Source: Romanomermis culicivorax
Taxonomy: Eukaryota > Nematoda > Enoplea > Mermithida > Mermithidae
Direction: 5' to 3'
DNA: 64,000 nt
Assembly (NCBI GenBank): GCA_963922205.1
Contig: CAWUHX010000093.1
Location: forward strand, 868,001 to 932,000
In this document: piece after piece, positions 1-64,000 of the stretch
How positions within the stretch are numbered: position 1 is the first letter of the stretch
Layout: every line of letters starts with the position of its first letter
The notes under the pieces: generated by a model
The model's database searches: none
What the model saw: the letters and a program-made list of their open reading frames with translations, nothing else
Told to the model about the DNA's origin: nothing
Position numbers and translations under genes: made by a program

Positions 1-3000
1 TTGACCTTCCCAGATAGCAAGATCCATCTGCCTTTTCCGGACTATAGGCGACTGGTCGGCTACCTCATACAAGTGCCGCCGTAAGCTAATTCTGTGAGGA
101 ATGCTGAAACAAAATCAATAATTCATTAATTTCGTGGCTCGTTAGTTCAATTATAGTATTCCGAAATTTGCGGCCGCATAAGCAGCCGAGTATTTTCTAT
201 AGTCTAATTTTTATGAAATGCTCGTAAATCAGAAAATGACGAAAATCAGTTCTGTCATCGAAATCGTTTTCACTAAAGTTTTACGATAGAATTTGCTTCT
301 CAAAAGGTTGGTTGAGTATGCTTACATACTTTCAATCCTATGTGACTTACAGTCCGTTTTTCTGAAATGCTTCTTAATAAAGGGAGACTCGTCCACATGT
401 TTACAATTTTCTGTTAAACCATAAGTCACTCTGAACTGAAAATTTGTGAGCATATTCAACAACTTTAACAATTTTTCTTCGTGAAAGCAGTTTTGACCAT
501 AGTACTGATTTTTGTCATTTTTAAATTTTATAAAACCAGACTAGTTCAATAGAAAATGGTAAGAATATAAAACAGTACTTGCTTTGGTTCAGGATTAAAT
601 TTTGGTATGTACGTTTTGCTTTCTGTTTAGGCAGTGAATTTTCAGGAGAGCAGGTTTTTATGACACTCCTAGTCCCGAATTTTGGTTGATGCCTCACGAA
701 TCTCTTCTCAATTTTCAATGAAAAAAGAGAAATCTCTCTCAGAATTCCTAAACTGTCGAACAACTGACTCACTCGATTTTTGGTGCGACCTACAATTTTT
801 TGATTATTCGTTTTGGACTATACACTTCGAGTGTACGTGTACACTCAGCTGCGGTCGAAAAATTCGATATCATTCTATCAATGAACTCCTTGATCAGCTC
901 GGTAAAATACAAAATGCGCATTTTTGTAAGAGTTTACCGATGATAAATAGTTGAACCATAGATGAAGAGTTCAGCAGAAAATTTCAGAAAACATTTAGGC
1001 AAAATATCCGCTCAACTATTCTCCAAAATCATGAACAAGTTGAATCCAAGTTGACATTAAAACAGCCCCATTCATTGTTAATAAATACTTTTTTGATATT
1101 TGATAGTACCTTCAATGCAGTATAAAATTATCAGACTGAACTTGCTCATTAGTTCTGTGATTCTCTCATTCACCTTCTGCAGTAGTCTACCAGAGTTTAA
1201 CCATTCGGCTACGATTATCCATGTTATTTCGATTAATTGACACTAATAACAATGAAATTCATAATAAAACTTGCCTACTATTAGAACGTAAAGCGACAGG
1301 AATATGCCCAAAACGTGCACCTACATACCTTCATAAAGTCGCATCTGCCCATTTTTACTTGTAACCTGCAATTTGACATGCTGTATCCAAACAATATACT
1401 GTAGTTAGGCCGTCTACGCCAGAATGGCAATTTTGTCGAAACCTGGTGGACGTATACACGCTACTCAATTTTTCTTTCTCACGCAATTTCACCGTATCAA
1501 AAACCCCGTAATTCTACCTGTTTTGTAATTATAGGAGGACCAAAACTAACATATGCTACAGACACTCTTATTTGATGTATGTTCAGAGGTCGAAAGCGGG
1601 CGCCATATTGTGGGCAATCAGATCGTTAAGGCAGCTGTTTATTAATTTATTTGATTGAAGTTTAGGGTAACCCAAGGAACTTTTGAGTCTATTAATCCAT
1701 GAGTCGAGCTCTCTTACTTTTCGGTATTACATAAAATGGTGAAATAAAAAGCACACAATCCGACCTGGCCAGCATTTTACATGCTTAGGTAGCCAACTGT
1801 TTTGACATTTTGTGTACTCGTCAGTAGATTTCAACACGAAATTGTGCTTTGGACGTTTTGTAACAGATCAATGAAACACCGAAATCTGATCGATTTTACC
1901 ATTTCTAAACATCTATCAAACGGTGAAAATCTGGCTGAATTGTCTAATTTGCAGCACTATTTTATGTTGTTGATTTTAAATTAATTCATGCCTTCAATGA
2001 TATTAAACATTTTTTGAAAATTCAAGCAAACCTGGAACTTTTTCTAAAATTTTGTTACCACGACATTTTATTAATTCTCCATCATAAACACTGAACATAG
2101 GCCTGCGCCTAAGCCTAGGACACGACTGATATGTACATCAAATATTCCAAAAATGTCGTGATGGTAAAATTGTAGAAAAGATTCGAGAATCTTGCTGGAG
2201 AACTCAATACATTCAAAATCATGGTCACGTTTAAGGTTTAGACTAAATCGCTCTATTGATATCCTGCAGCCTTTTTACTCGGTCGGAATTCAACATTTAT
2301 TGTCTGTGTTTCTTAAAATCCTTTTAAATCATGAAATTACTATTTCAAAATTTTACGTTTTTCGGCTAAACCGAAATATTAGTGGAAATTTGTGAGCATA
2401 CTCAACAAAACATGATGAATCTCATTGTTGTCATTTTGTGTAAATGACTTCGACGGCATTTTTTATTTTTGTAATTTTTCAATTCGGACGCATTTTATGA
2501 AAAACAGACTACGTCGATTTTTGTGTCGATTTTTTTAAAATCTATCCGAAATGAGATTTGATTAAAATTCGAAAATAAAGGTTTTAAGCACGATTTTTTA
2601 GATAAATTTTCGAACTCCAAAAACCGTGACAAGCATTTCAACAAAGACTCAATTAATTCACTACTGCATCTATAGTGTTTTTATACATTAATCTTTAGAA
2701 GAAAATGCTTAATGAAAATGCGTACGTTGTGTTTCTCTGCCCTCAACCATAATTTATGGTGATAGATTCATTTTGAGTCAATGGTACAATTTAAGAAATT
2801 TATTATATGGCCATAATCAACAGAATGAATTTAGTTAAACAATTCGATAGATTTTTTGTAATTTGGACGAGTTTCTTGTTTTCAGTGGTTATTGAGCACA
2901 ATATTTAGCTTTAAGACGTCACACGACTCTGAAATGATACATGTTGCATTTGACATTCGATAGATCTGGAAGACGCCATTTCAACAAAAATTCAATCCAT

Positions 3001-6000
3001 GGAAACTTGAACTTTCGTTTTGGAAGCATGCCAAAAACAGCGCAAGTAGCAAAATCTTTACGGACAAGGTGGCTATGTACTTAATCGATAAGGAAGAAGC
3101 TACAAATCATCTCATATTGACACAAAGAGTTGTGCTGACTTTTTCGCCCCAATAATAACACGTTTGACAATGTTCTACAGTAAAACGTGCCATATGCGCA
3201 AAAAAGGGAACATTTCTACTCAAGGTTAAATTGGAGCAGGGCAGTTCTTTTTTTGAGGTACGGCGAGGTTTTCCTGGTTATTGAAGTACTGTGTGTACGT
3301 TCTGGGAAATACAATACCTACCTCACATTCTGTATACCTGAATACCGTACCATTTGCACCTTATTTTTTCTTGTACGATGATTCTATACTCAGATTCGAA
3401 GACACGTTCCACGGTAACGTGGCTATTATAGACCGGAGGTCGGACAAATGGTCAGCTGTGAAAACGCTGCTCGTTCATATTTCGGTTAGTTTTAGTGGTA
3501 TAATATTGGTGGTCGTGTGTGTGTGTAGTTCAGGAGGATTATATTTCATTGCTTTGCGATAGAAATTAATAGATTTTTCTTCTATTATTTTTAGAATTAT
3601 TTTCCGAAAAAATTGAGAGTCGTTTATTTATTGAAACCGGAAGGAGTGCTGCAAAAGGCCATTGAAAGGGGATACCGGAGTTTATTGGATAGTTGTAGGT
3701 TCAACGTAAGTTTCATGCTTTTAGAAAACGTTGCAACCGACAGATTGTCGAATACAACTTTGCTGAAATCAAGAATAACGGAAAAATAGTTTTGCATCAA
3801 ATTCTTCATTTTTTTGCCACTTTCGTTTATCTAACTTCCAAAAATATCAAAACAACCTACATCCAAAAAATTTTCAAACTGCATATTAAAATAAGAGCTT
3901 ATGGAATTTTTAAATTCCACCGCTTTTCCAAAAAATATGTTCATCCTACTGCAAACAAACACTTTGTGGAAGACATTCTCAATCTGGTTCTATTGCTATG
4001 TCTCAGAACATCGAAATTTTGCTGTTAAACGTGTCTGGTCCAACAAAGAAAATTTGCTTTTTGTCAGTTAAGCTAAAATTATTGTTTTTTGGATCTTGCT
4101 TCACTTACAGACCGCATAATGAAGACAGGAGTTATGTTTCGAGTCTTCATATTTCGACCGTGTTGACGTGTTCCTTAATCACTTCGTTTTATAGTTTGAT
4201 CTGAAAATTTCACCGTTACCCCCTTCCAAAAAAATATTTGGCAATATCGATGCTAATCATTTTTATAGCGCCATACAATTTTCCATTAATTCTTGGCAAA
4301 GAAATAGAGAGTTATAGATTTTCTGACATGCGAGAGAATCTAAATGCAGCTCTACGTATGTGGATTCGGCATATTTTCTGATGCATTACTCCTGATTACA
4401 TGAAATTGTTGTTGCAGAGTTAACGAAATTGCTGTTGAAACATTATTTTTCAAACGACAGAGTTCAATAATAATGAAGATTTTTCAATTACGAGAATTGC
4501 ATAGATCAATCGGCTGCTTTTAGATTCTAACATTTTTGTCTACTGGTCATTCTATTTTGATCTTTACTCATAGCAAATGCCCACTAAACGGTTCTGTTTA
4601 GGATCTAAATATTGAAGCTCAAACTAATATCATCATTCGAACTTGTTTCAAGCGTAATTCGATCAACTTCGATGGGAAAAAAATTCACTTTCAACCGATG
4701 CCTACTCAAACTTTTCCACCCATCATGTATGAACTAAACATGCCATCAAAATTCGATTATAAAACTTGCGCCACATTTTCCGTTTTTTCTCTACTGAGAT
4801 TCGACTTCGCGTTTCACCTACTTTTGTGAACGTAGAAGACGTCACACGTGACACAATTTACTTTCTAAGTTTGATCTGCAAGTTCATTAGTGTTCTCCGT
4901 TTTTTCGCTTGTCCTACACTTCGTCTGAAACCTTTTTAACGTGCATTTCTAGATCGTGATTTGCCAAACGATTCAGGAACTTCATTATTACGTGGCGCCG
5001 AAATTTTTGACCTACGATTTGGATGGTTCATTCAAGTATAATCATTTGGAATGGGTTCAAAATCGAATGGTAAGTTGATGTTGTCTTTTACAATTTTCGA
5101 AAACTTGGCATTTCATCTAAAATAGTCGTGATACACTATAACTGTTTTTGTATCAGAACATTTAGTTTCAGCATGTAGTTTTATTTTTTAATTTGAATTA
5201 TTTCTCGAGATTGTGTCGCAACTATGCAGCCGTCTCACATTTCACTTTGGCTCCCATCTCACTTTGGCGCCCCAGCTGTCTCATACTTTGGCGCCCACTA
5301 TGTGTGTTTTTATCTATGAAAATTTTACGAGCAGTTTTAAATTTTACATTTTGCATTACGCTAAAAAATCTATACTTTCCTGCAGGAAAATTATGTACTT
5401 TGCTGGAATCACTACCTTTTAGCAAACTTCTCTTTTCGTAAAATTAACTTTATATTACTTTAAATTATAAAATCAACAGTACGTGGTGTGAAAATATTAT
5501 GAAAATCTTACATTATAGAAACGACGTTGACAGTAAAAAATCATGTTGTTAATCTTTTTCCTTCATTTTATGTATAAAATTTCTTCACTGTTTCCCTTTC
5601 ATTCTCCGCTCTATTTCAGTTTCTCAACTTTCTACTCTCATCATTTTGAGTCACACGATTCTATGTTCCACTGCTTTTACATTTTATTGTCATATTGTGT
5701 TGTTTCCATTTTGTTTTTTCGTTTTTGTTTCAATACATTTTTTCCCGTTTCATTTTATCCACCGTTTTCCTTATTATCTTATACTCTTATTTCAGTTCTC
5801 ATTTCTTTTTCCATTTATCTGTCCTATTCTATATTCTTTTCCCGTTCTCCATTCTTTTCTCCTTCTACTTTTGTTTTGTTTGTTTTATCTTTTGATTTTG
5901 TTTTATTCGCTCGTTTTCCACTCTATTGATTTTCTCTTATCTTGCAAACTATTTGTTTTATGTTTCCGTTCCTATATAGTTTCTTTTTTCGTTCTCTGTC

Positions 6001-7735
6001 TTCCTCTTTTCCTTTTTTCAAAAACTAGTACGTTTGGGGCATGTTCGCTCGCGTTACTGTAACATTTCTCTCGAGATTTGCTAATTTCTGAGTTATTTTC
6101 AATTTGTTCCAAATCTTTATATTTCATTAGGAGCTATAGCAGAGATACATGATATTCCTGAGCTACTGGAAAGCGACTCTTACCGATCAATGACCTTGCT
6201 AGTTTGGTAATCGCTTCTCACATAAATAGATGATCAGCAGAGCATGAATGCTGAAAAGCAGACCAAGATGGTCGCCAAAATAAGACGGGCGCCAAGTTAA
6301 CATATCCAAGAAAAGACATCACTAAAAAATGGGCGCCGAGTTTAGACAATAGTCTTAAGGCCCTGTCATACCTCACCGCGCGGCGCCGGCCGGTACCGCG
6401 CGGCGCCGCGCGGTGAAGTATGACAGGGTCTTTAGGGGCCAACTATACTTCGCCGTACGGCGCCGTACGGCACCGCATTTAGCTGCTACACTCCGCCGCA
6501 CGGCGCCGTGCCGTGCCGTACAGCACCCGATGAGTGGCTGCTATACTTCATGCCGTACGGTGGTAAATGATAATAAGTAAATGAAAATGATAAGTAGCTG
6601 CTATACTTACGTGCCGTACGGCACTGTACGGCGCCATACGACAATGTGCGGTGAAGTATAGCTGGCCCCTTACTTTGGCGCCTATAACATTGGGCACCAA
6701 AGTCAGACGGGTGGCAAAGTAAGGCTGTACCATTTCTCGATATCCGACTGTTTTATTCTAAACTGGACTCGTCTTCTTCGTGCAGAACTTTTTTCATCTC
6801 CATCATCAGTAAAAAAAGATTGAAGAATATAAAATTTGAAAAAATCCGCGTTTCTGGTCATAATTTTATGAACAACTTTCATCTGTTCAACAACTGAATA
6901 AATAATATGATTTCGAGCATGCCAAGTCAGCGTGTCATGATAGAAAATTTCGAGTCATAATCGAATAAATTCTTCAGAATATTGAAATTGTTCTGATGAA
7001 TTACCCTTTTTCACGATTTCATTCAATATTTCCAGACTTCAAATTTTGCTCTCTCTCCATTTTTTTATTATTTAGTCAGTTTTCCACGGAATTCATTCAA
7101 GGTGACTTCAAGATATTTTTTTAAATCCAGACTACAGACAGTTCAACATTTCTGATTTCTAGGCGAATTTAGGCGCAATAATTTCTAGTACTATTATTAT
7201 TATTATTTTTATGATCTAAAAATAATCCCATCATCTTTGCTGATAATCTTTTCACTTTCTTGAAAGAATTAATCCTTTTCTGAACACAATAAAAGATGCC
7301 TTTTGGTCCAAAAGTTTTCGTAAAATGATGGAGAATCATTATTATTAAACGCGCGGCACAATTTCCAAAATTGCCATTTTGCGCAGTAACTGTACAAGGA
7401 AAGTAAATTTTTGCATACTTTGGTAATTTATCTATGTATTCGATCCTTCTTTCCTTTCCTGTCTGTTTCATATGGCAATATTTTCTTTCCCGCTCGAAAA
7501 GTTTACTTTGGCGCCATTTTGCTGCTTACTTTTGGCTTAAATTTTTGTTTGTCTAAGATTGGTTCCCATTGCTTTCACGACTCCGGCTGAACAACAGCCT
7601 GCAAAAAAGTCTAGTCACTACTACAGCTACTGGTACTCCTGCTGGTATTACTTCTACTATTAGTACTTCTATTAGTACTGCTACTTATACCACTACTACT
7701 AGTACTACTATTACTAGTGCTGCTACTCCTAATAT

Positions 7736-7766
<31 letters not shown>

Positions 7767-10700
7767 GCTGCTGCTACTACTACTACTACATCTACTACTA
7801 ATAATAATAATAATACTATTATTATTAATGATCATTTTTCGGTTGTACCATTTTCACATTTTGCACCTGTTGGGATTTCGATTACTTCTACTATTAGTTT
7901 CACAAAATCAGTATTGTCTCAAAATGTCATTTCTTCCCTATGAGAATTCACACGATTTTCTTCCATAAAATTCTGCTTTCAGCTACGCTGCAGGTAGCAG
8001 AGGCCGGTTTCATCAAAGAGACTTAAGCTCCAGCTGAGTTGTAGCTTAACTTTCCCGATATGTTTTGTGTGTATGAGTTGAGCTACAGCTGAGCTGCAGC
8101 TTAACGGCAATTGTATAACATATGGAGTTAAGCTACAGCTTAAGCTGCAGCTCAGCTGGAGCTTAAGTCTCTTTGATGAAACCGGCCCCTGGTGTTTATG
8201 GCTAATTTATTTGTTTTTCAGAAACGGTGCTTTTATTGATGTTTACTGCAACCTTTTGTAAGCACCCAACCCCGGAATTGAACTTCCTACCTTCAGATAT
8301 ATCGCAGGTTTAGTTGTTTCTGAATTTATTCATTGTACTTTATTTTATAATTCATGCAAACACCACACTAATTTTCTTTCTCTATCCTTTTTACCCCTGA
8401 CATTTTTCCAACTTTCTGGTTGAAACAGCTGCATCCAAAAAGATCCACAAACCATTTTCCAACTACTTCCTTCTCTACCATTATCTCCCATTTCCCCACT
8501 TATTCCTAATGTTTTGTGTTTTTTTTCGAAATTTTCATCAATTTTTTCATCTCTCGTAGGATATCGAGCGTATGCGATCGAGTTCTCAATTAATCGCCAA
8601 AACTTTGGACGAATTTAGCCGCTCCTTGAAAGATACGGAATTGCCGAACGACGCGGAGTCCACGCAAGCCATTTTGATCGGCCAAAAATCCGAAAGGGAT
8701 TCTATAAAAGTAATTAGTTTTTGAATAATATTAGATTTTCAATAGACTTATTCGTCGAATTTTTTCCGAGTAACCATGATCACTTGAAAAGATTTATGAA
8801 AGTCCAAAGGGAAATTGTGAAAAAGAATGCAAGTGAAGATGAAAAATCCACAATCAAAAAAACTACAACGGAAGATAGAGAAAACATCGAAGAAATGTTT
8901 GGATTCTTACGAAGCCGGAAAAGTTGATGGGGCTATCATTTTTTGGAATAGTTGATTGGCAAGCTTAAATTTCAGAATAGTAAAATTTGATGTGAAGGAA
9001 TTTCCAATATTACATGAAAGATTTTTGCATTTTTCTGTCTCCTATGACGTCAGACGAGCTTCCTCGTTCATTGGTGGTGCTCGATCGAAAAATGCAAATT
9101 CTTCTGATAAATTAACATATAGTCTGTTTTTTATAAAATGCTTCTAAATAAAAAACTGACACAAATCAGTACTGCCGTCAAAATCGTTTGCGCACCGCAA
9201 AATTTTTCACTCGAAGAATTGTAAAAGGTGAGGTCAGTATGTTCACAAATTTTCAGTCCTATATGGGATGCGGCTTATCAGAAAATCGTGAAAATCTGAA
9301 ATACTACTTGCTTTCCACTTTCATTATTTAGAAGTATTTCAAGAAAACATACTATAAGTACTGTTCGCAAGACTTTCATGTATGAGAACAGTGATTTATA
9401 GGGACGATTGGTAGTTACGAAATATGAAAGTAACAAACACAATGAGTGGTGGGAAAATGAAATAGAAACCTAGTGCTGTGGAATCGTGCCAAAATTAGCA
9501 CTGCCACCGTTGTCGAATATTTACCCTTAATTTCGAGAAAAAAGAAATTGCATATGTAGACAACTATTCGTGTATAGTAATTGTACGTCTTTATATTTCA
9601 AATTTCATTTTATTCGTCTTTAGAATCGTGTCATTTTTTGAAGAGTGTCATTGAACATACCTCCTAAAAATTAATGAAGAAACATTTTGCTTAATGGAGC
9701 ATGCGAAAACACTTTCTGTTATGCGTTTCATTCTATTTCATTTTTTCGGTAAACCAATCTTTGATGATATAGTTACTCAGCAATTTACTTGATTTATCAC
9801 TCTTAATACGGGTAATCTTTGTGGAAAAATGGTGCATTACAGTAAAAGCTGATTTCCCGTCAAAATAAATTTAGTCTCATAGCATTTAGTTTTCATTTTC
9901 TGGAGTACACATTTCCAGTCTACAAGTATTTATACGAGTCTGGCTGGACTAAAAAGTTCACTTATCTATCTGGTGAGATATATTTTTTATCTGGTCAGTT
10001 CTTTTACAGTACGAGTATTTGTTTCTTTATTGTTTTTTATATTTATCTACTTTTTTATTGTGGCACTGACTGGCTTCCCAGCCTTATTTTTCTCACATTG
10101 TATTTGTTTACTTGTGTATTCGCATATCTGCCGACTTTTTACTAATTGTTCGCCAAAGTTTACTTTATACTTTTCTTTTGTAGTAATTACTACAGTCAGT
10201 TGTCAAATATTTACAGAAGCTCTTGAACCAAAACTCTCAAAAGTTGAAAACGTTTTCGTTAAACTTGCGTGTGGTGGAAAAAATGTGGGGCATTTTTCTA
10301 TAGTTTTGTATAGTGCACCTAAAATTGAAAAAATTTCATTGTTTAAATTATGGAAAGATAAAAACATCGTGACGTATCTGCCTGTTGGTTCGATTCCGAG
10401 TCTCTAAACGTGTCCAAAGATAGCCCATGGGATACCATTCCAAATGTCTCAAAAAAAGTTATCTCAGAGATCTTTCTCAATACAAGGTCAAGCGAAAATA
10501 TGTAAACACTCCTTTTTTCTAAAGAAATGTGCGTATTTTCAGGAAGATTTCCGCATTGCTGTCCGCCGCGGATTTTCCTTATTGAAGAACGTCCGACAAG
10601 TGGATATAAAACCGAGCAGCGAACTTTTGAGTCCTACTAGGCTACAAAACGTTACTTCAATCGAAAGGATGTTAATTCAATTGGAGGAAACGGAGAAAAA

Positions 10701-13700
10701 TTTCGACAAATTTTGGTACAAACATGAACAACGGTTGCAAAAGTGTTTGCAACTGAGGAGATTCGAAGACGATTTTAGAAAAGTAAGAGAGGATTGTATA
10801 GGTCACTGCTAAAAAATCGATGGAATCTGCCCATTTGAGGAACATTTTTAGGTCAATGAATTTTTCGGGCAAAAAATTTTCAGATAGAATGTTAATTCAG
10901 CTGCTCTACTGTTCCAAGTACCAGCGTCATTTCAGCCACTGGAATCATCTGGCCAATGCACCATAGTAATTGCGGGGTCGTATCACTATTAAGAATTCGA
11001 AGTCTGGAATAAAGGACGTTATAGTACTCAGTCACATCAGTCTTCAAATTCCCGTTTTCTGGTGTAAAAGAACGTAGTACCAGAAGAACCTAGAAAACAA
11101 ATTATTTTCATTCTATTCTTCATAGTTCAGGATTCTTCACCAGATTCACTCATCACTGGATTTGAGCCTTAAAATTCGTAGATCAATGTGCATCAATAAA
11201 CATTTATTTTCAGCTCCAAGCAAATTTTGCTCAACATATGCTTTATTTGGAAGAGAATCGTGAAGTCGGTGACACTGTTGACGTCGTCAATGCATTAATA
11301 GCTTCACATAAAACTTACATGGAAAAAGCTGAGGTAAGTTTCCAGAATTTTATGAATTAATGAAGCTTTTGACATCTTAAAAAATCTTTGTTAGCTACTA
11401 AGAATTTAGTCTTCTAGACATGAGTTCTAATCCTTCAGGACCACCTTTTCCTTCAAAAATGTCAATTTATGGAGTAACCATGTGGTCAAGAATACCTTGC
11501 ATTGCATGCCAAGCTAATGTTAGAGATTCTTTTCACTTGATTTCTTTTAAGATCAAAATATCCCAGGTTTGACCAGAGGTGCTTCTGTCTTATAGTCTTG
11601 AAATTTCTTCGCATTTTTTCTCCAGTTTTCTTCTTTCACGTCTCAAAAGAAGTATGTATTCTAAAAACTTTTTTGACTGATATACCATTTCAATAGCAGA
11701 GTCCTACTTTTTTTTAGAATACATTCTAATGTCGAAACATAAACTCGTCGTTCAAAAATAAATTGACTCTTTTTCCCCTAACGCTTTAGGCACTTTTTTC
11801 TGCTGCTGCCAATCACTTCCTTGTCTTGTGCTGCGAAAGTTTATCACTCTCTGTCCTTCTCACTTTCATCTTTTCTTTTCCAGGATGACATTCGTTCGTC
11901 CGAAAGCTTAGAATTGCGCGGGCAACAATTATTGGTCGACCAGGATAAGGAGTTGTTAGAAGGCAGTTTGAAGCCCAAATGCTCCGAATTGACCCGTATG
12001 CGGGAAGCTTTGCAGAACGCCCTGCAAAGAAGACTGGAAATTTTACGTTTGTCGAAGCAGATGCACGAGCAGATTAGTGTAGTAAGTGGATCACTAAATT
12101 CTAAAATCAAGTAACATTGTAGCATTCATTTGAATGATTACTGAACAAACTTTTTGAGAATGAACAAATTAAATGTGTCGGTGCATTTTATAAAAAAAAG
12201 CATCTACGAAGAAGCAGTATATATGATCACAAACGGGAAGTATTTTCTCATGTGCTCAAATGAAACGAAATCAAGTGTCGTACATGAAAAGATGGCCTGA
12301 AGCACGAGTTACCAAATATCATTTCCGAAAAGCATAAAAAATGTGGCTACACGCAAGAGGAAAAAAGTTTTGACACGCACAGAATTTCATTCAGCAAACA
12401 AGACTTTCGAGTATTTCTTTAAAATTCTATTGCTCAAAATACCGTTTGAAGTCAGATTTAATAATAAAATCTCATCTGTAAAGACTTTTGGAAACGACAG
12501 TGGATAATATTCAATCTACTGTGAGAACATTTACGATTTTTACTCAGTAGCCGACATTTTCGTTCGATTTATCGGTAAAATAGCGAAATATACTTTACTT
12601 GGAGTTTTCCAAAGTCAATGAACTTTTTTGAAGCGTGTTAGAAGTCAAAGTCACATTCATAAAATACTGACTGTAGAAAGTTTGGTTCAATCGGTAATGC
12701 TAAGCCTCCTGAATGTGAAGTGAAACAACTTGAATTTGTAGCTATATTTTTACTCGAATTGTGAATCTGCAGAAAATTTTTAAGATGATCATCAGTTCAT
12801 AATCAGCAAATTAGCTGAGGTTTGAAACATTTTCCTCGTTCGTGAAGCTCCAAGGAATCCGCTTTTAGGTTTTCTCGCTAGATCGAGTACTGACAGATTT
12901 TATTCCTGCAGAATAAAATGCAAGATTCTTTCGGAAGGGATAAACGTCATTAGATTCCATGGAATCATAGAGCATCTATAAAATAAATTACAGTAAACGT
13001 TGGTCATTATCAGTTAAGAAATGGCAGAGCGTAATTGATTTTTTTTGACCACCAAAAAACATTGCGACCTAAACAATTTCTGAAAAAAAATCTCTCTGGC
13101 AGGCAGACGTCAAAAACTTTAAACTTCCAAACGACGTGGCAAACTAGTTTTTTACTGCTCAACCTGTTAGCTATGCTAATTTCTGCCATAAAAACACTAA
13201 AGTTGCGAAATTTTTCTGGACAAACCATAAATTTTCGTGTTTTTATAATCAAAACTTGTTCCAATTAGAATCTGTGAATTACTTTTTCCCATCCTCATTA
13301 ATTAATGACATTCGTTTTGCTCATTGAATACAGGCTAACGCATGGTGCACCAAAGGCGTAGAATTATTAACCAGTTTACCATTGGAAGCTCAAACTAAAG
13401 AAGATAGTTTGGATATGCAGAAAAAATTCGACGATTTTTTGTCCATCGGTCGAACTTTGCAATTGGATTCGTTGCGGTTGAAGCGCGGTCCGGAATTGAA
13501 AGCTCTAATTTTGATGACAACTACAGATTCGTCGGCTTTATTGAATCAGGTAATTGAGAAATCTGGAAAAAATATTTTTTGGTGAAAAGTCCAATTTTCA
13601 AAGCATGGTTTTCCAACAAATTGATTTTTAAAAATATAGATTGTTGTATTTTTGGAAAAAATTGATTGTCAGTACTTGCATTTCCATGCGTTTTTTTGAT

Positions 13701-16700
13701 GATTTGAAATTCATTCAGAATTTTTTTTTGGTGTGTGAAAAATTTTGTTCAAACGAGCACGGTGTATGTGCAGCAGGCTTTCATATTTTAGCGAGAAAAT
13801 TTTTTTCTATCGAACTCCTTGGAAAGATTTCATGTAGCTTTTTGAGTGAAAAATCTACAAAAAGCGATTGAAACAAGAAAAAGGGTTACTTTTACTGTCT
13901 TATCGTCCAGAACGTGGAGCACACCCACTTTTACTTATACCAAGAATTATTTTTTTGTGATAAATTTCCAAACTTTATATCTTAAAGTCGTCTTAAAGAC
14001 CTTGGCAAATGTTCCTAAAATAACGGAAATTTGATAATCTGATCAGTTGTTTGTATGCCACAGGACGTTCGTTTTGCATTCCAAATTGAACTAGGGCTCA
14101 ATGATTTATGTTGAGTAGGATTTTTTGAATAACGACGAAAAACACATTTTTGGAAGAAATTAAGGGGATCTTTTTGTAAATCTAGGAAACGCACTGGGTC
14201 CTTTCGTAATCCAGAAAACCTTTAAAGGAAAACTTAAAAAAAGAAAATCTTGATCATGAGATTTTACCGAAATTATTCTTTCTTATTATCTGATTTGATA
14301 TTTGACGTACTTTTTTCCGTATAAGAATTCCGGTCATCTTTAAAAAGATTCATTGCAACTGTTGTCGATGCTGTTAGATAGATAACAAATTTGGCTTTTT
14401 TCAAAGTTGGGAAGAAAAACAACTTGCTGAAGGTTGTCTAAGAAAATTTGTGGTATTTGAATTCATGTTCTCCACCGAATTTCTTCGAATAATACATATC
14501 TTTATCACTGTTCCTAATTTCCACGATACATAGAAGAATTTTAAAATTGCAGGTTAGCGTCAGAATCGGCGATATTAAAAAGATGTGTGAAAGTCGAAAA
14601 ATATTTCTACAAAAGAATGCAAAAGAAAAAGTAAAACCGGTCGGCGCCGTTAGTCCTCAATCCAACGAAACGAAAGGACCAATCAGAACTGCCAATGTCT
14701 CGACGGTAAGTTTTCCACTGGGTTACTGTATTTCACTCTCGATATGTGAGAATGATCGAAAATTTTGTTTGAATTTTTTTAGAAGAGATGAATTAGAATC
14801 TAGTAATTTTATAGTCTGTTTTTTATAAAATGCTTCTAAAGAGAAAAGTGACACAAATCAGTACCGTCGTCAAAATCACTTACATAGAGATTTTATTGTA
14901 AAATTTTTCACTCGAAAAATTGTTAAAGGTTAGGTTAGTATGCTAACAAATTTTCATTTCTCTCTGATATATTGTTTATCAGAAAATCGTGAAAATCTGA
15001 AATACTGCTTGCTTTCCACTTTCATTATTTAAAAGCATTAAAAAAAAACAGACTATAGGTCAGAAAACTTTATACAAGAATCTGTAGACATTTTTTATTG
15101 AAACCACAACGATAATACCTGGTCTCACTACAGTATACTAATCATCCTTGGATTTCCTGTATTCTTATTGGATTCCAGCGTCACTGCGTAAAATTTAAAA
15201 AAATCAAGTGTAGCGTCTGCAAGATTCGTCGTTAGAAAAGGTTAGTGTAGCCGCCATCTTTCTTACGTTTTTGCTGTAGTAATCATTTTTCCTAGTAACG
15301 TCAAAATTTGTACCCTACTTGTGTAATCGAACAACAGTGAAAAAATTCATTTTTTCAGTCACCACTAAAAAGAGCGAATTCTAAAGCTTCGCTCCAGGAT
15401 CAAAATCTATCGACCCTGGCTACTCCCGCCAGTCACTCCTCCCATATTCCCTCGCCCCAATCTAAAGTCTTGTACGTCATCGAAGAATTATTGAAAACCG
15501 AACAAATCTACGTCGAAGAATTATCTTCCGTCGTTGAACATTACCTTAAACCGTTCGAAAATAATTTTGACGCTAATTGTTGTTCCAGTAGTCAAATTAG
15601 TAACAACAGCGAAATTAATCATTCTGTTATTAGCGAAGATTTTTCGAACGCTAACTTTAATTATCAGAGACAATCTTCTTCGTCTTCTATAAACAATAAT
15701 AGATGCTTATTGTTCGGTAATTTAGCCGATATTCGTCGTTTTCACGCCGAAAATTTTTGCCGCGATTTAAAAAGTAGCGTCTTGGAATGTTTTGGCGGCG
15801 GCTTCGAAAAGAATTTCGATAGCTGCGACTACAGTAAATTAAGTTGCGGTAAAAATTTGGCGACCGTTCGGCCGATCGCGCGATGTTTTTTGCAAAATCG
15901 AGCCAATTTTTACTTGTACAATATTTATTGCCAAAATAAGCCGCGAAGCGACGCTTTACGAGCCGAAATGGGCGATTGTCACCCGTTTTTTCTGGTAAAT
16001 TTTTTAACGCATTTTTGCAACCTTTTCTGCAATGATACCAATGCCAGAATTTTTTCTTTCTTTCCTGCGTTTTCAGCGAACAACCGATATTTTTATGGAA
16101 TCTTTCATTATTCTTTATAAAATTTTATGGATATAAAAACTTCATATGTACGAAGTTGGTTTCATTAAAATGAAATTGGAAACTGGAAAATGAAAATTTC
16201 AAGTCTATTCGTTGTAGACCGATAATCAGGCATCTTCTAAGTGAATATCGGTCTCTTATGTCAATACCCATTAACAATACGGGAAACTTGATTGTTATAT
16301 ACAAAACTACGGGATCTGAAGAATGGAGTTTATATACCCATTCATTTTGAAATGATCTATGCAGCGATCCTATGGAAGCAAGTTCAATAGGGAAAGTATT
16401 AGTAAGCTCATTACTGTAATCAATCAAAGAATTTTTTCGATAGTGAGCGGCCAACAGAACGGCTGAAAATTTACTTTAATAAGCTTTTTTGATCAAGATT
16501 TCTCGAGTTCACTAAATTATCGCCGCAGCTCTGCCCTAGTGGACGGAGGATTAGCATGGTTTTTCTATGATTTTGCTCTTTCTCATTCTCGTGGAGAAAT
16601 TTACCGTTTTTCTACTGTATAAAATTTATCACTAAATGAAAATTGTTTATCAAAATTGAACCGATTAGTTGAATCTGCTCGATCAACGTTTTATAAAAAC

Positions 16701-19700
16701 AAAATATGACCGTAATTTTTAATTAGTGGTATTTCTGATGGAACTTTGAAAAATTCTGGAAATCACTCAGTTTCGTATAATTGAATTTTATTAGCATTTC
16801 CGATTTGAACGACATGCAGTTGGATTTTTCCTGTCGACATTATCGGAAATTTCTAACCATTTCAATATTTTTAAAGTTACTTTTTGAAGAGTATGGTATT
16901 GTAAATATACTGAAGCTCACAAAGATTTCAAGTTTGGAATAGTTGCACAATGAAAAATAAAAAGCTCATTGAGTGTAATTTCTGATTAGCTTCCCGAGAG
17001 GCAAAATTTCTTGGGATATGTATTTTTCAGTCTTTGGATTTGTTAAGTATGTCAAATTTTTCAATTTTTTTCAAAGACTGAAGTTAGTTGAACTTCAACT
17101 TAAAACCATTACTATGACAAATTTTAATTTTATTCAGTTAATTATGGGAATATCGAATCCACGGTGCTTTTCTTACAGTAACTTGAATAGTTCACGTGTT
17201 CGAGTAATTTATTTTGAACTCATTTTCATAATAAAAAAGAAATAATTTCTAGTCTTAACTTTAAAAAACTCTATTTCTTCAGGAATGCCAAAGAAACGCT
17301 GGTCACATGTTACCCTTAGGCGCCTATCTCCTTAAACCGGTGCAACGCATAACAAAATACCAATTATTATTGAAAGTAAGTGCTTTATTCCATTAGTTCC
17401 TTCAAATTTTAATTTTCTGAGCCTTTTTTAGGAGTTGGCTAAACATTCCAAAGGTATAGACGGATTCGAAGAAATCGAATTAGCTTTATCTTCCATGCTA
17501 GAATTGTTGCAACGTTTGAACGCGTCCATGTATCAAACTTTCATTTCGGGTTACCCGGTAAGTTATCAATGCTCCCCCGTAGGGTGCTCTTAAATCTTGG
17601 GTTTTGGAACATTGCGCAAAGTTTCAGTTTTATATCCAAATTGTGCACTAATTTCATCCCGAGCAGAAAGTAGGTACTATATTTCACATTTTTGTAATCT
17701 TCTGACAGACCACATATCATTCGGAGGAAGCTAACGTAACTAAGCCTTAACAATTTTTTGGATAAAAAAATGTTACACATTAGAAATTTACGGTAAAGAA
17801 TTGTTTTTGACATTACGAGTATTTACTTCACAATCATTTTATAAAAGACAGACTATAGTAGTTTTCGTCTATAGCCCGTTTTTTTCAAGTGCGTGTAAAT
17901 ATTATAAGAGCGGAAATTTTGAATTTATTTCCCGCTAAATAATATGTCGCATATGACTGGAACTTTGTGAGAATTGCTATTTTTTGAGTTAAAAATCCTG
18001 CGATGAGACCTGTGCAGATAACTTGACGTGCATTTTATAAAAAAACAGCCTGTAAATCAAACCATCATTCCATTTAAAACCAAACCGCTGTATTTTTTGT
18101 CCTGCTGTTACTAGATTTTCTGAAGATTGAAATTCATTTTGTGTTTGTCGTTTGGTTGAATGTCGACTCGAAATTAGACTCCAAGAAAAATTAGAATGTT
18201 GACTGCAAATTCCGCATTGGATCCGTGTGCTAACTTTTTTGTATTCCAGGGCGACTTGGTCGGCTTGGGTCAAATTTTGCTACAGGCAAAATTTTCCGTC
18301 TGGTCGCACAGAAAACAGCACGACAAAACGTTACGGTTGAGGCGGGCAGCCAAAGTCCAACACCGGCATGTTTTCCTGTATCCCCAGGCTATCCTATTCT
18401 GCAAGTATAGGCGTCAATCACCGCCTTTCCAAGAATACTTCGAGTATAAATCTCATTTGACCGTAAGTCATTGTGTTGGAGCTGTCTAAGAATGTGATGT
18501 CTATGAATTTGTACCAACAAAATGTGGAAGCTAATGAAATTTTTTGTATTTTCTACCTACCCTGATATCCTTTTTCTCACAGTTTTAATGTTGCCAAACG
18601 TATTTTTCTCTTTTTGCCATCAATTAGTGTTGCTTCAAGGTACTGATTCGACGAATTCGCTTTGATTTCTGAGATGAGTTAACTAGTAGAAAAGGCTATT
18701 TTACTCTGATCTAATGATATGGAACAGGGTTTCTTGGAATATAGCTTGAAATCCTTCTGAGGCACTGATGGCACTACAGGAAAAAAATTATTCCGTGTCT
18801 CCGTCTATCTGGTTTAGTGAGAAAGCCCTATGAATCCTATAAGTCTACTTTTATTGAAATTCTTCCAATACGGAAAACAAGTACAATTTTATATTTTTAT
18901 TTTCTGCCAGACTACGCGTCAAATGGAATTGAAAACTTGATAGACCGCTCAACTAACATAGAACTTTTTAGACAAAAGTTCTAGGATTTCAGTGAACGAT
19001 TTCAAATCATTACTTATCCGCGTGATTTTTTGTTTTGCAAGCCATGAAAAATGAACTATAATATAGGAGTTATGATGTTTATTTTCTGAATGTGACGAAG
19101 TAACTGAAAAGGGTCTCTAAATACCATTTATTTAAAATTAGACTCGGAACGTAGAAGAATGTTTTCGCATTTGTATTTTTTCCCCAATTTGTAGACCAAT
19201 CTGCTTCAGTCCATTCGTGGAAACATCTTTTTGCGTTCCGAGTCTCATTTAGAAAAAAATGAAATATAAGAAGTTCCCTCGCCTACGGATAAATTATTTT
19301 ACTGATCTATTCAATATTGATTCATTAGGTCAACAATCTCGGCTTGTCGGAACACGTGAAAGGTAATTCGTTGAAATTCGAATTGTGGACCGAAGGGCGT
19401 CAAGAAATTTACCAAATGCAGCCTGTCGATGCCGAAACCAAAAACGAATGGGTTACTAAAGTCAAAGGATTGATTGCAGAAAATTTCTATTCCTCAAAGG
19501 GTAAGAATTTTTCGCCATTCGGGACAGGATTCGTGCTTATCTTTTGAAAACTTTTTGTTCACACATAATTTTAAGATATATTCACTAAAACAAAGTTGGA
19601 ACGACCCGTCAGTTGGAATTCGCAAACCTCGACCGAAAGTAATCGGAGTTCGAGAGAATTGTCCGTAGTTTCGGATATCATGGATAGGTGAGCAGAATCA

Positions 19701-21794
19701 TATGAATGTGAAAAATTGAGAATTCGGGCCCAGAAATGCAGCAATCAGATAATTTTATGAATGTGAAGCCTGAACTTGGAACCTGTCTTCCAATATAAAA
19801 GTCATCCTCTTAGCTCGTGAATTAGACACTAAAAGTCAAGTGTCTGAAGTGTTCATTCAAGCCTTTTTTAAATACCTAAAAATGCACTGGAAGTTGGCAT
19901 TGAAGTCGGAAGTCTTCTTCTCAGTGGCCGATCACATTGCTAAACGTTTTTTGGAATGAACTCGACCGATGTATGAAAAACTTTTAAATTCAATTTGTAG
20001 TCAGCAAGATGTGACTAATAAACTTGTTATATCTTCAACTCTGCATATACTTCAGCATGCTGCCGTGATAGATGATTCTGAAGAATATTACACCGATACC
20101 TCACACGCTGCAATTTTTCCAGGATATCTTTGGATGACACGAACAATAATGCAAACAGACCCCGGAGCTTACGTTCAGTATCAGATGAATCGGCTAGCAC
20201 GTCAGCCAGTTCCGAAGAAACGGATAATAATACCTTGATGGTCACGATGAGTCCTGAGAACGTAAGATGATTTTTAAAATTACAGTACACTAATATTCTC
20301 TCGAAACGCCCTCTAATTTCATACTTCAATTTTCGGTCAGCAATCTCACCTTCTGCTGAACTTTTGTGTACATCCAATGCATGATACTCTAGAAATCTTG
20401 GCGTTGATTCATGCATCAGATTTAATTATTGTAGTCTGTTTTTTTCCAAATGCTTGTAACGCAAGAATGCTGAAAGTAAGTACGCATGCAGAATTTCGTG
20501 CCGAGATAATATCGTTGTTGACTGTATGTCAGGAATCGATTGATCGGCGGGTGTAAGCAGTGACTAAAGTCCCAACTTAACTCGATAACTCTTTTTAAAA
20601 TAACTCCTGTCCGATGCGAGAAATGTTCAAAAAAAATTTTTGCACGAATAAAAAAATAACCGCTCTGCGAGAAAAAGCTAAGCAAGTGACCAGCGCTGTG
20701 GAGCTTTGCGCCAGATTTTTAAATTTCAGCTTTCCAAACCACACCAATTGTATCACTATCTTAACTCCCAAATTTTTTCGTCGAAGCCTTCAATTCTGTC
20801 AATAACTTCAATTAACGCGGTTTTTCCTGTAATACAGTATAGTGTGCGCACGCGCGGTAATTAGACAAGCAATGTATACTTCATTTCATCTTTTTTCGGT
20901 TACAAGCATTTGAAAAAAACAGACTATAGCATTCCAGTTTATTTTATACTCGGATCAGTCTAATCAGTTTGTGATTTATGATAGTGAATTGTAAAACAAA
21001 CGGAAAGAATTTTAGACAAATAAGATAAGATTTTTTCAGTATTTTTCAATTGCCCTCCTGGTAATATGGTTCAGGATAGTTTATAAATTTTTATTGTAAT
21101 AGGACCCGTGTAGAAATACTCAACATGGATTTTACATCGACAATCTTATTTTTGGATTAGATTCCTATCTGCTTTTTATAAAATGCTTGTAAATTTAAAA
21201 ATGACAAGAAACCGCTCTCAAAGTCGTATACCCAGGTAGGATTTTTTACTCCAAAGACTCCCAAAGTTCCAGTCCAATGCGACACATTATCAAGAAATGG
21301 TAAAAATATGAAATGGTACTTGTCTTCCACCCTTAATACTTTCAAGCAATTGAAGGGAAACGAATTTTAGACACTTTTTATCATTAAATCAGTGTATAAC
21401 AAAAAATCGAAAGAATAATTATTTTCATTTATGCATGTTCTTCAATACACAATTCAGCTCGAAAATTTCAATTTTCTAAATTGTATACAAGTGTTGATTG
21501 TTTAGTAGAATTGACGACCCAAACTTCACTGCAATAAACATACAGTAAACAGGACATTTTTCTGTCTAACCGCAAAATTTGGAAAGTCACAGTTGCCGAC
21601 CAATTTTACCTATAAAAATTTTGTTTCAGGGAAATTTGAACGTGGTCGACAAGTTCAATTCCTCTAACAATATGTCGACAGCTGCCGCACCAACATTGCC
21701 GTCAGAAACTAGTACGCTAGCGAATTTCAAGGGTTCGAACGCGGCGATCAACGCCAATTGGTCAAAATCGATGGAACTTATCGAAAACGTTTGA
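1..21794 (+). CDS. MCF2L: Dbl/Dbs-family Rho guanine nucleotide exchange factor (3' 18 exons; 5' end outside window)
   Basis: Predicted exchange factor loading GTP onto Rho-family GTPases at membranes. Exons: 1-80, 3394-3484, 3595-3705, 4953-5069, 8560-8709, 10543-10782, 11214-11333, 11884-12081, 13334-13549, 14553-14705, 15359-15994, 17283-17375, 17432-17557, 18250-18462, 19329-19500, 19576-19687, 20123-20261, 21630-21794. All junctions are GT..AG and phases agree throughout, giving 1043 residues and a TGA stop. Order seen: SEC14-like end (residues 1-133), spectrin-like coiled region (134-441), Ser/Pro linker (442-528), DH (529-777), PH (778-905), Ser/Asn-rich tail. Telltale strings are [11 protein letters not shown] in the SEC14 part, [20 protein letters not shown] in the DH core and the SVWSHRK...[14 protein letters not shown] strands of PH. 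This order is that of MCF2/MCF2L (Dbs); PLEKHG4 is a relative, so the symbol is family-level. No SH3 domain is visible at the C-terminus. Confidence 0.93.
81..3393. other. Large intron of the RhoGEF gene with degraded inverted-repeat elements
   Basis: No coding signal matching the flanking protein was found. Pieces of the recurrent CTATAGTCTGTTTTT family lie at about 196-544 (nested: a second terminus at about 350) and at about 2390-2512 near ACAGACTACG. The remaining ORFs are short and show no recognisable domain. Flanking exons join in phase (2 then 1), so no exon needs to be hidden here. Confidence 0.6.
196..544. repeat. Degraded copies of the TATAGTCTG inverted-repeat family
   Basis: Starts TATAGTCTAATTTTTATGAA and ends TTTTATAAAACCAGACTAG, with an internal second terminus (ACAGTCCGTTTTTCTGAAAT) near 350. 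The inner AATCAGTTCTGTCATCG and CAATTTTTCTTCGTGAAAG blocks match the better copies at 9117, 14810 and 25607. Confidence 0.55.
5540..6050. repeat. Pyrimidine-rich (C/T) low-complexity tract
   Basis: The plus strand is dominated by T and C runs such as TTTTCGTTTTTG and CTTCTACTTTTG. This makes long hydrophobic Phe/Leu/Ser reading frames in all three forward frames, which are composition artefacts. A similar tract lies at 33330-33520 and 56200-56345. Confidence 0.7.
6355..6432. repeat. GC-rich perfect-style hairpin (CGCGGCGCCG)
   Basis: AAGGCCCTGTCATAC...GTATGACAGGGTCTTT forms a stem around a core of CGCGCGGCGCC and GGCGCCGCGCG. Arms and core are self-complementary over about 75 bp, a strong cruciform candidate. 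Confidence 0.8.
6432..6671. mobile_element. MITE-like palindrome with GCCGTACGGC units
   Basis: Opens AGGGGCCAACTATACTTCGC and closes GTGAAGTATAGCTGGCCCCT, an inverted pair of about 20 bp. Inside are several copies of the palindromic unit GCCGTACGGCGCC. No ORF. Confidence 0.65.
7617..7830. repeat. Trinucleotide microsatellite (ACT/TAC)n
   Basis: About 70 near-continuous triplets of the ACT family, with AAT and GCT variants, in an intron of the RhoGEF gene. The Thr-rich and Ser-rich reading frames over it are by-products. Confidence 0.9.
8002..8187. mobile_element. Palindromic MITE with GGCCGGTTTCATCAAAG ends
   Basis: Left end GGCCGGTTTCATCAAAGAGA and right end TCTCTTTGATGAAACCGGCC are exact reverse complements. 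Complementarity continues through the AGCTTAAG/AGCTGCAGCT-rich arms, so the 186 bp fold on themselves almost completely. No clear target duplication. Confidence 0.82.
8560..13549 (+). other. Spectrin-like helical exons of the RhoGEF
   Basis: Five phase-0 exons (8560-8709, 10543-10782, 11214-11333, 11884-12081, 13334-13549) encode about 308 charged, helical residues. The strings [20 protein letters not shown] and [20 protein letters not shown] match the spectrin-repeat region lying between SEC14 and DH in Dbs-type proteins. The aromatic/Leu spacing and lack of Pro support three-helix bundles. All donors are gtaagt, gtaaga or gtaatt. Confidence 0.85.
9117..9356. mobile_element. MITE of the TATAGTCTG family (intronic)
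   Basis: Ends TATAGTCTGTTTTTTATAAA and ...TTTCAAGAAAACATACTATA form an inverted pair. Inner blocks GACACAAATCAGTACTGCCG and CTACTTGCTTTCCACTTTCA are shared with the copies at 14810 and, reversed, at 25607. Confidence 0.8.
14810..15057. mobile_element. MITE of the TATAGTCTG family (intronic)
   Basis: Best preserved copy: TATAGTCTGTTTTTTATAAA at the left, AAAAACAGACTATA at the right, 248 bp, no ORF. Inner sequence is nearly identical to 9117-9356. Confidence 0.85.
15359..17557 (+). other. DH (RhoGEF catalytic) domain exons with long Ser/Asn-rich insertions
   Basis: Exons 15359-15994, 17283-17375 and 17432-17557. The large exon opens with a Ser/Pro linker, then [20 protein letters not shown], the first DH helix carrying the conserved Glu that contacts the GTPase. 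CR2 reads [15 protein letters not shown] and CR3 reads [18 protein letters not shown]. Compared with usual DH domains there are two extra stretches in the first exon: a Ser/Asn/Gln-rich segment between the first helix and CR2, and a Cys/Gly-rich segment before the [20 protein letters not shown] helix. The catalytic core is otherwise intact. Confidence 0.92.
15995..17282. other. Intron within the DH coding region; nothing recognised
   Basis: 1.3 kb between two phase-0 DH exons. Only short reading frames without family resemblance and no repeat with obvious ends were seen. Confidence 0.5.
18250..19500 (+). other. PH domain exons of the RhoGEF
   Basis: Two exons (18250-18462, 19329-19500) encode the pleckstrin-homology domain that follows DH in Dbl proteins and assists membrane targeting and exchange. 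Visible elements are [30 protein letters not shown], the [15 protein letters not shown] strand, [20 protein letters not shown] and the closing helix with invariant Trp ([16 protein letters not shown]). The second exon ends in phase 1 at gtaaga. Confidence 0.9.
19576..21794 (+). other. C-terminal tail exons and stop of the RhoGEF
   Basis: Exons 19576-19687 (phase 1 in, phase 2 out), 20123-20261 and 21630-21794. The tail is Ser/Thr/Asn-rich ([37 protein letters not shown]) and ends [11 protein letters not shown] then TGA. The acceptor at 19575 (ttttaag) was chosen over the closer one at 19615 because only it keeps the reading frame open. The low-complexity Ser-rich style agrees with regulatory tails of this family. 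The last exon is copied, broken, at 46289-46452. Confidence 0.82.
20430..20928. mobile_element. Longer TATAGTCTG-family element (intronic)
   Basis: GTAGTCTGTTTTTTTCCAAA at the left and GCATTTGAAAAAAACAGACT at the right pair as inverted ends around 499 bp. The interior differs from the 250-bp copies, suggesting another subfamily or an internal insertion. Confidence 0.65.
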
Positions 21795-22076
21795 GATTGA
21801 CGATCATATCGTATTTCAAATTCCCCAAATATTTCACCTACCGTCAACGGTTAATGTATATTTTTATTTCTTTGTTGTGTCCAGTATTGCGAAAAATGCA
21901 CGAGTCTCGTAAGATTTTTTTTCGGAGTTTTATTTATAAATTATACATACCATGTTTTGATAAATTTATAAAGATATGTCAAAGATGTTCCACTCGTCTG
22001 ATTTTGTAGACTAGGGTTTGATTAGATCGATCTTGTAGCTATGCCAGATGCTATTGAAGAGAAGATTGTTGTTTAA

Positions 22077-22082
22077 AATAAA
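22077..22082 (+). terminator. Polyadenylation signal of the RhoGEF gene
   Basis: AATAAA about 285 bp after the TGA stop, the first canonical signal downstream. The same hexamer is kept in the duplicated copy near 50860. Confidence 0.6.
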
Positions 22083-22870
22083 GAAAGTTTGATGAAAAAT
22101 GAAGGCGAAGAAAACACGGAATATCACTGAATGATCAAGACCGTTTTCGAAATTAAGTTCAGAAAATTCCAACTAATATTATTTTTCACGCAAAATTTTG
22201 AGACTAAGGAGCTCAAATTTTCAGAATCACTGCGGCCTAGAATTCGTAGTCACAAATGCTACAGTATCTGAGAAAAAAGGCGGCCGCGTACGCAGAGTAG
22301 CTTTGAATTTTCATGAGCATCTTTTGTCTTTCCGAGGCTCATTAAAAAAAATTGGCCATATGAGTAGCTTTGAATTGAAAATGCAAAATAAAGTGAAAAA
22401 AATTGATTTCAAATGCTTCATAGTTCGGAATACGTGTTTACTGTTTCTAGGGCAATGGAAAGACAGTGAAAAAGTCAATGTTGTTAATTTGAGTCTAATA
22501 TTTGTTGACAAAATTCCAGAATGACATACATTGAGACAGTCACAATAAACTTCGTTCGACGTAAATTGAAATATAACCCAAACCTTTGGCAGACAATTCG
22601 AAATATAAAAAATCTAAATTTGGAATAAAATTTTTTTACCTCTGTTTCAATGCTGGGAAAGGCATATCGAAATATGTAAATTTTTCGGTTCGTCGCGCTG
22701 GATTCTGTAAGGCATATTAAGTTTATATGAGTCCTTTACTTGAATATACCAGAACTTTACGATCATCCCACTCACTAGCCAAAACTAAAACGGTGGAAAA
22801 AGTACAAAAATATTTCTCAAAATGTGTCATGAACTTGACAAACTATTGTTATTCTTGAAGAATCGCGATT
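22083..22870. other. Intergenic segment shared by both duplication units
   Basis: Lies between the converging RhoGEF and vWA genes. It matches about 50865-51710 at high identity, with several small indels. No gene was recognised; reading frames here are not preserved between the two copies. Confidence 0.6.
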
Positions 22871-22880
22871 CTGAAACTAG

Positions 22881-24790
22881 GGATCTACGACAAAATGTCT
22901 CCAACAAAACGTCTCCAACAAAATATCCCCAATATATGATCCCCACACAAAATGTCTCCGTACAAAATATTCCCAACATAATGTCTCCCACAAAATATCC
23001 CCAACAAATGATCTCGGAACAAAATGTTCTCGCGCAAAATGTCTCCAGCACAAAATGTCTCCATCAAAACGTCTATTTACGAAAATATTTCCAACTTATG
23101 GTCCCCGAACAACATAGGTATTTCTGTGGTCTTATTGGGGAAACGTTTTTCGACTATTAGGAATTCAATGGATGCGGTCACTTTACACAAAAAATTATCT
23201 GGGGTGTAAACAAGCTATTATTTTGATGTGTTGGTGGAAGAAGTTTTCGACCACGGGGAATTCAATGGATGCGGTCACTTTACGAAAAAAATTATCCGGG
23301 GTGTAAACAAGCGTATTTTCGGGATTTTTTGGTAAAGGAGTTTTCGACCGCTGGGGAATTCAACAGAAGCTGTCACTTTACACAAAAATTATTCCGAGTG
23401 TAAACAAATGCATTTCTGCGATTGTTTGGGCTGAGGGGTTTTCGGCTATGGAGAATTTGAAAGATGCAGTCAAATCACACAAAAAACTATCCTGAGTGTA
23501 AACAAACGTATTGTACATCAAAGTTTACCGCCTTGAAAGTGTTGGGCGATACAGGGGGTATAGAATGTATAGCCGACGATCCGAATTTGTATAACGTGCG
23601 GGGCGATACAGGAGGCTCACTTTCCAAGAATGCCTGAACGATTGTTATCTATTTAAATTTTGAAATTTTATTACTGGCCAAAACAAACAACTCTGTGAAG
23701 GCTGGCACAGAGTATTCTTTCAATTATTTGACGCCCAGCACCCTTCAACCTGGAATTTTATTCAAGCATTACAAAGGGACCAAAGCATCAACCAAATGAA
23801 AATTGAGTAGTATGTTGCTGGTTAGCGACCACCGCCTAGCAAGCGAAAGTATAGAGTGCGGAACGAATTGTTCGTATTTTTGGTCGTTTTGATCACGCAT
23901 GGCTCGGTGCAGGGCAAAATGATGCACTCATGATTATCTAAGAGGCTTATCCCACAATTATAATTTTTTAACGTTTTTGAATATTTTTAACAAATGTAAA
24001 CAGAATGTAGAGTGACCATATCTGTTGAATTCCCAATGATCAAGAACCCTCAACCCAAAAAATCATAGAAATATATTTGTTTATACGAAGGACGATTTTT
24101 TTTGCAAAGTGACTGTGTCGATTGAATTCCCCATTGAAACTCATTCCCATAAAAATTACGGAAATAGTTTGTTTACACTCAGGATAAATTTTTGTGTGAT
24201 GTGACTGCGTCTATCGAATTCTCCATAGCCAAAAATCCCTCAGCCCAAAAATCGCAGAAATGCATTTGTTTACACTCAGGATAATTTTTGTGTAGAGTGA
24301 CCACATCAGTTGATTTCCCTGGGATTGAAAACTCCTTCCGCCAAAAAATCACGAAAATATGCTCGTTTACTTCTGGAATAATTTTTTTTGTGTAAAGTGA
24401 CCTCATTCATTGAATTCCTAACGGTCGAAAACCAATTCCATCAAAAAATCACGACAATACGCTTGTTTACACCCCAGGTAATTTTTTGTGTAAAGTATTG
24501 CGTCCATTGAATTCCCCGTGATCGAGGCCCCTTTCACCAAAAAATCACGAAAATACGTTTGTTTACACCCGGGATAACTCTTTTTGTGTAAAGTAACCGC
24601 ATCCATTGAATTCCCAGTGGTCGAAAACCCCTTGCCCAAACAAACCATGGAAATACCTTTGTTATTCGGGGACCATAAGTTGGGGATATTTTGTTGGAGA
24701 CATTTTGTGTTGGAGACATTTTGCGCGGGAACATTTTGTTCGGAGATCATTTGTTGGGGATATTTTGTTGGAGACATTTTGTCGCGACAC
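22881..24790. mobile_element. Foldback element with tandem-repeat arms and 10-bp target-site duplication
   Basis: The arms start near GACAAAATGTCTCC and consist of repeats of ACAAAATGTCTCC, ACAAAATATCCCC and CAAATGATCTCGG; the right arm is the reverse complement of the left for about 230 bp. Further in are about 95-bp units containing GGATGCGGTCACTTTACAC, running one way in the left half and the other in the right. CTGAAACTAG flanks both sides exactly (22871-22880, 24791-24800). The paralogous site near 51739-51748 has one CTGAAACTAG and no insert, so this is a bona fide insertion. No transposase is present; a 9-11-bp duplication and long arms suggest a Mutator-like or foldback type. Confidence 0.88.
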
Positions 24791-24800
24791 CTGAAACTAG

Positions 24801-26101
24801 ACACCTTTAAAAAAGGGGAGTCCTAAACCATACATATATGTTACAGAAAATATCTTCTCAGAATAAATGATTTGATGTTGGAAAACCAACGCGATCATGC
24901 ATTTAGCCATCGGATCACAAAACAACTTGAAAGTAAAAGTTATACCAGCAGAACAGTCAATATTAGGAACTAATACTCGCAGCATACTTTTCGCCAGTAA
25001 TGATAGAGTACGTTTCAAGTCTTATCCGGAAAAATTTGATTTTGAACGAAATATGTAAATTCACTGACTTTTTCGATCATGCAGAGCAAAATATGAAATT
25101 CCGATAGATATTTACAGTTTCTGATTCATTTGTAAACTGCTCACTATTGACTTTTTTCATGTCTTTTACTAATGTTCTCTGTTTTCCCTTTTGTTATGCT
25201 GTTGCAATTAATATTGCTGTTCCTATTCTTTAACGTATTTTTGCCTTGCACTGCTACTCACATGGAAAATTCTCAGAACCGAAGAAAATGCAATTTTCTA
25301 TAATTCTTTCTAATTTTATCATAAGCAAAGAAATAAATGTAATACAAACATCTCTCGTAAGAGTATTATGCTCTAGCTGTTCTTGGATCAGAACAATAAC
25401 TCTCACTGCATTACTAGATTTCAGTATCTGAACATCGTAATTAAAAGTAAGATTATAAAATGTTTCTCGATGTTCATCAATGATAACGTTATGACAATTT
25501 CATCAAGTTGCCAAACATAATATCCGCATGGAACATTACGATACTAATTAATCTTCAAGAAACGTTAAAGCTTAGTAACAATCAAATGTTATTTGAGTAA
25601 TGGCACTATAGTTTGTTTTTCTTGAAATGCATCTAAATAATGAAAGTGGAAAGCAAGTAGTATTACAGATTTTTACGATTTTCTGACAAACAATATGTCG
25701 TATAGGACTAGAAACTTGCAAGCGTATTGACCTGACCTTTGGCAATTTTTCGAGTAAAAATTTTCACAGTAACAACAGACGACAGTACTGATTTGTGTTA
25801 CTTTTCTATTTCGTTTTCTATTTGGAATTCTTTCTATTTATAAAAAACAGACTATAGACTTTTTGGAACCCCACTTTAGCCGAACCTGAATAAATAATCA
25901 TACTTATGCTTAAGCCGCGCGAAGCGCCTAAAAATTTCTCGTGGTTTTGAACTTCTAGAACGCAAATTCGGCATATCATGCACCGAACAGTTTTAATCGA
26001 AATTTCCTGAATTTTCTAGGTTTTATAAATTTTACTGATTACGACTTTGAACGCGGCACTTTTTTATCATTCACAAGCAATCCATAAAAACGAATGTTTG
26101 A
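24801..26101. other. Intergenic segment shared by both units
   Basis: Matches about 51749-52791 of unit B, apart from the MITE at 25607. No gene signal. It lies just downstream of the vWA copy A stop. Confidence 0.6.
25607..25856. mobile_element. MITE of the TATAGTCTG family (reverse orientation)
   Basis: TATAGTTTGTTTTTCTTGAA at the left and TTATAAAAAACAGACTATA at the right. The interior is the reverse complement of 9117-9356 (GTGGAAAGCAAGTAGTATTA). It appears absent from the equivalent place in the second duplication unit (about 52520), so it may have inserted after the duplication. Confidence 0.75.
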
Positions 26102-26107
26102 TTTATT
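26102..26107 (-). terminator. Polyadenylation signal of vWA gene copy A
   Basis: AATAAA on the minus strand, about 83 bp beyond the stop at 26190. The same hexamer at the same distance follows copy B (52792-52797). Confidence 0.6.
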
Positions 26108-26189
26108 GTTCACCCAGTATCCAACTATAAGTTAGAAAGCACCGACGAATATGTTAATTAGTCACGTGATGTATCGTTTACAAAATCCA

Positions 26190-29100
26190 TCAAACTTTTT
26201 TCTTGTACGATTTGGTGCCACCGCCAGTTTTCGAAGTTTGTTTCCTGGGCGGCGTCGACGATCCTTTAGCCGCCGCATTTTTGACTGCCGAACCTTTAAC
26301 CGCCGCGGCGGAAGTTTTGCCGTCGATCTTGGCGGCTAAATTTTTGCGCACTGAAGGCGTCGACGATGGTGACGCCGCTTGGTAAGTGGAGAAGAGGGGC
26401 AAATCGGCCAGAACGTTGCGTGTCTTTTCGTCCAGCGAGGCCATGTCTTGGACGGCAGGTATAGAAACGCCGGCGGCTTTCAAACGGCGTTGGAAACGTT
26501 CGGCGCTGCGTTTGCGGCTGTTCATCAAGCAGCAGAAAGCCACCATGGCCAAAATGAGAAGCAATACCATCAGACAAATGCAGATGATGTACCAGCTTTT
26601 TGTACGCTTTTCTTCTTCGGCTTTCATTACTGCAAAGACATTAGTCGTGGCATATATTTTATGCGAATTTCACTGTAAAGTAGGCCTACAGAGAAAGGGA
26701 TTGCAGCCAGATCGAATTGTCCCATCGAATTTGAAGTGGGTGACAAAAATTTGCACTGTCGTTGAAGTTAATGACAGAAAGCACTAGTTATGACATAATA
26801 TGGTGTTGGCAGAAAATCACTAAAATATGCAATAGCTCTTGCTTACCACATTTATCATTTATAGGCATATTAAGAAAAACGACTTCAGTCGGATTACTGG
26901 ATCCCAACCTTTGAGAAAGTAGTATATAACTTTACATGATCTTTGAGTAAGTATAACTACAGAAGTATGGCCGTTCGTTTATTTCAGCCGAATTATCTCG
27001 TTGGTATTTTAGTCTTACCGTGCTTATGATTCTTCAAGTCTGAGGGTATTCCGCGAAGTGCTGTCTCATTCTGTGAAATTAAAAATCTGACTACAGTAAG
27101 CTGGTATATTTCACTTTTAAAGGAGCAAGGCTCCTATCAGAAACAAGCCATCAATCCCAAACGAGTTACTGTCCAGGAAAAGCAAGCCTGATACAATTCC
27201 ATTTCAAAATTTTTCCTTTCTTGTAGAACAGTCATTTTCTCGCGGCTCATCTTGATTAGTAGCTTATAAATAAATTGTTCAACTTATTGCATAATAGCTG
27301 CAGTTTCGGAACAGCCCATCAGTTTTTTTACAGTGTTGGAAAAAAATATGACGATAGAAACATTCGGTGGGACAACCGATACACCACCTCGTTATACGGT
27401 GGGACAATTGAGAGTCCGCTCTGTCGATTTTTCATACTGCACGAAATACTATCTTGCTGACGTCAAACATACTTTTACAAGAAATTCTCAATTTCTAGCA
27501 ACGTACACTGCATAACTTCGTCACATCGTTGTTCAACCGTACAAATGAATTTTTCGCTTTTCGGACACGTTTGTTCGTTGAACAGATGATCGGGAATGGG
27601 ACGGGTCCGTGTTTGTTCGACTTTTTCGCCCTTTTTTTCGCCGCAACAAGCTTTATCCCATTGACCCCATTTGAATTCCCTGCACAATTTTTTACAAACG
27701 TCCGACGGGCACGGTACACTTTTTTTGCCCGGTTTGAAATTCTTACACGCCGGATGCTTGACGTCGTAGGCTTTCTATAAAGATTTCAGTTTTGAGAAAC
27801 CATATTTCAGTTATCTTTCTCTGGAATGCAAACACAAGTCGATAGATCAAGTTGAGTTCTATGCAATAATACGCTCCGATCCATTGGACCTTCATTCCTG
27901 AGGACATTACGGTTGATCAAATTCAAGAGGGCTGCCTTACTTCCGTTCCAAAAATGTTCCCTCTAATCAGCACCAATGAATACTCACAATTTCAATGTTT
28001 CGGACGCAATTGCCTTGTTTATCCCAACCGCAACCTGTTATTTCTTTCTCTTCGGTACTGCAGGTCCTATCGCAAACTTCGGTGACGATTTTGTTGGCCA
28101 TACGATCGTCGGTGCTGTTCTTGCGCACGGCTTCCAAAACGTTTTCGGCGCCCAACAATTTCGTTATGCCTTCGCGAGCCGGCGTCGTCAAGACCATGAA
28201 GAATTTAGCGCCCTGATCTTGCAGCCGAGTGATGGCCTCCAAGGCCTTATTCATATCATCTGAAATATTTTGTGAGAATGTTATTATAAAAGATTGTGTC
28301 GCAACTTGGGATCAGTCCCAATTCGACAACCATGGGATGATAAAAAAATTAATAAATAATTTTCAAAGCTGGTAAATATAGTTGGAAAATTTAAAATGAA
28401 ATACTAAGGAAAGAAAACAATAATTAATTGAAAAAAGGTGTTTCACGGAGTCCAAAGAAAGAATCTGGTGAAATATATATGTAAACAGAAAATGTTGTAT
28501 TCTGTGATGGAAAAAATTCAGAATGAAACCATAGGCGGCGCCATAGCGTCAACCTATAATATACTTGACCCCCAAAATTCATGCCCCCATCTAGACCCTA
28601 AACGGCAAGACCTAGAACCTTGGGTTTTATTTCATAATTTCGGACATAGGGGCGAACTATTGTTTGCCTGGTGTCATTTCGCCTCTATCTGCAAGTGGTG
28701 CTCGGCGGGGTCCCAAAAACGTTCAAAAAACGCACTTTTTAAGGGCCGCCAGTCCCACCATGCCCTACAATAGGTGTACCATATCCAAGCTCCATACTTC
28801 GGCATAAGCATGGCCTCGATACAATTATACGGTGGTCCAAAGTCCCGGAGACCGCAAAATTTGGCCAGCTTGTTATATAATACTTGTGGGTTCAAAAAAA
28901 TAATAATTTTTTGCAGGAAATGCACTGTGATCATACATGCGAATAGGGAGGGAGGAGGGCCCGGGGATTATCCCTGGGCTGGGCCTTGGGTCAGAGATTT
29001 ACTGTCGGTCAATTTTGGCCAACCAGTCTTCAGCTGTACAATCAGTGGTTGCATACATGCACACGGTCAGAGGTCCGAGGGTATAGAAAATTACCAAAAT

Positions 29101-32100
29101 TGGTCCTTTAGTAATTTGTTTGCGGAAATCAGGTATATTGTAAATTTTTTTACTTTAAAATGAAATTTTATTGCCTTTTGTATCAATAATCACTCAACAA
29201 AGTTGTTTGCTGACATTAATCATAAACTGTGTTTTATATTGATTTTTTTGTAATCTAATTTTTCAAAATAATTGTAGCATTTTCATTTCCCAAATTATTG
29301 GCCTATAGTAAACTATTGCCGAATTTTTGGCTAATAGTAAACTTCTGTCAAATTTTTTAGGGCAGGATAAATCCATACCCTGTGTGCATGAGTAGTTGGT
29401 AGTTTTTTGTGGTTGTCTAATAAACAGGTTGTTATGAACACATAGACTTACTGTCTAGTCAGCAAGGACTGAGGTCAGGGATTTACTATCTAATTTTTTT
29501 CATTTTGGTGCTGTTGTCACTGGCCAGTCACTAAAGTTTTTTTCTGAAACGAGATTTGCATGTGGCTCGACAAGCAGGTAGGGCCTCAGGCTATTGTATT
29601 GAGTAGGAAATAGTCAGTATCTGTACGCAATAAATGAACAAATAAATAAATTTTGAAACCTGAAATCCATTTAATGCCAATTGCTATATTATATCTCAGA
29701 ATATAATTTTTAAATTTGTTTTTCAGTTATAAGATAGAACTTTCAATAATTTTTGTAGACTCATTACAAATTGTACAAAAGATAGATAAACAATTGATAG
29801 GAGCAAGCATTAAAACTGCCAGTCAGCAGAAATAACTGAACATCATGTTGGTATCCTACATAAACTGTACTGTACTTTCATAAAATTAGGAAAAAAATTT
29901 GCTACCGAACGATTTAGGGATTTATCCCCGGCCTGAAACTGGTACCATGCACATGTATGACTATGATGCTAGAATCTTCTGCAGTTTCAATTGAACCAGT
30001 AGCGTTTTTGGGATTTTCGGGGGTAACGGTTTTCCATCATGACTAATTCAATGGACGCGGTCACTTTACACAAAAAGTATCCTGAGTGTAACCAAATCTA
30101 TTTTCACAATTTTTAGGTGGGAGAGGTTTTCGACCGCGGGGAATTCAACGAATGCGGTCACTTTACACAAAAAAATTATCGTGGGTATAAACAAACGTAT
30201 TTTAATAATTTTTTGGATGAAGAGGTTTTCGACCGTTCGAATTCTTGATATTTTGGTACAAGGAGTTTTCGATCACAGAGAATTCAACTTTACCAAAAAA
30301 TTATCCCAAGTGTAAACAAATGTATCTCTGCGACTTGTTTTTTCCTTGGGGTGGGGGGGGGGGTCTGGCTATGGAGAATTCGATGGATGCAGTCGCGTCA
30401 CACAAAAAAATTATCCTGAGTGCAAACAAACATATTTCCGCGATTCTTGAGAGAATGGGTTTCTGACTTTGAGGAATTCAACAGATGCAGTCACTTAACA
30501 CAAAAAATTGTCCTGTGTGTAAACAAAGATATTACCGCGATTTTTTGGGTTGGGGCATTTTTCACCATGGGGAATTTAATGGTTATGGCCACTTTACACT
30601 CTGTTTACAACGTGTTTTAAGTACTATGCGTTGTAGACATCTTTTACTTTTACCAAAAGTTTCATAGCTGTTAGATTGTTTTCTATTGTTTCATTGATGT
30701 GAGGCATACCTGTACTAGGGGGGGGGGGGGTTGGGGGGGACTCCCCCCAACTTGGCCAATCCTGTACCCAAAATCATTTACCCCGCCCAACCCCCCCCCC
30801 CCCCAGTTTGGAAAAAATTGAAAAAATTTGCAAAAAAGTGTATGTTTTTGGCCTTTTTTGGGAAAAATTTCGACTTTTTCTACCCCCCCCCCCCCCCAAC
30901 TGGTCGGAGGTCTTACAGGTATGATGTGAGGATGACCAAATTTAAAGTTTCAATGTGCTTCTATGAAGATTTTCATACACGGTTGAGGCCTACTGTCGCC
31001 AGGCTAGAAAAAAAGTGAATTAGATTTTTGAGAACTTGGGTTGAAGTTAGAAAAAATTCACTTTTGTAATATTGGATTTTCATTCTTTCTCATTAAAAAA
31101 TTTTCCATGTCTGTGAAAAAGTATATTCTGCAGCTGAGTGCATCAGCAAACTTTCCAACCGTACATGTGCATCTCCGATTTGAGGAGGGTACAGGGGGTG
31201 TACCCTGGTTTTTTGGGACCACAAATTCAAAAAAAATGGTCAAAAGATTTTTATTTCATAACAAATTTTCCAGTTTCAAAACCCTAGGGGTATTTGTACC
31301 CTCATACCCTCTCACATATGTGTGCTACCAACTGTGCTGAACTTTTTTTACTGAATTTGATGTCAATAAAAGAAATCAACTGTGGAAAAGTGGCACATAA
31401 AATCCCACTCAGCTTTTTTACAGCACAAAGTCTTCTCAGAATTAAATCGATTGTGCAAGATATGTTTAATGCACTCATTTTATATAACATAGCGTATATA
31501 ATTCACTACGTAAGTTCTACTGGTTACAAGCTATAAACAAATTTATTCTATTCTATTTAACTATTCAACAAAATAGCATCATTCACAGTTCTTGGATTTA
31601 AACTAAAATTGCAGAAAGAGCGCTTTTTGCAGGATTACAAACGGGAAGCAATTTCACCCATTCCTGTCGCTTCCATCCTGCTTTCAAAAAAGTCGTACCG
31701 TTGCCGTGGGAGTGCCAGTAGAGTCGGGGAGAACCGGGTACAGGATTTGGCGCACACCCCTAATATGGGCACGGCTGAATCCCATTTGCAGATTGGTGCC
31801 CAATGACTATAACCAAGGCCCAGTGAGCTCGAGCTCAAGGTAATCTCGAACAAAAAGGCGAATCGGTTTGATACCAAGTTCGGTATAATTTGAGTGTCAT
31901 CAGGATTATAACGAGTTCAATGTCGAGATTATCACCAGCTCGAGCTGTCGGGTTGCACTAACATTTTGGCATAATTTTCTTATCTCTAAAGCAAATAAAT
32001 ATAAAATTAACTTAAACCTCAGTATCAGTTAATCCTGAAGTGAGTGTTGTTTGTGCATTGGAAGAGAATAATTTGGACATTGCGATTAGCTCAAACTCAG

Positions 32101-35100
32101 GATCATCAATTTAGTCCCGATGTTGGGATTATCCTCATGTTGGGTTAGTGAAACCAACCTCAGATTTCTTTATACTTCTGAAAATGACTATAATATGCCT
32201 CTCTCACTATTTTTCAGCTTGAGTCAGAGAAAGGAGTTTTGAGAAGTTAGCCATTGGCATCATAGCATATAATTTTCAAATAGAAAACTTTTACTGCAGT
32301 TGATGCCAGGGAAGGACAAAATGCACGATGCTGCAGACTATACTTTTTCACAGACACGTAAAATTTTTTAATGAGAAAGAATGAAAATCCTTTATAGTTC
32401 TGAAAATGACTATAATATGCCTCCCTCACTATTTTTCAGCTAGTGTGAGAGGCAGGAGTTTTGAATTGGTCGGGAGTTAGAATGCTAATTGTTTACATTT
32501 GAAATCATGTGCATATAATTTTCATATAGAAAAATTTTACTGTAGTTGATGCCAGGGGAAGGACATGGTCGATGCTGCAGGATTTACTTCTTCACAGACA
32601 TGGAAAATTTTTTAATGAGAAAGAATGAAAATCCCATATTACAAAAGTGAATTTTTTCCAACTTCCACCCAAATTCTCAAAAATCAAGGTCGCTTCCTTT
32701 CCTAGCTTGGCAACTATCCAAGCAAGTATATGCTTCTTTCTTCTGCCCTATTGGGCAATTTTCTAATAAACAAGTAGTTAATTGTTTGATTAATATTTGA
32801 AAATCCAACGAAGCAAAATCCACGAGAGAACAAGTGAGATAATCGTATTTTGCATCGAAGGTACAAGAAATCATTATCCACAGTGACATTATTCTATAAG
32901 TGAATTCGATTCAAATGATGAACCTGCCAGGGCGAGAATTGAAAAACATAAAATCGTGTCGAAACGGATTCTTCAGATAATTCATTTTCAGCTAGAAAAC
33001 AGAGTAGTTTGATAGTTCACATTAATGTGGAATGTTACATAAATGCGTCTCGAACTAATCGGATTTGGTTAAATGATAGCAGAAAAAGTGAAGCAAGGAC
33101 AAAGGTAACTGTTATTTCCTACGCATACACCACTGCCCAGTTAGATGGGAAAAACATAATAAAAGCGCGACCATAAAATTTCCACAGTACGAAAGGATAA
33201 ACTGAAAATTAAAGAAAAGAAGAAACTGAAAATTTTAATAAATGAAAGCGAAACATGTTACCACCAACTTTTTTGCTGGTTCTTAACTTTTTGGTCACTT
33301 TAGAATTAGCTTGGTTTGATTTTCTCGACAGTTCAATGAACCTATTTTGTGCTTTGTTTTCCATTCATTTCTTATTGTCCCTCTTTTCAATTTGATTTAT
33401 TATGATAACTATTTTCTGTTCTTTCGTCACAGCATTTTTACTATGCTTTGTATTTGTTTTTTTCTATTTCTTCATTATTTAATCTATTTTAACACTCATT
33501 TCTGTTTACTTCTCTGGGATAGCGACGGGAACCAAAAAGTGCCTTAGTCTGGTGCCTTTAACATTGAATGCCAAGTTGAGACGAGCTCCAAAGTAAGGTC
33601 GTTGCCGTATAAAACGGGAATATCTAACAGATGTGAGCAAGGGGCAAACCAGTACAAGATGCATCGGATTTTCACTACAAAATGGTTATGAATTGAGATA
33701 TGTGGGTGTTCAAGAAAACTGGACGTTTACTCTCAATCCTGCTTTAGATATGGCTAAGTTTAGAAAAAATCTACCAAAATTTTTGTACACGAAACCTGTA
33801 TGATTCTAGGATCAACCTAGGTAATAATGCTTGCCCATAAATAACGGGGTTTTCGAAGGATAAATTGAACATACACATGAGGAATGAAGATATTTACCTT
33901 CCGGAATGAAGCTTGCGGCCACACTTCTAGTACAGAAAGAATACAAGTGTAAAGAAACTTGAGACTACCCTCAAATCAACCTTGCGTAGGACTTGCACTA
34001 AAATGGAAAAATTTAATGCAAACCTGGTTGTTCGTCGGTAATCAAAACAACGACGACCTTTCTACTCGTTCGGCTCATCAATTGCAGATCGAGCGTGCGA
34101 ATTTTATCCAAACAATCATGCAAGTTCGTCGACGATACGGGCCACCAAGGCTTGTCCAAAGCCTGAACATTAGTCGAAAATTGAATATAAAATGCAACAA
34201 TATCTTAGTTCAGCAAGATTCGAGATTGAGCCATAATATTTAGGAATAATTATGTTATTTTTTCGAAGCTAATCAAACCTGCTTCGAAACCTTATAATAA
34301 GTGTCCAATCTGGAAATAGGAATCCAGTTCAGAGCCCAGACGCTTATTATAAAGCATCGGAATAGGAATCCTGCGCCCCATAGCTTAGAATATTTAATTT
34401 TTGAGACGGTGGTAAATGAAATAATTTTGAAAATTTTCAAGGATCAATTACTTAAGTATTAATGTGGTTTTGACACATTTGAAACGACAAAAATAACAAA
34501 CTAATATACATAACAATACTAATTCAAACAAAAGGAAAACGAAAAAAGAATCAGAAGATATGAAGAAAAAACATTAATCTCAACGCGTATAGGCGTGGCT
34601 CCAAAACTTTCTTGTCCAAACATAGGTAGCTACCCAAAAACGGTACGGAAATCCGATAACAAATTTCTGATAAGAAATCAAGTTACATATATTCTGTTTT
34701 TGTTGAAATGCTTCTAAATAATAAAATTGTAAACCAATTTCATATTTTCAAGATTTTCAACTGAATCGTGGGCACCAAGGACGGCAAATTTTAAAGTATA
34801 CACAACTAACCTTTAGCTTTTTGAGTGAAAAATTCAAAAAAAGAATCATGCGATTTAGACAGCTGTTCTAATTTTCTTCATTTTTCAATTTAGAGGCGCT
34901 CATGCGATGATGAACAACATATACGGACGCCTTTTTCTCGAGTTGACTGCAGCAGTAAGATGAACAGAAAAATGATTTCATCCTACGATACAGGTGTATT
35001 GTATGCTCACTGATTTTTGTGATTATTTCATTTTCTGAGGCTCATTTGAAGGGGAAGTCATGAATTCTATAGGAATTTGCTGATCATTTCATTCTCGGGT

Positions 35101-35606
35101 AATGGGGTAGAATGAAAAACGGTTCATTGTAAAATGAACAGAGTTCAACAGTTATTCACTATAGTTATATAGCCCGATTCTTTTTACACCGTTTTCTGGG
35201 CCATCGTACTGTAGTTTTAAAAGGAATAAACCCTTTACTTGGAGAACCGCCTCTCTCGAAATACCCTTTTCGATGGGCACCAAGGTTTTGCAGACGCTCG
35301 AAAAAACAATGAAGCCCATGCGCAAATTTTTACCATCGATTGGGAAACCATTGATCACGCTTCTGATGAACGACCTATCCAAAACGATCGAATCAAGAAC
35401 GCTGCCCGAAATGTCGACCATCATAATCAAATCGGCGATGGTCGAATTGCAACTTCCCGACGCCTCCAAAGAAAGCACATTCTCGGATTTTTTCATTCTA
35501 TGAGAGATAAATGAGAAAAAAAATTCGAGTTTACCGTCGAAACGGGTGCTCCATCCCGAGGAAATAAGTAGATTATTTCGAATAGTATGAAGATAATTTT
35601 AGACAT
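26190..35606 (-). CDS. Membrane protein with vWA and TSP1-like domains, copy A
   Basis: Predicted type I membrane protein, probably an adhesion or matrix-binding surface protein. Exons on the minus strand: 35606-35535, 35463-35239, 34162-34024, 28259-27988, 27774-27517, 27436-27398, 27070-27019, 26629-26190; all GT..AG, phases consistent, 498 residues. Start MSKIIFILFEIIYLF is a signal peptide. The vWA domain (about 30-210) has a full metal site: DISGS, the Thr of STNLHDCL, and the Asp of LITDEQ. A Cys-rich TSP1-like part (about 268-322) has KWGQWDKAC and QTRTRP. TM is about 366-389 (YIICICLMVLLLILAMVAFC), then a basic Ala/Ser/Lys tail ending KSYKKKV. Uncertain points: the acceptor of exon 2 (an alternative at 35497 is out of phase with exon 1) and the 39- and 52-nt small exons. 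Function not known. Confidence 0.85.
28260..28540. repeat. Left part of an ancestral inverted-terminus element, cut by an insertion
   Basis: Corresponds to 55017-55240 of unit B. Its left terminus has lost about 18 bp between two AACTTGG copies, compared with unit B (AACTTGGCCTCCGTCTCAAC). The right part continues at about 32829. Confidence 0.55.
30040..30600. repeat. Degenerate tandem units related to the foldback element core
   Basis: About five units, each containing a GAATTCAACnGATGCGGTCAC-like stretch, TTTACACAAAAA and a GTGTAAACAAA half. The same unit fills the middle of 22881-24790, and one occurs at 47080-47170. Confidence 0.75.
30718..30898. repeat. Poly-G / poly-C homopolymer cluster
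   Basis: A G run of about 13 and a second GTTGGGGGGGA run, followed by C runs of about 15 and 17 within 180 bp. Likely unstable and prone to sequencing-length error. Confidence 0.9.
32168..32640. repeat. Tandem duplication of about 225 bp
   Basis: The block from CTGAAAATGACTATAATATG through AGAAAGAATGAAAATCC occurs twice in a row with small differences. A shorter related block is at about 50340. Confidence 0.75.
32829..33605. repeat. Right part of the ancestral inverted-terminus element in unit A
   Basis: Matches 55255-56450. It ends in GCCAAGTTGAGACGAG and CAAAGTAAGG, the inverted counterpart of the CGTCTCAACTTGG left end kept in unit B. It also carries the pyrimidine-rich tract 33330-33520, which in unit B is preceded by the T/A minisatellite. 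Confidence 0.6.
34270..34385. repeat. Small imperfect hairpin in vWA intron (also 57125-57240)
   Basis: CCTTATAATAAGTGTCCAAT pairs with CAGACGCTTATTATAAAG, with two GGAATAGGAATCC-like boxes inside. It is present in both duplication units, so older than the duplication. Confidence 0.6.
34386..35238. other. Intron 2 of vWA gene copy A, upper part; nothing coding
   Basis: Matches 57241-58110. It contains one terminus-like piece of the TATAGTCTG family (TATTCTGTTTTTGTTGAAAT near 34688). No other signal. Confidence 0.5.
35535..35606 (-). other. Signal-peptide exon, vWA gene copy A
   Basis: 72 nt encoding 24 residues from ATG at 35606: hydrophobic core IIFILFEIIYLF, then PRDGAPVST and a gtaaac donor. 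Copy B is MSKIIFILFVIIYLF...GAPASK. Conservation of the frame in both copies supports it. Confidence 0.75.
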
Positions 35607-36527
35607 GGTCGGTAAAGCGGAACGTGCGTATAAATGTGTACTGACAGGTAGAGAAAGAAACGGAAAAACGCGACCGCTCGTAGCCTCGATGGTGGAAGTG
35701 ATTGTGAAATTGATGTAAACTGATTATCACACTTACGAAAAATTCGTAACCACCGCATTACTGTGTAGTACAGTATCTAAACCAATAATCTAATCTTTTT
35801 CAGTTTTTGACGCTGATCCTGGAGATTTGATCCATTCCGCGTTTTCACAGATTGTCACGCTCAAGATGACAGGGTTCATTTAGCTACTTAAGACACAATT
35901 TCTCTAAGACTCAACCAAGGTTGTGATAAGTAAAAAATTAATCATACCTCAAAAAATATGTTTTGTACAGTTTTTTGCGCTAAACATTATGCCAATATTC
36001 GTTTGATCTAAAAATCTTTTTGTAACATCAATTCAAAGGTTCAAATTTTTTGCAATTTTCGAGACTTTAGGTCACAATTTTTGAAGGCCTATAAGTAATC
36101 AGGTATGCAATGTCGATCAATGAAACTTTGTCAGTGCATGTAAAAATGTTCATTGTATATGCGCGACACACATAGATATATGTAGCATCAAAATTATGGT
36201 TTACACCACACTTTAAATTTCAATTTTCAGCAGTTATCAATGACGCAATTTCACACATTTTAATACCCCATAAAGTCAAATAATGAGTGTCATTGATTAA
36301 ACTCCACTATGTTATGGCTGAACCCCTTGGCCACATACCCACAAAGTTTTATCAACATAAAAAACCATTGAGTGTGCTACATTGAAACAAGTGGAAACCA
36401 TTTTTGAATCAAATAATAAAATTTGTTGGTTTAATGCAGTCATTCATCCGAAATTCTAATAATCCAACTAAAACTTCTATGCATTGGAGGCTGAAAACTT
36501 GGCTATATCCATAAGGTTTGGTCATAA

Positions 36528-37370
36528 TATCGTTATCCCTTACATGGGAAATTATACAAAGTTAAACACATTCTTGATATTGTTGAAAAAACTTCTGGTG
36601 AAAATTTCTCTGGCTCATGTGACCAAATTGCTGCACTAATTAAAAGGCAAGTTCGGCTGTTTATTGATGAAAACAATCGATGTACAACTGCTGAAGAATT
36701 CATCAGGTGTGCTACGACACATGGGAAGGTCAAGGGAACATCACTGGCAATCTCAAAATCTCACACAAGAAGATGGATCTTAAAGCAGTTTCCAGCCACC
36801 ACTGATGAGCCATATAAAATGGAAAGCAGTGCCTTCAACTGTCCTGAAGAAGGCTGTATAAAGGCTTTTGTACTTCATCACAACTTGTTGCAGCATCTTA
36901 TTTTCGGTAACCACAAGCTAATGCCACAGCAAACATGCTTACCTGATATGGCAATACAAAGCTATAGTAGAACATTAGAAAGTGTTCAATTGACCCCGGG
37001 CTTGCCTGAAGTTCAAGAAGCTCTTCAATTGTTTTATTAATGAGACTCGTTTGATGTTATGGAAAAAGGTTGGGCTTTAAAGAAGCATAAGATATGCCAT
37101 CTCTTGACAGAAAAACAACGTCAATATTTGCTGGAAAAATACAACAGTGGCATTGTATATCATCAAAAATTTGATGCTGAAGTTGTCGCTGAAGAAATGA
37201 GGAGGAACCCATCTTTTGTCAGATCTGACTTCCTCACACCACAAGAAATTATTGGATTCTTGGCTAGGGAAGCCAGCCGTGATTGGGAAGAGCTACTACA
37301 TTCTATAGTATCAACCCGGAAGGAGAATGTGGTGTCAAAGATGAAGAACAACTCTACAAGGATCCAGTGA
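36528..37370 (+). pseudogene. Decayed C2H2-finger repeat-family gene with two in-frame stops
   Basis: One forward frame is open from 36528 to 37037, broken by TAA and TGA at 37038-37043, and open again to the TGA ending at 37370, 281 codon positions in all. The first half has an LYKVKHILDIVEK start and a C2H2 finger (Cys-x4-Cys ... His-x6-His) around FNCPEEGCIKAF. The second reads MEKGWALKKHKICHLLTEKQ, then a DAEVVAEEMRR segment and DFLTPQEIIGFLAREAS. This resembles a repeat-associated family I recall from marine invertebrate genomes ('...F...FLT..QI..F...'). No start Met is obvious and no introns fit. Likely a transposon passenger or relic. Confidence 0.55.
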
Positions 37371-37381
37371 TACTTTATCCT

Positions 37382-38511
37382 CATTTAGAATATGAAAGTG
37401 GACTACTGTGTCTGCTGTTGTAATGGCTGCACCCTTGCGGAGTCTGATCTAGAATTATTGGGTCCGGAGCTGCATGGCCTTGCTGATCTCCATCTCCCAA
37501 ATTCACTAAATTCCCAGCACTCGCCTCTCTGGGCAGTGATCTGTTCAAAGTATTATCTCTCAGTATCCTTCCATTTGGCATCTTAAATCCTGCTAACTTT
37601 CTATAGAAACCTGGAGGATATTCTTTTCTCCTAGTCAGACTATGAAGTTCCCTTATGAGAAGTTAAAAGCCACCACTTGTTGTGTAGGTCTTTCCTTAGG
37701 GATGAAAGAAAGAATAGGCTTTGTCTGACAGAACTAGTTAGAGCTAATTCCTTGGCTAAGCCTTGGATATTGCGCAACAGTTTGGTCCCCCAGACCTGGC
37801 AACAACAATAATCAACTTACCTTTAAACAAGGGGCCTCACAATGGCTCCTCACAGTCAACCCAGAAGGAAAAGACTTCTCCTCAGGAGATAAACTTACCT
37901 GCAGGATCCCATTAAAGCTCTTCCTGTTGCTTGACGTCAGCAAGTGTGGGGGGCCTGGGTCTTTGGCCCTTGGCTCTACCATAACATTGAATATAAAATA
38001 ATATAACAATAATAATGTAACAAATATCAAAAAGAATGTGGGTACACCACTAAATAAGTTATGTAAATTAGGCCAGAAATGCTGGGGAAAGGTTTATTCC
38101 AGGACGCCAGCACTATTACCAAAAATATAATAAAAATTTTGAAGTATAATTTTCACATTCACTTCCATCTTTCTGTGGTGCTCCGTTGCTATGCAAATGT
38201 CTGTGCCCCTGGTCATCCACTTTTCTGATTTGCATGTCGACTTCCCAATCACGACTTTGCCAGCAACAGGGTGCCCAACATAAGAAGTAGCAGATCAATA
38301 ATTGTTTTTGATGAAATTGATGCAGAGCAGTTGCTAGGTATTGTTTTCAGTGTGATCTGATGTCTGCAAATTAATAGCATGATTCTTTGAATACTTAAAA
38401 ATCAGATACCAGGAAAAAATGCCAGGGGCTGGCAAGCTAAATCAAATATGTTTGATGTAAGGCTTACTTAAAAGTTGATATGTTAATCTTTTTAAAACAC
38501 AAGATTGACAC
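37382..38511. other. Non-coding stretch inside the 9.5 kb insertion
   Basis: Moderately GC-rich around 37400-37990 (ACCTTTAAACAAGGGGCCTC; GTGGGGGGCCTGGGTCTTTG), then A/T-rich. No ORF with recognisable similarity and no RNA gene found. Confidence 0.5.
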
Positions 38512-38515
38512 TTAA

Positions 38516-39382
38516 AAGGCAGATACAAGTATAGATACTACAACAATATAAAATAACTACAATTTTCATCATTATAAGAAATACTTTGATCTTAAGAGTA
38601 ATGTTGGTGTGGTTTTTTATTTTTTTGTTTGTACTTAATATTCTATTGTTGTGTTTTGTGAATTTTGAGAGCAGGACAAGAAGTCAGCCAAAATTAAACT
38701 TACTTCTCCTGTCGTCATTGAATAGTTGTCGACATTGAATAGTAAATAAAACGACCTTGTCCTGATTTTGCTCATGTTACTGGGTCTATTCAAACAGCCA
38801 AACTAGGTGGGAGAAACAGAGAGTGATGAAAGGATATGAATATGATGAAAAAAAATCAAAATAGAGAACAACAAAAAATTAATTTCTGCTACAGCAAATC
38901 TTTTGCCTTACCAACATTAAAAGTGAATTGTTTAACTTGAGCATCAAGATGACTGAAATAACAAAAATGTCTACGAGACAAAGGTGATATTATCCTGCAC
39001 TAAAGTCAGTAAGCCACAAATTTCCAGTTACATACTATTATGTGAAGCATGCCATGTACTTTTGTTCAGGGTAACTGGAAAATATGGCTGCTTCCTTGTA
39101 ATCCATTCATCAAATGTCAACACCTTGATCTTGTGGACTGTGCTGGTGGAGTGGGTGACATTCTCATGTGTAGTACACCATTGTTTTGCCAATCTACAGT
39201 ACTTATGCTTTTCTTTTATTTTTTAAAAATAATGCCTAAAGTTTAAGTATTTTTTAATTTTTGGGGCATGTATATGTTTTTCTCAAAAGGAAATTTTCTG
39301 TGGAAGAAACGAAACCTTGCCTCTGCTTTTTGAGTGCCTGTCTTGGATGGACTTTTTGTGAAACATTACTTGTATCTGCCTT
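38516..39382. mobile_element. TTAA-flanked element with 14-bp inverted ends (piggyBac-like MITE candidate)
   Basis: TTAA at 38512-38515 and 39383-39386 flank AAGGCAGATACAAG on the left and its exact reverse complement CTTGTATCTGCCTT on the right. TTAA duplication is the signature of piggyBac transposons, although the usual CCC start is missing. 867 bp, no transposase. Confidence 0.65.
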
Positions 39383-39386
39383 TTAA

Positions 39387-40105
39387 GACACAATTTCTGA
39401 GAAATTCTACCTTTTTTTACATAGGCCTATGATAAGTTGAAAATTAATCATATCTCAAAATCAGATATTTTGGGTACTTTCGTGTGCTGAGTTCCATGGT
39501 ACCATTCATTTTGCTTGTAAACGAAACTTCGCGCCACTACAGTATCCCAGAGTTTGAAAATTGATGATTTTTTTGCATTTTTCAGTGGTCTTGCTAGCCA
39601 AGCAATATTTCAAGATCAGATTAATCTTATTTGATGAATGAAAATTAATTTTACAGAGGAGAGAATAAGCTCTCATCTGATGTAATATTTACAGTAAATG
39701 ATTGCACATTACACATTTTCATGAAGTTCAAAGTGTCAAAAATGAGCCCTCAAAATTGAAAAAAAATTTTGTTTATGGGCACTCTTGCACACCTTCCCAT
39801 CGGAAGCCGCAGAATTTTATTTTCTTATATTGTAGGTCATGCATTTTACTGCATTGGTTGAGTTTTCATTAAAATTTTTGAACCGTTTTGGGAGCTGCAC
39901 TGCTCTGAAGAAGGCATACTTATGAAAATTTCATAGAAATCATTGTATTTTCCAGCTGGCCCTTGTCTCCCTCTTGAGATATATTTATTACCTATACTGC
40001 AGAATTCTCAAATAACTAACAGACTATAGTGTGATGTATTAATTGTTTCACAAGCAAACATTTTACACTCTGCAAAAGAGTTTGAACAAAATGAAGAAAA
40101 ATCCT
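39387..40105. other. Segment of the 9.5 kb insertion partly repeating 35885-36000
   Basis: GACACAATTTCT followed by ATGATAAGTTGAAAATTAATC and ATATCTCAAAA repeats, in the same order, the sequence near 35891-35960. Nothing coding. Confidence 0.5.
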
Positions 40106-43100
40106 GAATTTTATCTTTTATTGTTTTGTTCACACATTCCTACAGTAGATGTGAAAGCAGCATCATGATTCGAATATCCCTTGAGGAACTATATAGATCC
40201 AAAGAAAGCAAAATCCTGAAAATTGCTCAAAAATCAATAATTTTTTTGCATTTGTGTATTTTTATGGAGTGGGTTCATTATATCAGTACTGGAATCGGAA
40301 AATGCATCAAAAAAGCCATAACTTTTCAGTCATGTTGTAGAAAAACAGTGGATTTTAATTGCATCTTCATCTACTTGATAAATTTTATTCAATTCCATTG
40401 AGTCACTGATCTAAAAGGATGATACAAGCCCTCCGCCTAATCATAGTTCACAAAGTCTATGTCATTCAGCTTAAAAAGAAAAATCATAAAGCATGCTGTG
40501 TGAATAGCAGTTTGATACCTGTATTGGCAAGTTGTTTTACATTTATCATATACATTTCGGAAAATGATTGTTCTTCAAGACTTGAAGACGTGCAACATAT
40601 AAAAGGAATATCATGAGCAAATCACTGATCAAAATAGTAATTAAGATTTTGCTTTCTACTCATACAGCAAATCTTGGAAAAATTTTTGTTAGAAGGCTTA
40701 TTTGAAAAGAAATGGGTACTTTGTGTTTTTTATCTACATAAATTTGAAGATGGAAATACTGTAGTTACCAATAGCATTGCAGTGTTAACAAAAGCAGCAA
40801 ATTGTTCACTGAAAACTAAAACATTTTCTTATTGTGGATTGTAATTTCTTTTTAGTCAGACTGTCATACATAGATACTAGAATCGACACAAATGAATTTG
40901 ATGTAACAAATTTTTGTTTTCTTTAGGTGTATGAATTCGCTTATTTTCTTACACAATCAAATGAAATCTATCTTAATGTAAAGTAAAAAATAGTTAGTCG
41001 AGTTGATATGTCATCAAACATAGGATCATGGGCTGGCAATAGTTTCCTGTTACCTGGTCGATAACACACTCCATTCATTTAGAAATGATTGAAGCAGTGG
41101 TCACAGTTTGGGCAAACAGAACCTTATGAGAGATTATGGAATTAATTTTGAAAATTTTGAAATGGTTAAAATAGAAAGAGTGATCATCAAAGGAATCTGT
41201 ATCATGTGTAACGTACCTGCTAAAGCAGTACTGTAAATATGTAGCATACTGTATGTGATAGACATTTATTAGATATTATTTTATTTTTGCATTTTATCGT
41301 CTCAAGGGTGTCTGGGATTCACACCCAAACATTCCTATAAAATTACGTGAAGTACTTTATTTTGATCCGTTCACACCCCGGTAGCCCAATTAAGATGCCC
41401 TAATTAATTTGCACAAACGGCAGCTGTTCCCCTAGAACCTACACTAAACTACACATTCCACAGCTACCGTAATTCCCCGTAAAAATCGTAAACAACACCT
41501 GCACACAGTAAAATACGTAGAAGCCCCGCCAGACAGTAGTCTCAAGTGTAACGGTAGCGGCGGCCCCACAAAACATGTGTATACAGAGAAACCGATACAG
41601 GAAGCATGCACAGAAGCACAAAGGTGTGGCCAAGCCCACCGTAGAAAGCAAGCAAAGCACAGAAAGCATACAGTACCAGGAAAGCGTTAGAGAGGCGTAA
41701 CTAAGTAAGCATAAAAAGCGTAGCAGGAAACGACAATTGGCGGAAGAAGATGGACAGAAGCTCGACCTCCCGCAACGCCCAGGGAGTGGCCAGAAACGTG
41801 GTATAAAAGAAGAAGCAAAGCGTGATTTGTTCATTCTTATTCTTGTGGTTTTACGTTTTTGACTTCCGCGCTCGCCCCGTCCTTTTTATACATTTGCAAG
41901 CAGCCGATTATCCGAAAGCAACTTAAACCGAGGCCCCGTTCGTATTATAAATCGAAACGCGTTTTTATTGTCGACGTTCAAGCGACCGTCGATCATCCGT
42001 TGTTTATTGTAACCATACCGCCCGCGCCCCCCGTTGTTCCCGCCGTATCGACCGTTGGTTGAAAGTAAAGTACCTCACACAAATCTGGTCGTTACACATG
42101 AAGGAAAAATTTGTTGAATAGACTTAACAAGTCTTCCATAATTTTGAACAAAATTTTGGCTCTAACCCTGCTCCGGTCATTTCAAAAAGAATGCAGCACA
42201 CTGATACTTTGCCAGATATGTTCTTTTCATTTGCTGTCATTGATATTTTTTCATTGGACAAACTTGAGGGATGTATTTGGCTCAATTCTGATCTAAAATT
42301 TACTGCAGCATGAACTGTAGGAGACCACTTCTCAACTTCAATGGCTTTCAATTGATTGTTAGTGGCACATTGGTGCCATACAAATAGATAGGGGGTGCCA
42401 TCATTTAAGAAAAATTGATTATGATCCTACAATAAACTGCACTGTACCAAAGATGTAGGGTACCCTGAAATGAGCAATATAAGTCTTAAAATCAACAGAG
42501 TTTCTGCAAATTTGAAAAAAATGTAAAAATAGGCAACGACATCCCCCTGAATCTTGAGAACTGTTGAGCCTAAAATCTAGATATTTTGTAAGTGTGCATG
42601 CAGCTGAATTTCTAATTATGAATGCAGTACTAAGGAAAGTTTTTACTCGAAGTTTAGGTTACTATTATCTCATGCAGAATAAACCTGTGTTTGAAATTTC
42701 CTCATAAATTTATCAATGAAACTAGGGCCCAATCACACCTACAAAATATCTAGATTTTGGGCCCAACAGTTTTTGAAATTCCAGTAGGGTTTTTGACTAT
42801 TTTTGCATGTTTTTCCACATTTGCAGAGACCCTGTCAATTTTAAGGCTTGGGTTCCTATACTTCTCTTTTCACAGTATGCTACATCTTAGGTACAGTGCA
42901 CATTGCGGTAAGATTAAAAGACAATTTCCTTATATGATGGCTGTAGATCTATGGTCTTTTTATCTTTTCACTCTAATATGTTTAGATCAGACAGAGACAC
43001 AAAATGTATTCTGCTTAATTCTGATCTGAAATTTACTGCAACAATTCACAAAGGGAATGTTAGGATTAATCTTTTTCAGGTGAATGACATAGGCTTTGTG

Positions 43101-43649
43101 AGGTTTGATTAGGCGGTTGCTTGTATCATCCTTTTAGATCAGTGACTCGACAGAATTGAACAAAATTTATCAAGTAGATGAAAATGCAGTTAAAATCCAC
43201 TGTTTTTCTACAACATGTCTGAAAATTTGTGGCTTTTTAAATATATTTTCCGGTTCCAGTATAGTGATATAATGAACCTACTCCATAAAAACACATGAAG
43301 TGAAAAAATTATTGATTTTCAGGCAATTTTCAGGATTTTGCTTTCTTTGGATCCATGCAGCTCCTCAAGGGGTATTCGAATCGCGATGCTGCCTTCACGT
43401 CTAGTGTCCAAAAGGCCGTGGCCTTTTTAATGTATTTTCTGGTTCTAGTATTGAAATAATGAATCAACTCTCCATGGAACTAACTCCATAAAAACACAAA
43501 AATGCCAAAAAGAATTCATCAATTTTTGAACAATTCTCAGGATTTTGCTTTCTTTGGATCTATGTAGCTCCACAAGGGGTATTCAAATCGCAATGCTGCC
43601 TTCACATCTACCCTTGGAATGTGAACAAAACAATAAAAAGATAAAATTC
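40106..43649. repeat. 3.5 kb large nested inverted repeat
   Basis: The left arm (40106-40480) is the reverse complement of 43050-43400. A second, tandem and partial copy of the arm end is at about 43400-43649 (CTTTGGATCTATGTAGCTCC and GGATCCATGCAGCTCCTCAA versions). Key matching blocks: AGATCAGTGACT, TTTATCAAGTAGATGAA, ACAGTGGATTTTAA and GGGTATTCGAATC. An inner inverted pair (about 42420-42600 against 42720-42905) has AAAATATCTAGATTTT on one side. Other strings in the loop are direct repeats (TTCTGATCTAAAATTTACTGC, 42286 and 43019). Confidence 0.8.
41309..42096 (+). mobile_element. GC-rich LTR-like block (possible solo LTR)
   Basis: About 790 bp, clearly richer in G+C than its A/T-rich surroundings. 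It starts TGTCTGGGATTCACACCC and ends CAAATCTGGTCGTTACA, fitting the TG..CA ends of LTRs. It has a TATAAAAG box at 41802-41809. No clear target duplication (only AAGG nearby on both sides) and no second copy in the window, so the call is tentative. Reading frames on both strands here show no similarity. Confidence 0.4.
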
Positions 43650-44202
43650 TGTGGCATCGCAGGTGAAGGTGCTTAAGAGTGCCTCTTAGCAGGATTTGTA
43701 GGGACCGCCTTTTTTCCAATTAATAAAATGGTAATTAAGTAAAAAAAATTTTTGCAATCTGATATGTACGGATGCTCTTAAATCTCTTGTATCACATACA
43801 CATTATGTAACTGTCTTGTATTACACAAAGTATTATCTGCAATGAAAAATTTCCAGTTAATTGAAAATACCATCTAATGAAACTTCACAAACTTTTGTGA
43901 AAACCTAGTTCTGATTAGTACTTCTTGTCACAATAATGCATTCATAACTTATTCAAAAGCATTTTTTGCTATTATGCAAAAGAATTTAAAAGCTACATTA
44001 CTTAGATTTTATTCATTTACATATTTTCACTTTGATACTTTAATCAGCAAAAACACATTTTGTACTTCCCTAATTTCTTATTCTTTTTTTGTGTTTGCTC
44101 TTCAGAAGATATTCTCACATTATGGCAACTTTTATACTCTACTACATATTCGAATATGTCAAAAAACTTAGTAAAAAGAATGAGGCAAAAATTCAGTTAT
44201 TT

Positions 44203-44455
44203 AAAAATTGTGTGAATTTCACTTATCAGATTTCCTTCTATCTGGTTTTTATATGATGCTAAATGACAAATGCAGGTAACCGTTTATTTTAACACCACCA
44301 TGTTTCATAGTGTATTCATTGAGTTTAGCAGTCAGTTATTTAAAAATTGATTCCATTTTACTTGTTGGATTTCCTTCTATCTGGTTTTCACATAAAGCTG
44401 AATGACAAAAGGGGTTTAACTGTTTATTTCATCCACTTTTGTAGTGTGCTTCAGG
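44203..44455. repeat. Two tandem ~130-bp repeats
   Basis: CAGTTATTTAAAAATTG, then GATTTCCTTCTATCTGGTTTT and AATGACAAA occur in the same order at 44203 and 44332. Confidence 0.7.
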
Positions 44456-45085
44456 CATGAATCAATGTACTTCACATTCGCTTTGTGTCATGTTAACCAG
44501 TACTTCCACATTTCAAATATACACTATGTATAACTTACTCATTATGCAAATCGAGGATTTTTCTGCAATGTCTATATGTTATGTTTGATGTACCACTGAT
44601 TAATAATCTTTAAAACATTACCCTAGGTCCTACCCTTCTTTTGTGCACAACAAAGAATGCATTATAATAACTTGTGGATTATTATGAAATGCTTCAAACT
44701 GATGCCAAAACCTGTAAACTTCCCACAACATTTAAATGAACTGAAATTACTATGCTTCGTTTCCTGTACAGTTAGACGTTCACTTCAAAAGCAGCCAGCC
44801 ACAATAGTGTATTAATAGATGAACCTGTTTGTTCCCAGTCAAGTCTCACTTTAGGAACAATGAACTGTACGTAGAATGAAATTGCATTCCTGACTTGTCC
44901 TACAAATCTCTGGACATTTCTTAACCTCATACTGCAAACAACTTTGATTTTAAGAAGTTTTCCACATAATCATCGTACTGTTTCTGCATTTCTTTCGATT
45001 TTTCCAAAAAAAGGGGCCCTTACAGAAGAAATTATGCAATGAAAACTGATTGCTGCATGATCATTGCAGCGAAAATCGTTGTTGT

Positions 45086-45178
45086 TTGGGTAGTATCATC
45101 CCTTTTTACCTGTGAAAACTGGGTGGTATCATCTCTTTTTACCTCTGAAAACTGGGTGGTACCATTCTTTTTTACCTT
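45086..45178. repeat. Three ~35-bp tandem repeats
   Basis: Units read GGGTGGTATCATCTCTTTTT then ACCTCTGAAAACT, three times with few changes. Confidence 0.8.
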
Positions 45179-45399
45179 AATTCTTTCAGGGGTGGCTTTA
45201 TGTCCATTGAAAATGGAAAATGCGTGAAATTGCCTTTATTTAACTTCTCAGGAATTGTAGAACCCTTCAGAAAAATGTAGTAAAATAAGGTTCCTCTAAG
45301 ACAAGTTAATTTGAATTTTTTTTGAATGCAAATGTATGTCGCAATTCAGAAAATCACTATTTTTCCAACAAATTACTTGATAATAGATGAGCTACGAGC

Positions 45400-45590
45400 C
45401 CCGAGCAGATTCTTGCTGATCCCCAGCAGATTTGACTCCCAAGCAGTGATTGAGAAGGTGACGAAGGAAAATGAGAAAGAGAGAAGAGAAAGTCGTCATG
45501 AAAATGGAAATGACGCTGTAGTTTAACAATTTCTCCAAACAATTCTAAAGAAGTAACATTAAAACTTTAAAAATGCTGTCCAAGTATTGA
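45400..45590. repeat. Distal end of duplication unit A
   Basis: CCCGAGCAGA...GAGAGAAGAGAAAGTCGTCAT through TGCTGTCCAAG matches 59925-60095. It continues unit A after the 9.5 kb insertion and so defines where the tandem unit ended. Confidence 0.7.
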
Positions 45591-45621
45591 AGGTAGTGTC
45601 ACAGCAACCACTTCTCCAGTT

Positions 45622-45690
45622 GCTCGGTTGGCTCAGTTGGTTAGAGCAGGCAGACCATAACCACAAGTTTGCTTTTCAAATTCAATTGCC
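45622..45690 (+). other. tRNA-like relic at the duplication junction
   Basis: TGGCTCAGTTGGTTAGAGC carries a perfect A-box and a D-stem (GCTC...GAGC). About 45 bp downstream, TTTTCAAATTC resembles a worn B-box. The anticodon stem does not pair, so it is not a functional tRNA; a tRNA-derived SINE head or pseudo-tRNA is more likely. Confidence 0.5.
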
Positions 45691-46288
45691 CTTTTGGTAA
45701 CATAGTTCAGGATAGTCTATAAATTTTTATTGTGTAATAGGACCCATGTACAGATGCTCAAAATGGAGTTTTGCCTCGAAAATCTTATTTTTTGATTTGA
45801 TTTACATGTATCTGCTTTTTATAAAATGCTTGTCAATTTAAAAATGACAAAAAAATTAGTATTGTTCTCGAAGTCGTTTACCCAGAGTTGTTACTGTAGG
45901 ATTTTTTACCTCACAAACTTTCAAACTTCTCGTCTTATGCGGCATTAGCAAGAAATTGTAAAAATATGAAATGGTACTTGCCTTCCACCCGTAATATTTA
46001 AGAGCAATTAAAGGGAAACGAATTTTAGACACTTTTTATCAATAAATCAGTGTATAACAAAAAAATAGAAAGAATAATTATGTTCATTTATGCATGTTTT
46101 TCAATAAGCAATTCAGTTCAAAAATTTTAATTTTCTGAATTGTATACAAGTGTTGATTGTTTAATAAAATTGACGACTCAAACTTCTCTGCAATAAACGT
46201 ACAGTAAACAGGACATTTTTCTGTTTAATCGCAAAATTTGGAAAGTCACAGTTTCCGACCAAGTTTACCTATAAAAATTTTGTTTCAG

Positions 46289-46452
46289 GGAAACTTGAAC
46301 GTGGTCGAAGGGTTCAATTCCTCTAACAATATGTCGACCACTGCCGCACCACATTGCCATCTGAAACCAGTACACTAATGAATCTCAAGGGTTCGAACAT
46401 GGCGATCAACACCAATTGGTCAAAATCGATGGAACCTATTGAAAACATTTGA
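46289..46452 (+). pseudogene. Orphan, frameshifted copy of the RhoGEF last exon
   Basis: The acceptor TTTTGTTTCAG and the exon body are kept (GGAAACTTGAACGTGGTCGA; CAATTGGTCAAAATCGATGG), but one base is lost (GCACCACATTG against GCACCAACATTG at 21690), shifting the frame so that the original stop is not used. All upstream exons are missing. It came along with the segmental duplication and marks the left breakpoint inside the last intron of the parent gene. Confidence 0.9.
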
Positions 46453-48551
46453 AATTGACGATCATATCGTATTTCAAATTCCCCAAATGTTTCACCTACT
46501 ATCAACAGTTAATGTATATTTTTATCTCTTTGTTGTGTCCAGTATTGGGAAAAATGCACGAGTCTCATAAGATTTTTTCGGAATTTTATTTATCGTAGGT
46601 GAGGCGGTAGCATCAACCTACAATATACTTGGCCTCCTAAAATCTGACTAACCTCCCCCCCCCCCCCCTAGAGCAAACGGTTATAGATAGTGACATGAAG
46701 TTTTTTGCATAATATCTGCCATATGGGCAAGCATAGGGGTGGCATATAAACAAATGCTGTTTGGTGAGGCGCCAAAAACATGCAAAAAACTGCCTTTTTT
46801 TAGGGCCCCCAGTTGCAGCAGGTTCCTCAATGGGTATGCATCCATAGACCTTGATACTTTCACCCGTGCATCTATCAAATGTCCTCTCAAAACGATATTT
46901 TTATTTTTTGAAAATATTGATTTGGTCAAATTACATGAGTGACCAAAGTTCGAGAAAATCTCTTTCGTTTGGGTTTAAAAAAATTATTTTTTGTGAAACG
47001 GATGTATAATATTTTTTTATAGTGTAATCTCATTACCCTGCTGTAGCAGAAAGGTATTTCCCTGGTCGTCATGTGTGTAAACAAAAGTATTTCTGTGACT
47101 TTTTGAGCTCAGGGTAATTGAGCATGGAGAATTCAACAGATATGGTCACTTTACATTCTGTTTACAACGTTTTTTACTATGCAGTTTACGCATCTTTTAG
47201 TTCTACCAAAAGTGAGAATTTTTAGCCGTAAGATGGTTTTTTATTGTTTCTTTGATGTGAAGATGACCAAATTTAAAACCTCATTGTGCTTCTATGAAGG
47301 TTCTCATGCATGGTTGACGCCCACTAGAAAGAGATTTACTAGTTTATTATAAAATGCCCCAATGGGGCAGAAAAAAGAAGAATATACTTGCTTGGGTAGT
47401 TGCCAAGCTAGAAAAAGAATTGAACTAGTTTTTGGGAACTTGAGTGAAAATTTGAAAAATCCACTTTTGTAATATTGGATTTTTATTCTTTCTCATTAAA
47501 AAGTTGTTCATATTGGTGGAAAAGTATATTCTGCAGCTGAGTGCATCAGGACACCTACCTACCATTGATGCACATAGGTTGGGGGAGTAAATCCTTCCAT
47601 TGAGACTCTAGATACACCTGGCTGACCTCTGGAAAAACTCGGTTGTCTACCCCTGAACTTTTCAAAATCTAAAAACACATTAAAAACAGGTTTTTTGACA
47701 AGAATTAGTAAAAAGTGAAGTATTTTTGGAAAATCCATTTTTTGCTTTTTAACTCTCCCTCTCAAAAATTGTTCTCATACATTATTACGTTCAGCCATAC
47801 ATGTGCAGCTCTGAAACTTGGGGGAAGGGTGGTCACAGAACGGTTGGATCCTTGTGTTTTGAGACAAAAATCCCAAAAAGTTAACTAAAAATTTTTTCCA
47901 TACGGGAAAAGACTTCCAATTTCAAAACTCTGGGTCCCCTTTATCACCCCCGGACATGTATGCTTCCAACTGCACTGAGCTTTATTGGATGAAGAAAAAA
48001 TCTGAAATTCAAAAATAAGATTGACTTAAAACATAGCCCCACAAATATGGTATGTATGCTTTTTGTTCAATGTGACATACAATTCAATGCAGAGGTTGAT
48101 TAAGAAGGACTATTATACATTTTAATGTGGACAGAAAAATGCTAAAAAATGCGAAAACTCCAAACTTTGGGATACTGTAGCCTGGTGAATTTTATTTTTT
48201 TAATAAGTTTGGGAATTATATTAATATTCACCATACGAAACTTGTATTACTGTCTCATTTTTTAAATTTATCGAGCTCTATTAGTTCCACAGTGGAGGTC
48301 AGAACTTCCAGGAAATACAATTATAAAATAGTGTTCAAACTTCAGGGAATTTTGTACTTTTTTGTCAGCAGATAGAAGACATCGTAAGCTATCTATTGTA
48401 TAAGGAATTTTTCGGTCCTTCTGAGCTCTAACAGTTATATGGTGATTTTTCTGAAAAAAATGACAAATTTTGCTCTCAAAATTTGATGTTTCATGGACCA
48501 ATGCATTCCTAATAAGCACTTTACACTAATGAATCCTACAGTAAATTGTAG

Positions 48552-49461
48552 GGCGTATTCCTAAAACAGCGTTTCCTAAAACAGTGTTTCCTAAAAGAGC
48601 GTTTCCTAAAAGAGCGTTTCCTAAAACAGTGGATTCCTAAAACAGTGGTTCCTAAAACAGCGGATTCCTAAAACAGCATTTCCTAAAACAGCGGATTCCT
48701 AAAACAGCGTTTCCTAAAACAGCGGATTCCTAAAAGCGTTTTCCTATTGTAGTAAAAAATTGAATGTTATTGTTATGTGCTCTCATTTTGCGCCGAATTG
48801 TTGTAATAAAAAATTGAATGTTATTGTTTTCTCATTTTGCGCCGAATTGTTGTAGTACAAAATTGAATGTTATCGTTATGTGCTCTCATTTTGCGCCGAA
48901 AACCATGCACATAGCTTTTTTGGTGTTTATTTTAAACGTTTAAGCATCTACAAACGTTTGCATTTGAAAAAACAGTTTTCTTTCAAAAGTCTACAAAAAT
49001 CTGCATTTTTTGCCCAAAAAAATAAGAAGCTACTAAAATTTTGCTTCGCATCAATTGACACTTTTTCCATTTTGAATGAAAAATAGCGAATTTCGCAATG
49101 ATTAAACCCTCATGCACTTGCATACGGATAAGACACGTCGTTGGAGAACAATTGCAAAGATGGTGGATATACGCCAATGACTACATATTTACTAAGTTAA
49201 TGGTTAAGTCAATGTTCGTTTATTATGTAACAAAAACAGACACTCTTCATTTATAAAAGCACGATCTGAGCAAAATAAACTTTTTCAACAGCGATCTAGT
49301 GTAAAGAAACTGAATGACAAATTGTGCCCATATATCGTATACTAGGAACCGCTGTTTTAGGAAAATGCTGTTTTAGGAAACGCTGTTTTAGGAATCCGCT
49401 GTTTTAGGAAACGCTGTTTTAGGAAACGCTGTTTTAGGAACTGCTGTTTTAGACCTAAACC
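48552..49461. mobile_element. Foldback element with CTAAAACAGCG tandem arms and 8-bp duplication
   Basis: The left arm (48556-48740) has about twelve units of TTCCTAAAACAGCG and TTCCTAAAACAGTGGA; the right arm (49348-49452) has about seven units of the reverse complement CGCTGTTTTAGGAA. AATTGTAG flanks both sides (48544-48551, 49462-49469), an 8-bp target duplication. The loop has three ~55-bp repeats (48746-48900: AAAATTGAATGTTATTG then CTCATTTTGCGCCGAA). No transposase. Confidence 0.82.
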
Positions 49462-49469
49462 AATTGTAG

Positions 49470-50712
49470 CCCATCTATTGGCTTAAAGTTGGGAACATTT
49501 TCAGAACACGATGTCTGACATACGTAAAGTTGCAAAAGTTGAAAGAAGTGTATGTCAAAAATCGAAAAAATCGAAAATTTTCATGTTTCGTCTTACTGTA
49601 GCTATGCGAGTTTTTATTTTCAGACGAAATGAATATCATTTTCGTTCCTAGCGCATTAAGTTACACCAAATGTGTGATTTTCAGGTAGGGTTAATTTTTC
49701 ACTTATCAAAACTCTTTGTATAAGAAGCTGAATTCTTTCGGACATTGTCTCTTAAGATTTCAGGGCATAGAGTAGACAAAGTTGGCCGATCACATTAACA
49801 GAGATAGAGATGAGTATTTAGCGAATAGTCTTTCATATGTGGGTGCCTGATACAATTTTGTTTCATGTTAAATCAAAGATGCATCCGTTTAGAGACATAA
49901 CTTTGACTATGATAATTGTGTCAAAGTAGTATGTCCATGGCTGAATCAAAAACTTTTAAAGGCGTTTTTGTTGGCTTTATCTTGTTGCCTGTTTGCATTT
50001 ACCCGTGTTACCCAGGTATTTTGCATACTCAACCAGAGGACTTGAACATTGGAGTATACAAGTGTTTTAGCCATACAATATTTTGTCAGAAATTCGGGCA
50101 AACAGGTCACCCGAATACCTAGGTAGCACCCAAGTTTCATTTTTGAAATTGACCTGGGTAGGTATATCCAGGTACCCAAAATACCTGGATACTCAGTATG
50201 AAACACGGCTGAGCATCAGCAATTTAATCCAGGCGTTCAAATTATTCGCAGATTGAGTTAGTGCAACTAATCATGGGTTTTTTGTAGTGCGTAATGACGC
50301 TTTCTCAATCACAGACATGAGTTGAAAAAAAACAAAATGACGATAATATGCCAGTCGCTCACTATTTTCCAGCTAGAGTTAGGGGCGTATATTCGGTTCA
50401 GTCCGGACTTACAATACTATATTGCTATGGGTTTACCATTTCTCCACATTTGAGTGAAGTCAACTATTAGCCTGCATGTGGTTGATACAATGTTATGGGG
50501 GTACAAAATGCACGAAGCTGCAGAATATACTTGTCCACAAACGTGAAAAATTTTTTGATGAGAAAGAATAAAAATCCAATATTGCAAAAGTGCATTTTTC
50601 AAATTTTAACTCAATTTCTCAAAAACCAGTTCGATCGTTTTTCTAGGTTGGCAACTATCCAATCAAGTATATTCTTCTCTTTTCTGTCCCATCGGGACAT
50701 TTTCTAATAAAC
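49470..50712. other. Remainder of the unit B insertion; no gene recognised
   Basis: Contains an ACCCAGGTA / TACCTGGGT inverted pair around 50010-50190 and the terminal block shared with 32700-32775. Reading frames are short and without similarity. Confidence 0.5.
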
Positions 50713-52879
50713 TAGTAAATTATACATACCATGTTTTGATAAATTTATAAAGATATGTCAAAGATGTTCCACACGTTTAATTTTGTAGACTAGGGTTTGA
50801 TTAGATCGATCTTGTAGCTGTGCCAGATGCTATTGAAGAGAAGATTGTTGTTTAAAATAAAGAAAGTTTGATGAAAAATGAAGGCGAAGAAGATACAGAA
50901 TATCATTGAAAGCGTGATCAAGACTGTTTTCGAAATTTAGTACAGAAATTTCTTACTAATATTGTTTTTTCATACATAATTTTGAAGAGCTCAACTTTTC
51001 AGCATTGCTGCGTTCTGGAAGTCGTTGTCCCAAATGATACAGTATCTGAGAAAAAAGGTTGTTTATTATTAATGAGCATCTTTTGTCTTTCTGGGGCTCA
51101 TTTGGAAAAAATGGAGCATGGGTACTTTTGAATTGAAAAATGCAAAATGAAGTAAAAAAATTTGATTTCAAATGCTTCATAATTTTGGAATACGTGTTAA
51201 CTGTTTAATGGGCAATGGAAAAACAGTGAACAAGCTAATGTTGGTGATTTTGACTGAAATATTTGTTGACAAAAGTCCTGTTTGACGTATTAACTTGACG
51301 AGGTCACAATAAACTTCGTTCGACGTGAATTGAAAAATAGCCTAAACCTTTGGCAAACAATTCGAAATATAAAAAATATAAATTCGCAATGAAATTTTTT
51401 TACCTGTTTCTATGCTGGGAAATGCATTTTAAGCTATCACTCATATCGAAATATGTAAATTTTTCAGCTCTTCGCGCTGAATCGATTATTCTTTAGGTTA
51501 CTTGACTATAGTGTGCTAATCAGTATCAGATGCCTAGTTTGTGATCTTATCGGAAAATCAAAAATTTGATGAAATATCAGTCCAAAAGTAAAAAATGCCT
51601 TTACTGTGCGTGTGATATACCACAACTGTGCGATAATCCCACTCATTAGCCAATACTAAAACGGCTGAAAAAGTACAACAATATTTCTTACAACGTGTCA
51701 TGAACTTCCCAGATTATTATTATCCTGGAAGAATTGCAATTCTGAAACTAGATACCTTTGAAAAAGGAGAGTCCTAAACCATATTGTTATGTTATACAGA
51801 AAATATTTTCTCAGAAAAAGTGGTTTGAAGTTGGACAACCAGCGCGATCATACATCCAGTCACCAGATCACAAAACAACTCGAAATTAAAATTTATACCA
51901 AAAAATTCTCTTGCTCATGAGCAGAACAGTCAACATTAGGAACAAATACTCGCACCATACTTCTCGCCAGTAATGATAGAATATCAATCTTATCGAAAAA
52001 ATTTAATTTCGAACAAAATATATAAATTCACTACCTTTTTTGATCATGCAGAGCAGAATACGAAATTCTGATATATATATTTATAGTTTCTGATTCATTT
52101 GTAAACCGCTCATTATTGACTTTTTTCATATCTCACTAATGTTCTTTGTTTTCCCTTTTGTTATGCTGCTGCAATTAATATTGTTGTTCTTATTCTTCAA
52201 TGCAGTTTTAGGCTGCACTGCTGCTCACATGGAAAATTCCCAGAACCGAAGGAGAATGCAATTTTCTTTTATTCTTCTTAATATTCCGTCATGTACAAAG
52301 TAATAAATTTTTTACAAAGCATCTCTTATAAGAGTATCATACTTTAGCTGTTCCTCGATTAGAACAATAAACCTAGCCGCAATTATTAACTCTCCGTATT
52401 TGAACATGTTATAACAATGATCAAGTTGTCAAACATAATATCAGCAGGAACATTGAAATCCTTATTAATCTTCAAGTAACGTTAAATATTAGTAACAATC
52501 AAATGTTACTGAGTAATGGCGCTAGACTTCCTGGAGGCGCACTTTAGCTGAACATAGATAAATAATGATACTAATTCGCATTAATTAAAAAACCGGCGCG
52601 AAGCACCTAAAAATTTCGAGGTTTTGAACTTTTAAAAGGCAAATTCGGCATATCATGGAATAAAAACAACCTACTAACAATTCTAATCGAAATTTCCTGA
52701 ATTTTCTAGGTTTTACAATTTTTCTAGATTGCAACTTTCAACGCGGCACTTTTTTATCATTCACAAGCAATCTATAAAAACTAATGTTTGATTTATTGTT
52801 CACCCAGTATCCAACTATAAGTTAGAAAGCACCGATGAATATATTAATTAGTCACGTGATGTATCGTTTACAAAATCCA

Positions 52880-55800
52880 TCAAACTTTTTTCTTGTACGA
52901 TTTGGTGTCACCGCCAGTTTTCGAAGCTTGTTTCCTGGGCGGCGTCGACGATCCTTTAGCCACCGCACTTTTGACCGCCGAACCTTTAGCCGCCGCGGCG
53001 GAAGTTTTGCCGTCGATCTTGGCGGCTAAATTTTTGCGCACTGAAGGCGTCGACGATGGTGACGCCGCTTGGTAAGTGGAGAAGAGGGGCAAATCGGCCA
53101 GAACGTTGCGTGTCTTTTCATCCAACGAGGCCATGTCTTGAACGGCAGGTATAGAAACGCCGGCGGCTTTCAAACGGCGTTGGAAACGTTCAGCGCTGCG
53201 TTTGCGGCTGTTCATCAAGCAGCAGAAAGCCACCATGGCCAAAATGAGAAGCAATACCATCAGACAAATGCAGATGATGTACCAGCTTTTTGTACGCTTT
53301 TCTTCTTCGGCTTTCATTACTGCAAAGAAATAAATCGTGGCATTAGTAACACAGTTATAGTCCAAAAGGCTTATGGTATAATAATCTTCAGAATGACACC
53401 TACTGTTTTAAATATTTATGCGAATTTCACTGTGAAGTAGGCCCACAGAGAAAAGAATTAGAGCCAGATCGAATTGCCCAACCAAATTTGAGGTGGGTGA
53501 CAAAAATTTGCACTGTCGTTGAAGTTAATGACAGAAAGCACTAGTTATGACATAATATGGTGTTGGCAGAAAATCACTAAAATATGCAATAGCTCTTGCT
53601 TACCACATTTATCATTTATAGGCATATTAATAAAAACGACTTCAGTCGGATCACTGGATCCCAGCCTTTGAGAAAGTAGTATATAACTTTACATGATCTT
53701 TGAGTAAGTATAACTACAGAAGTATGGCCGTTCGTTTATTTCAGCCAAATTATCTCGTTGGTATTTTAGTCTTACCGTGCTTATGATTCTTCAAGTCTGA
53801 GGGTATTCCGCGAAGTGCTGTCTCATTCTGTGAAATTAAAAATCTGACTACAGTAAGCTGGTATATTTCACTTTTAAAGGAGCAAGGCTCCTATCAGAAA
53901 CAAACAATCAATCCTAAACGAGTTATTGTCCAGGAAAAGCAAGCCTGACACAATTCCATTTCAAAATTTTTCCGTTCTTGTAGAACAGTCATTTTCTCGC
54001 GGCTCATCTTGATTAGTAGCTTATAAATAAATTGTCCAACTTATTGCATAATAGCTGCAGTTTCGGAACAGCCCATCAGTTTTTGTACAGTGTTGGAAAA
54101 AAATATGAAGATAGAAACATTCGGTTGGACAACCGATACACCACCTCGTTATACGGTGGGACAATTGATAGTCCGCTCTGTCGATTTTTCATATTGCACG
54201 AAATACTATCTTGCTGACGTCAAACATACTTTTACAAGAAATTCTCAATTTCTAGCAACGTACACTGCATAACTTCGTCACATCGTTGTTCAACCGTACA
54301 AATGAATTTCTCGCTTTTCGGACACGTTTGTTCGTTGAACAGATGATCGGGAATGGGACGGGTGCGTGTTTGTTCGACTTTTTCGCCCTTTTTTTCGCCG
54401 CAACAAGCTTTATCCCATTGACCCCATTTGAATTCCCTGCACAATTTTTTACAAACGTCCGACGGGCACGGTACAGTTTTTTTGCCCGGTTTGAAATTCT
54501 TACACGCCGGATGCTTGACGTCGTAGGCTTTCTATAAAGTTTTCAGTTTTGAGAAACCATATTTCAGTTATCTTTCTCTGGAATGCAAACACAAGTCGAT
54601 AGATCAAGTTGAGTTCTATGCAATAATACGCTCCGATCCATTGGACCTTCATTCCTGAGGACATTACGGTTGATCAAATTCAAGAGGGCTGCCTTACTTC
54701 CGTTCCAAAAACGTTCCCTCTGATCAGCACCAATGAATACTCACAATTTCAATGTTTCGGACGCAATTGCCCTGTTTATCCCAACCGCAACCTGTTATTT
54801 CTTTCTCTTCGGTACTGCAGGTCCTATCGCAAACTTCGGTGACGATTTTGTTGGCCATACGATCGTCGGTGCTGTTCTTGCGCACGGCTTCCAAAACGTT
54901 TTCGGCGCCCAACAATTTCGTTATGCCTTCGCGAGCCGGCGTCGTCAAGACCATAAAAAATTTAGCGCCCTGATCTTGCAGCCGAGTGATGGCCTCCAAG
55001 GCCTTATTCATATCATCTGAAATATTTCGTGAGAATGTTATTATAAAAGATTGTGTCGCAACTTGGCCTCCGTCTCAACTTGGGATCAGTCCCAATTCGA
55101 CGACCTTGGGATGATAAAAATTGATAAATTATTTTCAAAGCTGGTAAATGTAGTCGGAAAATTTAAAATTATATGTGTAAACAGAAAATATGTATGAATC
55201 AAACTTGTATTGTGTGATGGAAAGAACACAAAATCAAATCACTAATTCTTTGATCTTGCATCAAAGGTACAAAAAACATTATCTACAGTGGCATTTTTCT
55301 CTAACCGAATTCGATTCAAATTATGAATCTACAAGGGCGAGAATTGAAAAACAAACAATCGTGTCAAAATAAATTCTTCAGATGATTCATTTCAGTTTGA
55401 TAGTTCACATTAATGTGGAATGTTACATAAATGTGTCTCGAACTAATCGAATTTGGTTAAACGATAGCAGAAAAAGTGAAGCAAGGACAAAGGTACTGTT
55501 ATTTTCTACGCATAAACCACTGCTCAGTCAGATGGGAGAATTAGAATAAAAAAGCGAACACAGAATATCCACGACATGAAAGGATAAACTGAAAATTAAA
55601 GAAAGGAAGCAGAAACTGAAAATTTTGATAGATGAAAGCAAAACATCTTACCACCAACCTTTTTGCTGATTCTTCACTTTTTTTGTCATTTTAAAATTAG
55701 CTTGCTTTGATTTTCTCGACCGTTCAATGAATCCATTATGTGCTTTGATTTTCTTTTTTTATATTTCATTGTTTATATTTCACTCTTTATAATTTTGTAT

Positions 55801-58477
55801 TTATATTTTATATTTATATTTTATATTTATATTTTGTATTTATATTTATATTTATATTTTATATTTATATTTCATATTCATATTAAATATTCATATTAAA
55901 TATTTATATTTTATATTTATATTTTATATTTATATTTTATATTTATATTTTATATTTATATTTTATATTTATATTTTACATTTATATTTTATATTTATAT
56001 TTTATATTTATGTTTTATATTTACATTTTATATTTATATTTTATATTTATATTTTATATTTATATTTTATATTTATATTTTGTATTTATATTTATGTTTA
56101 TATTTATGTTTTATATTTATAATTTATATTCATATTTTATATTTATATTTTATATTTATATTTTATATTTATATTTTATACTTATATTTTATATTTCATT
56201 CTATTCATTGCTCATTGTCCCTCTTTTCAATTTGATTCATTATGATAATTATTTTCTGTTCTTTCGTCTCAGCATTTTTACTATGCTTTGTATTTGTATT
56301 TGTTTTTTCTATTTCTCTATTATTCAATTTATTTTAACACTCATTTCTGTTTACTTCTCTGGGATAGCGACGGGCACCAAGTTAACAAAAGTGCCTCAGT
56401 CTGGTGCCTTTAACATCGGGTGCCAAGTTGAGACGGGGCCAATGTAAGGCCGTTGCCGTATAAAGCTGGAATGTCTAACTTAGATGTGAGCAAGGGGCAA
56501 ACCAGTACAAGGTGCCATGGATTTTCACAACAAAAGGTTATGGATTGAGATACGTGGGTGTTAAAGAAAACTCGATGTTTACTCTCAATCCTGCTTTAGA
56601 TATGGCCAAGTTTAGAAAAAATCTACCAAAATTTTTGTACACGAAACCTGTATGATTCTAGGATCAACCTAGGTAATAATGTTTCCCCATAAATAACGGG
56701 GTTTTCGAAGGATAAATTGAACATACACATGAGCAATGAAGATATTTACCTTTCGGACTGAAGCTTGCGGCCACATTTCTAGTACAGAAAGAATACAAGT
56801 GTAAAGAAACTTGAGACTAACTTCAGATCAACCTTGCGTAGGACTTGCACTAAAATGAAAAATTCTGATGCAAACCTGGTTGTTCGTCGGTAATCAAAAC
56901 AACGACGACCTTTCTACTCGTTCGGCTCATCAATTGCAGATCGAGCGTGCGAATTTTATCCAAACAATCATGCAAGTTTGTCGTCCATACCGGCCACCAA
57001 GGCTTGTCCAAAGCCTGAAGATTAGTCGAAAATTGAATATAAAGTGCAACAATATCTTAGTTCAGCAAGATTCAAGATTGAGCCATAATATTTAAGAATA
57101 ATTATGTTATTTTTTCGAAGCTGATCACACTTGCTTCGAAACCTTATAAGAAGTGTCCGATCTGGAAATAGGAATCCATTTCCGAGCCCAGACACTTATT
57201 ATAAAGAATCGGAATGGGAATCCAGCGCCCCATAGCTTAGAATATTTAATTTTTGAGACGGTGGTAAATGAAATAATTTTGAAAATTTTTGAGGTATTTG
57301 AAAATTTTTGAAGTATTATTGCGGTTTTAACACATTTGAAACGACAAAAATGACAAATTAATATATACATAACAATACTCCAAACAAAAGGAAAACGAAA
57401 AAAGAAGCAGAAGATATCAAGAAAAAGCATTAACTTCAACGTGTTTAGTCGTGGCACCAAAACTTTGTTGTCCAAACATAGATAGTACCCAAAAAATGTA
57501 CGGAAATCCGATAACAAATTTCTGATAAAAAATCAAGTTACTTATATTCTGTTTTTGTTGAAATGCTTCTAAATAATAAAATTGTAAAGCAATTCCATAT
57601 TTTCAAGATTTTCAACTGAATCGTATGGCACCCAGGACGGAAAATTTGGAAGCATACACAACTAACCTTAAGTTTTTTTAGTGAAAAAATAAAAAAAAAG
57701 AATCATGCGATTTAGACAGCTGTTCTAATTTTCTTCATTTTTCAATTTAGAGGCGCTCATGCAATGATGAACAATCTATATGGACGCCTTTTTCTTGAGT
57801 TGACTGCCACAGTTAGACGAACAGAAAAAGGATTTCGGCCTACGATGCAGGTTTATTGTATGCTCACTGATTTCTGTGGATTATTTAATTTTCTGAGGCT
57901 CATTTGAAAATGGAAAGATTATACTAAGGAAGTCATTAATTCTATAGGAATTTGCTGACCATTTCATTCTCAAGTAATGAGGTAGAATGAAAACCGGTTC
58001 GCTGTAAAATGAACAGATTTCAGCAGTTATATGTAGTTATATAGCCCAATTCTTTTCACACTGTTATTTGGGTCATTATTCTGTAGTTCTAAACAGAATA
58101 AAACCTTTACTTCGAGAACCGCCTCTCTCGAAATACCCTTTTCGATGGGCACCAAGGTTTTGCAGACGCTCGAAAAAACAATGAAGCCCATGCGCAAATT
58201 TTTACCATCGATTGGGAAACCATTGATCACGCTTCTGATGAACGACCTATCCAAAACGATCGAATCAAGAACGCTGCCCGAAATGTCGACCATCATAATC
58301 AAATCGGCGATGGTCGAATTGCAACTTCCCGGCGCCTCCAAAGAAAGCACATTTTTGAATTTTTTCGTTCTGTGAGAAATAAATGAGAAAAAATTTCAAG
58401 TTTACCTTTGAAGCGGGTGCTCCATCGCGAGGAAATAAGTAGATTATTACGAATAGTATGAAGATAATTTTAGACAT
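52880..58477 (-). CDS. Membrane protein with vWA and TSP1-like domains, copy B
   Basis: Paralogue of the gene at 26190-35606. Minus-strand exons: 58477-58406, 58335-58111, 57014-56876, 55016-54745, 54531-54274, 53827-53776, 53319-52880. The vWA metal site (DISGS, Thr in TTNLHDC, LITDEQ Asp), the KWGQWDKAC part, the TM helix and the KSYKKKV end are all intact. Exons 4 and 5 are almost identical to copy A. Differences: VWTTN replaces VSSTN, LE replaces LQ, and a few tail residues differ. The acceptor of the 39-nt exon (54193-54155) reads CAAT instead of CAGT, so that exon should be skipped. Skipping keeps the frame, predicting 485 residues. The same doubt about the exon 2 acceptor applies. No stop or frameshift was found, so it looks functional. 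Confidence 0.83.
54155..54193 (-). pseudogene. Inactivated 39-nt mini-exon of copy B
   Basis: Counterpart of 27436-27398 in copy A (YEKSTERTLNCPT). The plus-strand C at the acceptor changed to T, turning the minus-strand AG into AA. The body is still open. Confidence 0.5.
55058..56450. mobile_element. Inverted-terminus element predating the duplication (intact ends in unit B)
   Basis: Left end AACTTGGCCTCCGTCTCAAC; right end CCAAGTTGAGACGGGGCCAA is its inverted partner. It lies in the intron between vWA exons 3 and 4 in both units. The interior holds the pyrimidine-rich tract and, in this copy only, a large T/A minisatellite. Same family as 5226-6735. Confidence 0.65.
55765..56203. repeat. 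TATATTTATATTT minisatellite, expanded only in unit B
   Basis: About 35 copies of the 12-bp unit TATATTTATATT and close variants. The paralogous spot in unit A (about 33357) has none of it. The Tyr/Leu/Phe/Ile-rich reading frame across it is a by-product. Confidence 0.9.
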
Positions 58478-58628
58478 TGTCGGTAAAGCGAAACGTGCGT
58501 ATAAATGTGTACTGGCGGATAGAGAGAAACGGAAAAACACGACCGCTCGTAGACTCGATGGTGGAAGTGATTGTGAACTTGATGTAAACTGATTATCACA
58601 CTTACGAAAAATTCGTAACCACCGTATC

Positions 58629-59709
58629 AAGACGGAATGTCACATTACGCTTTCCGCGTCACGCTACAGTAAAAAGAAAAAATGGACCAATCAAAATCGA
58701 GCGTGAGCCGCTCGCCCGCTTTGGAAGTGGCATATGTCAAGCGGGCACGCCGCGAGATGTGTCGCGCGTGACAACCGAAATCCCCGCTAGAAATTCTACT
58801 GTGGTTTTTCACGCGCCCGCTAGTTTAGAAATTTTTCTATCCTAGCGGGCACCGCTCGCGCCAAAATGTTAATTTTAAACCATTTTCATCGCGTTTTTTG
58901 CAAAATTATCGTTCATTCGGCGATTTTAATCGAATTTATTGCTAAAATGTATCTTTCCGATGAGTTTGAATTAAAATTCGTAAAAAAGTGCCGAATTTTT
59001 GAAATTTCGAATTTTTTTCTCAAGTTTCGACCAATTTTTTGTGCAATCTTTGTGCTTGGCGGCGGTATAAATTTCAGATATTATTTCTTTCATACCTGTA
59101 AGTGGTTCCATCAGTTGGGAGTGCAAACCCAAAATTTTGGGGTGGGGTTCCAGAATTCCCAAAATTTTGGGGTGGAGTCCCTAAAAATCCGAAAAAAGTA
59201 AAAAAAAACAAAAATTCCGAAAATTTTCTCAAAAGAAAACAAAAAAGTCACCCTGGAGTTCGGGCGTCCGATATTTGGGTATAGGGTTCCACTAAGTTAG
59301 GGGATCCAACTCCCAATTACAGGCATGTTTTTTTCATTTACCTGGTGAAATAAAGCAGAGTCGACCTTCTAAGTTCTGCACTGACCAATCTTCACAAAAA
59401 TAAAGTCAAAAATCAAAAATATATTTAATTTTTGGACAAAAAATCGAAAATTTCTTAAAATAACTTAAAACTATCATTATTTACTGAAAGAATGGATTGA
59501 ACAATTTTTTCTGGTTTAAATTACCTATTGCAACCATCAGAAAACTAAACTTCATGCAGCGAACAACACCGCCGAAATTCAGATTGAAATTTATACAGTA
59601 AACTTTAAAGATTGGTAACGATAAAGACCGCTTGCCCGCTGGGTCCTAAACTAGCGGACTAGCGGTCATCACGCGCGGTTTTGCCCGCCGCGTGAAGTGA
59701 CACCGCCTT
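58629..59709. mobile_element. 1.08 kb inverted-repeat element unique to unit B
   Basis: The left end AAGACGGAATGTCACATTAC matches the reverse complement of the right end (AAGGCGGTGTCACTTCACGC) with a 2-bp gap. Unit A is uninterrupted at this point (35756-35762). GC-rich subterminal pieces (GCTCGCCCGC, CGCGCGGTT) surround an A/T-rich core. TA flanks the element on both sides, so a Tc1/mariner-type MITE is possible. No transposase. Confidence 0.7.
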
Positions 59710-59924
59710 ACAGTGTAGTACAGTATTGAAACCAATAATCTAATCTTTTTCATGTTTTTGACGCTGATTTTGGAGATTTGATCCATTCTGCGTTTTTACA
59801 CGTCATCAAATTGCAACTTACAAAATTTAAGTTGACGATCATCCTATGGTGGTTTTTGCAGGAACAGTTTTTGCGTCGAGCAAAAAAGGTATAAAAACGT
59901 TTTTTTCCAAATAATCGAAATAGA

Positions 59925-60095
59925 GACTTGACCCCCGAGCAATGATTTGAGAAGATGACGAGGGAAAATGAGTAAGAGAGAAGAGCAAGTCGTCATGAAA
60001 ATAGAAATGACGCTATAGTTTAAGAATTTTTCCAAACAAAGAGTACTTGATTCTAAAGAAGTAACATTAAACCTTTAAGAATGCTGTCCAAGCGA
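59925..60095. repeat. Distal end of duplication unit B
   Basis: Matches 45400-45590. Beyond about 60095 similarity to unit A stops, so this marks the right limit of the duplicated segment. Confidence 0.65.
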
Positions 60096-60552
60096 ATAAT
60101 TTCACCTATTATCTGACTAATATTGGTTGAATCATACGCTGCATGGATGTTGGAAGACCTTTCTAAGACCTTTCAAAAAAAATCTTCTATTCCACTCCCT
60201 ATCCTGGCTGAACCCCAGCAGAATTTCTATGCTGTGCATATATGACTACGAGGGAAATTTATGGCAATCAAGTTAAATTTTATTCAGTCCGGCGATTCAT
60301 GGTTTGCGTCGTGCAAAAAGCCGGCATCATGAAAAGTTTTTGCAAAACCGTGAAAATTTTTGCACTGTGAAATTAGTACTCATTTGAGAGCAAATGCTGA
60401 CTCTTGATAAGCTTAAATTGCAGTGATACAGAATGATCATTATAATGGTAATATTTAAGCTAGAATGAGATGGAAGAAGTTTAAAGAATTGACTAGAACC
60501 ATATAAAGACATAACTCTTTTATTTAAGAACTTTATACGATCACTCACTATT

Positions 60553-60828
60553 TATAGTCTGTTTTCCTTGGAATGCCTCCATATAACAAGATTGTAATGA
60601 AAATATTATAGTTCATATTTTTATGATATTCAGCTAATCTAGTCTTGTCAGCTAATCAGCTAAATCTTGTATCACATCGAACCAGAAATTTGTGAGTATA
60701 CTCAAATGGTGTTTAACGTTTTTTCAGGTAAAAAAAATTCTACTCTAAACGTTTCGTAAGCAATTTTGATCATAGTGGTAATTATTGTATATGTTTCAAT
60801 TTACACATTTTGTAAAAAAATAGACTAT
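60553..60828. mobile_element. MITE of the TATAGTCTG family
   Basis: TATAGTCTGTTTTCCTTGGA at the left and TTTTGTAAAAAAATAGACTAT at the right, diverged interior. It ends 16 bp from the stop codon of the BTB gene, so it may lie in that gene's 3' UTR. Confidence 0.65.
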
Positions 60829-60843
60829 GGTAATTGACTTTCA

Positions 60844-61851
60844 TCACCAGCCTTCTTCTTTAGCGATCCATTGTTCAAAGCCATGTATCACTTCCTTCAC
60901 GTACGTGTATTCGCAACTGGTCGTTTCATCGCTCATATATTTCTTCAACATTTTGGCACACATGCTCAGCAGTTTGTCCATTTTCAATGCTTGTGCTTCG
61001 CTCATCAACCTGAAAAATTCCAAACCGTCAAGAAATCTTCATGGTAATATCAATGAGCAGAATATGAATCCACAATATGATGGGAATTTAATTTTCGAAC
61101 GCATTGCTTATATCTGTGAATGAGTCTTTCTAGAAAATGTCAAAATTTGAAATTCGAAATCGCATACGATCTGAACTACTAAAACTAAGTTTCAATCCGA
61201 GTCAAAACGCATCAGGTTTTCTCTACTTTTTCATATTTTAACATTCTCGTTCTTTTTTCAATGGCCCAGTCAAAGTTTTTTGAATTTAAAATACTTCAAC
61301 CATTCAAGCCAATTCCGAAACGTCAATGCTGACTATTTGATTTGAACGTGAAACTTTTGATTTTAAGGAAATAATTGTCCTGATATGCTTTTCAGCAAAG
61401 AACTTTATTATTTTCTGCTGCACAAAGTATTCTACCATTGTGGAACAATAGACCATGAGAATGAAAAAGCTACAGTAAGCACATTTTTCGTAAAACCAAC
61501 TTGTTGATTAGATTATCTACCAGTGCGTAGTATAGAAATGCAGTTTGTAACAAAGGTTGTCCACAAGAAAAATTACATGGTTAATTCGTCTGCCCGGCAT
61601 GGCAAAGCGGCAATGGCCGGCGTTTTGTCCCTGACACACCTCAAATAATGCAAAATATAGCGGAAAGTTTTTGGATCGCCGTCTAAATATATATTGTCCG
61701 GTCGGACGACGCCTTTTTGTTGTTTGGTGTTGAAAATTTCGCACAAACGATTTTTCGGATCGGCCAATAGGACGGATTTGCTGACGAAGAATTTTTTCCC
61801 GCTGACGTTTATAGTGACGGCGTCGTCTAACGTGTAATTTCGGGCGGCCAT
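60844..61851 (-). CDS. Small BTB/T1-domain (KCTD-like) protein
   Basis: Two minus-strand exons, 61851-61577 and 61009-60844, join in phase 2 (AT + G) to give 146 residues. The BTB T1-type fold is clear: VTINVSGKKFFVSKSVLLAD, then CEIFNTKQQ, DNIYLDGDPKTFRYILHYLR. Exon 2 encodes a short helical C-terminus (MCAKMLKKYMSDETTSCEYT) ending KEEGW. In KCTD proteins this domain forms oligomers and often recruits cullin-3, but nothing here proves that role. The donor ACCAT|gtaatt overlaps an in-frame TAA, so an unspliced 92-residue form is the alternative. A CTTCAG acceptor just before the ATG suggests an upstream 5' UTR exon. Not part of the duplicated segment. Confidence 0.87.
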
Positions 61852-64000
61852 TCTATACTGAAGGAAAATGTAGAAGTGTAAATCCTGTGTCTACGGGTTG
61901 TCTCGAAAATTGCGTCATGTTCTTTTCCTAATGAAAGAGTTCTGCTACGTACAGCGATCGACCGCGGGCTCAAAATTTCACCGGGCCCGCCGGCCCGGGC
62001 TTGTTGCATAATATCTACATAGGCCAGTCAAAACAGTTATATAAGAATGTTAAGCATGAAACAGAATATAAGCAAGACCATAATTTCTAAAAATGTTTTT
62101 TTTATCAAGTTATTATTAAGCAATTAATAGGAACTACAAAACGGCACTGAAATGACTTTCAGTGAGTCTCAAAATCCCTTGAAACATAAATAGAGCATTT
62201 TCATTCATTTCTTTATGTTACAAATCAAATTTCCTGTCATGCATTCCCGAAGCAGAATTACACACCACTAAAATATTATATAGGACAAAACAATCTTTTA
62301 GGAACTCATCTCAATGTTCTGGGATGAAAATGAAATATTATTTTAATTCCAGTTGTATCTTAGGGGGTCTAAAGTTCAAATTTTTTAAGCGTTTCACACC
62401 GGTCATATTTCCACATATCTTTTACAACTAAGATCGACCTGTTTGAAAACCTTTCCATTGCACCAAGAAGAGCGTTTCGGTGTGTTTCAAAGGTTAGAAA
62501 TGTTAAATTTCCTCAGAGTCACGCCACGCACTGATCCCATCATCGACCAATCTTTTTTATAACTCAAGGAAAACTTCAAATGCGTCAATGAGAGCATTTT
62601 TGTGCGTTTTACAAGGTAGCAAATTTCAAACCAAAATTTAAAAAAAAATAAAAAAGTGCTTTCCGCCACATAACAAATCTTGGTTATGACCTTGTTTAGG
62701 GTAAACACTTCTACACGGTTCTGATTCTACGATGCAACAGAGCTGACTGCGAATTTTCGGCTTTACTAACAAGGCCATTTGAAAAATAAATGGGGTAAAG
62801 ACTAAGTTCACATGACAAACGAGAAAATCCTTTCATTTGCACATGGCATGGACAAAGTCTACCACTAGCTAAACGTAGCTCTGTAGGCTAGATACGTGAT
62901 TGCATAGAGTGATTTGACTTAATGGGGTTGGAGCATAAACACCAAGAATTGAAGTCAGATGTGTAATTCAGATGATTTGGTATGAAGAACCAAAAATGAT
63001 GTTATACAAAAACGATGTAATACAAAATTGGGAATACAGTAATTTGATTGAACTTTAATTTGAAACAAAAAAATATCAAAATAAAATTAGCAGTATTCTC
63101 TCCACTCTTGAGAGTTTCATCATAATGCTTATGCTAAAATATCACATTAAGTTGATGTTGTAGGTCAAAAATGGGACTCTTGATCAAGCTACTTCACGTT
63201 TGGATGTTAAAAAACCTCATCCAAAGCAATCATTTCACTAATTTTTTAAGCATCAAGCCCGGTGCTACTAAGCCCCGGTCCGGCACCGGGCCCGAGCATG
63301 GTCTGACCGGCCGTGCCCGGGTACCCGGTAGATCGCTGGCTACCTACCGTACAAGATAATAAATGAAAACTTTTGCAGGTGTACACATATTGTATAGTGC
63401 GACAAATGAAATCAGACCTCAAAAAGTTTGGACCCTGAGCGCCATTTTTCATGTTTATTACCTGATATCGTTAAGGCAAGAATTTTTGCACGGACTCAAT
63501 TCGATGTTTTTTGACTCACAGATTAATTTTTTGTGAAAACAGCAATGACCTAAGTGAACGACGAGGTACTATAATTTTGAACTAATTTCGACAAAGAGGA
63601 ATCATTGAGCCACTTAAAACTGTGCCCGTCGACTAGGTCCAATAATTCTGGTATAAATGTAAATTTGAGCTCAGATGTTAAATCCCTGCTTTCTATGATG
63701 GTCGACTGTGACTTATTTCTTCTCAAACTTTGAGGAATACTTTTTTATATAGAAATACGGTTAAAATCAGCAAAAGCATCAATATTTTTTCAGAATGCAT
63801 CCTGACCCTTACTTTTCGAAGCTGTAGAATCAGAATCTAAAGCACCAAACATTAGTCACATCGGTGAATCACTGTAGTTTAGAATTCTTAATCTCGCAGC
63901 ATTGACTGGAGACCAGACGTCCTATGTTCCAACAAAATTACCCAAAGTATTAACCCTTCGAGATACTTAAGCACGGGCGAATCTAAAAGCTTCAACTTGG
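61852..64000. other. Upstream region of the BTB gene; no gene recognised
   Basis: Holds two short GC-rich palindromic patches (61965-62010, GGGCCCGCCGGCCCGGGC; 63258-63350, CCGGCACCGGGCCC with GTGCCCGGGTACCCGG), likely MITE remains. The reading frames have no similarity and no clear splice pairs. Confidence 0.5.

Follow-up and report, generated by a model that had tools for sequence, protein, structure and literature searches.

Interlocus gene conversion has been catalogued in human segmental duplications. There, one method puts the mean track at 1364 bp, and GENECONV yields a median of 198 bp and a mean of 385 bp, with a range of 3 bp to 15.0 kb (PMC3790853). Regarding the formation of tandem duplications, a study of C. 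elegans helq-1 mutants reports duplications from about 100 bp up to 10 kb in size, with a median near 1 kb and rare in wild type; templated insertions occur now and then at their polymerase-theta junctions and typically map to break-flanking DNA (PMC8654963). The locus described here lies in a window of 64,000 nucleotides (the whole stretch of DNA that was analysed) from the nematode Romanomermis culicivorax; a COX1-like frame stays open under the invertebrate mitochondrial code and would be nematode-like, perhaps mermithid. The paralogues of the locus show an internal drop of divergence, like those of the human catalogue; unlike them, there are two copies only, and flanking divergence is near 10% (PMC3790853). 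As in the helq-1 mutants, a tandem duplication is accompanied by a short insert at its junction; in contrast to them, this is an old event, and its insert is similar to tRNA genes found elsewhere (PMC8654963). The case is an ordinary and clear example of known duplicate-gene evolution: with a probability of roughly 0.75, a segment carrying a vWA gene was duplicated in tandem and interlocus gene conversion then acted over exons 4-6. The two units and the stretches found in or between them are the following:

21045-45597, plus strand: unit A of the tandem duplication, with its right end inside a dispersed repeat
45681-60095, plus strand: unit B of the tandem duplication
25609-25854, no strand: stretch present in A only, containing a short dispersed repeat with further copies at 9118 and 14810
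35860-45399: stretch present in A only
36528-37370, plus strand: multi-copy element with open frames, within 35860-45399
41207-42096, plus strand: repeat, solo-LTR-like by resemblance only, within 35860-45399
46594-50715, no strand: stretch present in B only
45399-45597, plus strand: dispersed repeat copy ending at the junction
45609-45667, plus strand: tRNA-gene-like fragment of 59 bp at the A/B junction
59924-60245, plus strand: copy of the same dispersed repeat at the right end of B, continuing past the duplication

Self-alignment places four blocks of unit A (21045-22880, 24791-25608, 25855-28397 and 32847-35849) opposite plus-strand collinear partners in 45681-59800. In the assembly, the units are therefore adjacent, collinear copies of one segment in the same orientation, i.e. 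a tandem segmental duplication, and both probably lie on one chromosome. The initial annotation had proposed such a duplication carrying a whole vWA gene, and the collinear blocks, together with one open gene per unit, bear this out. It had also given a unit size of about 15 kb; about 8.0 kb can be aligned (8,029 bases at 92.4% identity, right-end dispersed repeat excluded), and the units now span 24.6 kb (A) and 14.4 kb (B). The constant offset of 26757 noticed over 27475-28259, which is 99% identical to its B partner, is confirmed and extends over 26658-28301 (1644 positions). Among the matched pieces, the main collinear blocks stand, whereas the right-hand piece (45400-45590 / 59925-60095) belongs to the dispersed repeat and is therefore weak evidence of homology. 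Each unit also carries stretches absent from the other, some of which are repeats. For instance, the repeat at 41207-42096 shares 90-91% identity with two 0.9 kb direct repeats of the upstream paralogue, themselves 8.4 kb apart and 98.9% alike, and 213 bp inverted repeats (47334-47546 and 50508-50720, 87.8% identity) are found at the B-only stretch.

The genes, both open, and the tract that they share are:

26190-35606, minus strand: vWA gene copy A, hand-made model, 471 aa, open, six exons (35606-35535, 35463-35239, 34162-34024, 28259-27988, 27774-27507, 26629-26190)
52880-58477, minus strand: vWA gene copy B, 471 aa, open, six exons (58477-58406, 58335-58111, 57014-56876, 55016-54745, 54531-54264, 53319-52880)
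26058-28301, no strand: low-divergence, putatively converted tract in A, covering exons 4-6 and introns 4 and 5
52748-55058, no strand: the same tract in B

All five introns of each copy are GT-AG. The model of copy A was built by hand and predicted from sequence alone, its exons 2-6 being backed by paralogues. The protein comprises a vWA domain and a Cys-rich exon; signal peptide, membrane helix and basic tail are recognized by eye. The gene is predicted to be of a cell-surface adhesion type. Copy A matches PF00092 at 56.3 bits (Pfam cut-off 23.8; E 6.3e-15), a profile that matches four of five family members at E 0.1 or better. The vWA metal site motif is DxSxS, T, D. The DxSxS position reads DISGS in three and DISRS in one of the four members containing exon 2, and T87 and D118 are invariant in all five; by position, these would be the metal site residues. 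No Pfam match was obtained for the Cys-rich exon 5; its resemblance to TSP1 was noticed by eye only, and Pfam lends a TSP1 assignment no support.

Compared by sequence profile with solved structures, the vWA part matches collagen VI alpha 3 (E 3.2e-10), proximal thread matrix protein 1 of mussel (8.2e-10), TRAP (4.8e-8) and ANTXR2 (about 0.002). TRAP-type and ANTXR2 matches also came from a single-sequence search, along with one to a designed TIM barrel that we attribute to chance. The protein shares with TRAP and ANTXR the layout of a vWA domain plus a membrane helix; in the anthrax toxin receptor an Ig-like domain follows the vWA domain. Neither search found a match beyond the vWA part, to which the likeness to these proteins is confined. 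A literature search for vWA-domain tandem duplicates with gene conversion or concerted evolution found none; another, for nematode transmembrane proteins combining vWA and thrombospondin type 1 domains, returned, in the portions of text retrieved, a match on apicomplexans only. The locus is a gene cluster: at least two older plus-strand paralogues lie nearby (about 824.8-841.1 kb and 843.2-849.9 kb of contig C93) and at least one more on contig C107, these counts being a lower bound for the family. The older paralogues indicate that the family has duplicated before.

The non-coding divergence of the two copies falls sharply within the tract: 3.0% of sites differ (37/1229) in 26058-28270 versus 10.2% (546/5353) outside (Fisher p 7e-19). 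The best-scoring segment, 26748-28323, differs at 1.9% (21/1100) versus 10.0% elsewhere, with a log-likelihood ratio of 51.7 that was reached in none of 500 permutations at each of the block sizes 1, 50, 100 and 200 sites; with 200-site blocks, a permutation maximum of 50.6 leaves only a thin margin. In a coarser permutation scan, 0 of 200 reached the observed value. Introns 4-5 differ at 33/1086 sites versus 212/2419 in the aligned parts of introns 1-3 (p 6e-11), with 3/213 in intron 4 and 30/873 in intron 5. A diverged patch at 26630-26740 (14/107, 13%) interrupts the tract, which does not fit a single clean event; without it, intron 5 differs at 16/766 sites and introns 4-5 together at 19/979.

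Divergence is high on the left of the tract (27/188 at 25855-26057) and on its right (9/141 at 28260-28420 and 99/1143 at 32847-34023). Since both sides are diverged, the pattern points to internal replacement and rules out a single unequal crossover. The drop covers non-coding and coding sites alike, and the tract begins and ends within non-coding DNA or right beside it. Four-fold sites taken alone give little separation (4/137 in the tract versus 4/55 in the remainder), the tract rate matching that of its non-coding sites. These data support gene conversion for exons 4-6, and the observed pattern is what conversion over some 1.6-2.2 kb would predict; the comparison covers two sequences, which by themselves give neither the donor nor a tree test.

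The strong coding similarity beside weaker flanks had initially been ascribed to selection or gene conversion. If purifying selection on the coding exons were the only cause, the exons would stay alike while everything around them diverged. Selection does act on the protein (Ka 0.0119, Ks 0.0456, Ka/Ks about 0.26), and exon 2 is nearly unchanged amid diverged introns, as the description of near-identical exons had it (0.5%, 1/220); exon 1 does not follow that description (6.9%, 5/72). In the 3' half, however, introns 4 and 5 match between the copies about as closely as do the exons that they separate: these introns are no more diverged (33/1086) than the synonymous sites of exons 4-6 (10/217; p 0.29), which conversion predicts and coding selection does not. 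Leaving out the patch would give an excess of synonymous over intron divergence at p 0.03, which does not hold with the patch included (p 0.29). Given also the four-fold rate and the position of the tract edges, the reading in which exon selection acts alone is contradicted for exons 4-6 and highly improbable overall; purifying selection exists but does not make the tract. It could alone account for exon 2, where all 51 synonymous sites are the same in both copies (uncorrected binomial p 0.008), a likeness that may reflect constraint or another short tract. Over exons 1-3, synonymous divergence (4/98.8) is below that of introns 1-3, not significantly (p 0.14; p 0.05 against a fixed 9% rate). 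A regionally low mutation rate, or an unrecognized functional element across introns 4-5, would lower intron and synonymous divergence alike. We give this little credence, in view of the sharp edges and the 13% diverged patch within the tract. Moreover, a search of 20000-62000 at the Rfam gathering score found no family that would point to a conserved RNA in the introns, and introns 4-5 have no nucleotide match in the paralogues at E 1e-10, a weak test given how old these are.

The weakest point of the duplication reading is that a single locus may have been assembled as two strongly diverged haplotypes placed end to end, the low-divergence tract then being a stretch of recent common haplotype ancestry. 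Such an artefact and a true duplication would give the same layout, X-U-U-Y, and uneven divergence of allelic haplotypes can mimic conversion tracts. Very heterozygous nematode genomes exist: for Mermis nigrescens, a heterozygosity of 6.6% is reported, and removed haplotigs were reused for scaffolding (PMC10989877). Several observations nevertheless make an artefact unlikely here. The window contains no N, the KCTD-like right flank occurs in one place only (one match from one candidate) and, among 40 candidates scored out of 1451, intron 2 is matched over its whole length only at A and B. Furthermore, 21 self-alignments above 400 bp in 162 kb include no second collinear multi-block tandem duplication, the junction fragment has no second copy within the window, and the older paralogues show earlier duplication in the family.

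Under tandem duplication followed by conversion, a segment 8 kb or more in length, with one vWA gene, would have been duplicated, and both copies would have stayed open under purifying selection while diverging through large insertions or losses. Later, one or more conversion events would have homogenized about 1.6-2.2 kb over exons 4-6, i.e. the end of the vWA domain, the Cys-rich exon, the membrane helix and the tail; the flanks and most of the 5' half, which bears the vWA domain, would have gone on diverging. The order of these events is the one that we infer. If it is right, the likeness of the 3' halves is not an age of the duplication, and a date taken from the tract's non-coding sites would be too recent by a factor of about three (3.0% versus 10.2%). 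More generally, introns should be checked before coding similarity beside diverged flanks is taken as selection.

It is conceivable, and we think very unlikely, that selection keeps the conversion, homogenizing the Cys-rich part, helix and tail and leaving the ligand-binding vWA half free to diverge; the cluster would then produce receptors whose heads differ and whose base is common to all. Exons 1-3 carry amino-acid-changing differences at a higher density (7 in 336 sites) than exons 4-6 do (6 in 758), and two of those in exons 1-3 (SS in A, WT in B) directly precede the T that is invariant at the presumed metal site, which favours this design; five of the six changes in exons 4-6 fall in the tail exon, which argues against it.

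At the junction, the tRNA-like fragment consists of 13 nt of upstream DNA followed by the first 46 nt of a tRNA. ARAGORN predicts no functional tRNA there, and the sole Rfam match nearby, ceN61, is weak (E 0.12) and below threshold. The fragment would fit end joining with templated insertion, or template switching, and could also have arrived after the duplication; a junction of this kind is one hint on how tandem duplications form in such genomes. The right breakpoint probably lay inside the dispersed repeat. Two further copies of this repeat precede the A copy by 46-60 kb, and contig C107 has another two; the A and B copies resemble each other (84.6% identity) more than they do these others (74-82%).

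Within the genome (359 Mb, 595 contigs), the window lies at C93:868001-932000, contig C93 being CAWUHX010000093.1. Comparison of the window against itself revealed blocks shared by two tandem units, A (21045-45597) and B (45681-60095), all of them collinear and on the plus strand. These same-strand blocks support the tandem duplication proposed in the initial annotation, but not its size of about 15 kb: the alignable DNA totals 8,029 bases, across which A and B are 92.4% identical (all collinear blocks together).

Blocks shared by units A and B (A / B, strand, identity in the self-comparison)
21045-21937 / 45681-46593, plus, 87%
21937-22880 / 50716-51751, plus, 81-85%
24791-25608 / 51742-52524, plus, 77%
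25855-28397 / 52523-55169, plus, 91-96%
32847-35758 / 55253-58627, plus, 84-91%
35751-35849 / 59701-59800, plus, 91%

Stretches found in one unit only
22881-24790, A only
25609-25854, A only
about 28420-32847, A only
35860-45399, A only
46594-50715, B only
about 55752-56198, B only
58628-59700, B only

The frame-bearing part of 35860-45399 has at least 111 matches in the genome (40 of 459 candidates scored) and is therefore a repeated element, probably an inserted one. At 22890-24782 there are arrays in inverted orientation, made of 14-16 bp units and of units of about 97 bp; an array at 30005-30609 is related to them. Furthermore, a 13 bp A/T-rich unit is present 33 times at 55758-56196, in intron 3 of the B gene, and is absent from A.

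The right-end piece (45428-45584 in A, 59924-60092 in B) belongs to a dispersed repeat with two other copies upstream on C93 and two on contig C107. Since the A copy stops near 45597, where the junction between the units starts, and the B copy runs on to 60245, the right breakpoint is probably located inside this repeat. The junction itself carries a fragment (45609-45667) that matches tRNA genes, ungapped and at up to 90%, over 13 bases upstream of the tRNA and its first 46 bases. It has at least 56 matches in the genome (40 of 421 candidates scored) and no second copy within the window. ARAGORN called a tRNA-Ile or tRNA-Thr at all four matching loci scanned, and no tRNA on the fragment itself. 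This fragment is likely a templated insertion or the trace of a template switch; it could also have been inserted later than the duplication. At matching loci (L030 and L031 among them), the DNA upstream of tRNA-Thr(GGT) genes is conserved. Two such genes lie about 230 bp apart at two of the four scanned loci and, judging from match positions, a similar spacing occurs at about a dozen further contigs among the matches listed.

Each unit encodes one vWA gene, on the minus strand (26190-35606 in A, 52880-58477 in B). According to models built by hand from the genomic sequence, both copies are predicted to have six exons, GT-AG introns and a product of 471 aa with no internal stop. Copy A matches Pfam VWA with 56.3 bits. 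The Cys-rich exon that follows the vWA part has no Pfam match and precedes what appear by eye to be a hydrophobic stretch and then a basic tail. Two paralogues with the same exon order are found on the plus strand of C93 (approximately 824.8-841.1 kb and 843.2-849.9 kb, exons 2-6 located) and another one on C107 (exons 3-6 located within the 10 kb examined). Neither the C93 pair nor these 10 kb of C107 yielded an exon 1. On contig C21 the tail has a sixth, weak match (39% over query positions 16-91, E 3e-7). An LTR-like pair of 0.9 kb direct repeats (C93:825857-826760 and 834257-835160), 98.9% alike and 8.4 kb apart, sits between exons 2 and 3 of an upstream paralogue; a single related copy lies at 41207-42096 of the window.

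Divergence between A and B was counted on non-coding sites; four-fold degenerate sites were used only where the first two bases of the codon are equal. All other coding sites were excluded, and so were gap-bounded runs under 15 bases long, which make up 191 of the 8,189 aligned bases.

Divergence along the units (A coordinates, changed/compared non-coding sites)
21045-22880, left of tract, 184/1723
24791-25608, left of tract, 101/730
25855-26057, left of tract, 27/188
26058-26189, in tract, 4/132
26630-26740, in tract, 14/107
26741-27506, in tract, 16/766
intron 4, in tract, 3/213
28260-28420, right of tract, 9/141
32847-34023, right of tract, 99/1143
intron 2, right of tract, 96/1065
intron 1, right of tract, 8/70
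just upstream of the gene, 8/147

A low-divergence tract thus spans about 26058-28301 in A (52748-55058 in B), i.e. exons 4-6 and introns 4-5, and we read it as gene conversion. The best segment in a two-rate scan is 26748-28323, with 21 changes in 1100 sites versus 10.0% elsewhere. Its score of 51.7 was reached by none of 500 permutations at block sizes of 1, 50, 100 and 200, the maximum with 200-site blocks being close (50.6). Selection on coding sequence, which the initial annotation had put forward as a possible cause, does not account for this tract: introns 4-5 as a whole (33/1086) diverge no more than the synonymous sites of exons 4-6 (10/217; p 0.29) and less than aligned introns 1-3 (212/2419; p 6e-11). 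Synonymous changes in exons 1-3 amount to 4/98.8. Exon 2 has none in 51 synonymous sites; it may be under constraint, may lie in another short tract, or may be unchanged by chance.

The units could also be unmerged haplotypes of one locus, placed in tandem by the assembly. We consider this unlikely. The KCTD-like flank (61500-61950) occurs at one place only in the genome, intron 2 is full-length at two places, A and B (40 of 1451 candidates scored), and A/B is the sole collinear multi-block tandem duplication among 21 self-alignments of more than 400 bp in 162 kb. Some probability is nevertheless kept for haplotypes because PMC10989877 puts a nematode genome with 6.6% heterozygosity on record.

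Exons of neighbouring genes encode a PH domain of the SOS1/NGEF type (19329-19547) and a BTB_2 domain (61573-61890) that we take to be KCTD-like. Elsewhere in the genome, C117:992573-993922 (locus L034, on a contig of 1.03 Mb) carries a COX1-like frame that is open under the invertebrate mitochondrial code, which together with the introns of the genes points to an animal. The frame contains 11 TGA; it reflects either a recent insertion into nuclear DNA or a contig that joins nuclear and mitochondrial sequence.
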